Below, in pieces: positions 1-64,000 of a DNA stretch of 64,000 bases. The DNA lies in assembly GCA_029339505.1 (NCBI GenBank), contig JAQISU010000115.1:7372001-7436000 (forward strand), read 5' to 3'. The notes below the pieces were generated by a model. That model was not told where the DNA came from and made no database searches. It saw only the letters and a program-made list of their open reading frames with translations. The translations under genes and the position numbers were made by a program. The DNA is from Unio delphinus. Its lineage: Eukaryota; Mollusca; Bivalvia; Unionida; Unionidae. Position 1 is the first letter of the stretch; each line of letters starts with the position of its first letter.

Positions 1-27
1 CAATGAAGTCTCGATATGTGCTGATAT

Positions 28-987
28 CTATGATACCGCCTTGAAATAAACGTCTACAGATATCAGCTGCTTCATTATTTCCGGTGAGTTGTTTCCAGCT
101 CGAAACCCTTCTACAAGAACTTCTAATCGTGATATATCACTGAGAACACTACCCGGACATGAAATCCAAGGATTTTCCCTCGAAAAGTTTCCAACGCTAG
201 CGTTTTGCAATCCACTTCCGCTATAACCAGTTGCTTCATCCATTTCTTCTAAATCGGTTTCTTGTAAATAATTAAGAAAATCATCATCTCGATCAGGTGG
301 TAGTTGTTTTTTAGGCGAGTAGACTACATTCTTTGCAGGTTGCTGTCGCCTTCCTCGCAATTTTCGCGGTTTTTGTTGTTGTTTAAACTCTTCGTATTGT
401 TTATACACTATACCCACCGCATTGATATATTGAATATATGATGCACTATCCTTCTTAATTCTTGTTTTTTCAGTTTTGATTTTGTAGAATATATCAGCCC
501 AATGAGTTATATTTCTAACAAACTTATGATGTTCTGGTTTCAACATATTTTTCCTGTTTTCATAAGTCGTAACAACAAGCTCAGGAATTCCTGTTGGATC
601 AGTCTTATTAATTTCTGCTAACCCCGCCTCGTTAAATATCACGCGTAAATCATCTACTATTTCTTTTGATTCCATTTTTTGTACAGCCTGTTTTGTTTGT
701 TCAGTTTTCGCTGCTATTTTTTCGAGTTCACCGATAACAGATTTCCCCGTCTCGGGAACATCTCCCAGTATAGCGCGCTCTACCCCTTTCGTTGCTGTGG
801 TTACTGGTTTAAACAATTCTTCAGATCCCACAGCAAAATCCGTTTGTAAACTCTGTCGTTGTTGCAGTTTATTTCTTACAGAGTCGCGAATTGGTATAAA
901 TTTCTTGATTGCATCAAGTCGTTCACGAGCCAATCGGGTCGTTAATGCTTCATTGACCATTATTTGAAATCGTAAACAATTTTTCAA
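28..987 (-). pseudogene. Polinton-like element ORF, unknown structural or accessory protein, C-terminus frameshifted
   Basis: A 319-residue minus-strand frame. The N-terminal half is helical and charged. A middle segment rich in Lys, Arg and Gln (about residues 205-225) is followed by an acidic stretch. The last 40 residues contain a GNNSPE motif that I associate with a conserved tail in uncharacterised Polinton ORFs. The frame ends with TAG at 28-30. A different minus frame stays open from there to position 1 and reads like a natural continuation, so the true C-terminus was probably lost to a frameshift close to the stop. Translation may begin at Met10 (position 960). It lies upstream of the duplicated TATA palindromes at 1092-1278. 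Function not recognised. Confidence 0.55.
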
Positions 988-1091
988 TTGTAAAACAATT
1001 TTCCGAACCTGACCTAACAGACGAAAACACTTCGACGCGTCGGATGATTTTTAAGACGATCATGGAAGTCTTTAACAGCATTATCATTGAT

Positions 1092-1141
1092 GAGGAAAGT
1101 GTGGAAATTGTATATAAAATAAATAATACCACACTTTCCTC
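1092..1141. promoter_or_regulatory. Inverted repeat enclosing a TATA box, copy 1
   Basis: Perfect 13-bp arms (GAGGAAAGTGTGG at 1092-1104 and its complement at 1129-1141) flank an AT-rich centre that contains TATATAAAATA. It lies between two minus-strand ORFs and is followed by a second version at 1229-1278. It is probably the promoter of the 28-987 gene, or a bidirectional regulatory site. Confidence 0.6.
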
Positions 1142-1228
1142 ACTTTTGTTACATGTCAGACATGTCAGATGATTTTTAACACGATCATGGAAGCGTTATT
1201 TTGTTATTTTAACAGCTCTAGCATTGAT

Positions 1229-1278
1229 GAGGAAAGTGTCCAAATTGTATATAAAATAATAATTATGACACTTTCCTC
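1229..1278. promoter_or_regulatory. Inverted repeat enclosing a TATA box, copy 2
   Basis: Perfect 12-bp arms (GAGGAAAGTGTC at 1229-1240 and GACACTTTCCTC at 1267-1278) again enclose TATATAAAATA. Relative to copy 1, the inner end of the arm has changed on both sides, so the palindrome has been kept while its sequence shifted. The flanking text (ATGATTTTTAA, GATCATGGAAG) is duplicated too, so this is a diverged tandem duplication of about 125-140 bp. Confidence 0.6.
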
Positions 1279-1439
1279 ATTTCTACGCTGATCAATCTGA
1301 CATATCATATCGACTAAACCATCCATTAACGGTCTATCGATTTGACATTTTCAATCAAACAATGCTCAAAAAGAATGAAAATCTCTCTGAGGTCGGTCAC
1401 AATAAAAAATGACAAAATCTCTTTGAAGATCGGTCACGG

Positions 1440-1796
1440 TCAAAATTGTTCATTTTCTTGAATTAACGCTCTTAGGTTTCTAACTTTAGAATTGACATCC
1501 TTTTTCAATTCGTATTCGTTACCTAATTCTTTTCGTATTCCCTCTACGATAGTAAATAACGGAACGAACACACTTACGTCACTGGAAAATGAAAGAGAGT
1601 CTCGAATAGAATTCTGAATTCTCTTGATTAGCGCGTATTTCATGGGTAGCATATATTTGTTAGTGTTAACTCCGTATTCTATATCCTAAAAATCTGACAT
1701 GATTTGATCAGGATTTAAACCATCTGATAGTTTGATATCCTGACTTTTCAATTTTGAAATTTCATCTATAATGCTATTCATTTTTTCAGAATTCAT
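1440..1796 (-). pseudogene. Small helical protein of the Polinton-like element, broken by one in-frame TAG
   Basis: Reading from an ATG at 1794-1796 gives one continuous frame to the TGA at 1440-1442, interrupted only by TAG at 1686-1688. The downstream part is an open frame of 70 residues from an internal Met (1652). The product would be about 118 residues, predicted helical, with Lys/Glu-rich ends and no recognised motif. It lies between the 28-987 gene and the HNH gene on the same strand. The single stop in otherwise coding-like sequence fits the recent decay seen across this element. Function unknown. Confidence 0.5.
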
Positions 1797-1840
1797 TATT
1801 CTATAACAATTATATATTTCTAAATGAAAAATATGACGCA

Positions 1841-2332
1841 TCAGACATAACTAAATTTAATTTTCTGTCCGTTCTTTTTTGAAAACGCAGATCGATAAAC
1901 CCCCTCTGCAACAAATCGTACTGAGGCTCTACAAATATCGAAGTACCCACTGGCTTCATATATCGATTGAAATATTTTTTCTTCGTTAGTTGTTGTATTC
2001 AAAGATTTGACTGGTCTCGCTTTTTTTGAGCAAGTACCAGTCTTTCCTCGTTTGGTATTCTCACTTTGTGTGATAGCTTGCAGATTTGATAAAGAATTAT
2101 TCTTTGGATTGAAATCTTTATGATCTATAACAAAACCATCCTCGATTAATCCATGGAAACATTCAAATACGAAACGATGATTGTGATATTTTTTCTTTCC
2201 AGCACCAAACATCAAATACCCTTGATTAGTCACAACACCAACTGGTTTCTTCAGTCTACGGTTTTTTACAATACCATCACTGGATGCTTCATAGTTTGTG
2301 ATCACAGGGTGTGGTCTGAATTCTTGGTTCAT
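1841..2332 (-). CDS. HNH homing-type endonuclease with a NUMOD-like C-terminus
   Basis: An intact 163-residue frame. Residues 1-60 resemble the NUMOD4-like region that precedes phage and organelle HNH nucleases. The nuclease core is near residues 50-95: a YHNHRFV segment, then DHKDFNPKNNSLSNLQ, which matches the His and Asn positions of the HNH_3 family. A C-terminal segment with IYEASGYFDICRASV resembles a NUMOD1-type DNA-binding helix. Such enzymes cut DNA site-specifically and spread themselves by recombination. It is a free-standing gene here, and is one of the few undamaged frames in this element, which could mean a later arrival or selection for its own spread. Confidence 0.75.
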   Translation of the reverse strand: MNQEFRPHPVITNYEASSDGIVKNRRLKKPVGVVTNQGYLMFGAGKKKYHNHRFVFECFHGLIEDGFVIDHKDFNPKNNSLSNLQAITQSENTKRGKTGTCSKKARPVKSLNTTTNEEKIFQSIYEASGYFDICRASVRFVAEGVYRSAFSKKNGQKIKFSYV

Positions 2333-2353
2333 TTATATACTAATACTATTTGT

Positions 2354-2736
2354 CTAATTCATTGTTTGGTCTAATGATTACATCTTTGGAAAATCTTTCG
2401 ATGTAGTCTTGGGGGGTTCTTATGACTTTATCCTTGACTTTGTCAACGTCAAGGACTTTTTCAGGGTCATAATTTCTGATTGATTGTCCATTTTTGTATT
2501 CTTTTGTCATAATAACGCTTCAATTCCCTATATCGTTTACCACCACAGCGTAGACATAACTGCGATTCTCCCCTGACCCCAACCCCACATCGTATGCAGG
2601 GTAATGGACCAAGTCTTCCACGACGAAAGCTTTGCATATGATACCCACAGAATTCCTTTCTGCATGATTTGTTACACAGAGTCGTTGATCCAATCATGAG
2701 CCATTTGCAGTGATTCATTATATATAAATCTTTCAT
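2354..2736 (-). pseudogene. Cysteine-rich zinc-binding protein, frameshifted
   Basis: The 89-residue open part (2467-2736) has three cysteine clusters: CNKSCRKEFCGYH, CIRC and CLRCGG. These look like treble-clef or zinc-ribbon knuckles. The frame ends at TGA 2467-2469, but a different minus frame continues with coding-like sequence to TAG at 2354-2356, so a 1-nt shift has probably occurred near 2480-2490. The full protein would be about 127 residues. It diverges from the polymerase polyprotein, whose ATG lies 24 bp away at 2761. A DNA- or RNA-binding accessory role is possible but unproven. Confidence 0.5.
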
Positions 2737-2760
2737 TTAAATGCTTGTTTTAATTATAGT

Positions 2761-3120
2761 ATGAAGAAGCTCGAGAGATTATCGAAAATTAAGCCTTGGA
2801 AAAATGCTCAATTCAATCCTGATAAAGAGTTTAAGAGATTATTAAAAATTAGTCCTAGATTTAATCTCGATAAACAAAAAAAACGTCTAGTGGACGGTAA
2901 CATGAAGGAGTTTAAGAGATTATTAAAAATTAGTCCTAGATTTAATCTCGATAAACCTAAAAAACGTCTAGTAAACGGTAAACCAAAAAAAAACGTCTAG
3001 TGGACGGTAACATGAAGGAGTTTAAGAGATTATTAAAAATTAGTCCTAGATTTAATCTCGATAAACCAAAAAAACGTCTAGTAAACGGTAAACCAAAAAA
3101 ACGTCTAATGAAGAAGTTTG
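2761..3120 (+). repeat. Tandem in-frame duplication at the start of the polymerase polyprotein
   Basis: A segment encoding KEFKRLLKISPRFNLDK is present three times, with AAAAAACGTCTA linkers between copies. One linker (about 2985-2994) has gained adenines and shifts the frame into a TAG at 2998-3000, while the next copy is open in another frame from 3000. Replication slippage in the adenine runs explains both the duplication and the frameshift. Confidence 0.7.
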
Positions 3121-6100
3121 AGAGATTATCGAAAATTAATCCCTGGAAAAATACTAATTTTAATCTCGATAGAGTCTCTGATACATCAAAACGTCTAATC
3201 GGTGATAGAACTATACTGGATAAAATCGAAGAGTGTTTTGATGAATTCTACCGAGATGGTGCAGCACACTGTTGGTCGACATTTCGAATTATTGATGTCG
3301 GTGTCAATGTACCAATCATCGATGCTACTATGAACGATGAAAAAGCAGCTGAGGTGATTTCACACCTTGGTGGGCCAAGCAATTCTCAACAGAAGTATTT
3401 TTTCAGAATAAAATTCATTATCGAAGTCGAAGGCAAATTGATTATCAGGGATAAATTTGAACCAATCCTTAGGAATTAAAAAACAATCACACTGAGTAGA
3501 AATTCCAAACCAGGAATTCTAACTGGAATCGACAAACCATACTACGAGAGATCTTATCCTGTAACAGCAGTTGTTTATGGAATATACCCGCTAAATGATA
3601 AACCTGATATTACAAAACTAGCTTCTATGAAACTATCTTCGACGTTGAATTGTGTAGCAACACGGGTAATGGAACATTTCAAAAATTCATCCCGAGGAAA
3701 AAAACTAACTGATCTACGACGTAGGAAAATAACCGAATGGGAACTGACAGTGAAACAGAACGGTGCAAAGATTTCTGATATAGCTAAATTAGAAACATCA
3801 TTAAGATTCCCAATAACCGTTATGACGATAACCGGAGAAGTATTATATGAACCGAAATATAACAAAAATGGAGCGCCAATACAAATTATTGATCATAACG
3901 AACACGCGTGGACGGCTGCAGTAACAATATTTCCACGAGAACGAATCGTGAAATATATCCCCGAGGAATTTTCCGGGGATGTTTTCTATGAAGAGAAATT
4001 ATTCGATGCTGTTCACGCGTTGTGTAAGGATGATCCTGTGTCAGTGTGGTTACTTAGAAGTGATGAAGATCCCGAAATAGGATTCGATCAATTTGTAAGA
4101 CCAAATGGTGAATTATATCGCGTTGAAGAGTTAGATAACAGAATGAGAAAAATTGCAAATGATTTTTCACCGGAGAGTTTCCATGAAAAACTACTCACGG
4201 ATAGTTTTACTATTCCATCAGTGGTAGCTCACTTTGCAAGAGAAAAAATCTCATGGCGTCCAACACGAAGTGATTTTCTCGAGGACGTTAAATTGAGTTG
4301 CGTCGAATTTGGTCATGGAGGACTGTGGAATACAAAATACTCACGTGATGGTATGATTTCAATTGATATATCCGCGTGTTATCCTGGAAGTTTTCTCGGG
4401 TATAGGGAATGCTCTGAGTATTTTAAACGATTTGGACACCCCACGCATGAAATGACTCGTGTTGCGATTAATGGTCCATTGCCTGATTTTGATTTAACTG
4501 GATTCGCTCGTGTGATATCATTCGAATTCGCTGCAGGGTTACATCCGCGTAGTTATCTTTGGCTTGGTAGACACCTATCTGAAAAGGCCTGGATACCAAT
4601 AGTGTTATTGCGGTATATGATCGATTGTGGTATGCTAATATCGTTAATTGTCAGTGAGGCGATTATATCCTATCGAGCCCGGAAAGAAGTTTGGCTACCA
4701 CAACCCGATCTAGATAGAATAATTAGCGAACAGCGAAAACTATTTCCTGATCTCAGCGAGGAAGAAATCATGAATTTGTCTAAGAAGGTATTTGAAATTA
4801 AAGAAGAACAAGCAAAGAATTTTGGACGAAGAATAATCGGTAAATTTACCCAGGGTGGAAGATACGACAATGCAAAATACTCTTCGCGGTTGATCATAGA
4901 CGTCGTTGAATACGATTTTATTGTAGCGGATTTAACGAAACAGGGAAAACTTGTATCCCGTAAGGATGCTTTTCTATCCAATGGTGAAAAATTAGGTACG
5001 GTTGTTACCTACTGTGATGGATATAATTCCCAGTACACACACTTAAGAAGTTCTATGCTAGCCTATGCTTGTATTAATCTATTTTCGATGATAAATAGAT
5101 TTCCTAATACCGCAGTTAGAGTAGCCACTGATTCGATGTATATACATAATAAATACAAATCAGCTGTAGCAGCATTCACAGATCCCGAGGAAGCGTGGGG
5201 ACGTTGGCGATTTAAAAAGGAAACACTATACGAGTATTGCGAATCCGCAGACGTTGCCATGGATGATAAATATCTTTGTTGTAACCGTATTGAAATTCAA
5301 TCAGAATTTTCTAATGCACCACCGGTATCTGATCCCGTATGTAGATACAAGACAGTTTATTTAAACGGTTGTGGTGGGTCAGGAAAGACAACTCGTGCAA
5401 TCGAATTATTCCGTGGGAAAAATCCTACGGATTTCACAAACATGATTGTGTTAACACCGACTCACAGACTCGCCAGAGAGATGAAACAACGAGGGGTAAA
5501 TGCCTGTACTTATCATAGTTTCTTTCGATGGAAGGGTGACAAATGGACTCCTGAGCGTATGGGTGATAAATTTATTCCTTAAATCATAATTTGGGATGAA
5601 ATATGCACAGTATCATTAGATGTATTACAAACCTTTCTTGAGTGGTTGTTAAACAAAAACACAAAAGTCGTTATGTGCGGTGATCACGGCCAACCACCAC
5701 CATTTGTCGGTGTATCCTCACATGAATGGCTAAAGGGTTTTGTAGACTATTACGAAGAAATTAACACTGATTATAGATCACTTGATGAACGATTACGAGA
5801 GTTCAAAGCGCTAATTAGATTACAACCAGATAGAATCCAATGTGAAATAGCGCGTGAAGTGATTTCAGAGACTCCAATGAATGATTTTTGGGAAACATGG
5901 AGACCAAACGATTTGATAATTGCAAGTAGAAAAATTGTCAGAGACGCACTTCAGATGAAGTTATTTGAATTGCATAAAGAAAAATTTGCAACGCTTCCAG
6001 TACCGTGGTGTTATAGGCCATCGGATACACGAAAGCAGAATATAGAAGTTGATATTCCAGGACAGCGTGAAAAACAAATTCTTGTATTAAATGATATTGT

Positions 6101-6627
6101 GCTGGTTGATATCAGCGTCGTTGAAGATGCATTGCGTGATAATAAGTCCCCGTGGACGCTAGGATACGCAGCGACGATACATTCTTCACAGGGATTGACT
6201 ATATCGGATACAATTGTTTGGATGGTAGATAATCGCATCGAATGGTCAAATTTAGTCTATCTCGCAGTATCCAGAGTACGAAAAATAAATCAACTTCGAA
6301 GAATTGTCCTGACAGAGTCAGGCGATGATAATGACACAACAATGGATGATATTGATGTTAAAATTATTGATAAAAAATTATCCGGTTACAAACAACAAGA
6401 CAGAAAAAACACAACGAGAATTTGACATTGATGCTGGATTAATAATCACGCTGAAACAACAACAGAATAATCACTGCGCAAGTTGCAATTGTATAATGCG
6501 TTGGCAGTATTCGGATAAGGATCCTCGCCAATTTACCGTAGACAGAAAGAATAGCAGTCTCGGTCATATCAGAAACAATGTGATGTTGACTTGTCTTGAG
6601 TGCAATAGACGCAACGGCGCTAGTTAA
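2761..6627 (+). pseudogene. Family B DNA polymerase-SF1 helicase-HNH polyprotein of the Polinton-like element, disrupted
   Basis: A roughly 1,280-residue coding region. After the repeats comes a polymerase N-terminal region with no confident exonuclease motifs. Polymerase motif A (DISACYPGSF) is near 4365-4394, a motif B equivalent (IIGKFTQGG) near 4830-4860 and motif C (ATDS) near 5120-5150. A helicase follows: Walker A (GCGGSGKTT) near 5364-5394, Walker B (WDE) right after 5582, motif III (CGDHGQPPP) near 5673-5700, and motifs V/VI (HSSQG, VSRVR) at about 6175-6290. It ends in a CxxC...CxxC HNH module near 6475-6620. Breaks: a frameshift near 2990, TAA at 3477-3479, TAA at 5580-5582, and a shift in the adenine run near 6407 that separates the HNH module. 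Order and spacing argue for one ancestral protein. Polinton polymerases are normally not fused to a helicase, so this is a distinct lineage. Confidence 0.75.
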
Positions 6628-7606
6628 GACCCTGTGGTGGTAATTGAGTATCGTCAGGAATCACTTGGAGTTGTTCGCGTGTAAAACCCCGCTGAGGGGC
6701 AGTTGAATCCAGTTTATAGATTGGAGGTCTACCAGTTGATCGTGTTATAGTAGATATCTTGTGTGCAGTAACACTCCAAATAGGATCAGTAGCCCTTTTT
6801 GTGCCACCTTCCAGCTCTCCTGGTTCGTATAAATACCTAACAGTGACATTACTACCAAGAATTGGTTGGGAAACGCTAGAATCATTTTGCGAAATTCCTT
6901 CCATTTCCATTTTAGGTATAGACTTCTTTTTAATCGCGTTCATAGGTTTCATGTTAATTGTTCGAGTAATCTCGTTATTCAGTGCGGTAATCACAGCTGG
7001 TAATCTCTTAACCCATTCACGGGATCTTTTATCCTGAATAAACTCCTTCGCGTATTGATATCCAAATAACCGCTCTGCAAGAGTCCGATTAAATGGTTCT
7101 ACAATTGCCTGATCGCGATGTAGCGCAGTATGCCCTCGTCTGATGGTGACATTATGATGTTTCATCGCTGATAAAACAGCGCCTTGAAATTCCCTACCAG
7201 GATCACCCTGCAATAGATTTGGCCAACTCAGAGGACCCTTTCGATAAATCCTTTCAAATGCAGAAGCGACTTCAGTTGATGATTTTGTTTTCAGCGGCTC
7301 TGCTTGTTTGTATCGACTCGCAACATCAACTACGGTTAACGCGTATTTGTAACCACCATCATGCGGTAAACACAATAAATCAGCCTGATGAACTTCATTA
7401 GGAACAGTCACATCAAAATGCGAGTAATTAATTTGTGTAGGCGCCGGTAGATAAATTTGCCATATAGCCTGTTTGGATAACCAATTAGCCGCAGTAGCTT
7501 TTTTCACTTTTGCGGCGCTAGCGAGTTTATTGATTGCAGCGTTACCCCTCCAGTATCCTTTTGGAGAATAATAAATATATTCCATCTTGTTATTAATTAC
7601 CGGCAC
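6620..7606 (-). CDS. Retrovirus-like DDE integrase of the Polinton-like element
   Basis: An intact 328-residue frame with an rve core. The catalytic triad reads D76 (HQADLL), D135 (QGDPGREF) and E170 (DQAIVEPFNRTLAE), with D-x34-E spacing typical of DD35E enzymes. About 70 residues precede the core and about 150 follow it, including a beta-rich C-terminal DNA-binding-like region. It would insert the element and create target duplications. The gene converges on the HNH end of the polyprotein (8-bp overlap at 6620-6627). Its 5' end overlaps the end of the PLA2 frame. No stop or shift is seen, in contrast to its neighbours. It has no chromodomain and is clearly different from the integrase at 56763-57875. 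Confidence 0.88.
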   Translation of the reverse strand: MPVINNKMEYIYYSPKGYWRGNAAINKLASAAKVKKATAANWLSKQAIWQIYLPAPTQINYSHFDVTVPNEVHQADLLCLPHDGGYKYALTVVDVASRYKQAEPLKTKSSTEVASAFERIYRKGPLSWPNLLQGDPGREFQGAVLSAMKHHNVTIRRGHTALHRDQAIVEPFNRTLAERLFGYQYAKEFIQDKRSREWVKRLPAVITALNNEITRTINMKPMNAIKKKSIPKMEMEGISQNDSSVSQPILGSNVTVRYLYEPGELEGGTKRATDPIWSVTAHKISTITRSTGRPPIYKLDSTAPQRGFTREQLQVIPDDTQLPPQGLN

Positions 7607-7925
7607 CTAACATCAATTTGCTTTTCACAACCGGTTTTATTAACCATGAAGCTAATTTTTCTTTGAAAGATTTATCAGGAATAGCATTTAACGCATGAAT
7701 TAATTTCACATCTGCGAGATGTCTTTACTGCAAATCGCTGCTCCTATATGCAACATCATGAGCATGACACGCCTTATCAATAGCGTTTATCGGTTCTTCA
7801 CCACGTCGAGGTTGATTTTGATCATCAAGTCTGATATCTAATCGTGTTCCGGGGCCACAGTAGCTATATCCTGGAAGGTGCTTTTCTCCGGGGTACTTTG
7901 CCCATGGGGTTCCAGGGAGCTTTGC
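7593..7925 (-). pseudogene. Parvovirus-type phospholipase A2 domain, overlapping the zinc-ribbon ORF and interrupted by TAA
   Basis: This domain is split by a stop and so is easily missed. The minus frame has the calcium-loop motif GYSYCGPGT (near 7844-7870), preceded by a WAKYPGEKHLPG segment, and then the catalytic helix motif CHAHDVAY (near 7745-7768). These are the hallmarks of the VP1-unique PLA2 of parvoviruses, a domain also known in Polinton and adintovirus minor virion proteins, where it is thought to help breach endosomal membranes. The frame opens after TAG 7926-7928, is interrupted by TAA at 7725-7727 and ends in tandem TAA codons at 7590-7595. It has no obvious ATG and overlaps the DUF5679-like ORF in another frame. 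Confidence 0.78.
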
Positions 7926-8119
7926 CTATTTGGCTGCGATATCACCTCCTCTTTTTTTTTTAAAGGTTCCTTGGGTTTACCAAGTGAAATAAATCTAAAT
8001 TTCTTTGTACCACATTGTACGCATTTACCAGAAAGCGCTGATCGGTTATTTTTAGTTGTAATCGTCGTCAAGTCATCTGTGCCAGTACCTGTTTTACACT
8101 TCACACAATATAGATCCAT
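7838..8119 (-). CDS. DUF5679-like zinc-ribbon protein
   Basis: A 93-residue frame. Residues 1-45 carry YCVKCKT and, after about 25 residues, KCVQCGTKKF, the paired CxxC pattern of the short viral zinc-ribbon family annotated as DUF5679. The rest is Lys/Ser/Pro-rich and enters a long adenine run (on this strand) near 7950-7960. Past that run the PLA2 frame takes over, so the ancestral protein may have been a zinc-ribbon-PLA2 fusion since broken by slippage. Its ATG is only 5 bp from the ATPase ATG on the other strand, so the two share a very short divergent gap. Confidence 0.65.
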   Translation of the reverse strand: MDLYCVKCKTGTGTDDLTTITTKNNRSALSGKCVQCGTKKFRFISLGKPKEPLKKKEEVISQPNRQSSLEPHGQSTPEKSTFQDIATVAPEHD

Positions 8120-8124
8120 AATTT

Positions 8125-8799
8125 ATGTATAGAGATATGGATATAATTGATTTTTCAGCGACTAAAGCAAGAGAACCGGTTAAGCATCATGCAGCGCTAC
8201 CAAACTCTATCCGGATGATTATAATCGGGCCATCTGGATCCGGCAAGACTAAATTGTTGCTCAATTTAATAATGAGATGGATGAAGTGGGATAAGTTGTA
8301 TTTAGTTGCCCCTAGCGTAGATGATCAACGATGCTATGAAGTGCTAAAAGATTTTAATGAAAACGCTTCAGAAATTAAAGATGAAAACGTCGTTGATTTT
8401 ATTACCGATATTGACGAGGCGCCATCAGTAGAAGATCTCGATGGAAGCATTAACAATTTAGTTGTATACGACGATGTGATGTTAGATAAACAAACAAACC
8501 CAGCTAGAATATTTTCCCGAGGCAGGCACAAAAACACTGACGTGATATATGTCACTCAACGCTACACACAGATTCCAAAAGTGATCAGAGATAACTGCAA
8601 TTTATTGTGTGTATTCAACGGAGTTGATACTCATACTCTTAGAAATATTTGGCAGACATGGTGCTGCGGTGATATGGATCATAATCAATTTAGAAATTTC
8701 TTTAGTAACGCTCAGTCAACCCCGCACGGATTTGTAACGATAAATTTAAATGATCCTCGGACACGATATCGTATCGGACTCGATCAAATATTCGGTTGA
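8125..8799 (+). CDS. A32/FtsK-HerA-type genome-packaging ATPase
   Basis: An intact 224-residue frame. Walker A is GPSGSGKT (residues 35-42) and Walker B is LVVYDDVM (around residue 113). An arginine/QR-containing strand (DVIYVTQRYTQIP) matches the sensor region of A32-like packaging ATPases of Polintons, virophages and poxviruses. These enzymes pump DNA into an icosahedral capsid. Translation may start at Met1 or at Met5 (8137). It is the last recognisable gene on this side of the element. Beyond it is a short inverted-repeat unit (8838-9103) and then non-coding DNA. Confidence 0.88.
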   Translation: MYRDMDIIDFSATKAREPVKHHAALPNSIRMIIIGPSGSGKTKLLLNLIMRWMKWDKLYLVAPSVDDQRCYEVLKDFNENASEIKDENVVDFITDIDEAPSVEDLDGSINNLVVYDDVMLDKQTNPARIFSRGRHKNTDVIYVTQRYTQIPKVIRDNCNLLCVFNGVDTHTLRNIWQTWCCGDMDHNQFRNFFSNAQSTPHGFVTINLNDPRTRYRIGLDQIFG

Positions 8800-8837
8800 A
8801 ATCATTTATTATTTTTTGTAAACCAGAACTGAAAGTT

Positions 8838-9103
8838 CAGCAGCAGAGAGGGTGAGTGACAACAACGTTGCGACCAAAATCGATTGAAAAATCGTAAAAG
8901 TCTCCGTTTTCATTTTTTTAATTAAAATGAGATTTCGTAGGGAAGGCTCGTTAAAATTTCAATCAATTTTTTGTCTCAAAACGTTGTAGGGTTTTCCCCT
9001 GAGACATTTTTTTGGTTAAAATGAGATCGTAGGAAGGCTCGTTTTAAGATTTCAATCAAAATTTTGTCTCAAAACGTTGTAGGGTTCACCCTCTCTGCTG
9101 CTG
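8838..9103. mobile_element. Short MITE-like unit with perfect 18-bp terminal inverted repeats
   Basis: CAGCAGCAGAGAGGGTGA at 8838-8855 is matched by its exact complement at 9086-9103. Inside are two diverged direct repeats of about 70-75 bp (about 8925-8996 and 9018-9086), both containing GTCTCAAAACGTTGTAGGG. There is no ORF and no clear target duplication. It could be a MITE, or part of the terminal region of the adjacent Polinton-like element. Confidence 0.55.
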
Positions 9104-9330
9104 GGGTTGGATTATAACAAAGAACACTTTTGATGGTGACAAAAAACATTTAATGTTTATTTATGAAAGATTCAATCAAAAAGACTTTCATTCGAGCGCC
9201 GACAAAATCCAGATATTGGATATTTAACAAAATATGCACGAATTTGATAAAGTATTGCGACTTAAATGAAATTTGAACTGATATGCAAGAAAAATTAAAT
9301 AGTACAATGATACAATGATTAATGATTCAA

Positions 9331-9544
9331 AGTAATTCCACACACACAATGGAAAATATTATTAACATTAACATTGCCAATTTCCACAGGAAAATTATAT
9401 AGTTAGCTACAATAATGGTGACTTTTACTCAACTTATAGTAATTCCACACACACAATGGAAAATATTATTAACATTAACATTGCCAATTTCCACAGGAAA
9501 ATTATATAGTTAGCTACAATAATGATGACTTTTACTCAACTTAT
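9331..9544. repeat. Two-copy tandem repeat, 107-bp unit
   Basis: Positions 9331-9437 and 9438-9544 are nearly identical, differing by about one base (AATGGTGAC versus AATGATGAC). The unit begins AGTAATTCCACACACACAA. The high identity points to a recent duplication. No coding content. Confidence 0.9.
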
Positions 9545-11452
9545 GATATATGATTTGTTTTCACTGAAATAGTCAAATATGATATGAAACATCGGGACAT
9601 ATATCTTGCGGAATCGAATACAAATTCGAAAGGTCTTTTCATTTCCAACGCTATAGCAAATGGTTGAAGAGCCACACGAACGGTCTGCCCTTTCTGGTCT
9701 CTCTAAAGATCCGTAAAATCATTAATCCTCTGCAGACCCGTTAGTCCAGAAGCCTTGGTTCTTTACTACGTGATGATCTACTTCCGGTCTAATGTTGCCC
9801 CCCGACAGTAGCACTCTGGGTATAACACAACTCAAATTAGCACCACGGCTAAACAACACCTACAACTTACAGATAGGTGCATATACGAAGATACAGCGTA
9901 AATATCACTCCACCCCTCCTTCACTCCTTCAGCACTACACTCACTATTCACCAGCCACCGCCTATCAATGAATCAATTACCAATCAGTCAGATGAAAATA
10001 TAATTTCCGAATCCATGTAGTACAAATGACACGGTCATGCATAACATCACGCAGTGACGTTATTTACTGTAAACTTTAGCTGATTATTGGATACAAATAA
10101 TATTATGGCGACTACTGTGCCAGATGATAATCAGGTTAATAAGTGAACCTGTATCTAACAAGAATCTTAATTTTTTTTAAAGTAACACATTCTCTTCCTT
10201 AATATATACAACATATTGCAAATATAAACGTTATGCTAAGTTAGATACAGGAAAACTAGGAAACAGAAAATAACTTTGGGTTATACGACAAAAGTCGGAC
10301 TTAATTAAAATGCAAGACAAATGTAATAGTAAAACAATTACATCCTATAATACAAATATGATTAAAATTTAACTCACATACCTCTACAGCTGGAGATCGC
10401 TGATCATGAATGTAGACTGCTCACTGACAAGACTCTTCGTATTGTAATGCTTTATTCTACGATGAGCTAATTTATATACAGGCCATGCAGCCTACACTAC
10501 ATGTTCGATCCGTGCATATCGGATTTTTCATCGTAATTTCCTATTATCTACTTCTTTCAGCAGTTCAATCTTCTCCCTCTCCGCTTGCTTCTAACTCTGA
10601 CTTCCCCTTCGATAATTATATCTTCTCCCTCTCTGATTTTCTTTCCCCTCCTATCCCTTCTTGTTCGGCCTGTTGTTCCAACTCTATCTTTTCCTTCTCG
10701 GCCTCCCTTCTTTCCCGCTGCTAATTTCAAATTTGAAAACGATTAAGATGCATCCTATTTTAAAATGTACGCAAATGTACAATTAGATCGACTTTATATC
10801 ATAAGCAAAGATGTTGGACGACCAAAGACCTCTAACAAGGGAGGAAGGAAGGACATACAAAACTGGAAGAACGTAACCCGAAGGCATTCACCCGCCCTAT
10901 AAAAAAAAACTCAAAGGAACACCATAAAAACTGTAAATTTATTTTCCTTTGACACAAACTAATAAAACGAATTTTGAGCAATTGCAGCCTGTCCAAACAA
11001 GCACGGCTTACCAGCATGCACAATATAGTACAAATACACAAAGCAAACACTCGACATTAAAAGATCCACGAGAAAAAGCACTGATAGGGAATATGACAAG
11101 GAAACTAGCCAACTAGAGCAAACCCTACTGAAGGTAATAAGATATATTAAACTTTAGGCCTGGAAACAGGAAGAGCATGTCCTGAGAAGGGACTCCATAA
11201 ATATTAAACCATCTAAATAAAATGAATCCTAATCAAAATTAATACAATAATTAGTAACATTCTCTTAAATTATTTACATGCAACAACATAAAATATTTTA
11301 AATATTTGGCACAAACGGGTGTAACCTTGAAGGCTGCCATTGCAAATAACTGGAGAGCGGATAGGAATAAACAAAATTTAATACAAATATGAAACATCTA
11401 TAACAAATCTAAAATTATTTAGAACAATGTAACAATATGTATTTTTTGGGTA

Positions 11453-11455
<3 letters not shown>
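9545..11455. other. No recognisable gene
   Basis: AT-rich non-coding DNA with scattered short ORFs and no conserved domain. The minus strand of about 10560-10725 encodes a short Arg/Glu/Lys-rich, coiled-coil-like stretch that could be a worn retroelement gag fragment. It is too short to call. Confidence 0.5.

Positions 11456-11523
<68 letters not shown>
11456..11523. repeat. (ATA)n trinucleotide microsatellite
   Basis: About 22 uninterrupted ATA/AAT units. Confidence 0.97.
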
Positions 11524-11525
<2 letters not shown>

Positions 11526-11767
11526 GAGGACTTTGTATAGCGCCTAATCTCTAGAAGCTCTATTCGCGTTACAACATTTTAAAACACCTATAACATAAAA
11601 ATAAAACATATATAATGATATGATTACAAAAAGACAACACCATTGTTAAAACAATATTTCGTAACACATCTTAAAACCTTGATTTGAAGATGTATATTTT
11701 TGGTATACGAATGTTAAGGCGGCAATACATTTTTAATAAACAAATATTAAGGAGAATAGGAAGGCAG

Positions 11768-12060
11768 AATCGAATTTTGAATAAGCAATGAACTTTAAAG
11801 TTGAATGCATTGAGCATTAAGATTTTTATGACATTTAGACCGTACGAGTCCTTGTGAGGGGTCACTTGGACCTTTTATCCCATGTCAGCGTTACTTCAAT
11901 TGTTTCGACTTACTGAAACTGACTGAATATCTTAATACGGTTTTAAGAGAGAAACAGCTGAACTTTCGATCCATGTCAAATGCTCATTCTTCAAAGGAAA
12001 ACGTTTAATACCATAATTCAGAGATGTTGACTGACGAAATACATTTTTGTCTAGGACACA
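11768..12060. repeat. Degenerate LTR-like repeat, left copy
   Basis: It aligns along its length with 13509-13820 (shared text includes ATAAGCA, AAGTTGAATG, CCATGTCAG, GATATCTTAA and ATGTCAAATG), with many substitutions and small indels. The two copies flank a Gypsy pol relic in direct orientation, which is the expected layout of old LTRs. A third, inverted fragment lies at about 28870-29120. Confidence 0.6.
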
Positions 12061-13505
12061 CTGAGTTCATGGTTGCTACAATTGTAACAGAAGAATCCAA
12101 CTAAAGCGGAGGAGTGGCGGAAGTACTTCCTAGTTGTCCTTTGACGAGGGAAGAGACCTACGTCGACATCGTACTTAAGATAACTATAAGCACAGAGCAA
12201 CGTGAAGAGGTGGATGAGATACTTCATGACTACTCAAGACCAGGCATGACGGACTTGGACAAGTTCAATTTGAATTTGCTGATGAAACACTTGTAACACT
12301 GAAACCCTATCTACTACCCCATTAGAAGGTAAAAGCTCTACAGGGGATGAAATTAGAACTATGCTTGACTTAGGGGACATTCAACCAGCCGAATCTGCGT
12401 ATGGTTCACCGGTTATTTTGGTTCAGAAGAAGGATGGTGATCATCCTTTTGTGTCGAATATCGAAATTAAACAGGATCACAGAATTTCAAGTCGAAATGT
12501 TACCGGATACCGAGTCCGGAGTAACCAACGCCAAGTATTGTTTCTATAATAGACTTGTCAAAAGGATATTGGCAAACTCCAGTTCGTAAGGATGACCTTC
12601 CAAAACTTGCCTTTGCGACAACAGATGGGACATACCAATGGGTAGTCATGACGTTCGTGGTCCAGAATGTACCCAGCAATTTCACACGAATAACGAGAAA
12701 ACTGCTACAACTTTTTAACAGGGACCGGAGTTTCAAATGTTATGGACGATTTGTGCTTGGCAAGAACACTTGATCTTATTGAGACACGTTCTGGAATGAA
12801 TTAGAAAGGCAGGGCTCGCCGCCCGACACTAATCATGTCATATATGATTTCGTAAACTGACTTATCTAGGACATACACTCAGTGAAGATACATTAACCAC
12901 AGAAAGTGTTCAAGTCGACCAACTTCGGAACGCCGCAAGTCCAACTACAAAAGTCATAAATGCAAACATTTTTACGACTTGCAGATTATTATCGTAAATC
13001 TGCTGCAGTCTTCAGCGCTATTGCTAGTCCGTTGACTGATCTGACAGGAAGAAGTCACCGACAAAGGTTATGTGGACTATCTGACAGGGGCTTTTGCGCA
13101 GTTGTACTGCATTAGCATGATGTGAGCTTATTCCTGGTTGATTATGGTAGCAGAAAGTTTTTGCCAGCTGAGCATAATTATTCGGTTACCGAAAGAAAAT
13201 GCCTAGGGCTTATCTTTGTGATCTCTAAATGTCAGCGCTATCTTTATGGGAGAAAGTTTGTTCGGGAAACAAACCACGAACCACTTTCTTCTTTGGCCCA
13301 AGCTAAACTAACAAATGGTCGTTTAATGAGATGTTCATTATTTCTTCAGCTATATCAAGTTCCATTGCGTTACAATAATGGAAGCCCAAATGCAGGAGTA
13401 GATTGTCTGGATAGACTAATTGATTCTGAAGACAAGGAGTCGCTTAAGGACAAAATTCGGAGAGCAAAATCTCAGATGTTTCTATTAAAACAGGGGCATA
13501 TGTGA
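12060..13505 (+). pseudogene. Ty3/Gypsy pol relic (reverse transcriptase and RNase H fragments)
   Basis: Three short frames read as pieces of one pol gene. First comes a linker region before RT with EQREEVDEILHDYSRPG. Then an RT N-terminal segment, SAYGSPVILVQKKDGDH, and the next RT block, YWQTPVRKDDLPKLAFAT, lie in another frame. At 13122-13505 is an RNase H segment with YSVTERKCLGLIFVISKCQ, corresponding to the usual ERE.LA.V motif. Numerous stops and shifts and a missing YxDD block show it is dead. Gag, protease and integrase are absent, and only about 1.4 kb remains between the LTR-like repeats. Confidence 0.75.
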
Positions 13506-13508
13506 AGT

Positions 13509-13820
13509 ATCGAATTTCGAATAAGCATTGAACCTTAAAGTTGAATGTATGGAGCATTAATATTTTATCACATTCAGACCGGGGGAGTCATTGTGAAGGG
13601 TTACTGCGACCTTTTCTCCCATGTCAGTGTTAAAACTTCAAACGGGCCAGTGTTCTGTCTCAATGAAACGGACCGGATATCTTAACACAGGTTTGAGAGA
13701 CAGAGAGAGACAGCCGAACTTCCGATCTATGTCAAATGGTAATTCTCCAAAAGGAAATGTTATATAACGTAATTCGGATATTCTGACCGACGAAACAAAT
13801 GATTCTATTAGGAAAAGGTT
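13509..13820. repeat. Degenerate LTR-like repeat, right copy
   Basis: Partner of 11768-12060. It begins just after the RNase H remnant (near ATCGAATTTCGAATAAGCA) and matches the left copy through the segment before GACGAAA. Confidence 0.6.
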
Positions 13821-14791
<971 letters not shown>

Positions 14792-14843
14792 GACATCCAA
14801 ATTCATGTAAGTCTGGCATAATTACAATGATTAAAATCGAAAA

Positions 14844-14888
14844 CATAAGCATACCGCCCCCTTTATATAAGGGGGCGGTATGCTTATG
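14844..14888. repeat. Perfect 20-bp palindrome with 5-nt spacer
   Basis: Arm 1 (14844-14863) is CATAAGCATACCGCCCCCTT and arm 2 (14869-14888) is its exact complement, with spacer TATAT. A third partial arm (TATACCGCCCCCTTAAGGG) follows at 14889-14907. The GC-rich arms stand out in an AT-rich neighbourhood. It could be a foldback element or a snapback replication product. Confidence 0.9.
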
Positions 14889-14907
14889 TATACCGCCCCC
14901 TTAAGGG

Positions 14908-15721
14908 AAACTTTCAGCTATCCCCACCCCCACCCCCAAAATGTACAACGTGATGACCTTTTTGCTTGATAATATATTCTTGTCATTATAGACAGTGAAT
15001 AATTATCTTTCAGAATAATCTGTCTGATAACATGCATAACCGAGATATTCGTATTTTGCTGAATGACAATTTTTACAAAGCGAGTTTCAACTAAACAAAA
15101 AATCCGAAGGGTGAGTGCGCACTCAGCTGACGGTGTACATAAAATCTTGACATCGAAGCACAACAAAATTCAAATTCGAAACACAAACGACAACGGGAAA
15201 AACACTAACATATCAAATGTTTCAAATAACTGGCAGAAAAGTGGATCATCTTGAAGGTTAATTTTTGGTTTATTACTACAACCGAAAATCTATTGTGTTA
15301 TGTGTGCAAATCTCTTTGAATATCAATTTTCTTTTTATATGCAAATGTAAAATCCAACAACAAACTAATTAAATATTTGGTCAGATATGTTACAATTAGA
15401 TTCATATGGATGTGAAATGTCTTGTACATAAATGTAAAGAAACACGAATAATACCTACGCCTCATCCGGATCCAAGCTTGGCAGCTGTTTTGATCTCTAC
15501 CCTATTAACTAATGTAAGGAATTGGGATGTGTAAATTGAATAGCACTATGCATCCATTACAGGCTTTGTATCTTGCCCCTGTCAAAAGGGACTTGGACCT
15601 GGATTATATTTCGCCCCATAACGATAGATACATTTCCTTGACACAAAAGGCGCCTATCCGTATACAATTATTTGCAACACTTCGCACCCATTGTCGAGCG
15701 ATTGCCCCAGTGTCACAGCAT
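14908..15721. other. No recognisable gene
   Basis: Only short ORFs without conserved domains. There is a C-rich tract (CCCCACCCCCACCCCC) at about 14922-14938. Confidence 0.5.
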
Positions 15722-15797
15722 TGATGTGGAGGCTATGCAATGGCATGCCATTGACCTAATGATGTGGAGGCTATGCAATGGCATGCCATTGACCTAA
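15722..15797. repeat. Exact 38-bp tandem duplication
   Basis: 15722-15759 and 15760-15797 are identical. The unit contains the near-palindrome ATGCAATGGCATGCCATTG. Confidence 0.95.
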
Positions 15798-16230
15798 ATC
15801 TAGGCATAAGAAATTAGCGATTTAAAAGAATCGTACGAAACAATATCTGTCCTCAAAAGAAACATATCAAAGACATTAAGGACGTTGTTTTCTTATTTAA
15901 GGTTCCAGTGTAGAACATAGTCCCTCATGCTAGCACCGTATAATGATTAATGCCATTGGATAATTTAGCCCTACTCAATTACCCGTCAAAATTGGAATGT
16001 ACTTGATATCATAAAGTTGCATTTTGACAATATAGTTTTGTACAAGTGTACATTGCTTGCATCGTGTAAATAAATGTTTAGTTACGCTATAATTTACACA
16101 TGACACATGCATATATGGTATTAGTACAATAAGTGGTTGGCTAATCTGTAAATCTAAATAAAATGTAAAAAAATAGATAATCTCTACGGAACGAATTGTA
16201 CAGCGGTATTTATGTACATGGCCTTGTTAG

Positions 16231-16734
16231 TAGAGGCCGACCGAAATTCGGTTTCGGTTTCGGTTTCGGCGCCGAAAGTTGGCAAATGACCACTTTCGGC
16301 ATAGTTTCGGTTTCGGCCGAAGCCAAAAAGTTAGCTTTCGGTTTGCTTTCGGTTTCGGCCGAAACTGATATTGACTTTCGGTCATCATCCGAAGATCTAT
16401 TTTAACTTTCAGAATGCAACGCGAGTGCTGCATCTATTACTCTGTTTGTCGGCCGGTCAGTCGGCGCTAGGCAATTTGACATTTAGCGAAGTTCCCTTAA
16501 TGCAGGCTCTGAATGATTTACTTCTGTATTCGTTTTTAATTAGTGTGGCATTGCATCATGACCCAGGCCTGTTTAATAAATCTTGTGTTCGGCAACTTCG
16601 GTTTATCTTTCGGTTTCGGTTTCGGTTTCGGCCAAAGGTGTAGGTAAACTTTTCGGTTTCGAAAGTCAATTTTTAACTTTCGGTCTGGTTTCGTTTTTGG
16701 CCGAAACCAGAAATTTAGTTTCGGTCGGCCTCTA
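16231..16734. mobile_element. hAT-type MITE with 16-bp TIRs and 8-bp target duplication
   Basis: The terminal inverted repeats TAGAGGCCGACCGAAA (16231-16246) and complement (16719-16734) match perfectly. They are flanked by the exact 8-bp direct repeat CTTGTTAG (16223-16230 and 16735-16742), the diagnostic target duplication length of hAT transposases. Subterminal regions are filled with TTTCGG/CCGAAA hexamer repeats, and a unique core of about 190 bp sits at 16399-16590. There is no transposase, so it was mobilised in trans. Confidence 0.88.
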
Positions 16735-16742
16735 CTTGTTAG

Positions 16743-17977
16743 TCCTAAAAATAAATTGTATGTGTATGGTTTAATTTGTCCCAAAAATTCTTCTCAATCT
16801 GCTATTGCTATCGTTTATTCCGACTATAATCATGGACTTTATTTTTTAAAAGAGTACAGTTGTTTTTTTTAATATAAATTGTGTATTGTTAGAACTCCAC
16901 CCTCTTTTGCTGTTATCTTTATTTTGTGCGGGGGGTGGGGGAATGGGTGGTGCAACGTGTTAACTTTATTACTACCAAGAATCGTCTCTGCACTTAATAG
17001 CCAGGATTGTGATGTTGTGCCGATAAATGCTATACATAAATGTATACTCATAATGTTATAATTAACTCAATTTAGCGTCCAATCTTCGCACAGGTGAAAT
17101 CAAGTTTCTGTTCTTCATGTGAATAAGGAGGCTTTTGTAGAGAGTCGGCTACACAGATAATCTTCACCAGTACCATGATACTTCAAATGCATGCTCTGCA
17201 TATTGTAGATTGTCATGTGTCAGTCCGTGGCAAGGTGCAACATCACTGCCATAGTATATATTACTATTTAGCATATCCCTGACGACGAATTTACCTGCAT
17301 AATGATGATGAGTGTATTATCTATAAAGCACGTCGCATTGAAATCGATCGTTTTGAATTCTATTTCATTAAAGTTCACCCTTGTAGTTTTAAAGTTTTCC
17401 TGAACATTCACGTTTAGGTTTATACTGAATATAAGTTTTTTACATTTTGTTTTTATATATATTTAAAAAAGACTGTTTAAGAGATTTTGAATGTTTATTT
17501 GTAAATAATCTCACGAAAAGAGTATAATTTATCTGAAAAGAAATAAGACACAGAATACATTTGAAGAGTCATTCTATTGTAGGTGACCTACTATATTTTT
17601 TGCTTTATTCACAAGCAGTATAGGCAAGTAGATAAACAATCGTACACTGTGATTAAGTGCATAATTATGTGTTGGCAGCTGCATACATGTGGCCTTGTGC
17701 GATTTGTTTCCTAGCGGTGCAAAACAGTCACGGTTGCTCGAGATTAAAGACCTAGTTATTCAAAATTGCATATGTCAATGTCAAAGCCCCAAACTTGGCC
17801 TAAAAGGTACAATGACGGTCATGCTTGACGTTCATCATCACGTCTCTTGTCCGGATCGTGACATACATATATATCCATGCATACAAATGCATCTATAAAC
17901 ACGCATATAAAGGAAAGGACATGTATACTACTTACATGTGCAAATGCAGGTATACTGTACATGAAAAACTCAAACAT
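16743..17977. other. No recognisable gene
   Basis: AT-rich non-coding DNA. Short ORFs here show no motif or coding bias that I can defend. Confidence 0.5.

Positions 17978-18048
<71 letters not shown>
17978..18048. repeat. (TAGA)n tetranucleotide microsatellite
   Basis: About 17 uninterrupted TAGA/GATA units. Confidence 0.97.
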
Positions 18049-19365
18049 GGAACACACACAAAACATGACTGCTTTTCAAATCTAGAGAAAATCAACACTC
18101 ATCTAGACAATAAAGTGAGCGTAATGCAAACGGATTCAAAAAGAGAATACTATTTTCTTCCCTTCACATTGTTTTCATAGCAATATAAACTATCACTGGT
18201 TTGAAGTGCTATTTGCACCTATGGTGAAAAGGAGACAATGTTAGATATCTTAGTATGCAAAAAGGCATTACCATATCCAACTATCCTCAGTAAAGGGAAA
18301 GGTGAAAAATCAGTTTCTCGATTGTTAATTAAGTGGATAGGACCTATTATATGTAATATGCATACTTTATTATGCACAGTGTGAATATATAAAAGCGCAG
18401 TAGATGCTACGTGATAATTGTCAGACCAATTGTTATTGTTGATCTGAAATCGGAAAGCAAATTCACAATAAACATTGACCAGATAAATGCATGACCTTTT
18501 ACCATTGTAGCAAACAACAGTCTAGAATCATCAACAGAGGGTACCACAGAAGCAGGGGCGTGGGTAACATGTAGCAATAGTATACCAGGCATAGTGGCCC
18601 ACGAATTCTCTTTGACACTATAGGTTAGGCATAGGCCCATCAGTAAACTCTGTATAGGGGCCTGCATACAATCCCTTACAGACGGCTGGAACTGGAACGA
18701 GAAAACCTGCCTTAGAGTAATGTATTTGAGAATTCGAACTGTTTAATGCACTAGGTATCCGAAACGTGATATATGTAAATGATTCGAATAGTCTCGCTAA
18801 CCACATTTGAAACCACACCCATTATCTTGCCATCGGAAATGTGTAATTCTTTCTCCCTTCCAGAAGATGTCTGACTCTAAACATTACATTATAATGATGC
18901 AGCCATTAGACAGAGTCATTGCGCTTTAAAAAAAAATTATTACCGTAGAAAGTAAAACCATAAAAGGTCACGTTTAGTCTACCATGGCTCGGCTTTTACG
19001 AGAGCCATTGCTTGCAAGACAAAAATCATCCTAAACTATACAGCTAATTCAAGTCTATCGATCTATATGTTTAATTTTAGACAGTCTTTTAATTGCGTTT
19101 CTTCAATAGAAATATTAGGTGAACAGAAAAGAATTAACAGGGCGTCGTGGATATCAAGTTTTGGGACAGTGTATTTTTTAAAAAAATTTTGTCAGTATAG
19201 CATCCTGGGCATTCGACTTGAAACTAATTATAGATCATTTCTTACATGATTTGAACTGAAAATAATAACTAACCATGCATCTGGGAGATATGCCATATAA
19301 TAACATACTAAAATTATTACCAGTCAAACTGAAGCACAAGGACCGCTTAACCATTAAACCCCACT

Positions 19366-19368
<3 letters not shown>
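18049..19368. other. No recognisable gene
   Basis: AT-rich, short unsupported ORFs only. Confidence 0.5.

Positions 19369-19423
<55 letters not shown>
19369..19423. repeat. (CT)n microsatellite
   Basis: About 27 uninterrupted CT units. Confidence 0.97.
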
Positions 19424-19427
<4 letters not shown>

Positions 19428-21119
19428 GCATTTTACACTTTCTCTTTTCAGCCAGCAAAATTTGACTACGACAGCCCACATTCCCTGTCATCATTCGTTT
19501 GTTGATTAACTCATTCCTTTGTACTCATTCTAACATGTATTGTTTTGTTTTTTTTGGACTCAAGGAATAATGTAAAGACATTTTCAGAAGAGAAATCCGG
19601 ATACCAAGAGTTAAGATAGATGTTAATTTTATTAATGACTCATTCAGATCGTTCAACATTTGTTCCAAGGACAGCATGATGTCTGAGCATGGTACAGAAT
19701 ATGCTTGACCGCAAGGTCAAATGCAGAAAGGAATAGAATGGTGATCACAAGGTCAAGCTGATATAGCTAAAATAATGTACACGGTTTACCAGTGCCTAGT
19801 TCTTCATGACTGGAAGCAAATATTTAGTGATGATTATTTATACAAACAGAATATCATATTTGTAACTACCGATTTTATACGTCCCAAAACTGCTACCTAG
19901 TCTAGACCTTACCCATCAAATTTTCAGAAATGTAACTGCCTGCAAATTTGTACAAGTCTAAGATCAAGGTATGAAGGCAAAGACCTTTATCTAGACTGGC
20001 TGGAATCAGTGTGGATCATAATTTCTTTATTAATTTACGTTTTTTTTCACGCTATAATCGGTCAGTGTCAGGGGACAGCACTTTGTTTATTATTATGTTT
20101 ATTCTAAAGACATAGTTTATCCAATAAATATGTTAATAACATAATATTCCTGCACTTGTAACATACAAACATTAACTTATTCGAGTGTACATCTTTCGTA
20201 TAAGGAGAAGCGTTTTAATGTACCTTTGTATGAACAACGTAAAAGAAATGTACTAAATTACAGGTGACTATGGAAAGAATGACAGTTCTCTGTATCAAAG
20301 TGAACTAATAAGTATATTATTGCCCGATTTTCAAACATTCGTTCAGCGAGAAATACTAATAATTATGTTAATTTGTATGCGACAGTAAACGTTAATTTAA
20401 AACCAATGATATTCTGCACAGGTGTTGATTAGTTATGACCAAGATCAAATAATTCATGTTCTTTACAGGTGTCGATTGATAAATAACAAATCAGTTAATT
20501 CATATCCTCACTAGGTGTCGACGAATAACAATGGTTAATTGTGGCCTAAATTAGTCACTAAGTACTTTGCAATATTTTTAAGTCCGAATTTCATAACTAA
20601 ACTTTAGAGTAAACATAGACCAGAGTACATGACCGAGCAATCTAATTTAATAAAATTTAAGTCCGACTCGACTTTGACCAATCAAATGTTTCATGTCTGA
20701 CTGACTGAAACTTTTTTAAGACAGGTTAGTTACAATAAAATTAGGATTATATGACGTCAGGTCTTCCCTTTAAGGGTGTTACTAACTGGCTGACAACATA
20801 GCTGTTAAATTTCAATTAAAAAAGGATTTGTCTCTTGCCATACTCTATTAAGGAACCATCTCAGAAAAACTTAGGCTCGTAAGGTAGCTCTACTCACCGG
20901 CTGTTTAAATCATGCGATTGCTTATTAGAGGTGACCTTTAAGATATGTTTTAATGTTGTCACCAAATAAATACAAGGGCACATATTCAACATATATTTAC
21001 TGTTTATTGTATATGCCCCGCCAAGAATGTATAAGTCATCGTTATTTGTCAATCAATCCCATCTTGGCCTTGAGTTTTTTTCCCAGGCATTGTTAGACAA
21101 AGACCCATGCAACTTTATG
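19424..21119. other. No recognisable gene; weak internal repetition
   Basis: Non-coding. Around 20400-20540 the phrase CAGGTGT(C/T)GATTA and its neighbourhood recur three times in diverged form, a decayed tandem repeat. Nothing else was supported. Confidence 0.45.
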
Positions 21120-21134
21120 TGCGCGTGCGCGCGC

Positions 21135-21165
<31 letters not shown>
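21120..21165. repeat. (GC)n(GT)n microsatellite
   Basis: Alternating purine-pyrimidine tract of CG then GT dinucleotides, a potential Z-DNA former. It borders the first copy of the dispersed unit. Confidence 0.95.
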
Positions 21166-22429
21166 ATTACAACATAGATCAATTAAAGTAGGTCAATATG
21201 ACCTGTCTTGATCTTTACAACTTAGTTCAATTAAAATAAATAATTATGATCTATGACGTACGTCTCACTGACTTTTAGTTTTTCTATAAGGTTAGTTTGT
21301 CGGATATCGCTGGCTGTACCTTGTAACAGTATACCTGCTTTTTTCAGGACGGAGTTGGAGACATTCTCATCAAACGTTATATGGACATGCACTGTAGATG
21401 ATTCACCCAAGATTCACCCATGGAAGCAAACGGGGGGAAAAACAGGTAATTGTTCGTTACCAAAAATAGATAACAAGTTAGCAGGTATCCAGGTACTAAA
21501 TTTCTTTTAATTTAAAAGTTGAGCTATGTACAGAATGTTCCGATAGCTAGACCATACAAAACAGTGGGATTTTTGGTTGTTAATCGTTTGATTGTGAGTA
21601 GCTATTAAATTATATGCAACATATAACATATGCACTACGATTAACGAGGTTGTACACGGTAAATCAAGTGCATATATGCTTGCATCAGCATGCGAGAGGC
21701 ATTGACGTCAAACAGAGCTTTATGCTAATTGTTTCTTGTTAGTGCTAAGTGTGCAACACATTGCACAATTTATCAACCGGTTCTATCGGGCAAGCCACGG
21801 ATGTCAGAATTGGGTGTTATTCACCACTGCATTTAATAGTGAAGACGTCAGCTTTCAACATTAAATTTCCTGATGTCTTCCAGTACATCTTGTCATCTCT
21901 CTTAGTATTGTCAGTTTCACTTATTAATATAATACGGGAAATTGTATCCTTGATGGTATAAACCAAAATACACATAGGTGTTAATTAGTACTGTAATAAA
22001 CCTAGGGCATGTGATGTTTGTACTTACATCTCCATTTCTAGCTTTGCTGGACTGTTCTGATTATTTCTTGATTATGGAGAGTCTGTTTTGGGAAGCCATT
22101 TGTCAACCGAGCAATTAGTCGATTTCCTGGAGCAGCCATCACAGCAGTAATTAGTCTTTATGATGGTGTGGATTAATTTCGTCCCTATTTAGCCTTCAAT
22201 ATTTTAGGTATTTTAGTAATTTGAGATAGGACTACTTTCGGTGTATGGGTAGTAAATTGTATTGCGATGTGTCAAGTACTATTCTCTTTGTATTCGGTGT
22301 ATGGGTAGTATAATGTATTGCGATGTGTCAAGTACTATTCTCTTTGCATTCGGTGTATGGGTAGTATAATGTATTGCGATGTGTCAAGTACTATTCTCTT
22401 TACATTCGGTGTATGGGTAGTATATTGTT
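21166..22429. repeat. Dispersed repeat unit, copy 1, ending in a 56-bp tandem array
   Basis: It starts GATTACAACATAGATCAATT directly after the GT tract and matches 27166-28875 over its whole length with only scattered differences. Its right end carries four 56-bp tandem units (starts 22237, 22293, 22349, 22405) containing TTCGGTGTATGGGTAGTA. A microsatellite, a unique body and a tandem-repeat core in that order recall bivalve pearl/Helitron-like elements, but the family assignment is a guess. Confidence 0.75.
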
Positions 22430-25184
22430 GTCAAGTGCCAAATGTTTCGTCAGTGAAATCCATTAATTAATTCTTAGTTTAGCCGACAATTAACTGTTAT
22501 CTTGTGTGAGAGTTTGGATGAAGGAATGTTTTCTTATCTCAGGTCACGATGGTCCTATGTTTATAGTAAAAACGAATTGGTAGTATGACGGGATAGGAAG
22601 GGAAAATTCTCACGCAAAGCTGTGAAAAAATGATTGAGACAAATGAAAGGTGGCATTTTGACACATTTTTAAACAGTTTTCCAAATGTCTGTAGGAATAG
22701 CATTTTTTCCGATTGGTCAAATATGAAATCAGGGGGTTGGGTCAATCCCAAATGTTGAAGGGAATATATACTACGAGTGAAATGATTTTAACAAGTCTAG
22801 GAAGACCTCTGCAAGAGACGGTCAGCATTATTAATTCCAACATAGGAGAAGACTCCGGTCGTTCTTTGAAAGGAAGACGTCCGTAAAAGAAATTGTGGTT
22901 CCAGAGGAAATTGAATTAGGAACGATTGTAAGACGCCAAAAACACAAGGTATTTGACTCAAATTCACCTTTATCATGATGTATTTTATATGATGTTTTCT
23001 TTGTTATAGATGCATGATGTATTGATACTATGATACGAATAGTTCGGTATTACATTGATTTAATAATGTACTTTAATATGATGTTTCTTCGTTACAGATG
23101 CATGATGTGTTCATATTTTTGTACGAATAGTTCGGTATTACATTGATTTAATAATGTACTTCTGAATCATGAGTTAGAATTTTCAATTTATATACATAGA
23201 TAGGGTAATGGGTGGTGTAGAAAACCCTCTGTGTACATTTATGAGTGGAAAGTGCTACATTAATTTTGAATTTATCATATTAGTGAATATGGATTGTGTG
23301 CTATGATATATTGCCTCACTTTACGTAATGAGTTACGGGTATATATGTGACTTTCCCAAATTCTGATGTCGATAATTAGCGGTATAGCTGTATTGATCTG
23401 AAGACTTGTGTAGTATTTGTTAGCCGTATAAAAGGTATCACTGATAGTAAGATCTGATTGTTCGAACCAGAAAGACGGACGGTACGATATTGCACAAGCC
23501 CCTGGTCAGAGGTATTGCGCAACTTGGTAAACAACACTCGAAACCACCTCCCGCTAATACTCGTTATCTAAGGAATGACCTCTACGGTGTAATTTGCCCG
23601 GTTATAAAATGGATATGGCAATCTGAGTCGATATCTTGAACAAAGACAACACACGACAACACACGAGCCCCCGTAAAGATAAAAAAAGGATTTAATCAAA
23701 ATAAAATCAAAAAAAGAAAGACACAGTAAATTACAATTTTCTTTCCTTCTAAATATTCTTAGTTCAGAAGCACTCTAAAACCGAAGTTTTAAAATAATGA
23801 ATACCTTAATTAAAATCCAAACACTAATAAAATAGACGAATTTAGCCGTTATTAGCTGATAGCAAATTTCATCACGAAATCGAGTGTTCATTAACACTGG
23901 ACCGCTTAGTACATTCTCAATGACCTATTCATCGACTGGTTTTTCCTTCTGCTTGCGTCTCGACTTTAACTTGCCCTCTGGTTGAACGTGTGATTCCACA
24001 ACTCTGACTTCTAACTTCTTTTTCCTCCTTTGAATCTCAACCTCCTCGCTATTTCTCTCTCTCCAAACAAACTATTTTCCTTTGAAAAGAAAAGGGTAAA
24101 ACGCCCTAAGTATCTCGTTAGGTTTAGAGAGTTGATATTGTCCGTCCGTCTTTCTAATTCGAACAATCAGATCTTACTATCAGTGCTAACCTTTATACGG
24201 CTAACAAATACTACACAAGTCTTCAGATCAATACAGTTATACCGCTAATTATCGACATCAGAATTTGGGGAAGTCACATACATTCCCGTAAATCATTACG
24301 TAAAGTGAGGCAATATATCACAGTCCACAATCAATATTAACTAATATGATCAATTCAAATTAATGTAACACTTTCCAATCATAAATGTACACAGCGGGTT
24401 TTCTACACTACCCATTAACCTACCTAAGTATATAAGGTGAAAATGCTAATTCAGAATTCAAAAGTACATTACTAAATCACTGTAAAAACCGAACTATTCA
24501 TTCAAAATCAACACATCATGCATCTGTAACGACGAAACATCATATAAATTGCATTATTATAAATGTGAACGATTCTACAAAATCAACAGATCATGCATCT
24601 GTAACGAAGAAAACATCCTATAAATTACATCATGATAAATGTGAATTTAAGTTAAATACCTTGTGTTTTTTTGGCGTCTTACAATCGTTCCAAATTTTGT
24701 TTGCCCTGGATTTACGATTTTGTTACGGACGTCTTTCCTAAAGAACGTTCGGAGTCTTGATGATGTATTTATACTTCCTCTCTTGCAGAGGTCTTCCGAG
24801 ACTGATTAAAATTCATTCGTTCGGAGACTATATTCCCCCCATGACTCAGGGATCGACCCACCCCTGATTCCACATTTGACAAATCGGAATAAACGCTATT
24901 CCTACAGACATTTGGAAAACTGCTTAACAATGTGCCAAAAATGCCACCTTGTGTTACCTCAACACCCTTGCATTTCTCTCAATCACTTTTTGACAGTTCT
25001 ACGTGCGAATTACGCTCTTTCTAGCCTGTCATACAGCGAGTTCATTTTTACTATAAACACACTACCAGTTCTGACCTGAGGTAAGAAAACATTCCGTACA
25101 AACTCTACCCAAGATAACAGTTAATTGTTGGCTAGACTAAGAATTAATTAATGGATTTCACTGACGAAAACTTTGGCACTTGAC
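22430..25184. repeat. Large imperfect inverted repeat (foldback structure)
   Basis: The left arm, about 22430-23482, is the diverged reverse complement of about 24137-25184. Examples are GTCAAGTGCCAAATG at the left end and its counterpart CTTTGGCACTTGAC at the right end, and the text around AGATCTGATTGTTCGAA near 23450 and 24160. The 650-bp centre (23483-24136) is unique and non-coding. There are no long ORFs. It could be a non-autonomous foldback transposon or a palindromic rearrangement. A tandem duplication of about 90 bp lies in the left arm near 22975-23160. Confidence 0.75.
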
Positions 25185-25187
25185 AAG

Positions 25188-25355
25188 GTAGAACCCGATA
25201 AATCCCCAGAAAGAACCACCGACCCACGATAAGTTACTGGCAAGCTTTCTCACATACCCACATTTGCCGAAATCGAGACTAGAACCCACGCACAGAGGTG
25301 AGATGCAGTGATCCGTAACGGAGCTGCTTAGACCACTCCCCTGGTCTAAATGTGA
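25188..25355 (-). mobile_element. tRNA-derived SINE, truncated, minus strand
   Basis: On the minus strand it starts GACCAGGGGAGTGGTCTAAG (A-box-like) and has a B-box-like GTGGGTTCTAGTCTC about 45 nt on. The body then contains GGTATGTGAGAAAG and TCGGTGGTTCTTTC. It is cut off at the inverted-repeat boundary. A longer copy is at 29140-29385. Confidence 0.7.
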
Positions 25356-25359
25356 TATA

Positions 25360-26860
25360 TTTATATATTTATAATTTACGTTATATTTTATATTTAATTT
25401 TTCTAATTTACATTATATTTTACATTTATATATTTATAATTTACATTATATTTTACATTTATATATTTATAATTTACATTATATTTTACATTTATATATT
25501 TATAATTTACATTATATTTTACATTTATATATTTATAATTTACATCATATTTTACATTTATATATTTATATATTACATTATATTTTACATTTATATATTT
25601 ATAATTTACATCATATTTTACATTTATATATTTATAATTTACATTATATTTTACATTTATAGATTTATAATTTACATTATATTTTACATTTTTATATTTA
25701 TAATTTGCATTATGTTTTACATTTATATATTTATAATTTACATTATATTTTACATTTATATATTTATAATTTACATTATATTTTACATTTATATATTTAT
25801 AATTTACATCATATTTTACATTTATATATTTATAATTTACATTATATTTTACATTTATATATTTATAATTTACATTATATTTTACATTTATATATTTATA
25901 ATTTACATCATATTTTACATTTATATATTTATAATTTACATTATATTTTACATTTATAGATTTATAATTTACATTATATTTTACATTTTTATATTTATAA
26001 TTTACATTATGTTTTACATTTATATATTTATAATTTACATTATATTTTACATTTATATATTTATAATTTACATTATATTTTACATTTATATATTTATAAT
26101 TTACATTATATTTTACATTTATAGATTTATAATTTACATTATAGTTTATATTTATATATTATATATTTATAATTTACATTATATTTTACATTTTTATATT
26201 TATAATTTACATTATGTTTTACATTTATATATTTATAATTTACATTATATTTTACATTTATATATTTATAATTTACATTATATTTTACATTTATAGATTT
26301 ATAATTTACATTATATTTTACATTTATATATTTATAATTTACATTATATTTTACATTTATATATTTATAATTTACATTATATTTTACATTTATAGATTTA
26401 TAATTTACATTATAGTTTATATTTATATATTATATATTTATAATTTACATTATATTTTATATTTATATATTTATAATTTACATTATATTTTACATTTATA
26501 TATTTATAATTTACATTATGTTTTACAATTTATATATTTATAATTTACATTATGTATTTTTATATTTATAATTTATATTATATTTTATATTTATATCTTT
26601 ATAATTTACATTATATTTATATATTTATATATTTATAATTTACATTACATTATGTATTTTTATATTTATAATTTACATTATATTTATATATTTATATATT
26701 TATAATTTACATTACATTATGTATTTTTATATTTATAATTTACATTATATTTATATATTTATATATTTATAATTTACATTATATTTTACATTTATAGATT
26801 TATAATTTACATCATATTTTACATTTATATATTTATTATTTACATTATATTATACGTTAC
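25360..26860. repeat. 33-bp AT-rich minisatellite
   Basis: More than 40 copies of a unit containing AATTTACATTATATTTTACA. The period is a multiple of three, so long Ile/Tyr/Phe ORFs appear in it, and these are artefacts. The sequence is about 90% A+T and would melt easily. Confidence 0.95.
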
Positions 26861-26937
26861 ATTACTTTACGTTACGTTACGCTATGGTAATATTATATTA
26901 CATTTCTATCATACATTACATTTCTATCATACATCGT

Positions 26938-27165
26938 ATCGTATCATATCATATCATATCATATCATATCATATCATATCATATCATATCATATCATATC
27001 ATATCATATCATATCATATCATATCATATCATATCATATCATATCATATCATATCATATCATATCATATCATATCATATCATATCATATCATATCATATC
27101 ATATCATATCGTGTGTGTGTGTGCGTGTGCGTGCGTGCGTGCGTGCGTGTGTGTGTGCGTGCGTG
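26938..27165. repeat. (ATATC)n array followed by GT/GC dinucleotides
   Basis: About 34 nearly perfect ATATC units run to about 27109, then a TG/CG tract. The same succession (33-bp minisatellite, ATATC, GT) is repeated at 29390-29879. Confidence 0.96.
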
Positions 27166-28875
27166 ATTACAACATAGATCAATTAAAGAAGGTCATTATG
27201 ACCTGTCTTGATCTTTACAACTTAGTTCAATTAAATAAATCATTATGATCTATGACGTACGTCTCATTGACTTTTACTTTTTCTATAAGGTTAGTTTGTC
27301 GCTGGCTGTACCTTGTAACAGTATACCTGCATTTTTTTCAGGACGGAGTTGGAGACATTCTCATCAGACGTTATATGGACATGCACTGTAGACAGTCCCG
27401 GATTACCCATTAGGCAGAGTAGGCAACTGCCTATGGGCCCCGCGACTTATATGGGCCTCATCAGGGGCCCCCAGGGGCCCCCATGAGACCGTGACCGTGG
27501 GTCTGGGGCCCCAAAAGATTGACTGCCTATGGGCCTCCACGGTGCTTAATCCGGCGCTGACTGTAGATGATTCACCCAAGATTCACCTATGGAAGCAAAC
27601 CGGGGAAAAAACAGGTAATTGTTCGTTGCCAAAAATTGATAACAAGTTAGCAGGTATCCATGTATCAAATTTCTTTTAATTTAAAAATTGAGCTATATAC
27701 AGAATGCTCCGATAGCTACATCATACAAAATAGTGGGGTTTTTTGGTTGTTAATCTTCTGATTGTGAGTAGCTATTAAATTATATGCAACACATAACATA
27801 TGCACTACGATTAACCAAATACATTGTAGTACCCATACACCGAATGCAAAGAGAATAGGTAAATCAATTGCATATATGCTTGCATCAGCATACGAGAGGC
27901 ATTGACGTCAGCAGAGCTTTATGCTAATTGTTTCCTTTTAGTGCTAAGTGAGCAACACGTGCACAATTTATCAACCGGTTCTATCGGGCAAGCCACGGAT
28001 GTCAGAATTGGGTGTTATTCACCACTGCATTTAATAGTGAAGACGTCAGCTTTCAACATTAAATTTCCTGATGTCTTCCAGTACATCTTGTCATCTCTCT
28101 TAGTATTGTCAGTTTCACTTATTAATATAATACGGGAAATTGTATCCTTGATGGTATAAACCAAAATACACATAGGTGTTAATTAGTACTGTAATAAACC
28201 TAGGGCATGTGATGTTTGTACTTACATCTCCATTTCTAGCTTTGCTGGACTGTTCTGATTATTTCTTGATTATGGAGAGTCTGTTTTGGGAAGCCATTTG
28301 TCAACCGAGCAATTAGTCGATTTCCTGGAGCAGCCATCACAGCAGTAATTAGTCTTTATGATGGTGTGGATTAATTTCGTCCCTATTTAGCCTTCAATAT
28401 TTTAGGTATTTTAGTAATTTGAGATAGGACTACTTTCGGTGTATGGGTAGTATATTGTATTGCGATGTGTCAGTTAGTACTATTCTCTTTGCATTCGGTG
28501 TATGGGTAGTATAATGTATTGCAATGTGTCAAGTACAATTCTCTTTGCATTTGATGTATGGGTAGTATAATGTATTGCGATGTGTCAAGTACTATTCTCT
28601 TTGCATTCGATGTATGGGTAGTATATTGTATTGCGATGTGTCAAGTACTATTCTCTTTGCATTCGGTGTATGGGTAGTATATTGTATTGCGATGTGTTGA
28701 GTACTACTATTCTCTTTGCATTCGGTGTATGGGTAGTATAATGTATTGCGATGTGTTAAGTACTATTCTCTTTGCATTCGGTGTATGGGTACTATAATGT
28801 ATTGCGATGTGTTAAGTGTTGCTATTCTCTTTGCATTTGATGTATGGGTAGTATATTGTATTGCGATGTGTCAAT
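27166..28875. repeat. Dispersed repeat unit, copy 2, with a MITE insertion and a longer tandem array
   Basis: Homologous to 21166-22429. Differences: a 167-bp MITE at 27393-27559, a reverse-complement piece of the 56-bp unit at about 27820-27857 where copy 1 has unrelated sequence, and about eight tandem units instead of four at 28434-28875. Confidence 0.8.
27393..27559. mobile_element. Short hAT MITE inserted in copy 2 of the duplicated unit
   Basis: The element starts CAGTCCCGGATTA and ends AATCCGGCGCTG, imperfect TIRs of the CAGNNCCGGATT hAT type. It is flanked by the exact 8-bp duplication ACTGTAGA (27385-27392 and 27560-27567). Copy 1 of the host repeat near 21391 has a single ACTGTAGA and no insert, so the empty site is preserved in the same window. 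Confidence 0.93.
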
Positions 28876-29120
28876 CATAAGCAGAGGTTTGTTTCTAAAC
28901 ATGTTTCCTAAGACAATCGTTTGTTTCGTCAATCAGAATCTTTGAGATACTTTTTATAACTTTTCCTTTTGAGGAATGACTATTTGACACGATTTGGAAG
29001 TTCAGCTGTCTCTTTCTCAAACCCGTTAAAGATATCCGGTCAATTTCATTGAATCAGAACACTGACCCCTTTGAAGTTTTACACTGTTATAAGGAATAAA
29101 GGTCAAAATGACCATTCCCA
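28870..29120 (-). repeat. Inverted fragment of the Gypsy LTR-like repeat
   Basis: The reverse complement matches 13640-13850 (shared phrases include GACGAAACAAA, GGATATCTT and AGCTGAACTTCC-like text). It sits between the tandem array and the next SINE. Confidence 0.6.
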
Positions 29121-29139
29121 AATACTACCCTGGTTGTTG

Positions 29140-29385
29140 TTGTTGTTATTGTTTTAGGGTTTAAAGCCATTTTTAGCACAAGATAGGCTATACATGGCGG
29201 TCAGTATTAATGACGGAGGTAGAACCCGATAAATCCCCGGAAAGAACCACCGACCCACGAGAAGCTACTGGCAAACTTTCTCACATACCCACATTTGCCG
29301 AATCCGAGACTAGAACCCACGCACAGGGGTGAGATGCAGTGATCCGTAACGGAGAACTCCTTAGACCACTCTCCTGGTCTAAATG
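29140..29385 (-). mobile_element. tRNA-derived SINE, full-length copy, minus strand
   Basis: Same family as 25188-25355 but complete. On the minus strand it has the tRNA-like head with A- and B-box-like motifs, a conserved body, the phrase ACTGACCGCCATGTATA and a simple AACAACAACA tail near 29140-29150. Confidence 0.75.
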
Positions 29386-29389
29386 TGAT

Positions 29390-29879
29390 ATTATATTAAT
29401 ATATTTATAATTTACATTATATTATACATTTTATATTTATAATTTACATTTTTTTATATTTATATATTTATAATTTACATTACATTATGTATTTTTATAT
29501 TTATGATTTATATTATAGTTTATATTTATATATTTATAATTTATATTATAATTTATATTTATATATTTATAATTTATATTATAATTTATATTTATATATT
29601 TATAATTTACATTATATTACATTTATATATTTATTATTTACATTATATTATACGTTACATTACTTTACGTTACGTTACGCTATGGTAATATATTACATTT
29701 CTATCATACATTACATTTCTATCATACATTACATTACATTTCTATCATACATCGTATCGTATCGTATCGTATCGTATCATATCATATCATATCATATCAT
29801 ATCATATCATATCATATCATATCATATCATATCATATCATATCATATCATATCATGTGTGTGTGTGTGTGTGTGTGTGA
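29390..29879. repeat. Second AT minisatellite + (ATATC)n + (GT)n block
   Basis: A shorter version of 25360-27165: diverged 33-bp units to about 29690, ATATC units at about 29751-29855, then GT to 29878. The linking sequence (TACGTTACATTACTTTACG) is shared. Confidence 0.93.
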
Positions 29880-30303
29880 AGAGGGAGGGTGGGGTTGAAT
29901 GAACAATCAACTCCTACCCCCGCCAGCCAGTTAAATGGTCGGATCTTTAGGATGTTAAACAAAACCTGATACGCTTATGAATACTGTCTCCATCCAACGT
30001 ATCTAATGTATTCTAAAGTATGGGAAAGGACAGGGGATTTTGCAAAAATAAGTTACCTGTCATCTAAACGTGGTAGATGTATATATTTGTGAGAAACGTC
30101 AGTTGCGCCTTTAAGTCAAGCTAAGCTTTTTACTAATTAGGAACCTGGCTATCAAGAACTCGAACTAACACGACAACCTTTACAAATTAATTTGCATAAG
30201 GAGTAGTATTGTTAGAAGTAATGGGCATACCAAGACCTATAATTATCTAACGCTAAACCAATGCAAATTATAAAATGTGATTGTAATGGGCACAAGATGA
30301 ATT
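29880..30303. other. No recognisable gene
   Basis: Non-coding, no repeat or motif identified. Confidence 0.5.
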
Positions 30304-30496
30304 TACCGCTTAGGTGGCTCAGTGGTTAGGGCGTCCGCATCGGAAGTAAGAGGTCGTAGGCTTGAACCCTGGCAGTGTCTGTGGCATGATGCCCCAGTGC
30401 TAGACATTACTAGAAATTGCCACACTGCAGACATAGTAACGATATGAATGAACAAGTGTTAAGGCTACGTTAAAACTCCAAATCACAAACACAAAC
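30304..30496 (+). mobile_element. tRNA-derived SINE, plus strand
   Basis: The tRNA-like head has A-box-like TGGCTCAGTGGTTAGGGCG and B-box-like GGCTTGAACCC. The body has no ORF and the tail is A/C-rich (CACAAACACAAACAA). Confidence 0.75.
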
Positions 30497-31473
30497 AAGT
30501 GGAATTTTAGATATGTTATCAGATAATGAGGCAAAAAGAGGAATTGGACATTATGCTTCCATGTTGAAAAAAATGTATGGGAAATTAGAGGAATTAAAAT
30601 TAGCTAATGTCAAACCTATGGAAATGTTCACATCTGTTTGGGGTACAGGGAGAATTTAATATGAATGGAAGGATATGGGATTCAACAGGAATTAACATTA
30701 CGCAATACCTTAACATGTGGGACTATATGGACTAACGAGAATTTAACATTATGACATTTTGTCCATAGGTTTACCATTTGTGGGACTATATGGATCCTAA
30801 CAGGAATTGAGTCCAATAAATTCAAGATTACTGGATCCATGTAGTTTTAAGTAAAACTGGGGTCTGACGGGTAATGTAATGCCAAAAATGTCCATCGGTT
30901 GAACACTAGTAGCCAGAAGGTATATTGGGATCAAATGAGAAATCTAATATTAAAAACTAATATCAACAATTACTATAGGTTTAGCATTACGTGGATCAAC
31001 ATGGGTACATAAGGAAATCTAATATCAACAATTACTGTAGGTTTAGTATTGTAAATTGATATGTGTACAATATAAGTGGGATATTAAAAAATGGTTATAT
31101 CCATCGTAAAAATCTGTTTAAGCAAAACTAACGTCTGTTGTTTCCTTATAACAAAGTAAACACCTATCTTCATATAACTTTCCTGTCATCCACAAATCAA
31201 GCAAGACTACAATCCCTAACACTCGTATAATCTATATGATTGTACCTGCGACGTGTCTGATATATTCGCTAGCCATAGTTCCGACAACCCTTGCTACACC
31301 TTGGAGGATCGAACTGCTAGCTATTTTGGCGCTTTGTCCTAGCGATATCTATCGGACTTCATGTGTTGCCTTCTTGCTTTGTAATGCCAACTAATCAATA
31401 GCCGGTTGATTATACATCGGCTGAAAACGTTATTGGCAATTTGTATAAAAAGGATACTTTGTTAAGTTTAACA
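30497..31473. other. No recognisable gene; short degenerate repetition
   Basis: The phrase TCAACAATTACT(A/G)TAGGTTTAG occurs twice near 30965 and 31027. No coding content was supported. Confidence 0.45.
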
Positions 31474-31822
31474 AGTATGAATATGTAGCAGATGGTAGCC
31501 ATTACATGTGTATTTAAGCAATTGTATGAATATGTAGCAGATGGTAGCCATTAAATGTGTATTTAAGTAAAAGTATGAATATGTAGCAGATGGTAGCCAT
31601 TACATGTGTATTTCAGTAAAAGGTATGAATATGTAGCAGATGGTAGCCATTACATGTGTATTTAAGTAAAAGGTATGAATATGTACCAGATGGTAGCCAT
31701 TACATGTATATTTAAGTAAAAAGTATGAATATGTAGCAGATGGTAGCCATTACATGTATAATTAAGTAAAAAGTATGAATATGTAGCAGATGGTAGCCAT
31801 TACATGTATAATTAAGTAAAAG
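31474..31822. repeat. 50-bp tandem repeat, seven copies
   Basis: Units starting at 31474, 31524, 31573, 31623, 31673, 31723 and 31773 contain TATGAATATGTAGCAGATGG. Copies differ at few positions. Confidence 0.93.
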
Positions 31823-32869
31823 GTACTTGTGCAAACACGGACCGGCAGTAGAACATTGCTGATTTATCAGTCCATTCAAGTGGTGTGCTCCCCATGTCTC
31901 GATCACGTAGGAAATTTGAAAACATTGTTTTTTGATTGGATGCAGTGGCTTGCCACTGTATGCAATGAAATTCACAAACCCGAAGCACAGCTTATCTGCT
32001 TGATATGTCAAGGATTGTATAGGGTTATCGGAAGCTGAGCTAGCGAAGATGAGTGTCTGAGAGACAAAAAGGGAGAAATAATCACACGATACAAGCTAAA
32101 ATACTTATACACTATCACACATGAAGTGAAAAGGAGGAACATGATAGAGAGAAGAAGTAACACTCACGGACAGTCATTTATTTACGTTTACAATTACAAA
32201 GAACATCTCTGCCAATTTAAATCATGTGTGATGCCAAGTGAAGCTTTTTTCACTTTTCCGTCCTAGATTTAATAGACCCCATGTAGTTTCATACATGTTA
32301 ATATCCGTGTAACGTTGATTCCGGTTTGATCCTGTATCAGCCCGTCGACGTTACATTTCCCTTATGCCAGATTTTTCAAATGGAGGTGTGGTGATAATCC
32401 TTTTTTTGCACATATCAGGGTACCACTCTTCAATTCCCCTAATGACCAATACAGTCACATTTTATCATGTACAACAGTTTGATATTCAAGGTTAATTCAC
32501 CTTGTACTATAAGGCGTTCAAATGAAACGATTCGGGAGCGTTATCTGGTCGACCGCAATACAGTGTTCAAAGTGAAAGACACTCCACGCCATTTTTAAGC
32601 CGATAATTCTTTACAGTTTTGTATCAGACAGCAAAATGCGATCACCAGATGAAAGTTCTTGGGAAAACGTTAATAAGCAAAACAAAAGAAAAAACAACAA
32701 CTGTCTCATTGTCCATGTTCTATTTTTCTAAGAGGTAAACTAAACAGTATTATCGACAGACCTGACATAAACCGTTTATCTATAATTCCTATTTCGATTT
32801 TAAAATTACTTTCCTTTATTACATTACAATTGTCATTCCCATATAATTAGGATAATATTACAATTACAA
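31823..32869. other. No recognisable gene
   Basis: AT-rich intergenic DNA with short unsupported ORFs. Confidence 0.5.
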
Positions 32870-33100
32870 TTCAATCGCTCCGGTGGCCTTGTGCTTTGAG
32901 CGTCCGCCTAGGAAGCGGGAGGTCGTGGGTTCGATCCCAGGCCGAGTCATGCCAAACACTTCCAAAAAATGGTACTAACAGCTGCCTCACTTGACGCTCA
33001 GCATTATGAGGTTAGTGTTAGGACTGGTCGGCCTGGTGTCAGGATCATGTAACTGGGTGGGACATCATGATACATGTCTGCGGCATGATAGTAGTAATAG
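32870..33100 (+). mobile_element. tRNA-derived SINE with long conserved body, plus strand
   Basis: The tRNA-like head has A-box-like TGGCCTTGTGCTTTGAGCG and a near-consensus B box, GGTTCGATCCC. The body includes TGACGCTCAGCATTATGAGG and GTGGGACATCATGA. This layout resembles widespread molluscan SINE families, though no database match could be made. Its 3' end merges into the tandem repeats that start at about 33095. Confidence 0.78.
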
Positions 33101-33370
33101 GGGGCACTATAGCGTCAAGGGAAAATCCAGTCAAAAAGTGCTTGGGGCACTATGGCGTCAAGATTTATAGCGTCAAGGGAAAATCCAGTCAAAAACAGCT
33201 TGGGGCACTATAGCGTCAAAACAGCTTGGGGCACTATAGCGTCAAGGGAAATTGAACAGGGTGGGTCTGTATAGCGTCAAGGGAAATGGAACATAGTGGG
33301 TCTATATAGCGTCAAGGGAAAGATAACAAGGGAAATATAACATGGGAAATAAAACAAGGGAAAAAAAGGG
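33095..33370. repeat. Irregular tandem repeat of a GCACTATAGCGTCAAGGG-type motif
   Basis: The motif recurs at least six times with spacers such as AAAATCCAGTCAAAAA. It seems to have grown out of the SINE 3' region and lies exactly where the gene array begins, so it may mark the left edge of the virus-like element. No terminal inverted repeat partner can be checked because the right end is outside the window. Confidence 0.55.
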
Positions 33371-33408
33371 CGGCAATGAAAGCTACTATCTTTTCGAGAC
33401 CTATGAGT

Positions 33409-33424
33409 GGCCCTGAAAAGGGCC
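33409..33424 (-). terminator. Canonical histone mRNA-type 3' stem-loop (gene 1)
   Basis: The minus strand reads GGCCCTTTTCAGGGCC: a 6-bp stem with loop TTTC, identical to the animal replication-dependent histone consensus. It is preceded by CCAAA, followed by ACTCA, and 12 nt later by the purine-rich CTCGAAAAGATA. It lies 18 nt after the stop codon of the 33442-34026 gene. Confidence 0.9.
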
Positions 33425-33441
33425 TTTGGATACTTCTTCTT

Positions 33442-34026
33442 TTATTTTCTGCCTTTGTTCCACCACCTTTTGATTTTACCAATAATTCCCTTCTTCTTCT
33501 TTTCTTCCTCGGGAATCCAGTCAGGATGTCCCATAGCTCTAAACTTCTCTTGTATCTTTATCCAATTGTTATTTAATCTTTCAAAGTCCTCTTTCTTTTT
33601 TTGGTTTTCATTGTCCTTTCTTTCCTTTCTCTCCTTACTCCAGTTATCTTTTATCTTCTTCACTTCTTCTAATAGTTCCTTTCTCATCAGTTCTTCAGCT
33701 TTCTTGAGCGGGTCCAAACCCTTTTGGACATGGGGGTACTCTGTCAAGATATTATCCAAAAAACACTTGACGTTTTCGACAATATCTATCACTTGCTTCA
33801 ATGTCCCCACTCTAACATAGGGTGGATTAATGCAGCCTCGTAACTTTTTGGCTTCTTCTTCTAGCATTCCTCCTAAGAGCTCCCTGGCTATTTTCAGTCT
33901 TTTTGCAAAGTCCAAACTCTTCGTAATCTTCCATTTATGATGTAGTTTTTCCACTTCATATTCCCCGTCTAATATCCAGAAATAGCTGTGTCTTAAATTG
34001 TTGAATAAACTTGATGCTTTCGCCAT
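33442..34026 (-). CDS. Gene 1 of the array: charged coiled-coil protein with histone-type 3' end
   Basis: 194 residues, intact, no signal peptide. Residues 1-110 are mixed helical, and residues 115-165 are a Lys/Glu-rich coiled coil with EELMRKELLEEVKKIKDNW. The C-terminus ends in a basic cluster (KIKRWWNKGRK). The coiled-coil segment aligns with gene 8 (DLIEELFREEIQKEKDEW), so these two are paralogues. The ATG lies 33-41 nt below an initiator-like GTCAGTCAC and a TATATATA box. No homologue is recognised. The 3' end suggests a non-polyadenylated, S-phase-type mRNA. Single-exon structure fits a viral or histone-like gene. Confidence 0.75.
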   Translation of the reverse strand: MAKASSLFNNLRHSYFWILDGEYEVEKLHHKWKITKSLDFAKRLKIARELLGGMLEEEAKKLRGCINPPYVRVGTLKQVIDIVENVKCFLDNILTEYPHVQKGLDPLKKAEELMRKELLEEVKKIKDNWSKERKERKDNENQKKKEDFERLNNNWIKIQEKFRAMGHPDWIPEEEKKKKGIIGKIKRWWNKGRK

Positions 34027-34058
34027 CTTCTATGGTTATTCCGTGGAATGGTTCTAAT

Positions 34059-34114
34059 GTCAGTCACTTTGAGTATATATATCTTAAGCACGGACGTGAA
34101 AGTAAACACCCCCC
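34059..34114 (-). promoter_or_regulatory. Promoter of gene 1
   Basis: The minus strand has the upstream element containing TTTCACGTCC (34088-34114), a TATATATA box (34073-34082) and an initiator-like GTGACTGAC (34059-34067). The upstream element recurs at 51419, 51541 and 52243. Confidence 0.7.
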
Positions 34115-34148
34115 TACATTCACTTTTCATATTATATACTATCCACAA

Positions 34149-34540
34149 ACCATACTATATACTATCCAAAATCACACCCTATACTAACCACACACACACG
34201 GGGTAGCAGCCAAAACAAACCATACTATATACTATCCAAAATCACACCCTATACTAACCACACACACACGGGGTAGCAGCCAAAACAAACCATACTATAT
34301 ACTATCCAAAATCACACCCTATACTAACTACACACACACACACGGGGTAGCAGCCAAAACAAACCATACTATATACTATCCAAAATCACACCCTATACTA
34401 ACCACACACACGGGGTAGCAGCCAAAACACACCATACTATATACTATCCAAAATCACACCCTATACTAACCACACACACGGGGAAGCAGCCAAAACACAC
34501 CATACTATATACTATCCAAAATCACACCATATACCATCTA
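34149..34540. repeat. 70-bp tandem repeat, about 5.5 copies
   Basis: The unit begins ACCATACTATATACTATCC and includes a variable ACACACAC tract and GGGGTAGCAGCC. It fills the gap between the gene 1 promoter and the end of gene 2. Confidence 0.95.
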
Positions 34541-34625
34541 ATTAGAGTCAGTGTTTATAATCACTTTACTCCTCTCTCACACCCATTGGCAATTGACATA
34601 GTATTTCTTTTCTTGTTATTTGGGT

Positions 34626-34641
34626 AGCCCTGAGAAGGGCT
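34626..34641 (-). terminator. Histone mRNA-type 3' stem-loop (gene 2)
   Basis: The minus strand reads AGCCCTTCTCAGGGCT, a perfect 6-bp stem with loop TCTC. It is preceded by AAAAAC, followed by ACCCA and then CAAGAAAAGAAA, close to the sea-urchin histone downstream element CAAGAAAGA. It lies 28 nt past the stop codon of gene 2. Confidence 0.88.
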
Positions 34642-34668
34642 GTTTTTAAAACTTCAAATTACACCTGG

Positions 34669-35133
34669 CTAATGCTGGCATCTCCCAGGTCTAGCCCCAC
34701 ACACACATCTCCTACTCCAATCATTCTCCCAATTCACTCTTGTGATTGGGAGTGCAGAGGGAGAATGAGTGGCTTCACTATCCCAATCTTCTGTTTGAGG
34801 GATAGTGAAAGTCTCTTCATTTCTGCCTCTATTCCGCAACCGTGGATGAGGCTGTGGTTGTTGCGGCTGAGGCAGTGGGGGCTGCGCCTGTAGTGGACGA
34901 ACTGGTTCTGGTGAAGGTGTCCTCACTATAGGCTTGACTTCACTAGTTTGCCTCATCATGCGGTGAGGCAAAATTGACATTTTCATTTCCTTCTCCTCTT
35001 CTTTCTTTTTCCTCTCCTCCTCTTCTTTAATTCTGGTCTCTTCTTCTTCGGCCTCCATTGCCAGTTCGTCCAGGAGACGTCTAGCATTCTCCAGATGCAT
35101 TTGAAGTTCTCTTAATTTCTGTACTCTATTCAT
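34669..35133 (-). CDS. Gene 2 of the array: coiled-coil, proline-rich protein with histone-type 3' end
   Basis: 154 residues, intact. Residues 1-50 form a Glu/Lys-rich coiled coil (EEEETRIKEEEERKKKEEEK). Residues 65-95 are Pro/Gln-rich. The tail has a cysteine pair pattern CVCGARPGRC just before the end. The TATA box is at 35191-35196 and the initiator at 35160-35170, giving a leader of about 30 nt to this ATG. The stem-loop follows the stop. Function unknown; no histone fold is present. Confidence 0.7.
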   Translation of the reverse strand: MNRVQKLRELQMHLENARRLLDELAMEAEEEETRIKEEEERKKKEEEKEMKMSILPHRMMRQTSEVKPIVRTPSPEPVRPLQAQPPLPQPQQPQPHPRLRNRGRNEETFTIPQTEDWDSEATHSPSALPITRVNWENDWSRRCVCGARPGRCQH

Positions 35134-35159
35134 CTTTGGTGTTGATACGCCAACGATGG

Positions 35160-35200
35160 GTAGCCAGACTTACTTCTTCTTAATGAGTTTTTTATAGATA
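35160..35200 (-). promoter_or_regulatory. Promoter of gene 2
   Basis: TATAAAAAA-type box at 35191-35200 (minus) and the shared initiator block AGTCTGGCTAC at 35160-35170. Confidence 0.75.
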
Positions 35201-35203
35201 TAG

Positions 35204-35880
35204 CCGCCCACTAAGGGCATTTGTATATCTTTTATAGGTGCCATGTCGGCACCCATTTAGGTGGGAGGGGTTGTTAATACCTCCCTTAAAGTGCTTAAAT
35301 GCACTATAATTAAGGCGTTCCCCTGAATTACTAAAAAGTAACTATCAGGGGAAATGAAAGCCTATATTGGGGGTGGGTAGGAATGGTACCCACACACACC
35401 CACCCATAGCATCCAATCGAGTTGTAAATAAGGTAGCGAGGGGAAATGTTTCCTCATTTCGCTAGTAATTTTGGTGAGCGGAATCGGCAAAGGTGGAAAG
35501 GGTCCAGGTCCAGGAGGCGCGGGCGACACAGCAGCACACACAGGCCACGCAAAGAGACAGACAGCAAGGTGACGAACGCAGCATACACCTGAAACGAAAG
35601 AGCCCTACTTATTTCAAATTTAGTCCAGTTTTACTAATGGACAGACCTAAATTCCAATAATGTGTTAGCCACCTGTGCAATTATTCAAATATTAAAGTTG
35701 AAGAATTGTTATTTAACATCCTATTGTTCTAAAAATCTAGTACATAAGTGTACATAAATTAAGTCCCTAACAATTTAGAAAATTAAAATGTCTAAACGAC
35801 ATATAGTAGTGTAGTCAATGGTAGTTTGTTTTTAGTTATGAATTTTGCTGGAGGTACCAAAAATAAGTCATATTAGCTTT
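35204..35880 (-). repeat. Intergenic module A, copy 1
   Basis: About 680 bp, homologous to 38209-38895. It has three hairpins: 35318-35353 (TTCCCCTGA/TCAGGGGAA outer stem), 35371-35405 (GGGTGGGT/ACCCACCC) and 35434-35464 (TAGCGA/TCGCTA with an inner GGAAA/TTTCC stem). On the minus strand a polypyrimidine tract followed by CAG at about 35590 resembles a 3' splice site. It separates the 3' end of unit 3 from the promoter of gene 2. Confidence 0.75.
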
Positions 35881-35908
35881 TTAGGGCCACGGAATAGTTA
35901 TTCAAAGA

Positions 35909-35935
35909 GGGGTACTCGTAACCAAATGAGTCCCC
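35909..35935 (-). terminator. Conserved 3' hairpin II (unit 3)
   Basis: Minus strand GGGGACTC - loop ATTTGGTTAC - GAGTACCCC. The same structure ends units 5, 6 and 7, with paired base changes in the stem. Confidence 0.6.
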
Positions 35936-35967
35936 TATATTCAGGCAAGTGAAATGGCAATGTGAAG

Positions 35968-36192
35968 TCACATCTTGCTCCGCAGGCACTTCTTCGGGTG
36001 TAGTAGGTGGTGGTCACAGAGTTTCTCATGTGACCTCCTATCCCTGCCATTGTTGTATCTTCTACTTTGCTGTCCTCTTGGTTGTGGAAACGTTTTCGAC
36101 TTCGCATGGGTCCCCTCCACGTGCTTTGGCAGCCATCTTGGTTTTCCATGAAAAGGCATTTCTAGGTCAGCAACGTATCGATTATACAGCAT
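35968..36192 (-). CDS. Unit 3 of the array: possible short basic protein, doubtful
   Basis: A 74-residue Lys/Arg/His-rich frame that ends 33 nt before hairpin II, the position a stop has in neighbouring units. No domain is recognised. The leader from the promoter at 36408 would be about 215 nt. The first part of the transcript (CACATTCAGGCG and following) is homologous to units 5 and 7, but no long shared frame survives, so this may be a decayed paralogue or a non-coding transcript. Confidence 0.3.
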   Translation of the reverse strand: MLYNRYVADLEMPFHGKPRWLPKHVEGTHAKSKTFPQPRGQQSRRYNNGRDRRSHEKLCDHHLLHPKKCLRSKM

Positions 36193-36407
36193 TATATCTT
36201 CTAGTGGCTGGATATTTGAAGACTAATTGGTAGTGGAGCTTTACTCTACACTGCCGCTTCTACTACTCATATGGGTGTTTCTCTGTTATCACTCCTAATT
36301 GGTAGCTTTATCCATGCTATTATGCGTGCACGCATTTACACCAGGTAGTCCTGCCGTCCCGGTCCTGCCTGCTCCGTGTTCACCGCCTGAATGTGTAATG
36401 ATGAATG

Positions 36408-36443
36408 GTAGCCAGACTGACTGACTGACCTGGTTGTTTTATA
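36408..36443 (-). promoter_or_regulatory. Promoter of unit 3
   Basis: CTATAAAAC at 36436-36444 (minus) and the initiator block TCAGTCAGTCAGTCTGGCTAC-like at 36408-36428. Confidence 0.75.
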
Positions 36444-38009
36444 GCTGCAGCCGTCTACTAGAGACATATGTGCAGCTTTTATAGACACCATATCGGTGTC
36501 CATTTAGTTCCTTCGGGGAGGGGAAGGATGCACTCCCTCCCCTTAGGGTTTGAGTGCTTAATTGCACCACATTTCAGTCATTGTTAGGCGTTCCCCTGAA
36601 TTACTAAAAAGTAACTATCAAGGGAAATGATAGCCTATAGGGTGGATAGGACTGGCACTACACACATCCACCCCAATTTAGTTCCAATCGATACATCATT
36701 AAAGGTAGCAAGGAGAATTTTCTCACTTCGCTAGTAATGTCATGTCCGGAAGCGGCAAAGGCGGCAAGGTCCAGTTCAGGAAGCTCCAAGCTCCAAGGTA
36801 CTGCAATCGTCGTCCAGCACGAAGAGGGGGAGAACGCACACCCGGACCCCAATACGAAGAAACCCGAGGCACACCGTAGGTGCTTGGCTACTTTACAACC
36901 TCATAGGACATGTATCAGAGTGTATGTGCTATATAGTTGTGTTTTGCATTGTTTTGGTGTTATTTATTGTGTTACATTTATTTGCAACATTGTGTTGCGG
37001 GAGCCTGATAGTCCTGGATTAAGACTACCTTATATTAGCTAAGAGGGGCAGAAGTGTGTGTACGTATATGTGTGCTGTCCATGAGGCTGCATTCCCTTTG
37101 ACTCGGTTCAATTTATCCAGTTGTACTAGTGGAAGTTCCTACTCGCCAATAATGTGTTAGCCACCTATGCAATTATGTCAAAACTATATAAGTTACTGAA
37201 TTTTCCAAAACTTAACACTATATCAGTAAGTAAGTACCGAGTGTACTATATGAGTCGCCACCATCCTCCTTTGGCCGGCGAAAAACCCTTCTTTCGAGGG
37301 TAATTCACCCTATGAAAAAACAAAAAACCTATACTATGTCAAAGTGACTGCATCAGTTGTTCACGGTGGATTGTTCAAGGTTGTTAATTTGGTTAGGTGT
37401 GCTCCGAAAGGTTCAATTCAATATTGATGTTGGTTAATCAAATGGAATTCTCGTACCAATCGAGATTATGAGAATTCATCTTGTAATAACATATAACAGG
37501 AAGACGATACATAGTACAGAATGAGAAAGAGAAAAGGTTCAACATCAGTTTCCCTGAGAAATTAATTGAGTGGATACATACAGAGGTGTACTAGGCTGTA
37601 CACATATATATCTCCAGTCCAGGCTTGGAATACCCGCATCTCCACTGTTCCACTGATCTTCACCAAATCCCAAGGAATACAAAAAAGGGGGGGAATAGAT
37701 ATATCACATTGACAGTACAAGTACAACAATAACATTAAGAACACAAGTACAACAACACAATAACCTTAACAACACGAGTACAACAACACGGAACAGTTAT
37801 ATTAACAATGTTAGTAAACTATAAAAACACAAGGTCAGTAAAAACAGTAAAACAATATCTTTAGTATAACATAGTTGTATTAGTATAAATTTCAATAACA
37901 ATATTAGTGAACAATCACAATAACAATATTAATCATAACATATTAACAAAATTAGCATCAATACAAACTATACTAAGATTAAGAGAACAAGAACATAACA
38001 AGAATAAAA

Positions 38010-38025
38010 AGCCCTGAAAAGGACT
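38010..38025 (-). terminator. Histone-like 3' stem-loop, weakened (unit 4)
   Basis: Minus strand AGTCCTTTTCAGGGCT. The stem keeps 6 pairs if one G-T wobble is allowed. Unlike those of genes 1, 2 and 8 it is followed by T-rich sequence and lacks a purine-rich downstream element, so it is probably a decayed copy. Confidence 0.55.
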
Positions 38026-38160
38026 GTTGTATAATCCTATGAATCTGTAGTCCGTCCTCCACGTTTCCATTGTCGTCAAGGATAGCGCCATGAACTCCAT
38101 TGATATTCCTAAGCTGTCCATACTTTGTGTAAAGTTTCTATTATGCTTTTTGAATATCAA
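38011..38160 (-). pseudogene. Unit 4 of the array: very short, probably decayed
   Basis: Between its promoter (38172) and stem-loop (38010) only about 150 bp remain. An ATG at 38158-38160 opens a frame that runs straight through the stem-loop. A second frame without ATG reads a more protein-like stretch (GVHGAILDDNGNVEDGLQ). A homologous copy lies at 42970-43107. Probably a remnant of a longer gene. Confidence 0.35.
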
Positions 38161-38171
38161 GTGCCAATGAC

Positions 38172-38208
38172 GTAGCCAGACTGACTGACTGAGTTGAGTT
38201 GTTTATAG
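38172..38208 (-). promoter_or_regulatory. Promoter of unit 4
   Basis: Minus-strand CTATAAAC box at 38201-38208 and initiator block AGTCAGTCAGTCTGGCTAC at 38172-38190. Confidence 0.7.
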
Positions 38209-38895
38209 TTGCAACCACCCACTAGGGGTATTTGTGCAACTTTTATAGGTGCCATATCGGCACCCATTTAGGTGGGAGGGGTTGTTAATCCCTCCCTTAA
38301 AGTGCTTAAATGCACTATAAATTAAGGCGTTCCCCTGAATTACTAAAAAGTAACTATCAGGGGAAATGAAAGCCTATATTGGGGGTGGGTAGGAATGGTA
38401 CCTACACACACCCACCCCTATCATCCAATCGAGCTAGTAAGGTAGCGAGGGGAAATGTTTCCTCATTTCGCTAGTAATTTGGTGAGTCGGAAATGGCAAA
38501 GGCGGAAAAGGCCCAGGTCCAGGAGGGCGTTGACACAGCAGCACACACCAGAGCACGCCAACAGCAAGACAGCACAGCAAAGGACGCAGCCCACACCTGA
38601 AAAACCAAGGTCATACTAAAGGTCAAATTCAGTCCAGTTGTACTAATGGACAAATAAACATCCAATATTGTGTTAGCCACCTGTGCAATTATTCAAATAT
38701 TTAAGTTGAAGAATTATTATTTAAAGTCCTATCATTCAAATAAAACTAGTACATAAGCGTACATATAATAAGTCCCTAACAATTTTGAAACTTAAGTGTC
38801 TAAGCGACATATAATAGTGTAGTCAATGGTAGTTTGTTTTAGTTATGAATTTTGCTGGAGGTACCAATATAAGTCATATTAGATTTTTAGGGCCA
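38209..38895 (-). repeat. Intergenic module A, copy 2
   Basis: Close homologue of 35204-35880, including the hairpin at 38330-38365 and the GGTGGGT/ACCCACC pair near 38383-38417. Confidence 0.75.
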
Positions 38896-38914
38896 CGGAA
38901 TAGTTGTTCAAAAA

Positions 38915-38941
38915 GGGGTACTCGTAACCAAATGAGTCCCC
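38915..38941 (-). terminator. Conserved 3' hairpin II (unit 5)
   Basis: Same stem and ATTTGGTT loop as at 35909-35935. Confidence 0.6.
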
Positions 38942-39539
38942 TATTATTCAGGCGAATGAAAAGATAAATGGCAAATATCTTTTCGTTGTACTGCTTTATC
39001 CGAGTAGTCCGATGGTGATGATTTATCAGGAGACAGCAGTAATTCATCGATACACTGGTTATCCAAGGTAGGATTTCGCTGACTTGATGATATCATCCTA
39101 TGGCAACCTGCGGGATACTCAATATTTTGATATCATCAGTCAGCGCGCCTCAGGTCCGCCATATTACTTAGATTCCCATGGCTGGTTGTAGTATGGTTCC
39201 AGTATATCGATTCAGGTGCAGCCAACTTCAAAATCCCTCATTATTCTTCTCCAAATAGTTTAAGTGGGCTATCCAGTTTCTCCATATCTTCAATTTCTGC
39301 CACTTGTTAAAGGGACTTATAAAAAATCCAAAATGGTTTCGCTGCTTAGTCCACCGCTGTATATGTAGATGTTTCTCTCCGTAGTTGAGAAGTAAAAACG
39401 TCTCGGTTCGTCCTTAGCTGTGAAAGCCCGGGCAACATGCTTTCGCAATCCCCCTTGACGTCATCAGTTCGTCCGCTCCAGATAAGCCGTCCTACTCGGT
39501 CTGCAGTCTTCGCCTGAATGTGAATGAATGGAATGATGC
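38942..39539 (-). pseudogene. Unit 5 of the array: decayed transcription unit, no intact ORF
   Basis: It has a promoter and a 3' hairpin but no long frame. Its 5' part (CAGACCGAGTAGGACGGC...) aligns with the start of the unit 7 frame (CGGACCGAGCTGGACGGC), with a TAG where unit 7 encodes Leu. This identifies it as a broken paralogue of unit 7. Confidence 0.45.
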
Positions 39540-39580
39540 GTAGCCAGACTGATTGATTGATTGATATTATGAGTTTTAAG
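39540..39580 (-). promoter_or_regulatory. Promoter of unit 5, weak TATA
   Basis: The initiator block is at 39540-39560, here with an ATCA-type repeat (CAATCAATCAATCAGTCTGGC). The TATA position holds CTTAAAAC at 39573-39580, a degenerate box. Confidence 0.6.
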
Positions 39581-40290
39581 TGAATCGTCCACTTGGGCTC
39601 TTTTCACTGTTTTGTCTCCCAAAGGGGAGTTATTTACTTTATCCTGAGGGGAAGGAAATGTGCCACATCCCCTGCAGGCATTTATGCACTCATAGAGTGC
39701 TATTTACTTAGGCCATCACCACTGGGCAATACGTGTACTGCCTCTGGGTGTGACTTCGGCCGTCACCACGGGCAATAATTGTATTGCCTGGGTGAGTGTA
39801 AGGCCATAAGCCATAGGCCATAGGGTGGGTAGGAATGGAACCTACTCACACCCACCCCTATCATTCTGTTACCTACTGATCTGCAAGAGCAGTGAAGCGA
39901 GAGAAAATTAGTTTTCTCATATCGCTTATGTCGGCGTAATGTGGTCGTGCAAGCACGAGAAATTACGGCAGCAGGGAGTAAAGGTGATGAAAAGCCAAGC
40001 GCGCACCTGTATATCAAATTCAGTCCAGTTGTACTAATGGACAGCCTAACAAACCAATAATGTATAAGCTACCTGTGCAATTTACCAAATATCTGAGTTA
40101 AAAATATTGTTTATTATCCTATCAAAAATAGGGACTAGTACTAAGTGTACATGTGTAAGTCCCTATTGTATTTAAATTAAAGTGCCTAAGCGACACATAA
40201 AAGTGTAGTCAATGGTAGGGGTATTTGGTTATAAATTTGTTGAGCAGTGCCAAAAAAATGTCATATTTGTCTTTTCAGGGCCAGAAAGTT
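39581..40290 (-). repeat. Intergenic module C, copy 1
   Basis: Homologous to 50100-50815. It contains GGGTGGGT (39823-39830) pairing with ACCCACCC (39850-39857), a hairpin at 39895-39927 (AAGCGA/TCGCTT with GAGAAAA/TTTTCTC) and a GC-rich block with GGGCAATA inverted repeats at 39725-39790. The far end shares CAGTCCAGTTGTACTAATGG with modules A and B. Confidence 0.75.
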
Positions 40291-40298
40291 AATCGAAG

Positions 40299-40327
40299 AG
40301 GGTTTCCCTCAGCCAAATGAGAACCCT
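40299..40327 (-). terminator. Conserved 3' hairpin II (gene 6)
   Basis: Minus strand AGGGTT...AACCCT stem with ATTTGGCTG loop, 32 nt past the stop of gene 6. The stem differs from those of units 3, 5 and 7 on both arms. Confidence 0.6.
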
Positions 40328-40358
40328 ATTAAAAATGGCAATGAAAGTAGCCCTAAGG

Positions 40359-41345
40359 CTAATATTCCACCGGTTGGAAGGTGGCCCTCCTGTCTTCCAT
40401 TTCGGCTAAGAATGCGGCTGTTCTTTCTTCCAAAAAGACTCGTCTGGGGAAGTAGAACCCATGCTTGGTGGCGATGTAAGCTGCCGCATCTTGTAGATGG
40501 TGGAGGGGTCTGTCTTCGAAGGCCTCATAGTAGTAGCTACCCAGGATGTTTAGTGCGTGATGCCATTGGCTGACCCTTGGTGGTGAGGTCTGCAACGATC
40601 TGAAGCCAATATAGGTGACAGCAGAAACGAAATTTGAAGCTTTTTTCTTGTTTGTCAGTAATGGCGTTAGTCCCAGGTCGCTGCACAGCTTGCTCATTAA
40701 TTTTTCTTTGGTATCATCTGCCATTCGCACTGTTTTGACTGGTGACTCCCACTTGGCCTTCGGGGTGGTTTCTTCCAATTCTTTATCCAGGTTCAATGCC
40801 GGCCCTGGTGATGGAGTGGGGGGTGTCGATGTTCTTAACATCCCCTTTTTCCCCTTTCCCTTTCCTTTCTTTTTAGGGGGTGGTGGCGGTGGTTCCGGCG
40901 TTTCCGGTGCTGGTTCAGTAAAATCCACTGGTGACGTGGCCGCTTCCACTGTCTCGGCTGTTAAAATCCCCAGCATTTTTTGGTATAGCATTTCTATCCG
41001 GTTCTGAAGAGTCTTTATTGTAGCCTCAGGTACGGATGAGTCCTTTTCAGTCTCAGCTGGGGCTACCCCTTCTTGAACGTTGGATGGGGGGGGGGGGTGT
41101 GTGCCACGCGTTGGTCGGTGTTCTATTTCCCGCCTTTGCTGCTGGCGCCCTCTATCTCTCCTGTACATCAGTGACCCCCTTAGGTCGTTATTTTCTTCTT
41201 TTTCCCATACAAGTGGAAGTGTTGTTCTTCTTCCTGCGGCACGAAGGCTCCAATTAGAGGCTTCCTTCAGCTCTAATCCTAATAAGGCATTTAGTGCTGG
41301 TCGGGGAATTACATCCACCGCTAGCGTGTTTAACGTTTGAAACAT
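40359..41345 (-). CDS. Gene 6 of the array: 328-residue proline-rich, coiled-coil protein
   Basis: I start it at the Met at 41345 because the initiator lies at 41387-41412; the frame is open further up but that part is upstream of transcription. Residues 1-60 are mixed. Residues 60-105 are Arg/Gln/Pro-rich. A short coiled coil (ATIKTLQNRIEMLYQKMLG) lies near residue 120, followed by a Pro/Lys tract with six prolines and KKKGKGKGKKG. The last 110 residues look globular (YIGFRSLQTSPPRVSQWHHA). No family was recognised. It is the largest protein of the array and appears intact. It ends upstream of hairpin II rather than a histone stem-loop. Confidence 0.65.
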   Translation of the reverse strand: MFQTLNTLAVDVIPRPALNALLGLELKEASNWSLRAAGRRTTLPLVWEKEENNDLRGSLMYRRDRGRQQQRREIEHRPTRGTHPPPPSNVQEGVAPAETEKDSSVPEATIKTLQNRIEMLYQKMLGILTAETVEAATSPVDFTEPAPETPEPPPPPPKKKGKGKGKKGMLRTSTPPTPSPGPALNLDKELEETTPKAKWESPVKTVRMADDTKEKLMSKLCSDLGLTPLLTNKKKASNFVSAVTYIGFRSLQTSPPRVSQWHHALNILGSYYYEAFEDRPLHHLQDAAAYIATKHGFYFPRRVFLEERTAAFLAEMEDRRATFQPVEY

Positions 41346-41386
41346 GTTTTTCGAGTTGACCACTCTCTGCTCGTTCGCTGCTGACT

Positions 41387-41426
41387 GTAGCCAGACTGAC
41401 TGACTGACTGACTTGGTTGTTTTATA
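41387..41426 (-). promoter_or_regulatory. Promoter of gene 6
   Basis: CTATAAAAC box at 41419-41427 (minus) and initiator block with repeated TCAG (41387-41412) ending in TCTGGCTAC. Confidence 0.78.
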
Positions 41427-43115
41427 GCTGCAGCCGTCTACTAGAGACATATGTGCAGCTTTTATAGACACCATATCGGTGTCCATTTAGTTCCCTCAGG
41501 GAGGGGAAGGATGCACTCCCTCCCTTTAGGGTTTGAGTGCTTAATTGCACCATATTTCAGTCTTTGTTAGGCGTTCCCCTGAATTACTAAAAAGTAACTA
41601 TCAAGGGAAATGGTAGCCTATAGAGTGGATAGGACTGGTACTACACACATCCACCCCCAGTTAAGTTCCAATCGATGTATTATTAAAGGTAGCAAGGAGA
41701 ATTTTCTCGCTTCGCTAGTAATGTCATGTCCGGAAGCGGCAAAGGCGGAAAGGTCCAGTTTAGGATGCTCCAAGCTCCAAGGTACTGCAATCGTCGTCCA
41801 GCACGAAGAGGGGGCGAACGCACACCCGGACCCCAATACGAAGAAACAAGAGGCACACCTTAGGTGCTTGGCTACTTTACAACCTCATGGGACATGTATC
41901 AGAGTGTATGTGCTATAAAGTTGTGTTTTGTATTGTTTTGATGTTATTTATTGTGTAACATTTATTCGCAACATTGTGTTGCGGGAGCCTGATAGTCCTG
42001 GATTAAGACTACCTTATATTAACTAAGAGGGGCAGAAGTGTGTGTACGTATATGTGTGCTGTCCATGAGGCTGCATTCCCTATGACTCTATTCAATTATC
42101 CAGTTGTACTAGTGGAATTCCCTATTCGCCAATAATGTGTTAGCCACCTATGCAATTACGTCAAAACTATATGAGTTACTGAGTTTTGCAAAAACTTAAC
42201 ACTATATCAGCAATTAAGTACAGAATGTACTATATGAGTCGCCACCGTCCTGGTGAAAAGCCCTTCTTTCGAGGGTAATTCACCCTATGAAAAAACAAAA
42301 TACCTATACTATGTCAGAGTGACTGTATCAGTTGTTCACGATGGATTGTTAAAGTTGTTAATTTGGTAAGGTGTGCTCCGAAAGGATCAATTCAATATTG
42401 ATATTGGTTAATCAAATGGAATTCTCATACCAATCGAGATTATGAGAATTCATGTTGTGATAACATATAACAAGAAGACAATACATAGTACAGAGTGAGA
42501 AGGGAAAAGGTTCAACATCAGCTTCCCTGAGAAATTAATTGAGTGGATACATACAGAGGTGTACTAGGCTGTACACATATATTTCTCCAGTCCAGGCTTG
42601 GAATACCCGTATCTCCACTGTTCCACTGATCTTCACCAAATCCCAAAGAATACACAAAAAAAAGGGGGGAATAGATACATCACATTGACAATACAATACA
42701 ACAATGACATTAGTAACACGAGTATATTAACAATATTAGTAAGCTATAAAACTAAAGGTCAGTAAAAAGTAAATAACAGCATCTTTAATATAACATAATT
42801 GTATTAGTAAAAACAATTAAATACAATATTAGTAAACAATAAATATAACAATAACATGTTAACAAAATTATCATCAATACAAACTATACTAAGATTAGCA
42901 TCAACACAAACTATACTAATATTAAGAGAACAAAAACATAACAAAAATAAAATAGCCCTGAAAAGGACTGTTGTATAATCCTATGAATCTGTAGTCCGTC
43001 CTCCACGTTTTCATTGTCCTCAAGGATAGCGCCATGAACTCCATTGATATTCCTAAGCTGTCCACACTTTGTGTAAAGTTCTATTATACTTTAGAATATC
43101 AAGTGCCAATGACTT
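41427..43115 (-). repeat. Intergenic module B, copy 2
   Basis: Homologue of 36444-38175 with scattered substitutions and small indels. The hairpin is at 41574-41609. The right boundary is where the LINE begins. Confidence 0.75.
42954..42969 (-). terminator. Histone-like 3' stem-loop, weakened (unit 4 paralogue)
   Basis: Identical in sequence to the one at 38010-38025 and likewise lacks a purine-rich downstream element. The unit it ended has been split by the LINE from a promoter now at 50067. Confidence 0.5.
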
Positions 43116-43186
43116 TGCTCCAACAAGAAAGTGGTGAGTAAGGTGTTAGTAATTGTTTACAGACTACAGTTCAATTTAGTAATTTA

Positions 43187-43690
43187 TAGCGATGATCTCT
43201 GCAGAGCACCATAATGAGCGGATATAGACTCGTGAGTAACGTATCAGTTCATTATGAACTAATTTATCTATACCCACCCATATCATGCATCAATCAGAGT
43301 CACAGGCCATTGTAACTTATTTTAATTGTATGTTTTATTTAATATTTATTTTATAGCTAATCAAAAACTACATAGCGATGATCTCTGTAGAGCACCACAG
43401 TGAGCAGGTATAGACTCGTGAGTAACGTATCAGTTCATTATGAACTAATTTATCTATACCCACCCATATCATGCATCAATCAGAGTCACAGGCCATTGAA
43501 AATTGTTTTAATTGTGTGTTTTATTTATTAATTAATTTATATCTAACCAAACCCTACATAGCGATGATCTCTGCAGAGCACCATAGTGAGCAGATATAGA
43601 CTCGTGAGTAACGTATCAGTTCACTATGAACTAATGTATCTATACCCACCCATATCATGCATCAATCAGAGTCACAGGCCATTGAATTTC
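43187..43690 (-). repeat. LINE 3' UTR tandem repeat, 186-bp unit, 2.7 copies
   Basis: Copies begin at 43187, 43373 and 43559 with TAGCGATGATCTCT(G)AGAGCAC-type text. Each contains inverted motifs around CAGTTCATTATGAACTAAT. This may be the recognition structure for the LINE's reverse transcriptase. Confidence 0.88.
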
Positions 43691-43722
43691 TTTTAATTAT
43701 ATTAATGTATGTTGAAACATTA

Positions 43723-46700
43723 TTATATTTTATGCATTAGATTTGAGTTTGTAATAAAATCCATAATATAAGTAACAGTCATTTGCATATTAGGTTGATT
43801 TAGATCAAGAAGTTTTGGATATAATTTAGTTGATTTACTTATTTTCAATTTATTTTTAAGGATATTTCTATATGTGATGTTTTTAAGACATTTATTAAAT
43901 ATATGATCCAAATCTTCCACTTGATTACACATAAAACAGTTAATATTGTGTGGAAATGGTCCTAAATATTTTCCAAAACTGTTAGCCAGTTTTGTTTTTC
44001 CTACCATTAGCCTATTCATTTTAATTTGCTGAGTTCTTGTCTTACCTATAGGAGTAACTTTCCTTTTAACTGTTTTCATAATGTTATAAAGTACTCTCCC
44101 TTTTATTGAGTTATTCCAGTTATTTTGCCACATATTATTTATCATATCAGTAATAAATTTATATATCTCTGTATGGCTGTAAGGAACCTGTTCTTGTGTC
44201 AATTCATTTAGTTTTTCTTTTGCTATTTGATCTGCCAAATCATTTCCTTTTATATCTATATGTGATGGCACCCATAGAAAGTCTATTTCAATATCTTGAA
44301 TGCTAAGTTTGCTTATTTGATACTGAATTAAATATAGGAAAAATTTTCTGCTGTTAGAGTTGTTTGTGCTAATTGTTTTTAGAACACTTAATGAATCACT
44401 AACAATAAGAAATTTTTTTGAGGTTAATTTAGAGTGTTGTATCCATTTTAATGCCTGAAGTATAGCCCAGAACTCAACAGTGTATATGGAGCAGTAATCA
44501 GGTAGTCGCATTCCTTGTTTAACAGTGAACTCAGGAACAACCCATGATGCTGCCGTTCTTGCAGGGTCCAGTTTTTTAGACCCATCCGTATATATTTTGA
44601 CATAATTTTTATATTCATTATTTAGCTTTTCATTGGCAAGCATTTTAAGATAATGGGAGTCCTGTAATTTAATTCCTTTATCTTGTAAAGTGGTGTCTAC
44701 TTTTATTGTTTTTAATCTCCATGGAATTATAATGGGATTTTTAGTTTGCTGTACATTAAATATATCAGTTGGCAAATTTGTTTTAAGACGGAGAATTTGT
44801 TTGCCAAATGAAGTGGAGTATTTGCCCCGTTTAATGAGTGGTTTAGTACATTTTTTAATTGCCTTTAAAGTAGGGTGCTCATCATTTTGGGTTGACAGTC
44901 TAGCTACATATCTTAACATGATTTCCTGTCTTCTGAGATGTAATGATGGTTCGCCAGTAAGAATTTGTAATTCTTCTGTGGAAGTAGATGGTAGTGCTTT
45001 AGTTGCAAGGAGAAGGGCTTTACGCTGAATTGAGGTAATTTTATTTAGTAAAGCTGGCGATGCTGTGGCATAAACATGACACCCATAATCAATCTTTGAA
45101 CGTATCAAAGATCTATATAGGGTCATTATTGTATTTTGACAAGCACCCCAATGTGTGCCTTGGATACTTCTAATTAGATTTAGATCAAGGTTACATCTAC
45201 TAATTAAGTAATTAATATGGTATTTCCATTTCATGTTTTGATCAAAATACATCCCTAGAAATTTAACTACTTTTACAAAAACTATATTTTGATTTTGGAG
45301 AGTAAGTTTAGGATATATTTTATTATAGTTAAAGGGAGAGAATACAACTGCGACTGTTTTTGTATGTGAAAATTTAAATCCCCATTTATCAGCCCAACTA
45401 CCAATATTGTCTAAGGTTTGTTGTATCTCAGCAATATGTTTTTGATTATTGGGATCTCCAGCGCGCCATAGTGCACTATCATCCGCAAACTGAGATAGGT
45501 CAATATTGGAGGTAGCTAGATTTGTATCTAGATCATTAATCATGATGTTAAATAAGGTGGGGCTGAGTACGCTCCCTTGGGGTGTACCATTATCTAATAC
45601 ATACTTTTCAGAGTATGTTGTTCCTACTCTAGTTATAATTTTACGTTCAGTTAGAAAATCTTTGATAAAATTAAATATATTACCGGTTATACCATATTTG
45701 TTTAATTTAGTTAGTAGACCTTTAGTCCATACTAAGTCAAAAGCTTTTTCCATGTCTAAGAATACAGCAATGAGGTTTCTATTTTTTTTTTGATGATTAT
45801 TAAAAGCTAATTTAATTGCTGTTTCTAATTTAATAAGTTGATCTATAGTAGATCTATTATTTCTAAAACCACATTGATTCTTGGATATGAAATTGTTGAT
45901 TTCTAGGTGATATTTAAGTCTATTATTTATTATTATTTCCATTATTTTACATATATTATTGGTAAGAGAGATAGGACGATATGAATTTACATCATTCCTA
46001 TCTTTGTTTTGTTTTAATATTGGTACTACTATTGCTGTTTTCCATTTAATAGGTAGTTTTCCTGTCTCCCAAATTTGATTATACATATCAAGTATTATCT
46101 TAACAAATTTAAGTGGTAACTTCTTATATACTGAATATCCTATGGTATCTTCTCCAGGTGATGTATCTTTTTTGGTTTTAAGAGCTTGATACCATTCATT
46201 AATTGTAATTTTATCATTTAGATAGGACTTTTTAGTTCCCATATCTGAGAATGTATTTTTATTATTTATTTCAATTTTAGATCTATGTTCCTGAAATTCC
46301 TTAGTGTGATTTTTATTACTACTCATATCTTGGAAGTGCTTTGCTAATGAGTCAGCTTGCTCTTTGTGATTATTGGTATTATTTATTTTTGGAGTATTGT
46401 TAGTATGCTTACCCCTTATTATTCTAATTTTGTCCCAGACTTGTTTTGAGTTTGTTTTATAATCAAAGGTACTGCAATATTGTCTCCAAGTATCTTGCTT
46501 AGCTTTTTTAATAACATTTTTAAGTTCAGTTTCTATTTTTTGATATTCTTTAAAATGCTGTGTATTATTAGTACGTTTAAATTTATTAAGTGCTTTACGT
46601 TTATTTTTCCTCATTACACTAATGTCATTATTCCACCAAGGGACTCTAAGTTTAGTGGGATTACCTTTTGTTTTAGGTATTGAGGCATTAGCTGCCCTTG

Positions 46701-47598
46701 TTATAGCATTAATTATGTTATCATAGTAATGATCTATATTTTCCTTTTTAATGCCCTCAAGTGTTTCATATTTAATATTTTGTTGAAACTTATTCCAATC
46801 TGCTTTTTGGTAGTTCCATTTTGGGATTTTATTATCAATTTGCAGTTGAGCAGAATTTTGTAATTTGGTTATTATAAGAAAATGATCACTGCCCATACTA
46901 TCTTCTTGATCAACACTCCAAGATGCTAATTGAGCAAGTTTGGGAGTACATAGTGTGAGATCTAAGGCTGCTAAAGTGCCATCTGCCGGATTAAGTCTTG
47001 TTTTAGTACCATCATTGAGTAATACAAGTTTCGTTTTATTAATCCAATTTTGTACTCTTTTACCTCTATTATTTGTTGATTCACTTCCCCATGTAACATT
47101 GTAAGAATTAAAATCACCTAACACCATAGCTTCATTTTGTCCTATATGCAGTTTAAGCGCTTTCAATGCTAATTTATGAGTTAGTGCAATATCATGTCCA
47201 GGATCATAAAAGTTATATAAAATAAATTTAAACTTGCCTGTATTAATTTGCAAAGCTTGTACCTCTATTGCAGAATTATTAATTGCTTGTAGATTAATTG
47301 GGACTATTGTTGCAGAGGGTATGTTATTATTAAGATATATAACAAGTCCCCCTCCCTGACCCTCATTCCTATGTTGAAAAAATCCAGGTGAATATCCTAC
47401 AATTGTCGGTAATGTTTTAGTTTTATTTGTTATTTTAGTTTCCTGAATACAGATTAGATCTGGTTTTATTAAAGTATTAATTAGTTTTAATTTTAATTCA
47501 TTAATATTAATAACTAGACTACGCGAATTCCATTGCCATATGGTTAAATTTGTGGTATTAGAGTGAGAGTTGGTTACTACTTTTGTTGTATTATTCAT
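43723..47598 (-). CDS. LINE ORF2: endonuclease-reverse transcriptase-RNase H
   Basis: An intact 1,291-residue protein. The N-terminal apurinic-like endonuclease (1-240) has WNSRSL, a QETK motif, GDFN and SDH. The reverse transcriptase (about 480-760) has YRPISLTN, GFRNNRSTIDQL, a DMEKAFD block, GTPQGSVLSP and the catalytic FADD. An RNase H domain (about 1010-1135) has YTDGSK, a catalytic Glu in YTVEFWAI, SDS, and a final WVPSHIDIKGNDLAD. A C-terminal CxxC...H...C knuckle (CFMCNQVEDLDHIFNKC) is near residue 1220. RNase H plus an APE domain points to the I superfamily (I/Nimb-like). Its ATG overlaps the end of ORF1 by 8 nt (ATGAATAA), suggesting termination-reinitiation. Lack of any break implies recent insertion. 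Confidence 0.95.
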   Translation of the reverse strand: MNNTTKVVTNSHSNTTNLTIWQWNSRSLVININELKLKLINTLIKPDLICIQETKITNKTKTLPTIVGYSPGFFQHRNEGQGGGLVIYLNNNIPSATIVPINLQAINNSAIEVQALQINTGKFKFILYNFYDPGHDIALTHKLALKALKLHIGQNEAMVLGDFNSYNVTWGSESTNNRGKRVQNWINKTKLVLLNDGTKTRLNPADGTLAALDLTLCTPKLAQLASWSVDQEDSMGSDHFLIITKLQNSAQLQIDNKIPKWNYQKADWNKFQQNIKYETLEGIKKENIDHYYDNIINAITRAANASIPKTKGNPTKLRVPWWNNDISVMRKNKRKALNKFKRTNNTQHFKEYQKIETELKNVIKKAKQDTWRQYCSTFDYKTNSKQVWDKIRIIRGKHTNNTPKINNTNNHKEQADSLAKHFQDMSSNKNHTKEFQEHRSKIEINNKNTFSDMGTKKSYLNDKITINEWYQALKTKKDTSPGEDTIGYSVYKKLPLKFVKIILDMYNQIWETGKLPIKWKTAIVVPILKQNKDRNDVNSYRPISLTNNICKIMEIIINNRLKYHLEINNFISKNQCGFRNNRSTIDQLIKLETAIKLAFNNHQKKNRNLIAVFLDMEKAFDLVWTKGLLTKLNKYGITGNIFNFIKDFLTERKIITRVGTTYSEKYVLDNGTPQGSVLSPTLFNIMINDLDTNLATSNIDLSQFADDSALWRAGDPNNQKHIAEIQQTLDNIGSWADKWGFKFSHTKTVAVVFSPFNYNKIYPKLTLQNQNIVFVKVVKFLGMYFDQNMKWKYHINYLISRCNLDLNLIRSIQGTHWGACQNTIMTLYRSLIRSKIDYGCHVYATASPALLNKITSIQRKALLLATKALPSTSTEELQILTGEPSLHLRRQEIMLRYVARLSTQNDEHPTLKAIKKCTKPLIKRGKYSTSFGKQILRLKTNLPTDIFNVQQTKNPIIIPWRLKTIKVDTTLQDKGIKLQDSHYLKMLANEKLNNEYKNYVKIYTDGSKKLDPARTAASWVVPEFTVKQGMRLPDYCSIYTVEFWAILQALKWIQHSKLTSKKFLIVSDSLSVLKTISTNNSNSRKFFLYLIQYQISKLSIQDIEIDFLWVPSHIDIKGNDLADQIAKEKLNELTQEQVPYSHTEIYKFITDMINNMWQNNWNNSIKGRVLYNIMKTVKRKVTPIGKTRTQQIKMNRLMVGKTKLANSFGKYLGPFPHNINCFMCNQVEDLDHIFNKCLKNITYRNILKNKLKISKSTKLYPKLLDLNQPNMQMTVTYIMDFITNSNLMHKI

Positions 47599-49621
47599 GT
47601 TGGTTTAATAACTTTCCTGATTTTATACCCTCCTCTACGTGTTGGATAAGGACATGGAGCCCGTTCGTGAGGGTAGATAAATAACTACTGTTTTTGTTTT
47701 GTGCGTTACTAATGTAACGACCTATTTGAGAAATAGCTAGGCCTATTGTATTTAGACCCAGATTATCTGTAAGGTCTATAGAATTTTCTGTTTGAGTTTG
47801 GCTATTAGAGGTTGTTTTATTAGTAACCTCTGTTATTTCTATAGTTTTGCCAATGACAGTTGATGTTGGAGTAGGAGTTGTCTTTTCCTGTTTTTTTGGA
47901 TTTTTGGTATTTTGGTTTTGAAGATTTATTATATTTCTTGCTGTGATATAATCATAATTAGACGAGTTCATAAGGGTTATGACCTCGTTTTCAAAAATAG
48001 CAGCACTACATTTTATAGAGCTAGAGGGATGGTCTTCCTTACAATTACCACATTTAGGTTGTTCTCTTTTACACTGTCCTGTATGTGGTCCACCACAGTT
48101 TTCGCATCTATGTTTAAAGGTACAAGCGACCTTATAGTGACCCCAATGCTGGCAATTTGTACAGAATCTTACTTTATTCACAAATGACTGAGTTTTATGA
48201 TATATTCCCGGAGATCCTACTTTGATTATTGCTGGTATTGGTGTTGTTGATTCAACAACCATCACAGTTTGATCTGTAGCTTTTTGATTTTTACCTATTT
48301 TGTAGATTTTAGTAACTTGATTTCCTCCTTGTGTGATTTTGTCTTTGATTTGTTGAGTGGTGCATGTTGCCATTTGGCCCTTTAATTTCATTACTGCCTT
48401 GTATTTTATTGGGTGGGTTTGTTGTTGTTGTTGTTGTTGTTTTTGCTGTTTGATTTCTCTTTGTTGTTGTTGTTGTTGTTGTTGTTCCTGTTGTTTAATT
48501 TCACTTTGCTGTTGCACTTTATTTACTTTTGGACTTTTATTGTTATTGTTATTGTGATTGTTGATTTTGTTGTTGTTGTTGTTGATTTTGGTAACTTGAG
48601 ATGTTTTAGCTTTTTTGTGCAGCTCCATAATTACTGGCATGCCGCAAAGTTTATTTATTTCCAAGAATTTTGCAACTTGAGCACGTGTGCTGCAATGCAA
48701 AATTATGTAATTTGTTTTAGGGCGTACAATTTTGCATTGCCCTGAATGAACCTTCAGTAATGCCTTAGCAATACTGATGGTTGTGATATCAAATATTGTG
48801 CTTGTTTTGCCCTTTAGAAACACTGTCATATCCACGTTATGATAGTGTTTATTTATTTTTGTGTAATGTGAGCTGACTTGTTTTTTGTTTTCAGTTTTTG
48901 AAGAGTTTTTAGCAGGTCTTTGATATTTGGGGTTTAGCGCCTGTTTCCCCTTTCCTTGGTAAGCGGGGGGGGAGTTTTCTATATGTTGTACCGTTTTAGC
49001 TGTTTTGCTCTCTCTATTACTTGCAGATGTTTCTGGTATTTGGCTACTATGGTACAATGTAGCTTTGTCTGCTTGGATTTGACCTACTTTCCTACCAGTT
49101 TTAAGTATTTGGGCGTAGGTAAATTTTGCCTGTGTTAATTTAGTTCCGGTCTGCACAGTTTTACCCTCTATCATTTGTGTACAGCCGAGTGGTGTGGTAG
49201 TACTTTTGGCCTTATCAGATTTAGTCCCTACCTTTTGTATGGACTGAGTTTTGTCCGAGTTAGCGGAATGGGGGGTTGGTGTGTCAGAAGGCAAAGTATC
49301 GTCTAGGTTTTGAGTGGTTGAAACCTCAATGATTTTAATACCTACTGGTTTGTTTTTCTTGGTAGTGGTGTTTGTTTCATTAGCAAAATTGTCCCCTAGA
49401 TTAAATCTAACGGGAGATAGGGGATTTAACTTGTCTGCCTGCTCTTTTCTTAGGCGATATTCAGGCGATTTTAAAAAGTTTAACTGTTTGATTTGGACAG
49501 GTCTCTTACTTGCCTGAGGCGTGAGGTCAATAACACCCATTTTTGTTGCCAAATTTGTTTGAATAGGCTTTGCAAGCCCACATTTGACCAAAGCTGCGAG
49601 TCTTACGTTATCTCTGTGCAT
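47591..49621 (-). CDS. LINE ORF1: gag-like nucleic-acid-binding protein with three zinc knuckles
   Basis: An intact 676-residue protein. The N-terminal 240 residues are low-complexity and Lys/Thr-rich. An RRM-like region lies around 260-340. A long Asn/Gln tract (about residues 345-410, with runs of up to eight or nine Gln) precedes a second globular part. Three CCHC-type knuckles follow: CTNCQHWGHYKVAC, CENCGGPHTGQC and CGNCKEDHPSSSIKC. This protein coats LINE RNA in the ribonucleoprotein particle. The + strand across the Gln tract shows a spurious Cys-rich frame. Confidence 0.92.
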   Translation of the reverse strand: MHRDNVRLAALVKCGLAKPIQTNLATKMGVIDLTPQASKRPVQIKQLNFLKSPEYRLRKEQADKLNPLSPVRFNLGDNFANETNTTTKKNKPVGIKIIEVSTTQNLDDTLPSDTPTPHSANSDKTQSIQKVGTKSDKAKSTTTPLGCTQMIEGKTVQTGTKLTQAKFTYAQILKTGRKVGQIQADKATLYHSSQIPETSASNRESKTAKTVQHIENSPPAYQGKGKQALNPKYQRPAKNSSKTENKKQVSSHYTKINKHYHNVDMTVFLKGKTSTIFDITTISIAKALLKVHSGQCKIVRPKTNYIILHCSTRAQVAKFLEINKLCGMPVIMELHKKAKTSQVTKINNNNNKINNHNNNNNKSPKVNKVQQQSEIKQQEQQQQQQQQREIKQQKQQQQQQQTHPIKYKAVMKLKGQMATCTTQQIKDKITQGGNQVTKIYKIGKNQKATDQTVMVVESTTPIPAIIKVGSPGIYHKTQSFVNKVRFCTNCQHWGHYKVACTFKHRCENCGGPHTGQCKREQPKCGNCKEDHPSSSIKCSAAIFENEVITLMNSSNYDYITARNIINLQNQNTKNPKKQEKTTPTPTSTVIGKTIEITEVTNKTTSNSQTQTENSIDLTDNLGLNTIGLAISQIGRYISNAQNKNSSYLSTLTNGLHVLIQHVEEGIKSGKLLNQHE

Positions 49622-50066
49622 TTTATACGGTGTTGGTGAAGAGTTGAAGGATTTAGGTTCTAATATTTATGAATTTAAAGTACTTGTAATGAAGATGAAT
49701 TAAATAATATTTAATATTTATGATTTATGATAAACTGAGTTATAGATTAACTGTAGTAGTCTGTGTTTAAATATTAGTTGTTAGGGTTTTGTTAAGAAAC
49801 TAAGTCAGCGGCACTCAATTTGAACCCGTAGGTTTAACAATTTACCTTAATTCGATGTGTAGCTTAATAGAATATCCTGATAACAAATCTGTATCCTCCT
49901 TGGAAAGCTGGTTACTTGACTTGTGGAAGATATGGTACTCGCTATCCGGGATTCACTGTGAAACCGTGGCTGCCGAAAACAGGTAACAGGTTACTATAAA
50001 GCTTGAGTGAGAGATTTTCTGAGTGCTGCGACAAACACGTCTGTACAGTACAGAGCGGCGAGTGCC

Positions 50067-50104
50067 GTAGCCAGACTGATTGATTGATATGATAGGTTTA
50101 AAGT
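50067..50104 (-). promoter_or_regulatory. Array promoter stranded next to the LINE
   Basis: Initiator block at 50067-50087 with CAATCAATCAGTCTGGC and a weak TTTAAAC box at 50095-50102. The gene it drove is separated from its 3' end (42954) by the LINE. Confidence 0.6.
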
Positions 50105-50815
50105 GAATCGTCCACTTGGGCTCTTTTCACTGTTTTATCCCTCAAAGGAGGGTTATTTACTTTATCCTGAGGGGAAGGAATCGTGCCACATCCCCTGCAG
50201 GCATTTATGCACTCATAGAGTGCTATTTACTTAGGCCATCACCACTGGGCAATACATGTACTGCCTCTGGGTGTGACTTCGGCCGTCACCACGGGCAATA
50301 ATTGTACTGCCTGGGTGAATGTAAGGCCATAAGCCATAGGCCATAGGGTGGGTAGGAATGGAACCTACTCACACCCACCCCTATCATTCTGTTACCTACC
50401 GATCTGCAAGAGCAGTGAAGCGAGAGAAAATTAGTTTTCTCATATCGCTTATGTCGGCGTAATGTGGTCGTGCAAGCACGAGAAATTACGGCAGCAGGGA
50501 GTAAAGGTGATGAAAAGCAAAGCGCGCACCTGTATATCAAATTCAGTCCAGTTATACTAATGGACAGCCTAACAACCAATAATGTGTAAGCCACCTGTGC
50601 AATTTACCAAATATCTAAGTTATAAAAAATATTAATTAACATCCTATGGAAAATAGGGACTAGTACTATAGTGTACATATGAAGTCCCTATTGTATTTAA
50701 GCTAAAGTGTCTAAGCGACACATAAAAGTGTAGTCAATGGTAGGGGAGTTTGGTTATAAATTTGTGTCGCAGTGCCAAAAAATGTCATATTAGTTCTTTC
50801 AGGGCCAAATAGTTT
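50105..50815 (-). repeat. Intergenic module C, copy 2
   Basis: Homologue of 39581-40290 with the same hairpins and GGGCAATA inverted repeats. Substitutions are few. Confidence 0.78.
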
Positions 50816-50822
50816 GTCAAAG

Positions 50823-50849
50823 AGGGTACTCGAAGCCAAATGAGTCCCT
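50823..50849 (-). terminator. Conserved 3' hairpin II (unit 7)
   Basis: Minus strand AGGGACTC - ATTTGGCTTC - GAGTACCCT, 6 nt past the stop codon of the 50855-51340 frame. Confidence 0.6.
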
Positions 50850-50854
50850 ATTAT

Positions 50855-51340
50855 TCAAGTAACGATAACAATGGCTATATACATCACTCCATCTGTCTCT
50901 CCGTGTGGTCCGGTGGTAAAGTTACTGCGTGTTGTAGGAGGTGATAGCTCTGCCGTAGTTTTTCCTTCCAGTCCAGGCACGGCCACAACACAAGTTTGGG
51001 ACTTATGCGCCTTTCTTGTCCAGTCAAAGATGGCCGCCATGGCTTCCAGTTTTCCCGCCATTTGGTCCCTGCCGCAGACAAGTCCGGGAGTTACGAGATG
51101 CAAATGGTGGTCTATTCTGTAGTCTTCACCTCTGTTCAACCCGCAGTTTTCTTTTCTGTAGTTGTGACGGGATAATGTCATAATATTCGTCCTTAGCAAA
51201 GCCCGGGATATCATCATGCCGTGAACAACACGTGGCACCTTGCTAAGCGCCAGGTAAACCCAAACCACGCTGTTCCAACACTCCCATTGTGACATCACCA
51301 GGTCACCAGCTCCAGAAAAGCCGTCCAGCTCGGTCCGCAA
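50855..51340 (-). CDS. Unit 7 of the array: 161-residue protein of unknown function
   Basis: The frame starts 34 nt below the initiator and ends just before hairpin II, so its limits fit the transcription unit. No domain was recognised. It has no coiled coil, and a hydrophobic tail (DGVMYIAIVIVT) might be a membrane anchor or chance. Its first 20 residues are shared in broken form by unit 5. Coding status is only moderately supported. Confidence 0.4.
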   Translation of the reverse strand: MRTELDGFSGAGDLVMSQWECWNSVVWVYLALSKVPRVVHGMMISRALLRTNIMTLSRHNYRKENCGLNRGEDYRIDHHLHLVTPGLVCGRDQMAGKLEAMAAIFDWTRKAHKSQTCVVAVPGLEGKTTAELSPPTTRSNFTTGPHGETDGVMYIAIVIVT

Positions 51341-51373
51341 CCGCTACTTGAATGTCGTATGGTATGTATGATG

Positions 51374-51443
51374 GTAGCCAGACTGAGACTGACGAGTGCT
51401 TTTTTATATATAGCACAAGCGCGGACGTGATGGAAAACACCCC
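51374..51443 (-). promoter_or_regulatory. Promoter of unit 7
   Basis: Upstream element with CATCACGTCCGCGC (51419-51443), TATATATAAAAA box (51401-51412), then the initiator block TCAGTCTCAGTCTGGCTAC (51374-51393). Confidence 0.8.
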
Positions 51444-51478
51444 CTAGATCCAAAAACTTACATTATCCCTATCATTAC

Positions 51479-51479
<1 letters not shown>

Positions 51480-51515
<36 letters not shown>
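51480..51515. repeat. Poly(A) tract of about 35 nt
   Basis: An uninterrupted A run followed by degenerate ACAAAAC repeats. It lies between two copies of the CACGTCC-type upstream element (51419 and 51541). Confidence 0.95.
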
Positions 51516-51516
<1 letters not shown>

Positions 51517-51540
51517 AAAACACAAAACAAAACACAAAAC

Positions 51541-51578
51541 ACGCGGACTTAAAAGAAAACACCCCACACTTTTATACT
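51541..51578 (-). promoter_or_regulatory. Orphan promoter fragment
   Basis: A fourth copy of the upstream element (GGGGTGTTTTCTTTTAAGTCC on the minus strand, here with AAGTCC instead of CACGTCC). It has no convincing initiator or gene attached, and is probably a remnant of a lost unit. Confidence 0.4.
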
Positions 51579-51758
51579 TGACTCATAATAATTATACATT
51601 TAACAAGTTATTTTGAAAAAAAATACGCTGTGCTTATAGACGCACTTCAAAATAAAAGTAAAATGAGATAGTGATTATAGACTCACTTCTATCTTTTTCT
51701 AACTTCCTCACATACCATGAGCAAATTGAATGATTAATTCTTTTCGAGAATATTGGGT

Positions 51759-51774
51759 AGCCCTGAAAAGGGCT
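51759..51774 (-). terminator. Canonical histone mRNA-type 3' stem-loop (gene 8)
   Basis: Minus strand AGCCCTTTTCAGGGCT, a 6-bp stem with loop TTTC, preceded by AAAAAAC and followed by ACCCA and then CTCGAAAAGAAT. It lies 35 nt past the stop of gene 8. This is the best complete match in the window. Confidence 0.92.
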
Positions 51775-51808
51775 GTTTTTTGTGTGTACGAGGAAGGATG
51801 GCAATCTT

Positions 51809-52174
51809 TTATCGTCTAAGATTGCGTCCTCGTTTGGCTACACGATAGGGTCTGCTTCTTCGGAAAGAGAAAGAGAACTCTTTCGTATCCACACGACAGT
51901 CGACAAAACTTCTGTCTGGGTCCTGTTGCTGTTGTTGCTGTTGCTGCTGCTGCTGTTGTTCTCTCTGCTCTCTCTGCTGCTTTTGAAGTCGATACTTCTC
52001 AGTCCATTCATCTTTCTCTTTTTGAATTTCCTCTCTGAAGAGTTCTTCTATGAGGTCTTCCGTTTCTTGTAGCATTCTTACATTCTCAATCTCTTCAGGC
52101 TTTGGCATCAGATTGTGTCTGATACGATGCAGAGTGACATAAGCTTCGTTCAGCTTAGCTAGTCTTGAGCACAT
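51809..52174 (-). CDS. Gene 8 of the array: coiled-coil, poly-Gln protein with histone-type 3' end
   Basis: I start at the Met at 52174 (121 residues), because the initiator and TATA lie at 52204-52235 and the longer open frame above is upstream of them. Residues 20-70 are a charged coiled coil related to gene 1 (EELFREEIQKEKDEW). A glutamine run of 12 follows near residues 75-86. The tail is Arg-rich (RRSRPYRVAKRGRNLRR), resembling a nucleic-acid-binding or nuclear-localisation segment. It is the gene nearest to the capsid block and the best link between the array and the core viral genes. Function unknown. Confidence 0.75.
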   Translation of the reverse strand: MCSRLAKLNEAYVTLHRIRHNLMPKPEEIENVRMLQETEDLIEELFREEIQKEKDEWTEKYRLQKQQREQREQQQQQQQQQQQQDPDRSFVDCRVDTKEFSFSFRRSRPYRVAKRGRNLRR

Positions 52175-52203
52175 CTTCGTAGGAGGATGAGTCAAACAAT
52201 GGA

Positions 52204-52267
52204 TGGCCAGACTGGAGACTACCACTGCTTTATATGGTTCAAGCGCGGACGTGATGGAAAACACCCC
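52204..52267 (-). promoter_or_regulatory. Promoter of gene 8
   Basis: Upstream element with CATCACGTCCGCGC (52243-52267), ATATAAAG box (52228-52235) and initiator AGTCTCCAGTCTGGCC (52204-52220). Confidence 0.8.
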
Positions 52268-52396
52268 TCTGCGGTTTAGGGTTTTGAAACGTTTAGATAG
52301 TTTGATGTGAGGGATAGAAAGAAAAGTCAAAGAGCATTTATATGAATACAAATGTAAAACAAACGACAGACGCATTGGTTTTCAAAACACAACATT

Positions 52397-52402
52397 TTTA
52401 TT
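52397..52402 (-). terminator. Poly(A) signal AATAAA downstream of the protease gene
   Basis: Minus strand AATAAA about 100 nt after the protease stop. Tandem ACAAACATTATTTCAAAG repeats lie between. It suggests core viral genes use ordinary polyadenylation, unlike genes 1, 2 and 8. Confidence 0.5.
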
Positions 52403-52497
52403 CAAATAACAAACATTATTTCAAAGAACAAACATTATTTCAAAGAACAAACATTTTTCAAAGAACAGACATGTTTTTCTTCCATAACACTAATACA

Positions 52498-53055
52498 TTA
52501 TCTTTGACATGGTTGACAACGTTGTGAATTAAATTGAGATTTCCACTGTTGGAAGTCATTGGGCGATTGATGTACACTACGTTTCCTAGCTAAAGACAAC
52601 AGATAGCCATAATGGTCACAAAACCATCGATCTACTTTGTCATCGTTTCGAGACGAATGACGATCAAAATAAGTCACTAAATGTTCTAAAGAATATCCAA
52701 GACTGCGATGATGCAGATAATAGATACAATATTGTCCACACACCATAGAATCTGTGCTTTGTAATTTCTCATTATTGAATCGTGTCGTCTGAGCATTTCT
52801 TCTCATAAAGTCAATGATATCATCTTCGAAAGGAGGCAATCCATACGAATCAAAATACTCCGCACATCCCTCTTGAGGAAAGTAGACAGCTACCCAGTGA
52901 GTTCCTGGAAGATGACTGTCATCTGTGTTGATGACATAAGCTTGATTCTCTTGAGGTTTGCGATGAGGTAGTTTATCTTTAGCACACACGACAGGATTCC
53001 AAGAAGCAGTGTATGAACTACGGTTCAAAAGATAATAAAGTTCCCAAGTATCCAT
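52498..53055 (-). CDS. Adenain-type cysteine protease (maturation protease)
   Basis: 185 residues. The catalytic layout matches adenovirus protease: His53 in GTHWVAVYF, an acidic residue in EYFDSYG (Glu66 or Asp69), and Cys106 in VCGQYC, with the oxyanion-hole Gln99 seven residues earlier as in adenain. Such enzymes cleave precursor capsid and core proteins during virion maturation. All adintoviruses and most Polintons carry one near the capsid genes, and that is its place here. The frame is intact. The C-terminal 25 residues are Gln/Ser-rich. Confidence 0.93.
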   Translation of the reverse strand: MDTWELYYLLNRSSYTASWNPVVCAKDKLPHRKPQENQAYVINTDDSHLPGTHWVAVYFPQEGCAEYFDSYGLPPFEDDIIDFMRRNAQTTRFNNEKLQSTDSMVCGQYCIYYLHHRSLGYSLEHLVTYFDRHSSRNDDKVDRWFCDHYGYLLSLARKRSVHQSPNDFQQWKSQFNSQRCQPCQR

Positions 53056-53092
53056 TTTTTGTTGTGTAGCCTTGTTTTTTTCTCTCCTTTCT

Positions 53093-53590
53093 TCATAGGT
53101 GATGATAAGTCATCAATTCAATCCAGACTTTTTGTTTGAAACGGTCTGACAAGTAACTGATGGTTTGCTTCGTCTCTTTACTTTTGGCCAAGAGAGCTTC
53201 GATGCGATCGATTTCTCGAGCAAACAATGGAGGAGAGGAATGATCACGTAAGCCTTTATACCACTGAAGTAACACGTCTTCTTCGGAGATGAGACTCCAA
53301 GCTTCGTTCAGATAATCATCCAATTTTTCTTCTTGACTCATCATCATACATTTATCGTGTTGAATTTGACTGGGATGATCGATTTGACATCCATAACAAT
53401 CTTTTTTAATCATGTCCCTCATTTTATCTTCCAAGTGTTGTGCAAAGCAAGCCACTAACTGTTGTTCCTGTTCTGGCCATCTGGATTGCATGATCACTAC
53501 TTCTTCTTTTTGGTCTTGAGGGTTTGCTTTTTCTGTAACCTCCCATTCCATGGATTCTCCACTATTCAAAGAAGGACAAGGGTCTTCCAT
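53093..53590 (-). CDS. Conserved Polinton-type protein with Cys-His motif, function unknown
   Basis: 165 residues, intact. The centre has CYGCQIDHPSQIQHDKCM, a CxxC-plus-His arrangement suggestive of zinc binding, that I recognise from uncharacterised Polinton ORFs located beside the capsid gene. The flanks are acidic and helical. It lies between protease and capsid gene on the same strand with gaps of 37 and 5 nt. It could be a minor virion or assembly protein. Confidence 0.7.
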   Translation of the reverse strand: MEDPCPSLNSGESMEWEVTEKANPQDQKEEVVIMQSRWPEQEQQLVACFAQHLEDKMRDMIKKDCYGCQIDHPSQIQHDKCMMMSQEEKLDDYLNEAWSLISEEDVLLQWYKGLRDHSSPPLFAREIDRIEALLAKSKETKQTISYLSDRFKQKVWIELMTYHHL

Positions 53591-53595
53591 AATGT

Positions 53596-54936
53596 CTAAT
53601 AGTCTAGAATGACTTCTCTCAAACTGTTGATTTCTATGGTATTATCGAATTCAGCATACAGAATGATATTCACCGTTTCGGGAAGAGGTGATGCAAACTG
53701 AAGTTCCACACGCAGTTGCCCAGATTTTATAGGGTGGAAATGGCCCTCGTCGCTGCCTTGGTCTGGAGTGAAATCAAAAGCCCACAACGTGTAACCTCTT
53801 GCATAGTCGTCGTAGGAAATACCGTGACTGGTGTTGGTTCCTAACTGTCCTGTGGCTTCGTACAGCGACAAGTACGACCTCAAGTAATTTTTCTGTTCGC
53901 CAAAGTCGGGTTCGAAGGGTCTGGTACACAAAGTTTTGCCATCGCGACTGACTTCAATTTTGGATACTCTGCAGTGCTTAAACTGGAAAGGATTTTCATT
54001 GTGGGCACCATTGAGGGCTGCATTGCTGACGATACCAATGAATAAACGTTTGGGTAACTGCCCTTGGAACAGATGATCTTCAATCTTAGATCGGAGTCCA
54101 GCGGCAATGGTGAAAGTTTTGACTTCCACGCGTCGTATCGGATACTTGGCTGTCGTTCTGCTCAAAGTGTGACTGATATCATTCCCCACTTTAGGTAACA
54201 CTTCCACGCGACGTACGTATAACCTGGCTTCTTGGATAAAGGTTTTGTATTCGTTGGCATGAGCCATCAAATGGAAAGCAGTACTACTTCGATTCAGTCT
54301 CAAGCGAATATCTACTCCGTTCAGCAAATACTTCTCTTGAAACCACATGTCCAAATGTAAACGATCGAACAGTTCTAAACTACGTCCCTGCAAAATTTTC
54401 TTTCGACGGTCGTTAAAACCTTCATTGTGAGGATCGGCAGGAGCGCTGCCATCAGCAGCTGCTGCTACGGGCAAGTCTGTCTCGTTAAACTTATCTGCGG
54501 TGTCAGGTTTCCATACCACGCAAGCATCTAGATGAGTGTTCTTGGCTTCTTTTCCGTACGTCAAGAGATTTTCGAGGTACGCTCGGTAAGGGTAAGTATC
54601 CATGCTACTGCTGATCAGTTTGTTATTCATGTACAAATCCACATCGCTGAACAAGGAATGCATGAAATTGTTGACAGGAGCTACTCTATCATTGGCTCCT
54701 GGATTGGTGTTGTCCGTTTTGGTTACTTTCACTTTCAAATACAAGTAACTGTTGTTGAGATCGATGTAATCTTCGGGTTGTCCTTTGATTTCAAACTCGA
54801 TGGGAGCTGAATCCGTCAAAGAGGAGACGGGATGAAATTCGACCCATTGAGCTTCTTGCATGGTCATCATCGTGGGTGGCATGGCAAAGAGATCCAGTTC
54901 CGACTTGGAACAGGCACAAGATTCTTGGTGCATCAT
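53596..54936 (-). CDS. Major capsid protein (double jelly-roll hexon type)
   Basis: 446 residues. The size, position and pattern match Polinton/adintovirus hexon. An N-terminal strand series begins with QWVEFHPVSSL and IEFEIKGQPEDYIDLNNSYL, a conserved opening of these capsid proteins. An alternating beta-rich middle follows, and a C-terminal jelly-roll ends with VNIILYAEFDNTIEINS. An insertion rich in Ala/Asp/Pro (about residues 155-175) is probably a surface loop. Trimers would form the icosahedral shell. Whether translation begins at Met1 or Met2 cannot be told. Intact. Confidence 0.88.
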   Translation of the reverse strand: MMHQESCACSKSELDLFAMPPTMMTMQEAQWVEFHPVSSLTDSAPIEFEIKGQPEDYIDLNNSYLYLKVKVTKTDNTNPGANDRVAPVNNFMHSLFSDVDLYMNNKLISSSMDTYPYRAYLENLLTYGKEAKNTHLDACVVWKPDTADKFNETDLPVAAAADGSAPADPHNEGFNDRRKKILQGRSLELFDRLHLDMWFQEKYLLNGVDIRLRLNRSSTAFHLMAHANEYKTFIQEARLYVRRVEVLPKVGNDISHTLSRTTAKYPIRRVEVKTFTIAAGLRSKIEDHLFQGQLPKRLFIGIVSNAALNGAHNENPFQFKHCRVSKIEVSRDGKTLCTRPFEPDFGEQKNYLRSYLSLYEATGQLGTNTSHGISYDDYARGYTLWAFDFTPDQGSDEGHFHPIKSGQLRVELQFASPLPETVNIILYAEFDNTIEINSLREVILDY

Positions 54937-54963
54937 TTTTTCTTTAGGTTTTTTTCTTCACTT

Positions 54964-55407
54964 TTAATAATCAAAAATGTCTAAGTCTCGAGCGGTTCTT
55001 TTTTTCTTTGTCTTTCGAACTTTAGAGGTACGGAGACTTTTGAAAGGGTGTCTTCGTCGAGGCTTTCTACCTTGTCCTTGCTGTGTCGTCAAGGAAGTAG
55101 GAATGTCAGACTCGGTACCGTTCAGGGCATTTATAGGACTTTCTCGTCGACCCAAAATCTCTTTACCCGTTTGAAGCAAGGCATTTTTGCCTGCTCTCAA
55201 AAAAGCTTCTTTAGGGTTTTGTTTGTCAATGAGAACATTGTAAAGAAAATCTTTGCCGTGAGTCAATGCGGCATCTTTTAAGGTGTGCAATCCTCGTGTC
55301 ACCATTGGTTTTAAAACAGGGACCACGGAACGAAAGGCTGATTTAAACATATCTCCTAAACCATGTCCTCGTTGTCGAGTGACTCCTTGGTACACAGGAT
55401 ACATCAC
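54964..55407 (-). CDS. Basic virion core protein resembling adenovirus pX/pVI-type peptides
   Basis: 147 residues. An N-terminal amphipathic segment, GHGLGDMFKSAFRSVVPVL, is typical of adenovirus-like membrane-lytic or core peptides in adintoviruses. The last 45 residues are Lys/Arg-rich (RKPRRRHPFK, KVRKTKKKR), suited to DNA condensation. It sits between hexon and penton-like genes, and likely substrates of the protease would be near Gly-rich sites. Intact. Confidence 0.78.
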   Translation of the reverse strand: MMYPVYQGVTRQRGHGLGDMFKSAFRSVVPVLKPMVTRGLHTLKDAALTHGKDFLYNVLIDKQNPKEAFLRAGKNALLQTGKEILGRRESPINALNGTESDIPTSLTTQQGQGRKPRRRHPFKSLRTSKVRKTKKKRTARDLDIFDY

Positions 55408-55411
55408 TTTT

Positions 55412-56341
55412 TCAGTTGTTGGAGAATCGTTTTTGAAAATGGAGTTTCACTGTGACTTTCCCTTTGGTAAATGGAATATTTTGACCTAGTTCTCCTTTTA
55501 TAGTAATGTTGACACTGTCGAAATACGACTTACTGACGGGTAAATAATGAGGATGCACAAATTCGCGGTGAACGTGATAGGTATTTCCACCTTCCTCGTC
55601 AGCGGTAGTAGTATCTACTTTGAAAGGAATGACACGTAGTAACGGTACAGAGGTGTGTCCTACCACATTGTACTCCACCACATCGGAGTACACAAACATC
55701 AAATTGAGTCCTTGGTTCATTTCTACAGGGGATCGAAAATATTTGGTAAAATCCAAGTTACTGGATATGCCTGGTATTTTTTTTTTGTTCGGGATCATCT
55801 TGAGGTCTCCACCTAAGATATCAAACAATTCAGGACAAAAGGTAATGGCTATTATTTTCTTCTCTGAAAATTTGATCATGAAGCGGCGAGCCACTTTAAT
55901 GTACTCAAAGGTAACACTTTCTCTGATTTTGTCCAGGGGTTTACCAAACACAACATTGAACTTGCTTGCAATCGTAGTCACTAAATGTTGACCGCTAAAA
56001 TAGTAGCCTGCAGGAATGGTCAACACATGAGTGGACAGTTGTTTAGTTGTGGGTCCATCTGATTTCTTGTTGTCAATGCCAGTGATACCTCGTTCATCTA
56101 AGGCTTGTTGCAATTGCTTGTCGTACACTTCAACGGTGAAAAAAATTTGATTTTCGACGACGTTTTTGATTTGTGTCGGGTGTATTATTTCCACTAAAGC
56201 TGCTTCCCAGTGATCATCTTGATCCAAATGCATGGCTTGAGGTAATTTAGACGTGTAACAACACAATGTGTTGTTAGGAAACACCTCCATGGAACTGTCA
56301 CTGGGTAACGTTAAGTAAAATTGGTTAATAGTGTTGTTCAT
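55412..56341 (-). CDS. Penton-like minor capsid protein (candidate)
   Basis: 309 residues. It begins FYLTLPSDSSMEVFPNNT and continues with WEAALVEIIHPTQ, a signature shared by the second structural protein of many animal Polintons. The rest is beta-rich, consistent with a single jelly-roll vertex protein. Its stop overlaps the next gene's start by 4 nt (56338-56341). The penton assignment rests on size, order and the opening motif, and structure prediction was not possible here. Confidence 0.7.
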   Translation of the reverse strand: MNNTINQFYLTLPSDSSMEVFPNNTLCCYTSKLPQAMHLDQDDHWEAALVEIIHPTQIKNVVENQIFFTVEVYDKQLQQALDERGITGIDNKKSDGPTTKQLSTHVLTIPAGYYFSGQHLVTTIASKFNVVFGKPLDKIRESVTFEYIKVARRFMIKFSEKKIIAITFCPELFDILGGDLKMIPNKKKIPGISSNLDFTKYFRSPVEMNQGLNLMFVYSDVVEYNVVGHTSVPLLRVIPFKVDTTTADEEGGNTYHVHREFVHPHYLPVSKSYFDSVNITIKGELGQNIPFTKGKVTVKLHFQKRFSNN

Positions 56342-56766
56342 ATTTCCAATGTTCTTCTGTCCGAGGAGTCACTCGAGGTTAAAGGAGTGTCTAAAAGAGG
56401 ATTGTGATTGGAAGGGTGACTGTCAGGAGAAGGACTAACGTTGGCCGCCAGACTCCCAATATTGTTACTGTTGTTCCCGTTGTAAGAGTATTTCAGGGAA
56501 GGATTGGGAAGAAGATACCCGATGCAACTGCTGAGTAAAATGGTCGACAATTGTTTGTCTCCTTGTTGCAAACTCAGATTAGCAATGGCTGCACCAATGA
56601 CACAATATACCACAAAGATTTGACAGAAAAAAACGATTTGCGTTTTAGGGACACGTTCTCCACACCACACCCACAAGGGTTGCTTTTGTAAATCTTGCAG
56701 AGATGATGTGGGTGAAGGAGTAGTCACTGTGGTCGCTGAAGCTGTATTGAAGGGCATGATGGTCAC
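56338..56766 (-). CDS. Small membrane protein of the capsid block
   Basis: 142 residues with a segment PLWVWCGERVPKTQIVFFCQ leading into a hydrophobic helix (about residues 48-72), then a second hydrophobic stretch (LSTILLSSCIGYLLPNPSL). The tail is Ser/Asn/Pro-rich. The KTQIVFF...GYLLPNP pattern recurs in Polinton proteins encoded next to the penton-like gene. It is coupled by 4-nt overlaps to both neighbours, which suggests one polycistronic or reinitiating transcript. Confidence 0.7.
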   Translation of the reverse strand: MTIMPFNTASATTVTTPSPTSSLQDLQKQPLWVWCGERVPKTQIVFFCQIFVVYCVIGAAIANLSLQQGDKQLSTILLSSCIGYLLPNPSLKYSYNGNNSNNIGSLAANVSPSPDSHPSNHNPLLDTPLTSSDSSDRRTLEI

Positions 56767-57875
56767 TTCTTTTTATAGTCGATGACTTGCGAAGCGTCAA
56801 TCCAAGAATCAAAACTAGGAGGATATCCTTTCCAACGTACTTTGACTTCTTTGACACGACGTTTTCCTACTTTACGGGTTCTTCGTTCGAGAATGCTTTC
56901 AATGTCGTACACGTCGTCTTCTTTTTTGGTAACACGTTGTAACTCAGGCAAGTAAAATGTTCCTTTTAATACTTCTCCGTTCATGTCTTCCAATTTATAG
57001 ACGGTAGGATGACGATCGCGCACTCGTCCAGTAACACGAAACAATTCGGTGGTCCAGTTGGGTAAGTAACCTTTGTCGAAAGTGCGTTTGGTTTTGCCAA
57101 TGCGTACCCAATCTCCCGGGGTTAACACTTCTCTACCTTTCTTGGGGACAACCCTCGTCCGGGACGTACCAAACAGACGCTCAAAAACAGTCACTTCGTT
57201 GTCAGGTGTCACCTCTTGTGGGGCACGTCCAATGCTTGTATGGTAAGATTGATTGTAGGATTGAACTAAGTGCGGTAAGACGTCGATGTACTTGAGAGTG
57301 TGTTGATGCGTAAAATATTTCCACATGCGTTCTTTCAAGGTACGTTGAAAACGTTCCGCGATACTGGCTTTGGTTTCAGGATTTTCGGTGGTGAAAAAAT
57401 GAATGTCACGTTTTTTTAATTCTCGTTGGAAAGCTTGGTTCAGAAATTCGGTGCCTTTGTCGGTTTGCCATCGAAGAGGGTGACGACCACTTTGTTTCAA
57501 CACCAGTTGCAAAGCTCGTACTAACTCTCCGCTCGATTTGGATGTCAATGGTACGACCCAGGCAAATTTAGAAAAGACGTCGATGACACAAAACAAATAT
57601 TTGTAGCCACGATTGTAGGTGGCTAAATGAGAGACATCGGCTAAATCGGCTTGCCATTGATGATCGATGCCTTCCACTTGAGTGCGACTTCTGTGAAATT
57701 TTCGTCGAATGGGTTTGTGTAAAGTGTACGTCGCTTGTTCTTGTAACCATCGTTGTACTGCAGGTAAACGGAGCTTTTTCAAGCGAGTTTTGGCAGCACG
57801 ATACAATTTCTGAATGCCTCCGTAACCTGCAGGGTGAGCTGGATCGTAGTAAATGCTGGCTAAGACCTTCTCCAT
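56763..57875 (-). CDS. Polinton integrase with C-terminal chromodomain
   Basis: 370 residues. The rve core has D77 (QWQADLADV), D139 (WQTDKGTEF) and E174 (SIAERFQRTLKERM), with DD35E spacing. Residues 240-315 are an SH3-like DNA-binding part (LTPGDWVRIGK). Residues 322-370 form a chromodomain (VYDIESILERR, VRWKGYPPSFDSW) that would read histone methylation and steer insertion toward particular chromatin. It inserts the viral genome into host DNA. Intact, so insertion competence is plausible. Confidence 0.94.
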   Translation of the reverse strand: MEKVLASIYYDPAHPAGYGGIQKLYRAAKTRLKKLRLPAVQRWLQEQATYTLHKPIRRKFHRSRTQVEGIDHQWQADLADVSHLATYNRGYKYLFCVIDVFSKFAWVVPLTSKSSGELVRALQLVLKQSGRHPLRWQTDKGTEFLNQAFQRELKKRDIHFFTTENPETKASIAERFQRTLKERMWKYFTHQHTLKYIDVLPHLVQSYNQSYHTSIGRAPQEVTPDNEVTVFERLFGTSRTRVVPKKGREVLTPGDWVRIGKTKRTFDKGYLPNWTTELFRVTGRVRDRHPTVYKLEDMNGEVLKGTFYLPELQRVTKKEDDVYDIESILERRTRKVGKRRVKEVKVRWKGYPPSFDSWIDASQVIDYKKK

Positions 57876-57883
57876 GGTTTAGG

Positions 57884-58573
57884 TTAATAAGGGACCCACT
57901 CTTCGAGGATATTGCTTTGGGTGGGACGAAATGCGGGTTGTTTGGAAACGGTTTTACGTGTCCGATGTGCTACAGGAGTTGACGTCGAGGGTAATGGTGG
58001 TGGCGGAGGTAATGGGATAGCTTCTTTGGCCTTCTTTTCTTTTCTCACTTCTGGTTTCCTTTCTTTCTTTTTCACATCTGTCGAAGAAGGAGTAGCCATC
58101 ATCTTTTTAACCCAAGTTTTGAGTTCTTCTCGTGGGGGAGTGGGGGAAGGGGTTAACAAGGAAGTGGCAATCTTACTCGAAATGGGAGTAGCAGTAGGTG
58201 TTTGAAAGAGATCATGGGGTTCTTCTTCCTTGGGTAATGGTGGGGTAACGTCTGTTTTAACTGCTGTAGAGGGTGAGGGTGAGGGTGACGGGTTATTCAT
58301 TAGAGCCTTAAAATCGGACAAAGTGGGTTGAGCTGTTTGTTCCACAGCTTTCTGATGAAAGAGTTGTAGCCGTTTCAAGAGTTGACCGTACTTTTGTGAT
58401 TTTTCGGTTTCGGATAAATCGTGGCGATGGATCAAGGATTGCAATTCGTGTTGTAATTGCGACATCTCAGCCAAATTGGGATTGGGTGGTAAATGGGGGG
58501 ATCGTTGTTCTTGCCAATGATGGTATTCCATCCATCGTTTGTAAGGAACCAAAGTTAGTTTTCGTCCTTCCAT
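57884..58573 (-). CDS. Polinton-type protein with N-terminal helical domain and Pro/Ser-rich tail
   Basis: 229 residues. The first 90 residues (LTLVPYKRWMEY, ELQSLIHRHDLSETEKSQKY) match a helical domain found in uncharacterised Polinton ORFs near the integrase. The remaining part is disordered, rich in Pro, Ser, Thr and Lys, with several PSPTPP-like motifs. It ends 8 nt upstream of the integrase start. A minor capsid or core role is possible. Confidence 0.65.
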   Translation of the reverse strand: MEGRKLTLVPYKRWMEYHHWQEQRSPHLPPNPNLAEMSQLQHELQSLIHRHDLSETEKSQKYGQLLKRLQLFHQKAVEQTAQPTLSDFKALMNNPSPSPSPSTAVKTDVTPPLPKEEEPHDLFQTPTATPISSKIATSLLTPSPTPPREELKTWVKKMMATPSSTDVKKKERKPEVRKEKKAKEAIPLPPPPPLPSTSTPVAHRTRKTVSKQPAFRPTQSNILEEWVPY

Positions 58574-58621
58574 GGGCTTTCAAAGGTTATGTCTGAGATT
58601 GTGGTGCTCCATAGGGTCCTT

Positions 58622-59041
58622 TTATCTTCTACCCATTCCTTGAGTTAACCCTTGGGTCATCCCTTGTATCAAACCTGGTATTAAGCTTGTCAACATAGGA
58701 GCAAGAATGGGTAAAAATCCTCCACGTTGCACCAACATCTTTTTCTTTTGACGGACGGATATTTTCTTTTGAACCATTTGACGAAGAACGTGTCGATGTT
58801 TGGCGAAGCATTTTTTCTGGTGTGGAGACAAAGGTATCGTGCCTTTCAAAACATTCAAACAACATTCACACACGGTATCGATGACATCTTTGGAGGCTGT
58901 TTTAATGATTTGTTTTCGCATGGGCGGAGAGGCTTTGGACAGGACGGACAACACGTCTCCGTGTTTGGCTAAACGAGGAGGTAGTCCTTTTCTTTTCTTT
59001 CCTTTGTGGGGTGAATAAGAATGTTTTTTGCGAGGTGACAT
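58622..59041 (-). CDS. Basic protein with helical domain and glycine-rich hydrophobic end (paralogue 1)
   Basis: 139 residues, starting at the Met at 59041 because the TATA-like GATAAAAGAGG at about 59093-59103 places the transcription start below the upstream Met at 59092. The opening is Lys/His-rich (SPRKKHSYSPHKGKKRKG). A domain of about 70 residues has DTVCECCLNVLKGTIPLS. The basic segment QKKISVRQKKKM is followed by RGGFLPIL and an amphipathic tail. Related shorter copies lie just upstream, so this gene has been duplicated. The domain is one I recognise from Polinton and adintovirus basic ORFs of unknown function. Confidence 0.7.
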   Translation of the reverse strand: MSPRKKHSYSPHKGKKRKGLPPRLAKHGDVLSVLSKASPPMRKQIIKTASKDVIDTVCECCLNVLKGTIPLSPHQKKCFAKHRHVLRQMVQKKISVRQKKKMLVQRGGFLPILAPMLTSLIPGLIQGMTQGLTQGMGRR

Positions 59042-59112
59042 CTTTGCTTGTTCGTTCCAGAAATACACTGATGTCAAAGACTTGGTACACACCCTCTTTT
59101 ATCTTCTTTTTC

Positions 59113-59388
59113 CTATTGGCTTCTCCAAAAGGTAACGGCATGCTTCGCTAAATCCTCAAAAGCAGGGCTAAAGATACCAGTTCGGTTATTAGCTGCTTTG
59201 TCTAGTTTCTGCATACCTTTAATAAAACCAGTAAATATGCCTCCTCTTTGGTGACTTCTCTTTTTCTTTTGACGTTTGGGTATTTTCTTTTGTGTCCTTT
59301 GACGAAGAACGTGTCGATGTTTGGCTAAACGTCCTTTCCTTTTCTTTCCTTTGTGGAGTGTAGAAAAATGTTTTCTGCGAGGTGCCAT
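59113..59388 (-). CDS. Short basic protein, duplicated derivative of the neighbouring gene (paralogue 2)
   Basis: 91 residues. The start (APRRKHFSTLHKGKKRKG) and the KHRHVLRQ...QKKKRSHQRGG segment copy the 58622 gene, but the central Cys-containing domain is missing. The leader sequence (ACGAACAAGCAAAGATG and about 40 nt above) is almost identical to that gene's, so promoter and N-terminus were duplicated together. A TATA-like AATAAAAGAG lies near 59443-59450. Confidence 0.65.
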   Translation of the reverse strand: MAPRRKHFSTLHKGKKRKGRLAKHRHVLRQRTQKKIPKRQKKKRSHQRGGIFTGFIKGMQKLDKAANNRTGIFSPAFEDLAKHAVTFWRSQ

Positions 59389-59466
59389 CTTTGCTTGTTC
59401 GTTTCACAATACCACTAGTGTCAATGACTTGGTATACACTCTCTTTTATTTACTTTTTTTTGGGAA

Positions 59467-59697
59467 CTAGCGCTTTGTCAAAAAGGTAACAATGTGTTTC
59501 CCAAAATTGTCAAAGGATCCTCCTTTTTGGTGTCTTTTCTTTTTCTTTAAAGGTCTACGTCTTTGGAGGGAAGGACGTTGATGTTTGGTTTTAAAGCTTT
59601 TGGTGAGATGACGAGATTGTCTTGTTCCTTTTCCTTTTTGGACAGCAGAACGACGAGGGTAGTGACGGTGGTGGTGTGCATGTTTTTGAGGAAGCAT
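59467..59697 (-). CDS. Very basic small protein (core-like, paralogue 3)
   Basis: 76 residues, His/Arg/Lys-rich (HAHHHRHYPRRSA, RRRPLKKKKRHQKGG), ending FDNFGKHIVTFLTKR, which resembles the end of the 59113 product (LAKHAVTFWRSQ). Probably a DNA-binding core peptide. No other domain. Confidence 0.55.
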   Translation of the reverse strand: MLPQKHAHHHRHYPRRSAVQKGKGTRQSRHLTKSFKTKHQRPSLQRRRPLKKKKRHQKGGSFDNFGKHIVTFLTKR

Positions 59698-59762
59698 CCT
59701 TGAGTGTTCAGCATCAGCACAGAAAAAATACTGATTGACGTCGTGGTCTTCAAGTCATATTT

Positions 59763-60662
59763 TTATACTGGAATGCGACGCCACTGATTATCTTTGCGTC
59801 GTATCAACTTCATGGCAGGTAACACACGTCGTGAAGGAGTTCGCAATGGACTCAATCGGGACAGTTCTTGTTTGGACAAATCTAGTAAACTCTTTAACAT
59901 GCCAGATCTTTCTTGGACTTTGACTTTCGGGGCAGGTACTTTGTGAGCAGCTGCTACTGCCGCTAAGGTGGACGAGGGTGTCTCCGGTGGAGGAGACGTT
60001 TTGGGAGACGCAGATTTCCAATGTTTCATCAAATTAGGAAAAATGGGTGCCAAATTGGTTTTGGCTGGCATCACCCGCAACGGAGAAGTGGCAGTCCCTG
60101 AGGCTACTGGCAACGTAGTCCCTGCCAAACGTCCTTGTAGATCTTTTCTTACAGGTCGTGGTTGACGAAGGTAAGGTTGTGTCCTGGCCGAAGTGCCTCT
60201 TTTGCGGGTGACCGCTTTTTTCTGTGGACTTTTCTTTTTCTGTGCTTTGGTCTTGGTACCCTTGTTCTTTTTCTTTGGGGCTTGTTTGCCTTTTTTTGTT
60301 TTCTTCTTGGGGTGAACTTTGGGAGTATTGGGATCCCATTTTAAAAGGGAACGAATGATGACACCTCCTAGAGAACCACTACCTCCAGGTTTCAATATGA
60401 TTTGCTTTTTGGTGTGAGTGTCAATGCGAGGATTGGCCAGTTGCGTCAAGGCTACTTTGTTTCTGTCAAAAAAGCGTTTGGTTTGATGTGGAATGTGAAT
60501 GATGCCTTGCAGTATTTGACGTGCTGTCACCGTAAACCATCGTAAGACTTCTTTGAGACTGGCTTCTAAGACGTGAGCACGTCTTTGTGGATTTTTTTCG
60601 CGACTGATGCCGTACAAGGCACGAATCAATTTGATCGGAAGATGAGAATGAAGGGACGTCAT
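59763..60662 (-). CDS. Long basic protein with duplicated core domain and disordered Lys/Pro region
   Basis: 299 residues from the Met at 60662, chosen because the TATA (minus TATAAAAA, 60701-60708) lies 40 nt above. Residues 30-95 repeat the domain of the 58622 product (ILQGIIHIPHQTKRFF, followed by KKQIILKPGGSGSLGG). About 60 residues of Lys-rich linker follow (KKKTKKGKQAPKKKNKG), then a disordered Pro/Ser/Arg region and a conserved-looking C-terminus. It is likely a genome-binding virion protein, analogous in position to adenovirus core proteins. Confidence 0.65.
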   Translation of the reverse strand: MTSLHSHLPIKLIRALYGISREKNPQRRAHVLEASLKEVLRWFTVTARQILQGIIHIPHQTKRFFDRNKVALTQLANPRIDTHTKKQIILKPGGSGSLGGVIIRSLLKWDPNTPKVHPKKKTKKGKQAPKKKNKGTKTKAQKKKSPQKKAVTRKRGTSARTQPYLRQPRPVRKDLQGRLAGTTLPVASGTATSPLRVMPAKTNLAPIFPNLMKHWKSASPKTSPPPETPSSTLAAVAAAHKVPAPKVKVQERSGMLKSLLDLSKQELSRLSPLRTPSRRVLPAMKLIRRKDNQWRRIPV

Positions 60663-60700
60663 GTTGACGATGTATGAGACCAGGTCAAAGTAACCCAAGG

Positions 60701-60708
60701 TTTTTATA
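60701..60708 (-). promoter_or_regulatory. TATA box of the 59763-60662 gene
   Basis: Minus-strand TATAAAAA located about 40 nt above the ATG. It lacks the array initiator. Confidence 0.55.
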
Positions 60709-60731
60709 GATTTTTTTAGTGCTTCATAGTG

Positions 60732-61463
60732 TTATGTCGACGAGGAGGACGTGTACACGACAGGTCCTCCGTCTTGACACCAGTCGTGAAACAAATCGGT
60801 ACGAAATCGCAAATAATCAGGGGTAGTGGGTTTTAAATCCACGAGTAAATAGGCGTGTGGTGTTTGAGTGGCATCATCGTACGCATGAGTTAGCCAAGGT
60901 GTTCCTAACTGTTTGGCTAAAACTTGCACTTGTGATTTATCTCGAGGACTTTTAAACAAGACCACGTAATGAGCATTAAGACTAATGGTACGATGGGCTT
61001 TACTTTGTTGAAATAAATTTTGTGTAATGTAAATGACACTGGCATTACGATGATGCCCTTTACGCGTAAACCACAGTTTAATTTCTTCTTCGTCTTCTCC
61101 TAACATGTCGTCAAAAATAACCCAATGAGTTTGACTAGGGTCAGACACGATCCCTTCGTCTTCTTTAGGAATGCCTGCTACAAACACAATGGAATCACCT
61201 TGACTTTCTTGCAAGAGGCTGTATGCCGATTGCCACTCTTTGTAACACCACACGATGCGTTGAGGTGGACGATCGATCAAATGATGTTTATGTTCGATCA
61301 AACGTTTGACAAATTCGGTTTTGCCTGAACCGCTCGGTCCAGCAATTAACATGTTAAAAGGATGACGAAGATACAAGGCTTTCCAACTAGCCTGATCTAA
61401 GTGTTCGTCAATGACTTTGAATGTGGGGGAGGAAGGAGTAGTAGAAAGAGTAGAGTGAGCCAT
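60732..61463 (-). CDS. FtsK/HerA-type genome-packaging ATPase (adintovirus)
   Basis: 243 residues from the Met at 61463; the TATA at 61515-61522 lies about 55 nt above it, so the upstream Met at 61505 would be too close. Walker A is AGPSGSGKTEF and Walker B is HWVIFDDML. A sensor strand, ASVIYITQNLFQQ, carries the Gln typical of A32-like ATPases. It packages DNA into capsids. It is homologous in function, but clearly diverged in sequence, from the ATPase at 8125-8799, showing the two elements belong to different lineages. Confidence 0.92.
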   Translation of the reverse strand: MAHSTLSTTPSSPTFKVIDEHLDQASWKALYLRHPFNMLIAGPSGSGKTEFVKRLIEHKHHLIDRPPQRIVWCYKEWQSAYSLLQESQGDSIVFVAGIPKEDEGIVSDPSQTHWVIFDDMLGEDEEEIKLWFTRKGHHRNASVIYITQNLFQQSKAHRTISLNAHYVVLFKSPRDKSQVQVLAKQLGTPWLTHAYDDATQTPHAYLLVDLKPTTPDYLRFRTDLFHDWCQDGGPVVYTSSSST

Positions 61464-61514
61464 AGTCGTGTAGTGGTATGACAGTATTGACACAAAAACA
61501 GACAAGACAAGAGG

Positions 61515-61522
61515 TTTTTATA
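61515..61522 (-). promoter_or_regulatory. TATA box of the packaging ATPase gene
   Basis: Minus-strand TATAAAAA, followed by a leader with CTTGTCTTGTCTG repeats. Confidence 0.55.
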
Positions 61523-61538
61523 CTTTTTTCAAGACACG

Positions 61539-61544
61539 TTTATT
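61539..61544 (-). terminator. Poly(A) signal after the 61556-61918 gene
   Basis: Minus-strand AATAAA 12 nt past the stop codon. Confidence 0.45.
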
Positions 61545-61555
61545 TGAATGCATGT

Positions 61556-61918
61556 TTAAATTTGAACAACACGAAAACATAAAAGCCAAATGGATAAATA
61601 CAGGAATAAAATACCTAGGCAAACGATCAAAGTGGAATATAAACAAGTCACTGTACAACGTGGTTTGGGTAACGAAGGTGTCCTAGAGGTAGTATGTAAT
61701 GTTCTTATAGTCTCCTCTACAGGGGGTACAGTCACATAGGTGTCTTCTCGAAAGGGTCTTTGTGGGGGAATGTCCATGACAGTTCTGTCTTGAACAGAAG
61801 GATTGTCTTGGGTGATAGATTCTTTTTCTTTTTCTTCTTCTGGTACTGTTACTAACACAGGATTAAAAGTGACTTTTTTCACACGACGATGAATTTTAGG
61901 AACACAACGCTTGGGCAT
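61556..61918 (-). CDS. Small tail-anchored membrane protein with a possible PP1-docking motif
   Basis: 120 residues from the Met at 61918, which overlaps the preceding gene by 23 nt in another frame. The N-terminus has RRVKKVTFNP, in which KVTF fits the RVxF consensus for protein phosphatase 1 binding. The middle is Glu/Pro/Thr-rich and probably disordered. The last 30 residues contain one hydrophobic helix (LIVCLGILFLYLSIWLLCF) and almost no luminal tail, the design of a tail-anchored protein. No homologue recognised. Confidence 0.6.
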   Translation of the reverse strand: MPKRCVPKIHRRVKKVTFNPVLVTVPEEEKEKESITQDNPSVQDRTVMDIPPQRPFREDTYVTVPPVEETIRTLHTTSRTPSLPKPRCTVTCLYSTLIVCLGILFLYLSIWLLCFRVVQI

Positions 61919-62144
61919 AATGGGATACTTCGTTTGTCCAAGCCTCAAAATCCCAACTTTTCCAGTCACGTACATCTGTCCAATGAGGGTGTAAATCACA
62001 AGCTACACACACATCTTCGTACACTTCTTCCGTACGTAAAAGTTGACGAATCTTTTTTTCTTGGAAAGGTCGAGACGTATCCAGATGAAAGCGTAAGGCT
62101 TTGAACAGAATAAGTCTCTCGTGGACATTTAAAGGAACCACCAT
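61896..62144 (-). CDS. Small acidic accessory protein, function unknown
   Basis: 82 residues, Trp-rich near the end (HWTDVRDWKSWDFEAW), with a CVACDLH motif. No signal peptide. It sits 6 nt below the stop of the upstream gene and overlaps the next one, fitting a tightly packed viral transcription unit. It may be a domain found in other adintoviruses, but I do not recognise it. Confidence 0.55.
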   Translation of the reverse strand: MVVPLNVHERLILFKALRFHLDTSRPFQEKKIRQLLRTEEVYEDVCVACDLHPHWTDVRDWKSWDFEAWTNEVSHYAQALCS

Positions 62145-62150
62145 ACTGTC

Positions 62151-62369
62151 TTATTTTTTTGATAGGTAGTGTTCGTAAAGTGTCCACAAGGAATCGGCAG
62201 GTAAACGAAATCCCAGAAAGCAAGTCACTAAAACACACACGACACGTCGACCCCAATTCATAGGGTATAGTTCTTGTAATAAGTGTTCGTAATCTTTCAC
62301 CGTGTGAATCTTCTCATTGATATCCTTCCACGGAATCTGTTGGATCACCAATGATAAAGGTTGTGGCAT
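62151..62369 (-). CDS. Small accessory protein with one hydrophobic segment
   Basis: 72 residues. Residues 42-58 (RVVCVLVTCFLGFRLP) are hydrophobic and may insert in a membrane. The flanks are charged. A TATA-like GTATAAAAG at about 62379-62387 lies just above the ATG, so transcription would start very near the codon, or the box serves another start. Function unknown. Confidence 0.5.
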   Translation of the reverse strand: MPQPLSLVIQQIPWKDINEKIHTVKDYEHLLQELYPMNWGRRVVCVLVTCFLGFRLPADSLWTLYEHYLSKK

Positions 62370-62409
62370 GGTCGTTCTCTTTTATACTTCTTTTTTAGGT
62401 CGAAGACTA

Positions 62410-62796
62410 TCAGTGTAGATTCAACCCAGAATTAAACATAGAATTAAATTTGCTCCAAAAGCGAAAGTGATTAATATAACGTGTAATTTCGTCCCACTGC
62501 CATTCAGGGTAACGGTTAAGAAGGATCAAAGCATCTTCAGAGGTAAACGTAGTAAATTGGTAACAGAGCAAAAAAATACCCTTAATCCAGAGAAATCTAA
62601 TACGTTGGTTAATTTTTGTCACTTGCCTCTTGTGAATTTCACGACACAAAAGTTCTACAGTCACCCAAAGCGATTTTTCTTTAGCAAGACCTTGCCAAAC
62701 GTCCTTGTAGATCTTCTCTTGCAATTCGTGTGGTAATCCTTGAATATAATGTTTTAGAGAGGGTTTATATACTGGTCTAGGTGTGTTACACGACAT
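62410..62796 (-). CDS. Small helical protein with F-box-like opening
   Basis: 128 residues. Residues 16-35 (YIQGLPHELQEKIYKDVWQG) resemble the first helix of an F-box (LPxEL..I), after which Trp- and Leu-rich helices continue. If real, it could recruit a host SCF ubiquitin ligase, as several DNA-virus proteins do. The similarity is short and could be chance. It lies 12 nt below the BIR gene, perhaps co-transcribed with it. Confidence 0.5.
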   Translation of the reverse strand: MSCNTPRPVYKPSLKHYIQGLPHELQEKIYKDVWQGLAKEKSLWVTVELLCREIHKRQVTKINQRIRFLWIKGIFLLCYQFTTFTSEDALILLNRYPEWQWDEITRYINHFRFWSKFNSMFNSGLNLH

Positions 62797-62808
62797 GGAG
62801 TAGTAGTG

Positions 62809-63474
62809 TCACTTCCAATCACTAGGTCCCACTAAAGGTAGGTATTGACAATTCGGAGACCATCGAGCATGTTCCAAGTAAGCGGAATCTTTCTGTTCCC
62901 ACTCGTAAATGGATACACCACAACTGAAACACTTGACTTTATCCCCTTCGCCCAAGTAGAAAAATCCGGCTCTGGCTAATTCTTCAGGAGTTGGTCCAGG
63001 CAGATATTTTGGCCATTTATCTTTGAAGGTTTGGAATCGACTTTTGAAATGACAATATTCAGGCAAACTCGTCGGGAACGAATATTCGACTCTCCTCACT
63101 TCTTTTCGATGCAGGTACGGTGAAATTCCTAGGAGTCCACGATAACGTGTGGCACCGCTTTCGCATCCCTCAGGTTTGACACGCACAGCATCACTTTCCA
63201 CGGTAGATATAGGGGTAGTAGTCATAGCAACGTTCCCACGATATCCAGCTGAATCGCTAACGTCACAGCGTCTGGCATCACTACAATCGTAGGGTTCACC
63301 ATCGCACTCTGTAACGCAATTACAGTGCATACCGCAAGGACACTTACAGTTTCCTTCCGGACAACTTCCGTTGCAATGCATGGGTCTTATCCATCCAGTA
63401 CTTTTCACACTCTGGAAAGGTACATTTGTTTTACAATCCCCAAACTTGAATGATGTCTGTTTAAATGGATTCAT
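62809..63474 (-). CDS. Viral inhibitor-of-apoptosis-like protein: cysteine-rich N-terminus plus one BIR domain
   Basis: 221 residues. The C-terminal BIR (about residues 140-215) has a full zinc site: CFSC, then His after 16 residues and Cys after 6 more (EHARWSPNC), with the typical R-F-x-T-F opening and the PxxLARAGFFY core. BIR proteins bind caspases or their antagonists and block cell death. There is no RING domain. The first 60 residues hold about 12 Cys in CPEGNCKCPCGMHCNC-like spacing, a metal-binding or EGF-like module not usual for IAPs. A TATA at 63532-63540 serves it. Intact and likely captured from a host. Confidence 0.9.
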   Translation of the reverse strand: MNPFKQTSFKFGDCKTNVPFQSVKSTGWIRPMHCNGSCPEGNCKCPCGMHCNCVTECDGEPYDCSDARRCDVSDSAGYRGNVAMTTTPISTVESDAVRVKPEGCESGATRYRGLLGISPYLHRKEVRRVEYSFPTSLPEYCHFKSRFQTFKDKWPKYLPGPTPEELARAGFFYLGEGDKVKCFSCGVSIYEWEQKDSAYLEHARWSPNCQYLPLVGPSDWK

Positions 63475-63508
63475 CTTCTTTTTGCTTGGCTGTGTTAGTC
63501 ACAATGAA

Positions 63509-64000
63509 CTATTGGTCTTGGACAATGTCCCTTTTTATATGCTGCCCAATTTCGACGTGACCGTACGGGAGAGTGAAGTGATTGGGAAGTCGTACTCTTT
63601 TTTGGTACACGATTTGATATACTTTTTCCAAAGGTCGGCTAACAATTTGGTGTGTGGGTAAACGGACAATCTTGTGCGGTTCGTGGGTAGTCACTTGAAA
63701 CGTTTCATCCTGTCCCGACTGTAAGGCTTCTTGTAGCACGTTAAAGTTCACCACTCGACTGGTGCGATAATTGAGAGTCAATCCTTTCACTTTACATTCG
63801 GTGTGCATTTCTCCTTGTGGGTCTCGGTATTCGTAGCCGTAATTTTTAGGACCGCCACTTGCAAAACATAGAATCTTGTCGTTGGGATGTTCATCGGTCC
63901 AGGCTCCTAAACGGTCTCCTTCGATGACAGGGTTACACTGGTTCGGTCGGTGAATGTAGATGCAACTGTCCGTGTCAAAATACAACACACGATCTCCTAA
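63509..64000 (-). CDS. Protein-primed family B DNA polymerase, C-terminal end (runs off the window)
   Basis: The minus frame enters from the window edge and is open throughout; only about 163 residues are visible. Motif C, LYFDTDSCIYI, is the metal-binding catalytic site. The thumb region follows, with KIVRLPTHQ, KVYQIVYQKRV and a final TLPYGHV, a pattern characteristic of Polinton/adintovirus polymerases. The rest (motifs A and B, exonuclease, terminal-protein domain) lies to the right of position 64000. It is single-domain here, with no helicase fusion. Confidence 0.92.
   Translation of the reverse strand, partial: LGDRVLYFDTDSCIYIHRPNQCNPVIEGDRLGAWTDEHPNDKILCFASGGPKNYGYEYRDPQGEMHTECKVKGLTLNYRTSRVVNFNVLQEALQSGQDETFQVTTHEPHKIVRLPTHQIVSRPLEKVYQIVYQKRVRLPNHFTLPYGHVEIGQHIKRDIVQDQ
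63532..63540 (-). promoter_or_regulatory. TATA box of the BIR gene, inside the end of the polymerase gene
   Basis: Minus-strand ATATAAAAA about 60 nt above the BIR ATG and within the last codons of the polymerase frame. Confidence 0.55.

What the first reader, a model, noticed from the sequence alone, without database searches (positions are those of the whole stretch)
33409..51774. Virus-like non-histone genes end in bona fide replication-dependent histone 3' stem-loops
Seen directly: three minus-strand genes (33442-34026, 34669-35133, 51809-52174) have a 16-nt stem-loop 18-35 nt past the stop codon (33409, 34626, 51759), with 6-bp stem and UUUC or UCUC loop. Each is followed by ACCCA or ACTCA and then CTCGAAAAGA or CAAGAAAAGA. 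Known: this combination (SLBP site plus U7 snRNA-binding downstream element) normally defines only metazoan replication-dependent histone mRNAs. The proteins are coiled-coil, not histone. Inference: an integrated adintovirus-type element couples accessory gene expression to S phase, avoids polyadenylation, or competes for SLBP. Two weakened copies (38010, 42954) show the signal was part of an expanding gene family. I know of no described virus or transposon with such an array.
Basis: partly seen in the sequence, partly recalled or inferred. Interest (0 to 1): 0.94.

Follow-up and report, generated by a model that had tools for sequence, protein, structure and literature searches.

The report
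Virus-like Polinton with histone-type gene ends
In a probably molluscan genome, a roughly 20-kb virus-like DNA element (a Polinton) carries the stem-loop and downstream signal of histone messages after five short non-histone genes, and about two thousand copies of this signal lie in the genome, which would likely let the element make messages without poly(A) tails that are tied to the host's DNA-replication phase.

Summary
RF00032 finds all three stem-loops on the coding strand, two above the curated cut-off and one 0.8 bits below. Each has a downstream element 13 nt past the stem; the host's five histone genes have 13-14 nt. The carrier is a Polinton: 6-bp target duplication, AG...CT ends, inverted repeats, PolB, chromodomain integrase, packaging ATPase, double-jelly-roll capsid. 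The window cuts it; the rest (L040) adds two more stem-loop genes, so five genes end this way and both inverted repeats hold an outward-facing signal. The genome has 2,057 exact matches to the terminal signal (reversed control 0); outward-facing pairs about 20 kb apart are common among the 100 places listed. Copies chosen by protein keep an intact stem in 22 of 24 cases; stems show paired changes; two genes tested are under purifying selection. The two 'weakened copies' lie in a 16-kb insert absent from seven other copies and lack the downstream element. Not shown: any RNA evidence, a host U7 snRNA, or the signal elsewhere (none in six partial MAG contigs with a related capsid gene). S-phase coupling is inferred.

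The parts
33090..33427 (.). left terminal inverted repeat of the Polinton; outer end AGTAGTAATAGG, flanked by 6-bp target duplication CATGAT (33084-33089); partner is L040 5605-5942 (window coordinate 69605-69942)
   Evidence: BLAST 98% over 351 nt, inverted; ends and duplication read; a related copy of the host repeat without the element is in L020
33442..34026 (-). gene 1, 194 aa, helical in the model; no known family
   Evidence: Pfam none above cut-off; model pLDDT 78.9, no PDB fold match at E<=0.001; dN/dS 0.13-0.29 against a paralogous family
33385..33429 (-). histone-type stem-loop (33409-33424) plus downstream element CTCGAAAAGA of gene 1, at the inner edge of the left inverted repeat
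   Evidence: RF00032 34.9 bits
34669..35133 (-). gene 2, 154 aa, charged/proline-rich
34602..34646 (-). histone-type stem-loop (34626-34641) plus downstream element CAAGAAAAGA of gene 2
   Evidence: RF00032 33.2 bits, just under the cut-off of 34; same score in 7 of 7 other copies L002-L008 with model R1
51733..51779 (-). histone-type stem-loop (51759-51774) plus downstream element CTCGAAAAGA of gene 3
   Evidence: RF00032 34.9 bits
35174..51385 (.). about 16.2-kb insert in this copy, holding a non-LTR retrotransposon and duplicated leader/3'-end modules
   Evidence: 7 of 7 other copies (L002-L008) run from 35173 straight to 51386
37989..38030 (-). stem relic without downstream element (weak copy 38010-38025)
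   Evidence: 17.9 bits with model R1; sequence
42932..42974 (-). stem relic without downstream element (weak copy 42954-42969)
   Evidence: 22.3 bits with model R1; sequence
52498..53055 (-). possible adenain-like cysteine protease; AATAAA 95 nt after its stop
   Evidence: Peptidase_C5 E 0.0054, below cut-off
53596..54936 (-). double-jelly-roll major capsid protein
   Evidence: AF2 pLDDT 83.6; Foldseek to PBCV-1, iridovirus, mavirus and Sputnik capsid proteins, best E 8e-16; homologues in bivalves
56763..57875 (-). rve integrase with C-terminal chromodomain
   Evidence: Pfam rve 1.7e-12, Chromo 1.1e-7
60732..61463 (-). A32/FtsK-like packaging ATPase
   Evidence: Pox_A32 5.3e-7, above its cut-off
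62809..63474 (-). BIR (inhibitor-of-apoptosis) domain protein
   Evidence: Pfam BIR 1.5e-23
63509..64000 (-). 3' end of the B-family DNA polymerase gene, which continues in L040 1-3594
   Evidence: DNA_pol_B_2 1.2e-41 on the L040 piece; stop in frame at 63509-63511

Best explanation
This is a high-copy Polinton (virus-like DNA transposon) whose five short accessory genes each end in a host-type histone mRNA 3' signal, stem-loop plus downstream element, so their messages are likely cut by the host's SLBP/U7 machinery instead of being polyadenylated. Shown: the signals, their spacing, their place after the stop codons, their presence in both terminal repeats facing outward, and their persistence in diverged families of this genome. 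Inferred: SLBP binds the stem-loop, the U7 particle pairs with the downstream element, CPSF73 cuts between them, and the message leaves the nucleus without a poly(A) tail. Inferred further: because SLBP rises for S phase and such messages decay at its end, the accessory proteins would be made when host and element DNA replicate. The outward-facing signals in the terminal repeats would also end transcription before it leaves the element. The other genes of the element lack the signal; whether they form a poly(A)-dependent class is open (AATAAA follows 2 of 15 of them within 250 nt).
For: RF00032 hits on the coding strand after three genes in the window and two in L040 (the two L040 hits score 32.5 and 29.8, below the cut-off of 34). 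Stem-to-GAAAA spacing is 13, 13, 13, 14, 13 nt in genes 1-5 and 14, 14, 13, 13, 13 nt in the host's H2A, H1, H3, H4 and H2B genes, which lie in a 6.8-kb tandem unit. The host has two SLBP exon matches, 59.5 and 38.5 bits, the second with one stop in the stretch. The genome has 2,057 exact matches to the terminal signal and 154 to the gene-2/3 type, with 0 reversed controls in both. Among the 100 places listed of the 2,057, neighbours 10-40 kb apart are outward-facing in 24 pairs (median 19.9 kb), inward in 3, tandem in 0. Of gene-1 copies picked by protein only, 10 of 10 from a family about 60% identical match RF00032 at E<=3.3e-6 (1 of 10 above 34 bits), and 12 of 14 further copies have an intact stem. 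Four of 6 stem pairs show changes on both sides, in 12 of 186 cells; slid structures show 0-2 such pairs. dN/dS is 0.13-0.29 for gene 1 and 0.24-0.27 for gene 5. No AWTAAA lies within 250 nt after genes 2-5. Background from passages of PMC12775136 and PMC7614891.
Against: No RNA evidence. No U7 snRNA was found: RF00066 gave nothing, but neither did it in the 14 controls; pattern searches gave little more than their reversed controls (42 v 38, 71 v 55); the one attractive candidate (L072) ranks 9th of 22 distinct candidates for pairing with the host's histone elements and has a weak hairpin. AATAAA overlaps the stop codon of gene 1, so poly(A) addition there is not excluded, and 11 of 15 other genes of the element also lack AWTAAA within 250 nt, so its absence after genes 2-5 says little. 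In 25 gene-1 3' ends the stem-loop (0.977 mean column identity) and downstream element (0.985) are not clearly set off from the next 20 nt (0.962), and inverted repeats can be homogenised for other reasons. The alignment behind the pair counts was fitted to the structure, and one of its five measures was reached by 25 of 500 shuffles. Six partial contigs with a related capsid gene show no signal.
Confidence: 0.74

Rival explanations
1. The hairpin is a DNA-level feature of the inverted repeats (a site for integrase, terminal protein or replication), and its likeness to histone ends is secondary.
For: Two of the five signals lie at the inner edge of the inverted repeats, and related families keep it there.
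Against: Genes 2, 3 and 4 carry it outside the repeats, on the coding strand after the stop. The separate downstream element with host-histone spacing is not explained.
Confidence: 0.1
2. The element captured a host histone 3' end and carries it along without using it.
For: Host histone ends look alike, and one capture could have spread by duplication.
Against: Copies chosen by protein keep it in 22 of 24 cases. Stems differ by paired changes (G-C to A-U at the first pair in 9 of 32 distinct rows). The five element signals differ from each of the five host histone ends read here.
Confidence: 0.07
3. The signals mainly titrate SLBP or the U7 particle (a sponge that disturbs host histone supply) rather than regulate the element's own genes.
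For: About two thousand exact signals in the genome could load the factor if transcribed.
Against: The signals are placed one per short gene, 17-34 nt after the stop codon; a sponge would not need genes. Expression is unknown.
Confidence: 0.06
4. The terminal signals act mainly as compact terminators that stop transcription inside the inverted repeats; cell-cycle control is incidental.
For: Both terminal signals face outward, as do most close neighbour pairs in the listed part of the genome matches (24 of 27).
Against: Internal genes 2, 3 and 4 carry it too. This rival shares the processing step with the main reading and differs only in the benefit.
Confidence: 0.15

Closest known systems
Metazoan replication-dependent histone mRNA 3' end (Rfam RF00032, SLBP/U7 pathway)
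   Same: 6-bp stem, 4-nt loop, A-rich 5' flank, ACCCA-like 3' flank, purine-rich downstream element at 13-14 nt, as in the host's own five histone genes
   Different: Attached to non-histone genes of a mobile virus-like element. The first pair is A-U in genes 2 and 3, and no host U7 was found to test pairing.
Polinton/Maverick elements
   Same: 6-bp target duplication, AG...CT ends, inverted repeats, PolB, rve integrase, packaging ATPase, double-jelly-roll capsid; bivalve homologues of the capsid protein
   Different: Histone-type 3' ends on accessory genes and inside the inverted repeats; not seen in six partial MAG contigs with a related capsid gene
Adintoviruses (definition seen in passages of PMC11071296)
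   Same: Integrase with C-terminal chromodomain
   Different: N-terminal OTU-like domain of PolB not detected by Pfam; hexon likeness by BLAST not tested
Viral capture of histone genes (e.g. bracovirus histone H4; recalled, not looked up)
   Same: A virus-like element taking a histone-linked part from its host
   Different: There the coding gene is captured; here only the 3' regulatory signal appears, on unrelated genes

Membership tests
Replication-dependent histone 3' end (RF00032) | stem-loop scoring as the family | tested here: met
   2 of 3 window sites above the gathering score, the third 0.8 bits below; the two L040 sites at 29.8 and 32.5 are below it
Replication-dependent histone 3' end (RF00032) | purine-rich downstream element at host spacing | tested here: met
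   5 of 5 element genes at 13-14 nt, host 5 of 5 at 13-14 nt
Replication-dependent histone 3' end (RF00032) | pairing with the host U7 snRNA | tested here: inconclusive
   no U7 gene identified
Replication-dependent histone 3' end (RF00032) | cleaved, non-polyadenylated mRNA, S-phase-linked | not testable with these tools
   no RNA reads available
Replication-dependent histone 3' end (RF00032) | follows a histone gene | tested here: not met
   the five proteins match no histone family in Pfam
Polinton/Maverick | terminal inverted repeats, AG...CT ends, 6-bp target duplication | tested here: met
   related host repeat without the element, L020
Polinton/Maverick | B-family DNA polymerase of the organellar/viral type | tested here: met
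   DNA_pol_B_2 1.2e-41
Polinton/Maverick | retroviral-type integrase | tested here: met
   rve 1.7e-12
Polinton/Maverick | double-jelly-roll major capsid protein | tested here: met
   Foldseek E 8e-16 to PBCV-1, 3e-14 to mavirus
Polinton/Maverick | packaging ATPase and adenain-like protease | tested here: inconclusive
   ATPase above cut-off; protease E 0.0054, below cut-off
Adintovirus | integrase with C-terminal chromodomain | tested here: met
   Chromo 1.1e-7
Adintovirus | PolB with N-terminal OTU-like domain | tested here: inconclusive
   no Pfam OTU match on the L040 piece; not searched by structure
Adintovirus | hexon recognisable by BLASTP against reference adintoviruses | not tested
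   no reference hexon compared by sequence

The most novel reading that the evidence does not exclude
A whole lineage of virus-like DNA transposons has taken over the histone mRNA 3'-end pathway as its own gene-expression programme: accessory genes fire as non-polyadenylated, S-phase-limited messages while capsid genes use poly(A), and outward histone ends in the terminal repeats insulate every copy. This would be the first non-histone gene set known (to these searches and my recall) to run on the SLBP/U7 system, with about two thousand signals in one genome.
Probability: 0.5. Interest if true: 0.94.

Novelty: new variant of a known kind. Interest (0 to 1): 0.87.

Why it matters
The histone stem-loop pathway is described as serving replication-dependent histone mRNAs (PMC7614891 and PMC12775136, passages seen). 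A high-copy selfish element that attaches these signals to unrelated genes would show that the pathway can be hijacked, would give DNA viruses and transposons a direct way to sense S phase, and would make it testable whether anything beyond the two cis elements is needed to make a message histone-like. It also warns that poly(A)-selected RNA-seq could miss these genes and that RF00032 hits cannot be taken as proof of histone genes: 37 of 39 loci examined outside the tandem histone cluster match this element's ends.

Tried and rejected
Host histone gene or pseudogene at the site: no histone family match among the 24 proteins of the window and L040 scanned, and of the 30 best genome-wide RF00032 loci none has a core-histone motif nearby (one loose H1 pentapeptide in L037, and one 25-aa H2B-like stretch in L017). 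Chance hairpins: made unlikely by the E-values and by the reversed-pattern controls. Two weakened copies as part of an active array: rejected. U7 snRNA: RF00066 and two Sm-site patterns; I looked at 22 fetched stretches, scored 22 distinct strings, ran Rfam on L072 (nothing) and fetched 11 more stretches (10 of the 71 places, one of the 42). None has a convincing U7 hairpin; the best of the 11, chosen over sliding windows, is -9.1 kcal/mol in L116. Relatives in IMG/VR: none for the capsid protein, its alignment, gene 1, the PolB piece or the signal pattern. Fold of gene 1: no PDB match at E<=0.001. Capsid protein against PDB sequences: only weak ribonuclease matches, taken as chance. Host by mitochondrial COX1: the two contigs with matches look like a ciliate mitochondrion and an actinobacterium, judged from memory, so contaminants. 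Host by histone H1: the best match (99%) is unnamed, the best named is Mytilus coruscus (68% over 37% of the query), and further named ones include oysters, an abalone, a chiton and a limpet, hence 'probably mollusc'.

Papers: searches combined histone stem-loop, SLBP, histone mRNA or histone downstream element with virus, adintovirus, Polinton or transposon terms. They held 1, 14, 4, 0, 12 and 89 papers, of which 1, 13, 4, 0, 12 and 12 were listed; no listed title or start of abstract describes such signals in a mobile element. Searches were on Polintons alone. Beyond listings I saw only passages of PMC7614891, PMC12775136, PMC10294476 and PMC11071296. The last mentions a histone-like viral protein in adomaviruses but no histone 3' end in the passages shown. 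The claim of novelty rests on these searches and on recall.
Full report
OBSERVATION. RF00032 scores 34.9 (51733-51779), 34.9 (33385-33429) and 33.2 bits (34602-34646); the curated cut-off is 34. A 16-nt pattern with up to 3 mismatches found 8 places in the window, the three signals and two weak copies among them, against 0.84 expected; 0 of 100 shuffles had as many. The downstream core GAAAA begins 13 nt after each stem. The proteins have no histone match; Pfam gives nothing above a cut-off.

WHAT CARRIES THEM. The window ends inside the element. The right neighbour (L040, C123:7436001-7446000) holds a 98% identical inverted repeat. The element runs from window 33090 to L040 5942, 36,853 bp, with ends 5'-AGTAGTAATAGG...CT-3' and the 6-bp duplication CATGAT on both sides. 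A related copy of the host repeat without the element, with a single similar hexamer (CATGAC), is in L020. Genes: PolB, integrase with chromodomain, A32-type ATPase, BIR protein and a weak adenain-like protease match, and a double-jelly-roll capsid protein (AF2 pLDDT 83.6). That makes it a Polinton/Maverick. In the 120 listed of 1,248 capsid homologues, those named with a species are bivalve proteins ('F54H12.2-like'), apart from one from a symbiont MAG. Seven of seven other copies (L002-L008) lack 16.2 kb between 35173 and 51386, which here hold a non-LTR retrotransposon and duplicated modules. Without that insert the element is about 20.6 kb.

FIVE GENES, NOT THREE. L040 adds gene 4 (4481-5128, minus) with a stem-loop at 4407-4452, and gene 5 (5347-5580, plus, 77 aa) with a stem-loop at 5603-5647 at the inner edge of the right inverted repeat. 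RF00032 scores them 29.8 and 32.5, below the cut-off. The own model R1 scores them 62.7 and 66.8, but they were among its nine building sequences. Both inverted repeats therefore carry an outward-facing signal. Gene 5 has homologues next to the signal in diverged copies (e.g. L018, L021), though those loci had been picked by the signal.

HOST COMPARISON. The host has a tandem histone unit, 6,817 bp apart, with H2A, H1, H3, H4 and H2B, each followed by a stem-loop and downstream element. RF00032 above the cut-off finds all but the H4 one in L039, which R1 finds with 49.0 bits. Stem-to-GAAAA spacing is 13-14 nt in 5 of 5 host genes and 5 of 5 element genes. SLBP is encoded (two exon matches, one stop in the second). 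U7 was not found: RF00066 gave nothing, nor did any of 14 control genomes ring, and two patterns gave counts near the reversed controls (42 v 38; 71 v 55). One candidate, L072, pairs well with genes 1, 3 and 4 and poorly with gene 2, but ranks 9th of 22 for the host's histone elements and has a weak hairpin. That test is inconclusive.

CONSERVATION. The terminal signal pattern (stem, loop, ACTCATA and CTCGAAAAG) occurs 2,057 times in the genome, its reversed control 0 times; the gene-2/3 type 154 times, control 0. In the 100 places listed of the 2,057, neighbours 10-40 kb apart are outward-facing in 24 pairs (median 19.9 kb), inward in 3 and tandem in 0. Ten P0006-family copies, taken from that list by protein only, all match RF00032 (30.9-34.9 bits, 1 of 10 above 34). 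Of 14 further copies that I picked for diversity from the 150 hits of a P0010 search, 12 have an intact stem; L090 and L094 are damaged. The RF00032 search of the genome scored 75 of 434,796 candidates and listed 74, 69 over the cut-off; one of 14 control genomes rang below the cut-off. In 39 loci covering such hits outside the tandem histone cluster, 37 match the element's ends over at least 150 nt, and 15 of 39, one of them not an element locus, show a further stem-loop at E<=0.1, many of them degenerate; those further sites were not used for choosing the loci. On 36 matches from 21 chosen sources (32 distinct), 97.3% of cells pair, 4 of 6 pairs have changes on both sides, and slid structures give 0-2 such pairs. 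Of the five measures four are reached by at most 2 of 500 shuffles, the count of further pair types by 25. That alignment was fitted to the structure, so the counts lean towards it. The second pair is G-C in 30 of 31 rows with letters; that this G is critical for SLBP is recalled. dN/dS is 0.29 (NG86) or 0.13 (YN00) for gene 1 against a P0006-family copy (187 codons), and 0.24-0.27 for gene 5 against L021 (76 codons).

AGAINST. Across 25 gene-1 3' ends the stem-loop (0.977) and downstream element (0.985) barely exceed the next 20 nt (0.962); the stretch before them has 0.89 and the one 64-104 nt on 0.73. Local conservation alone does not single them out. AATAAA overlaps the gene-1 stop codon; genes 2-5 have no AWTAAA within 250 nt. 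Of 15 other genes of the element, AATAAA follows the protease gene (95 nt) and the 61556 gene (11 nt), ATTAAA lies 185 nt after the capsid gene and overlaps the stop of the 54964 gene, and 11 have none, so a separate poly(A) class is only a suggestion. Six contigs in MAG records with a related capsid gene (26-45% identity; two from a tubeworm symbiont, one from a mussel symbiont, three from other MAGs) have no match: R1 on 6 of 6, RF00032 on 5 of 6, L107 left out for size. They are partial and may lack element ends; only their capsid match was tested. Thirteen gene-1 homologues exist in public protein collections, some probably from other species (P0010 has at best 57% identity here), but their 3' ends could not be read.

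MECHANISM. Passages of PMC12775136 and PMC7614891 state that SLBP binds the stem-loop, U7 pairs with the downstream element, the histone complex with CPSF73 cuts, SLBP rises for S phase, and the messages decay at its end. Applying this to the element is inference. I hold histone-type processing of these five genes as likely (0.74) and the full S-phase programme as about even.

Noticed in passing
28-8799: Genes of a second, different Polinton-like element at the left of the window: an integrase-like protein (rve 3.7e-7, below its cut-off), an AAA_19 match just below its cut-off and a protein with the P-loop-like stretch GPSGSGKT (8125-8799); no RF00032 hit there.
   Followed up: partly
43723-49621: Non-LTR retrotransposon with endonuclease, reverse transcriptase and RNase H domains, inside the 16-kb insert of this Polinton copy.
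   Followed up: partly
35159, 36407, 51373: The 12-mer GGTAGCCAGACT recurs beside both borders of the insert and once inside it, in leader regions of stem-loop genes; the insert may have arisen by recombination between duplicated leaders.
   Followed up: no
L040 4481-5580: Genes 4 and 5 are divergent and share a 218-bp intergenic stretch with several CCAAT-like and TATA-like motifs (seen by eye), recalling divergent histone gene pairs.
   Followed up: no
62809-63474: A BIR (inhibitor-of-apoptosis) domain protein in the element.
   Followed up: no
L086 (C871), L075 (C445): Assembly contaminants: COX1 on C871 looks like a ciliate mitochondrion, on C445 like an actinobacterium (judged from memory).
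   Followed up: partly
L017 1501-1550 and 1583-1631: RF00032 locus without a long match to the element; a 25-aa H2B-like stretch suggests a histone pseudogene.
   Followed up: no
A protein deposited in a public collection on a 0.9-kb contig (P0006) is present in at least 150 near-identical copies in this genome, so the source sample probably held this host or a close relative.
   Followed up: no
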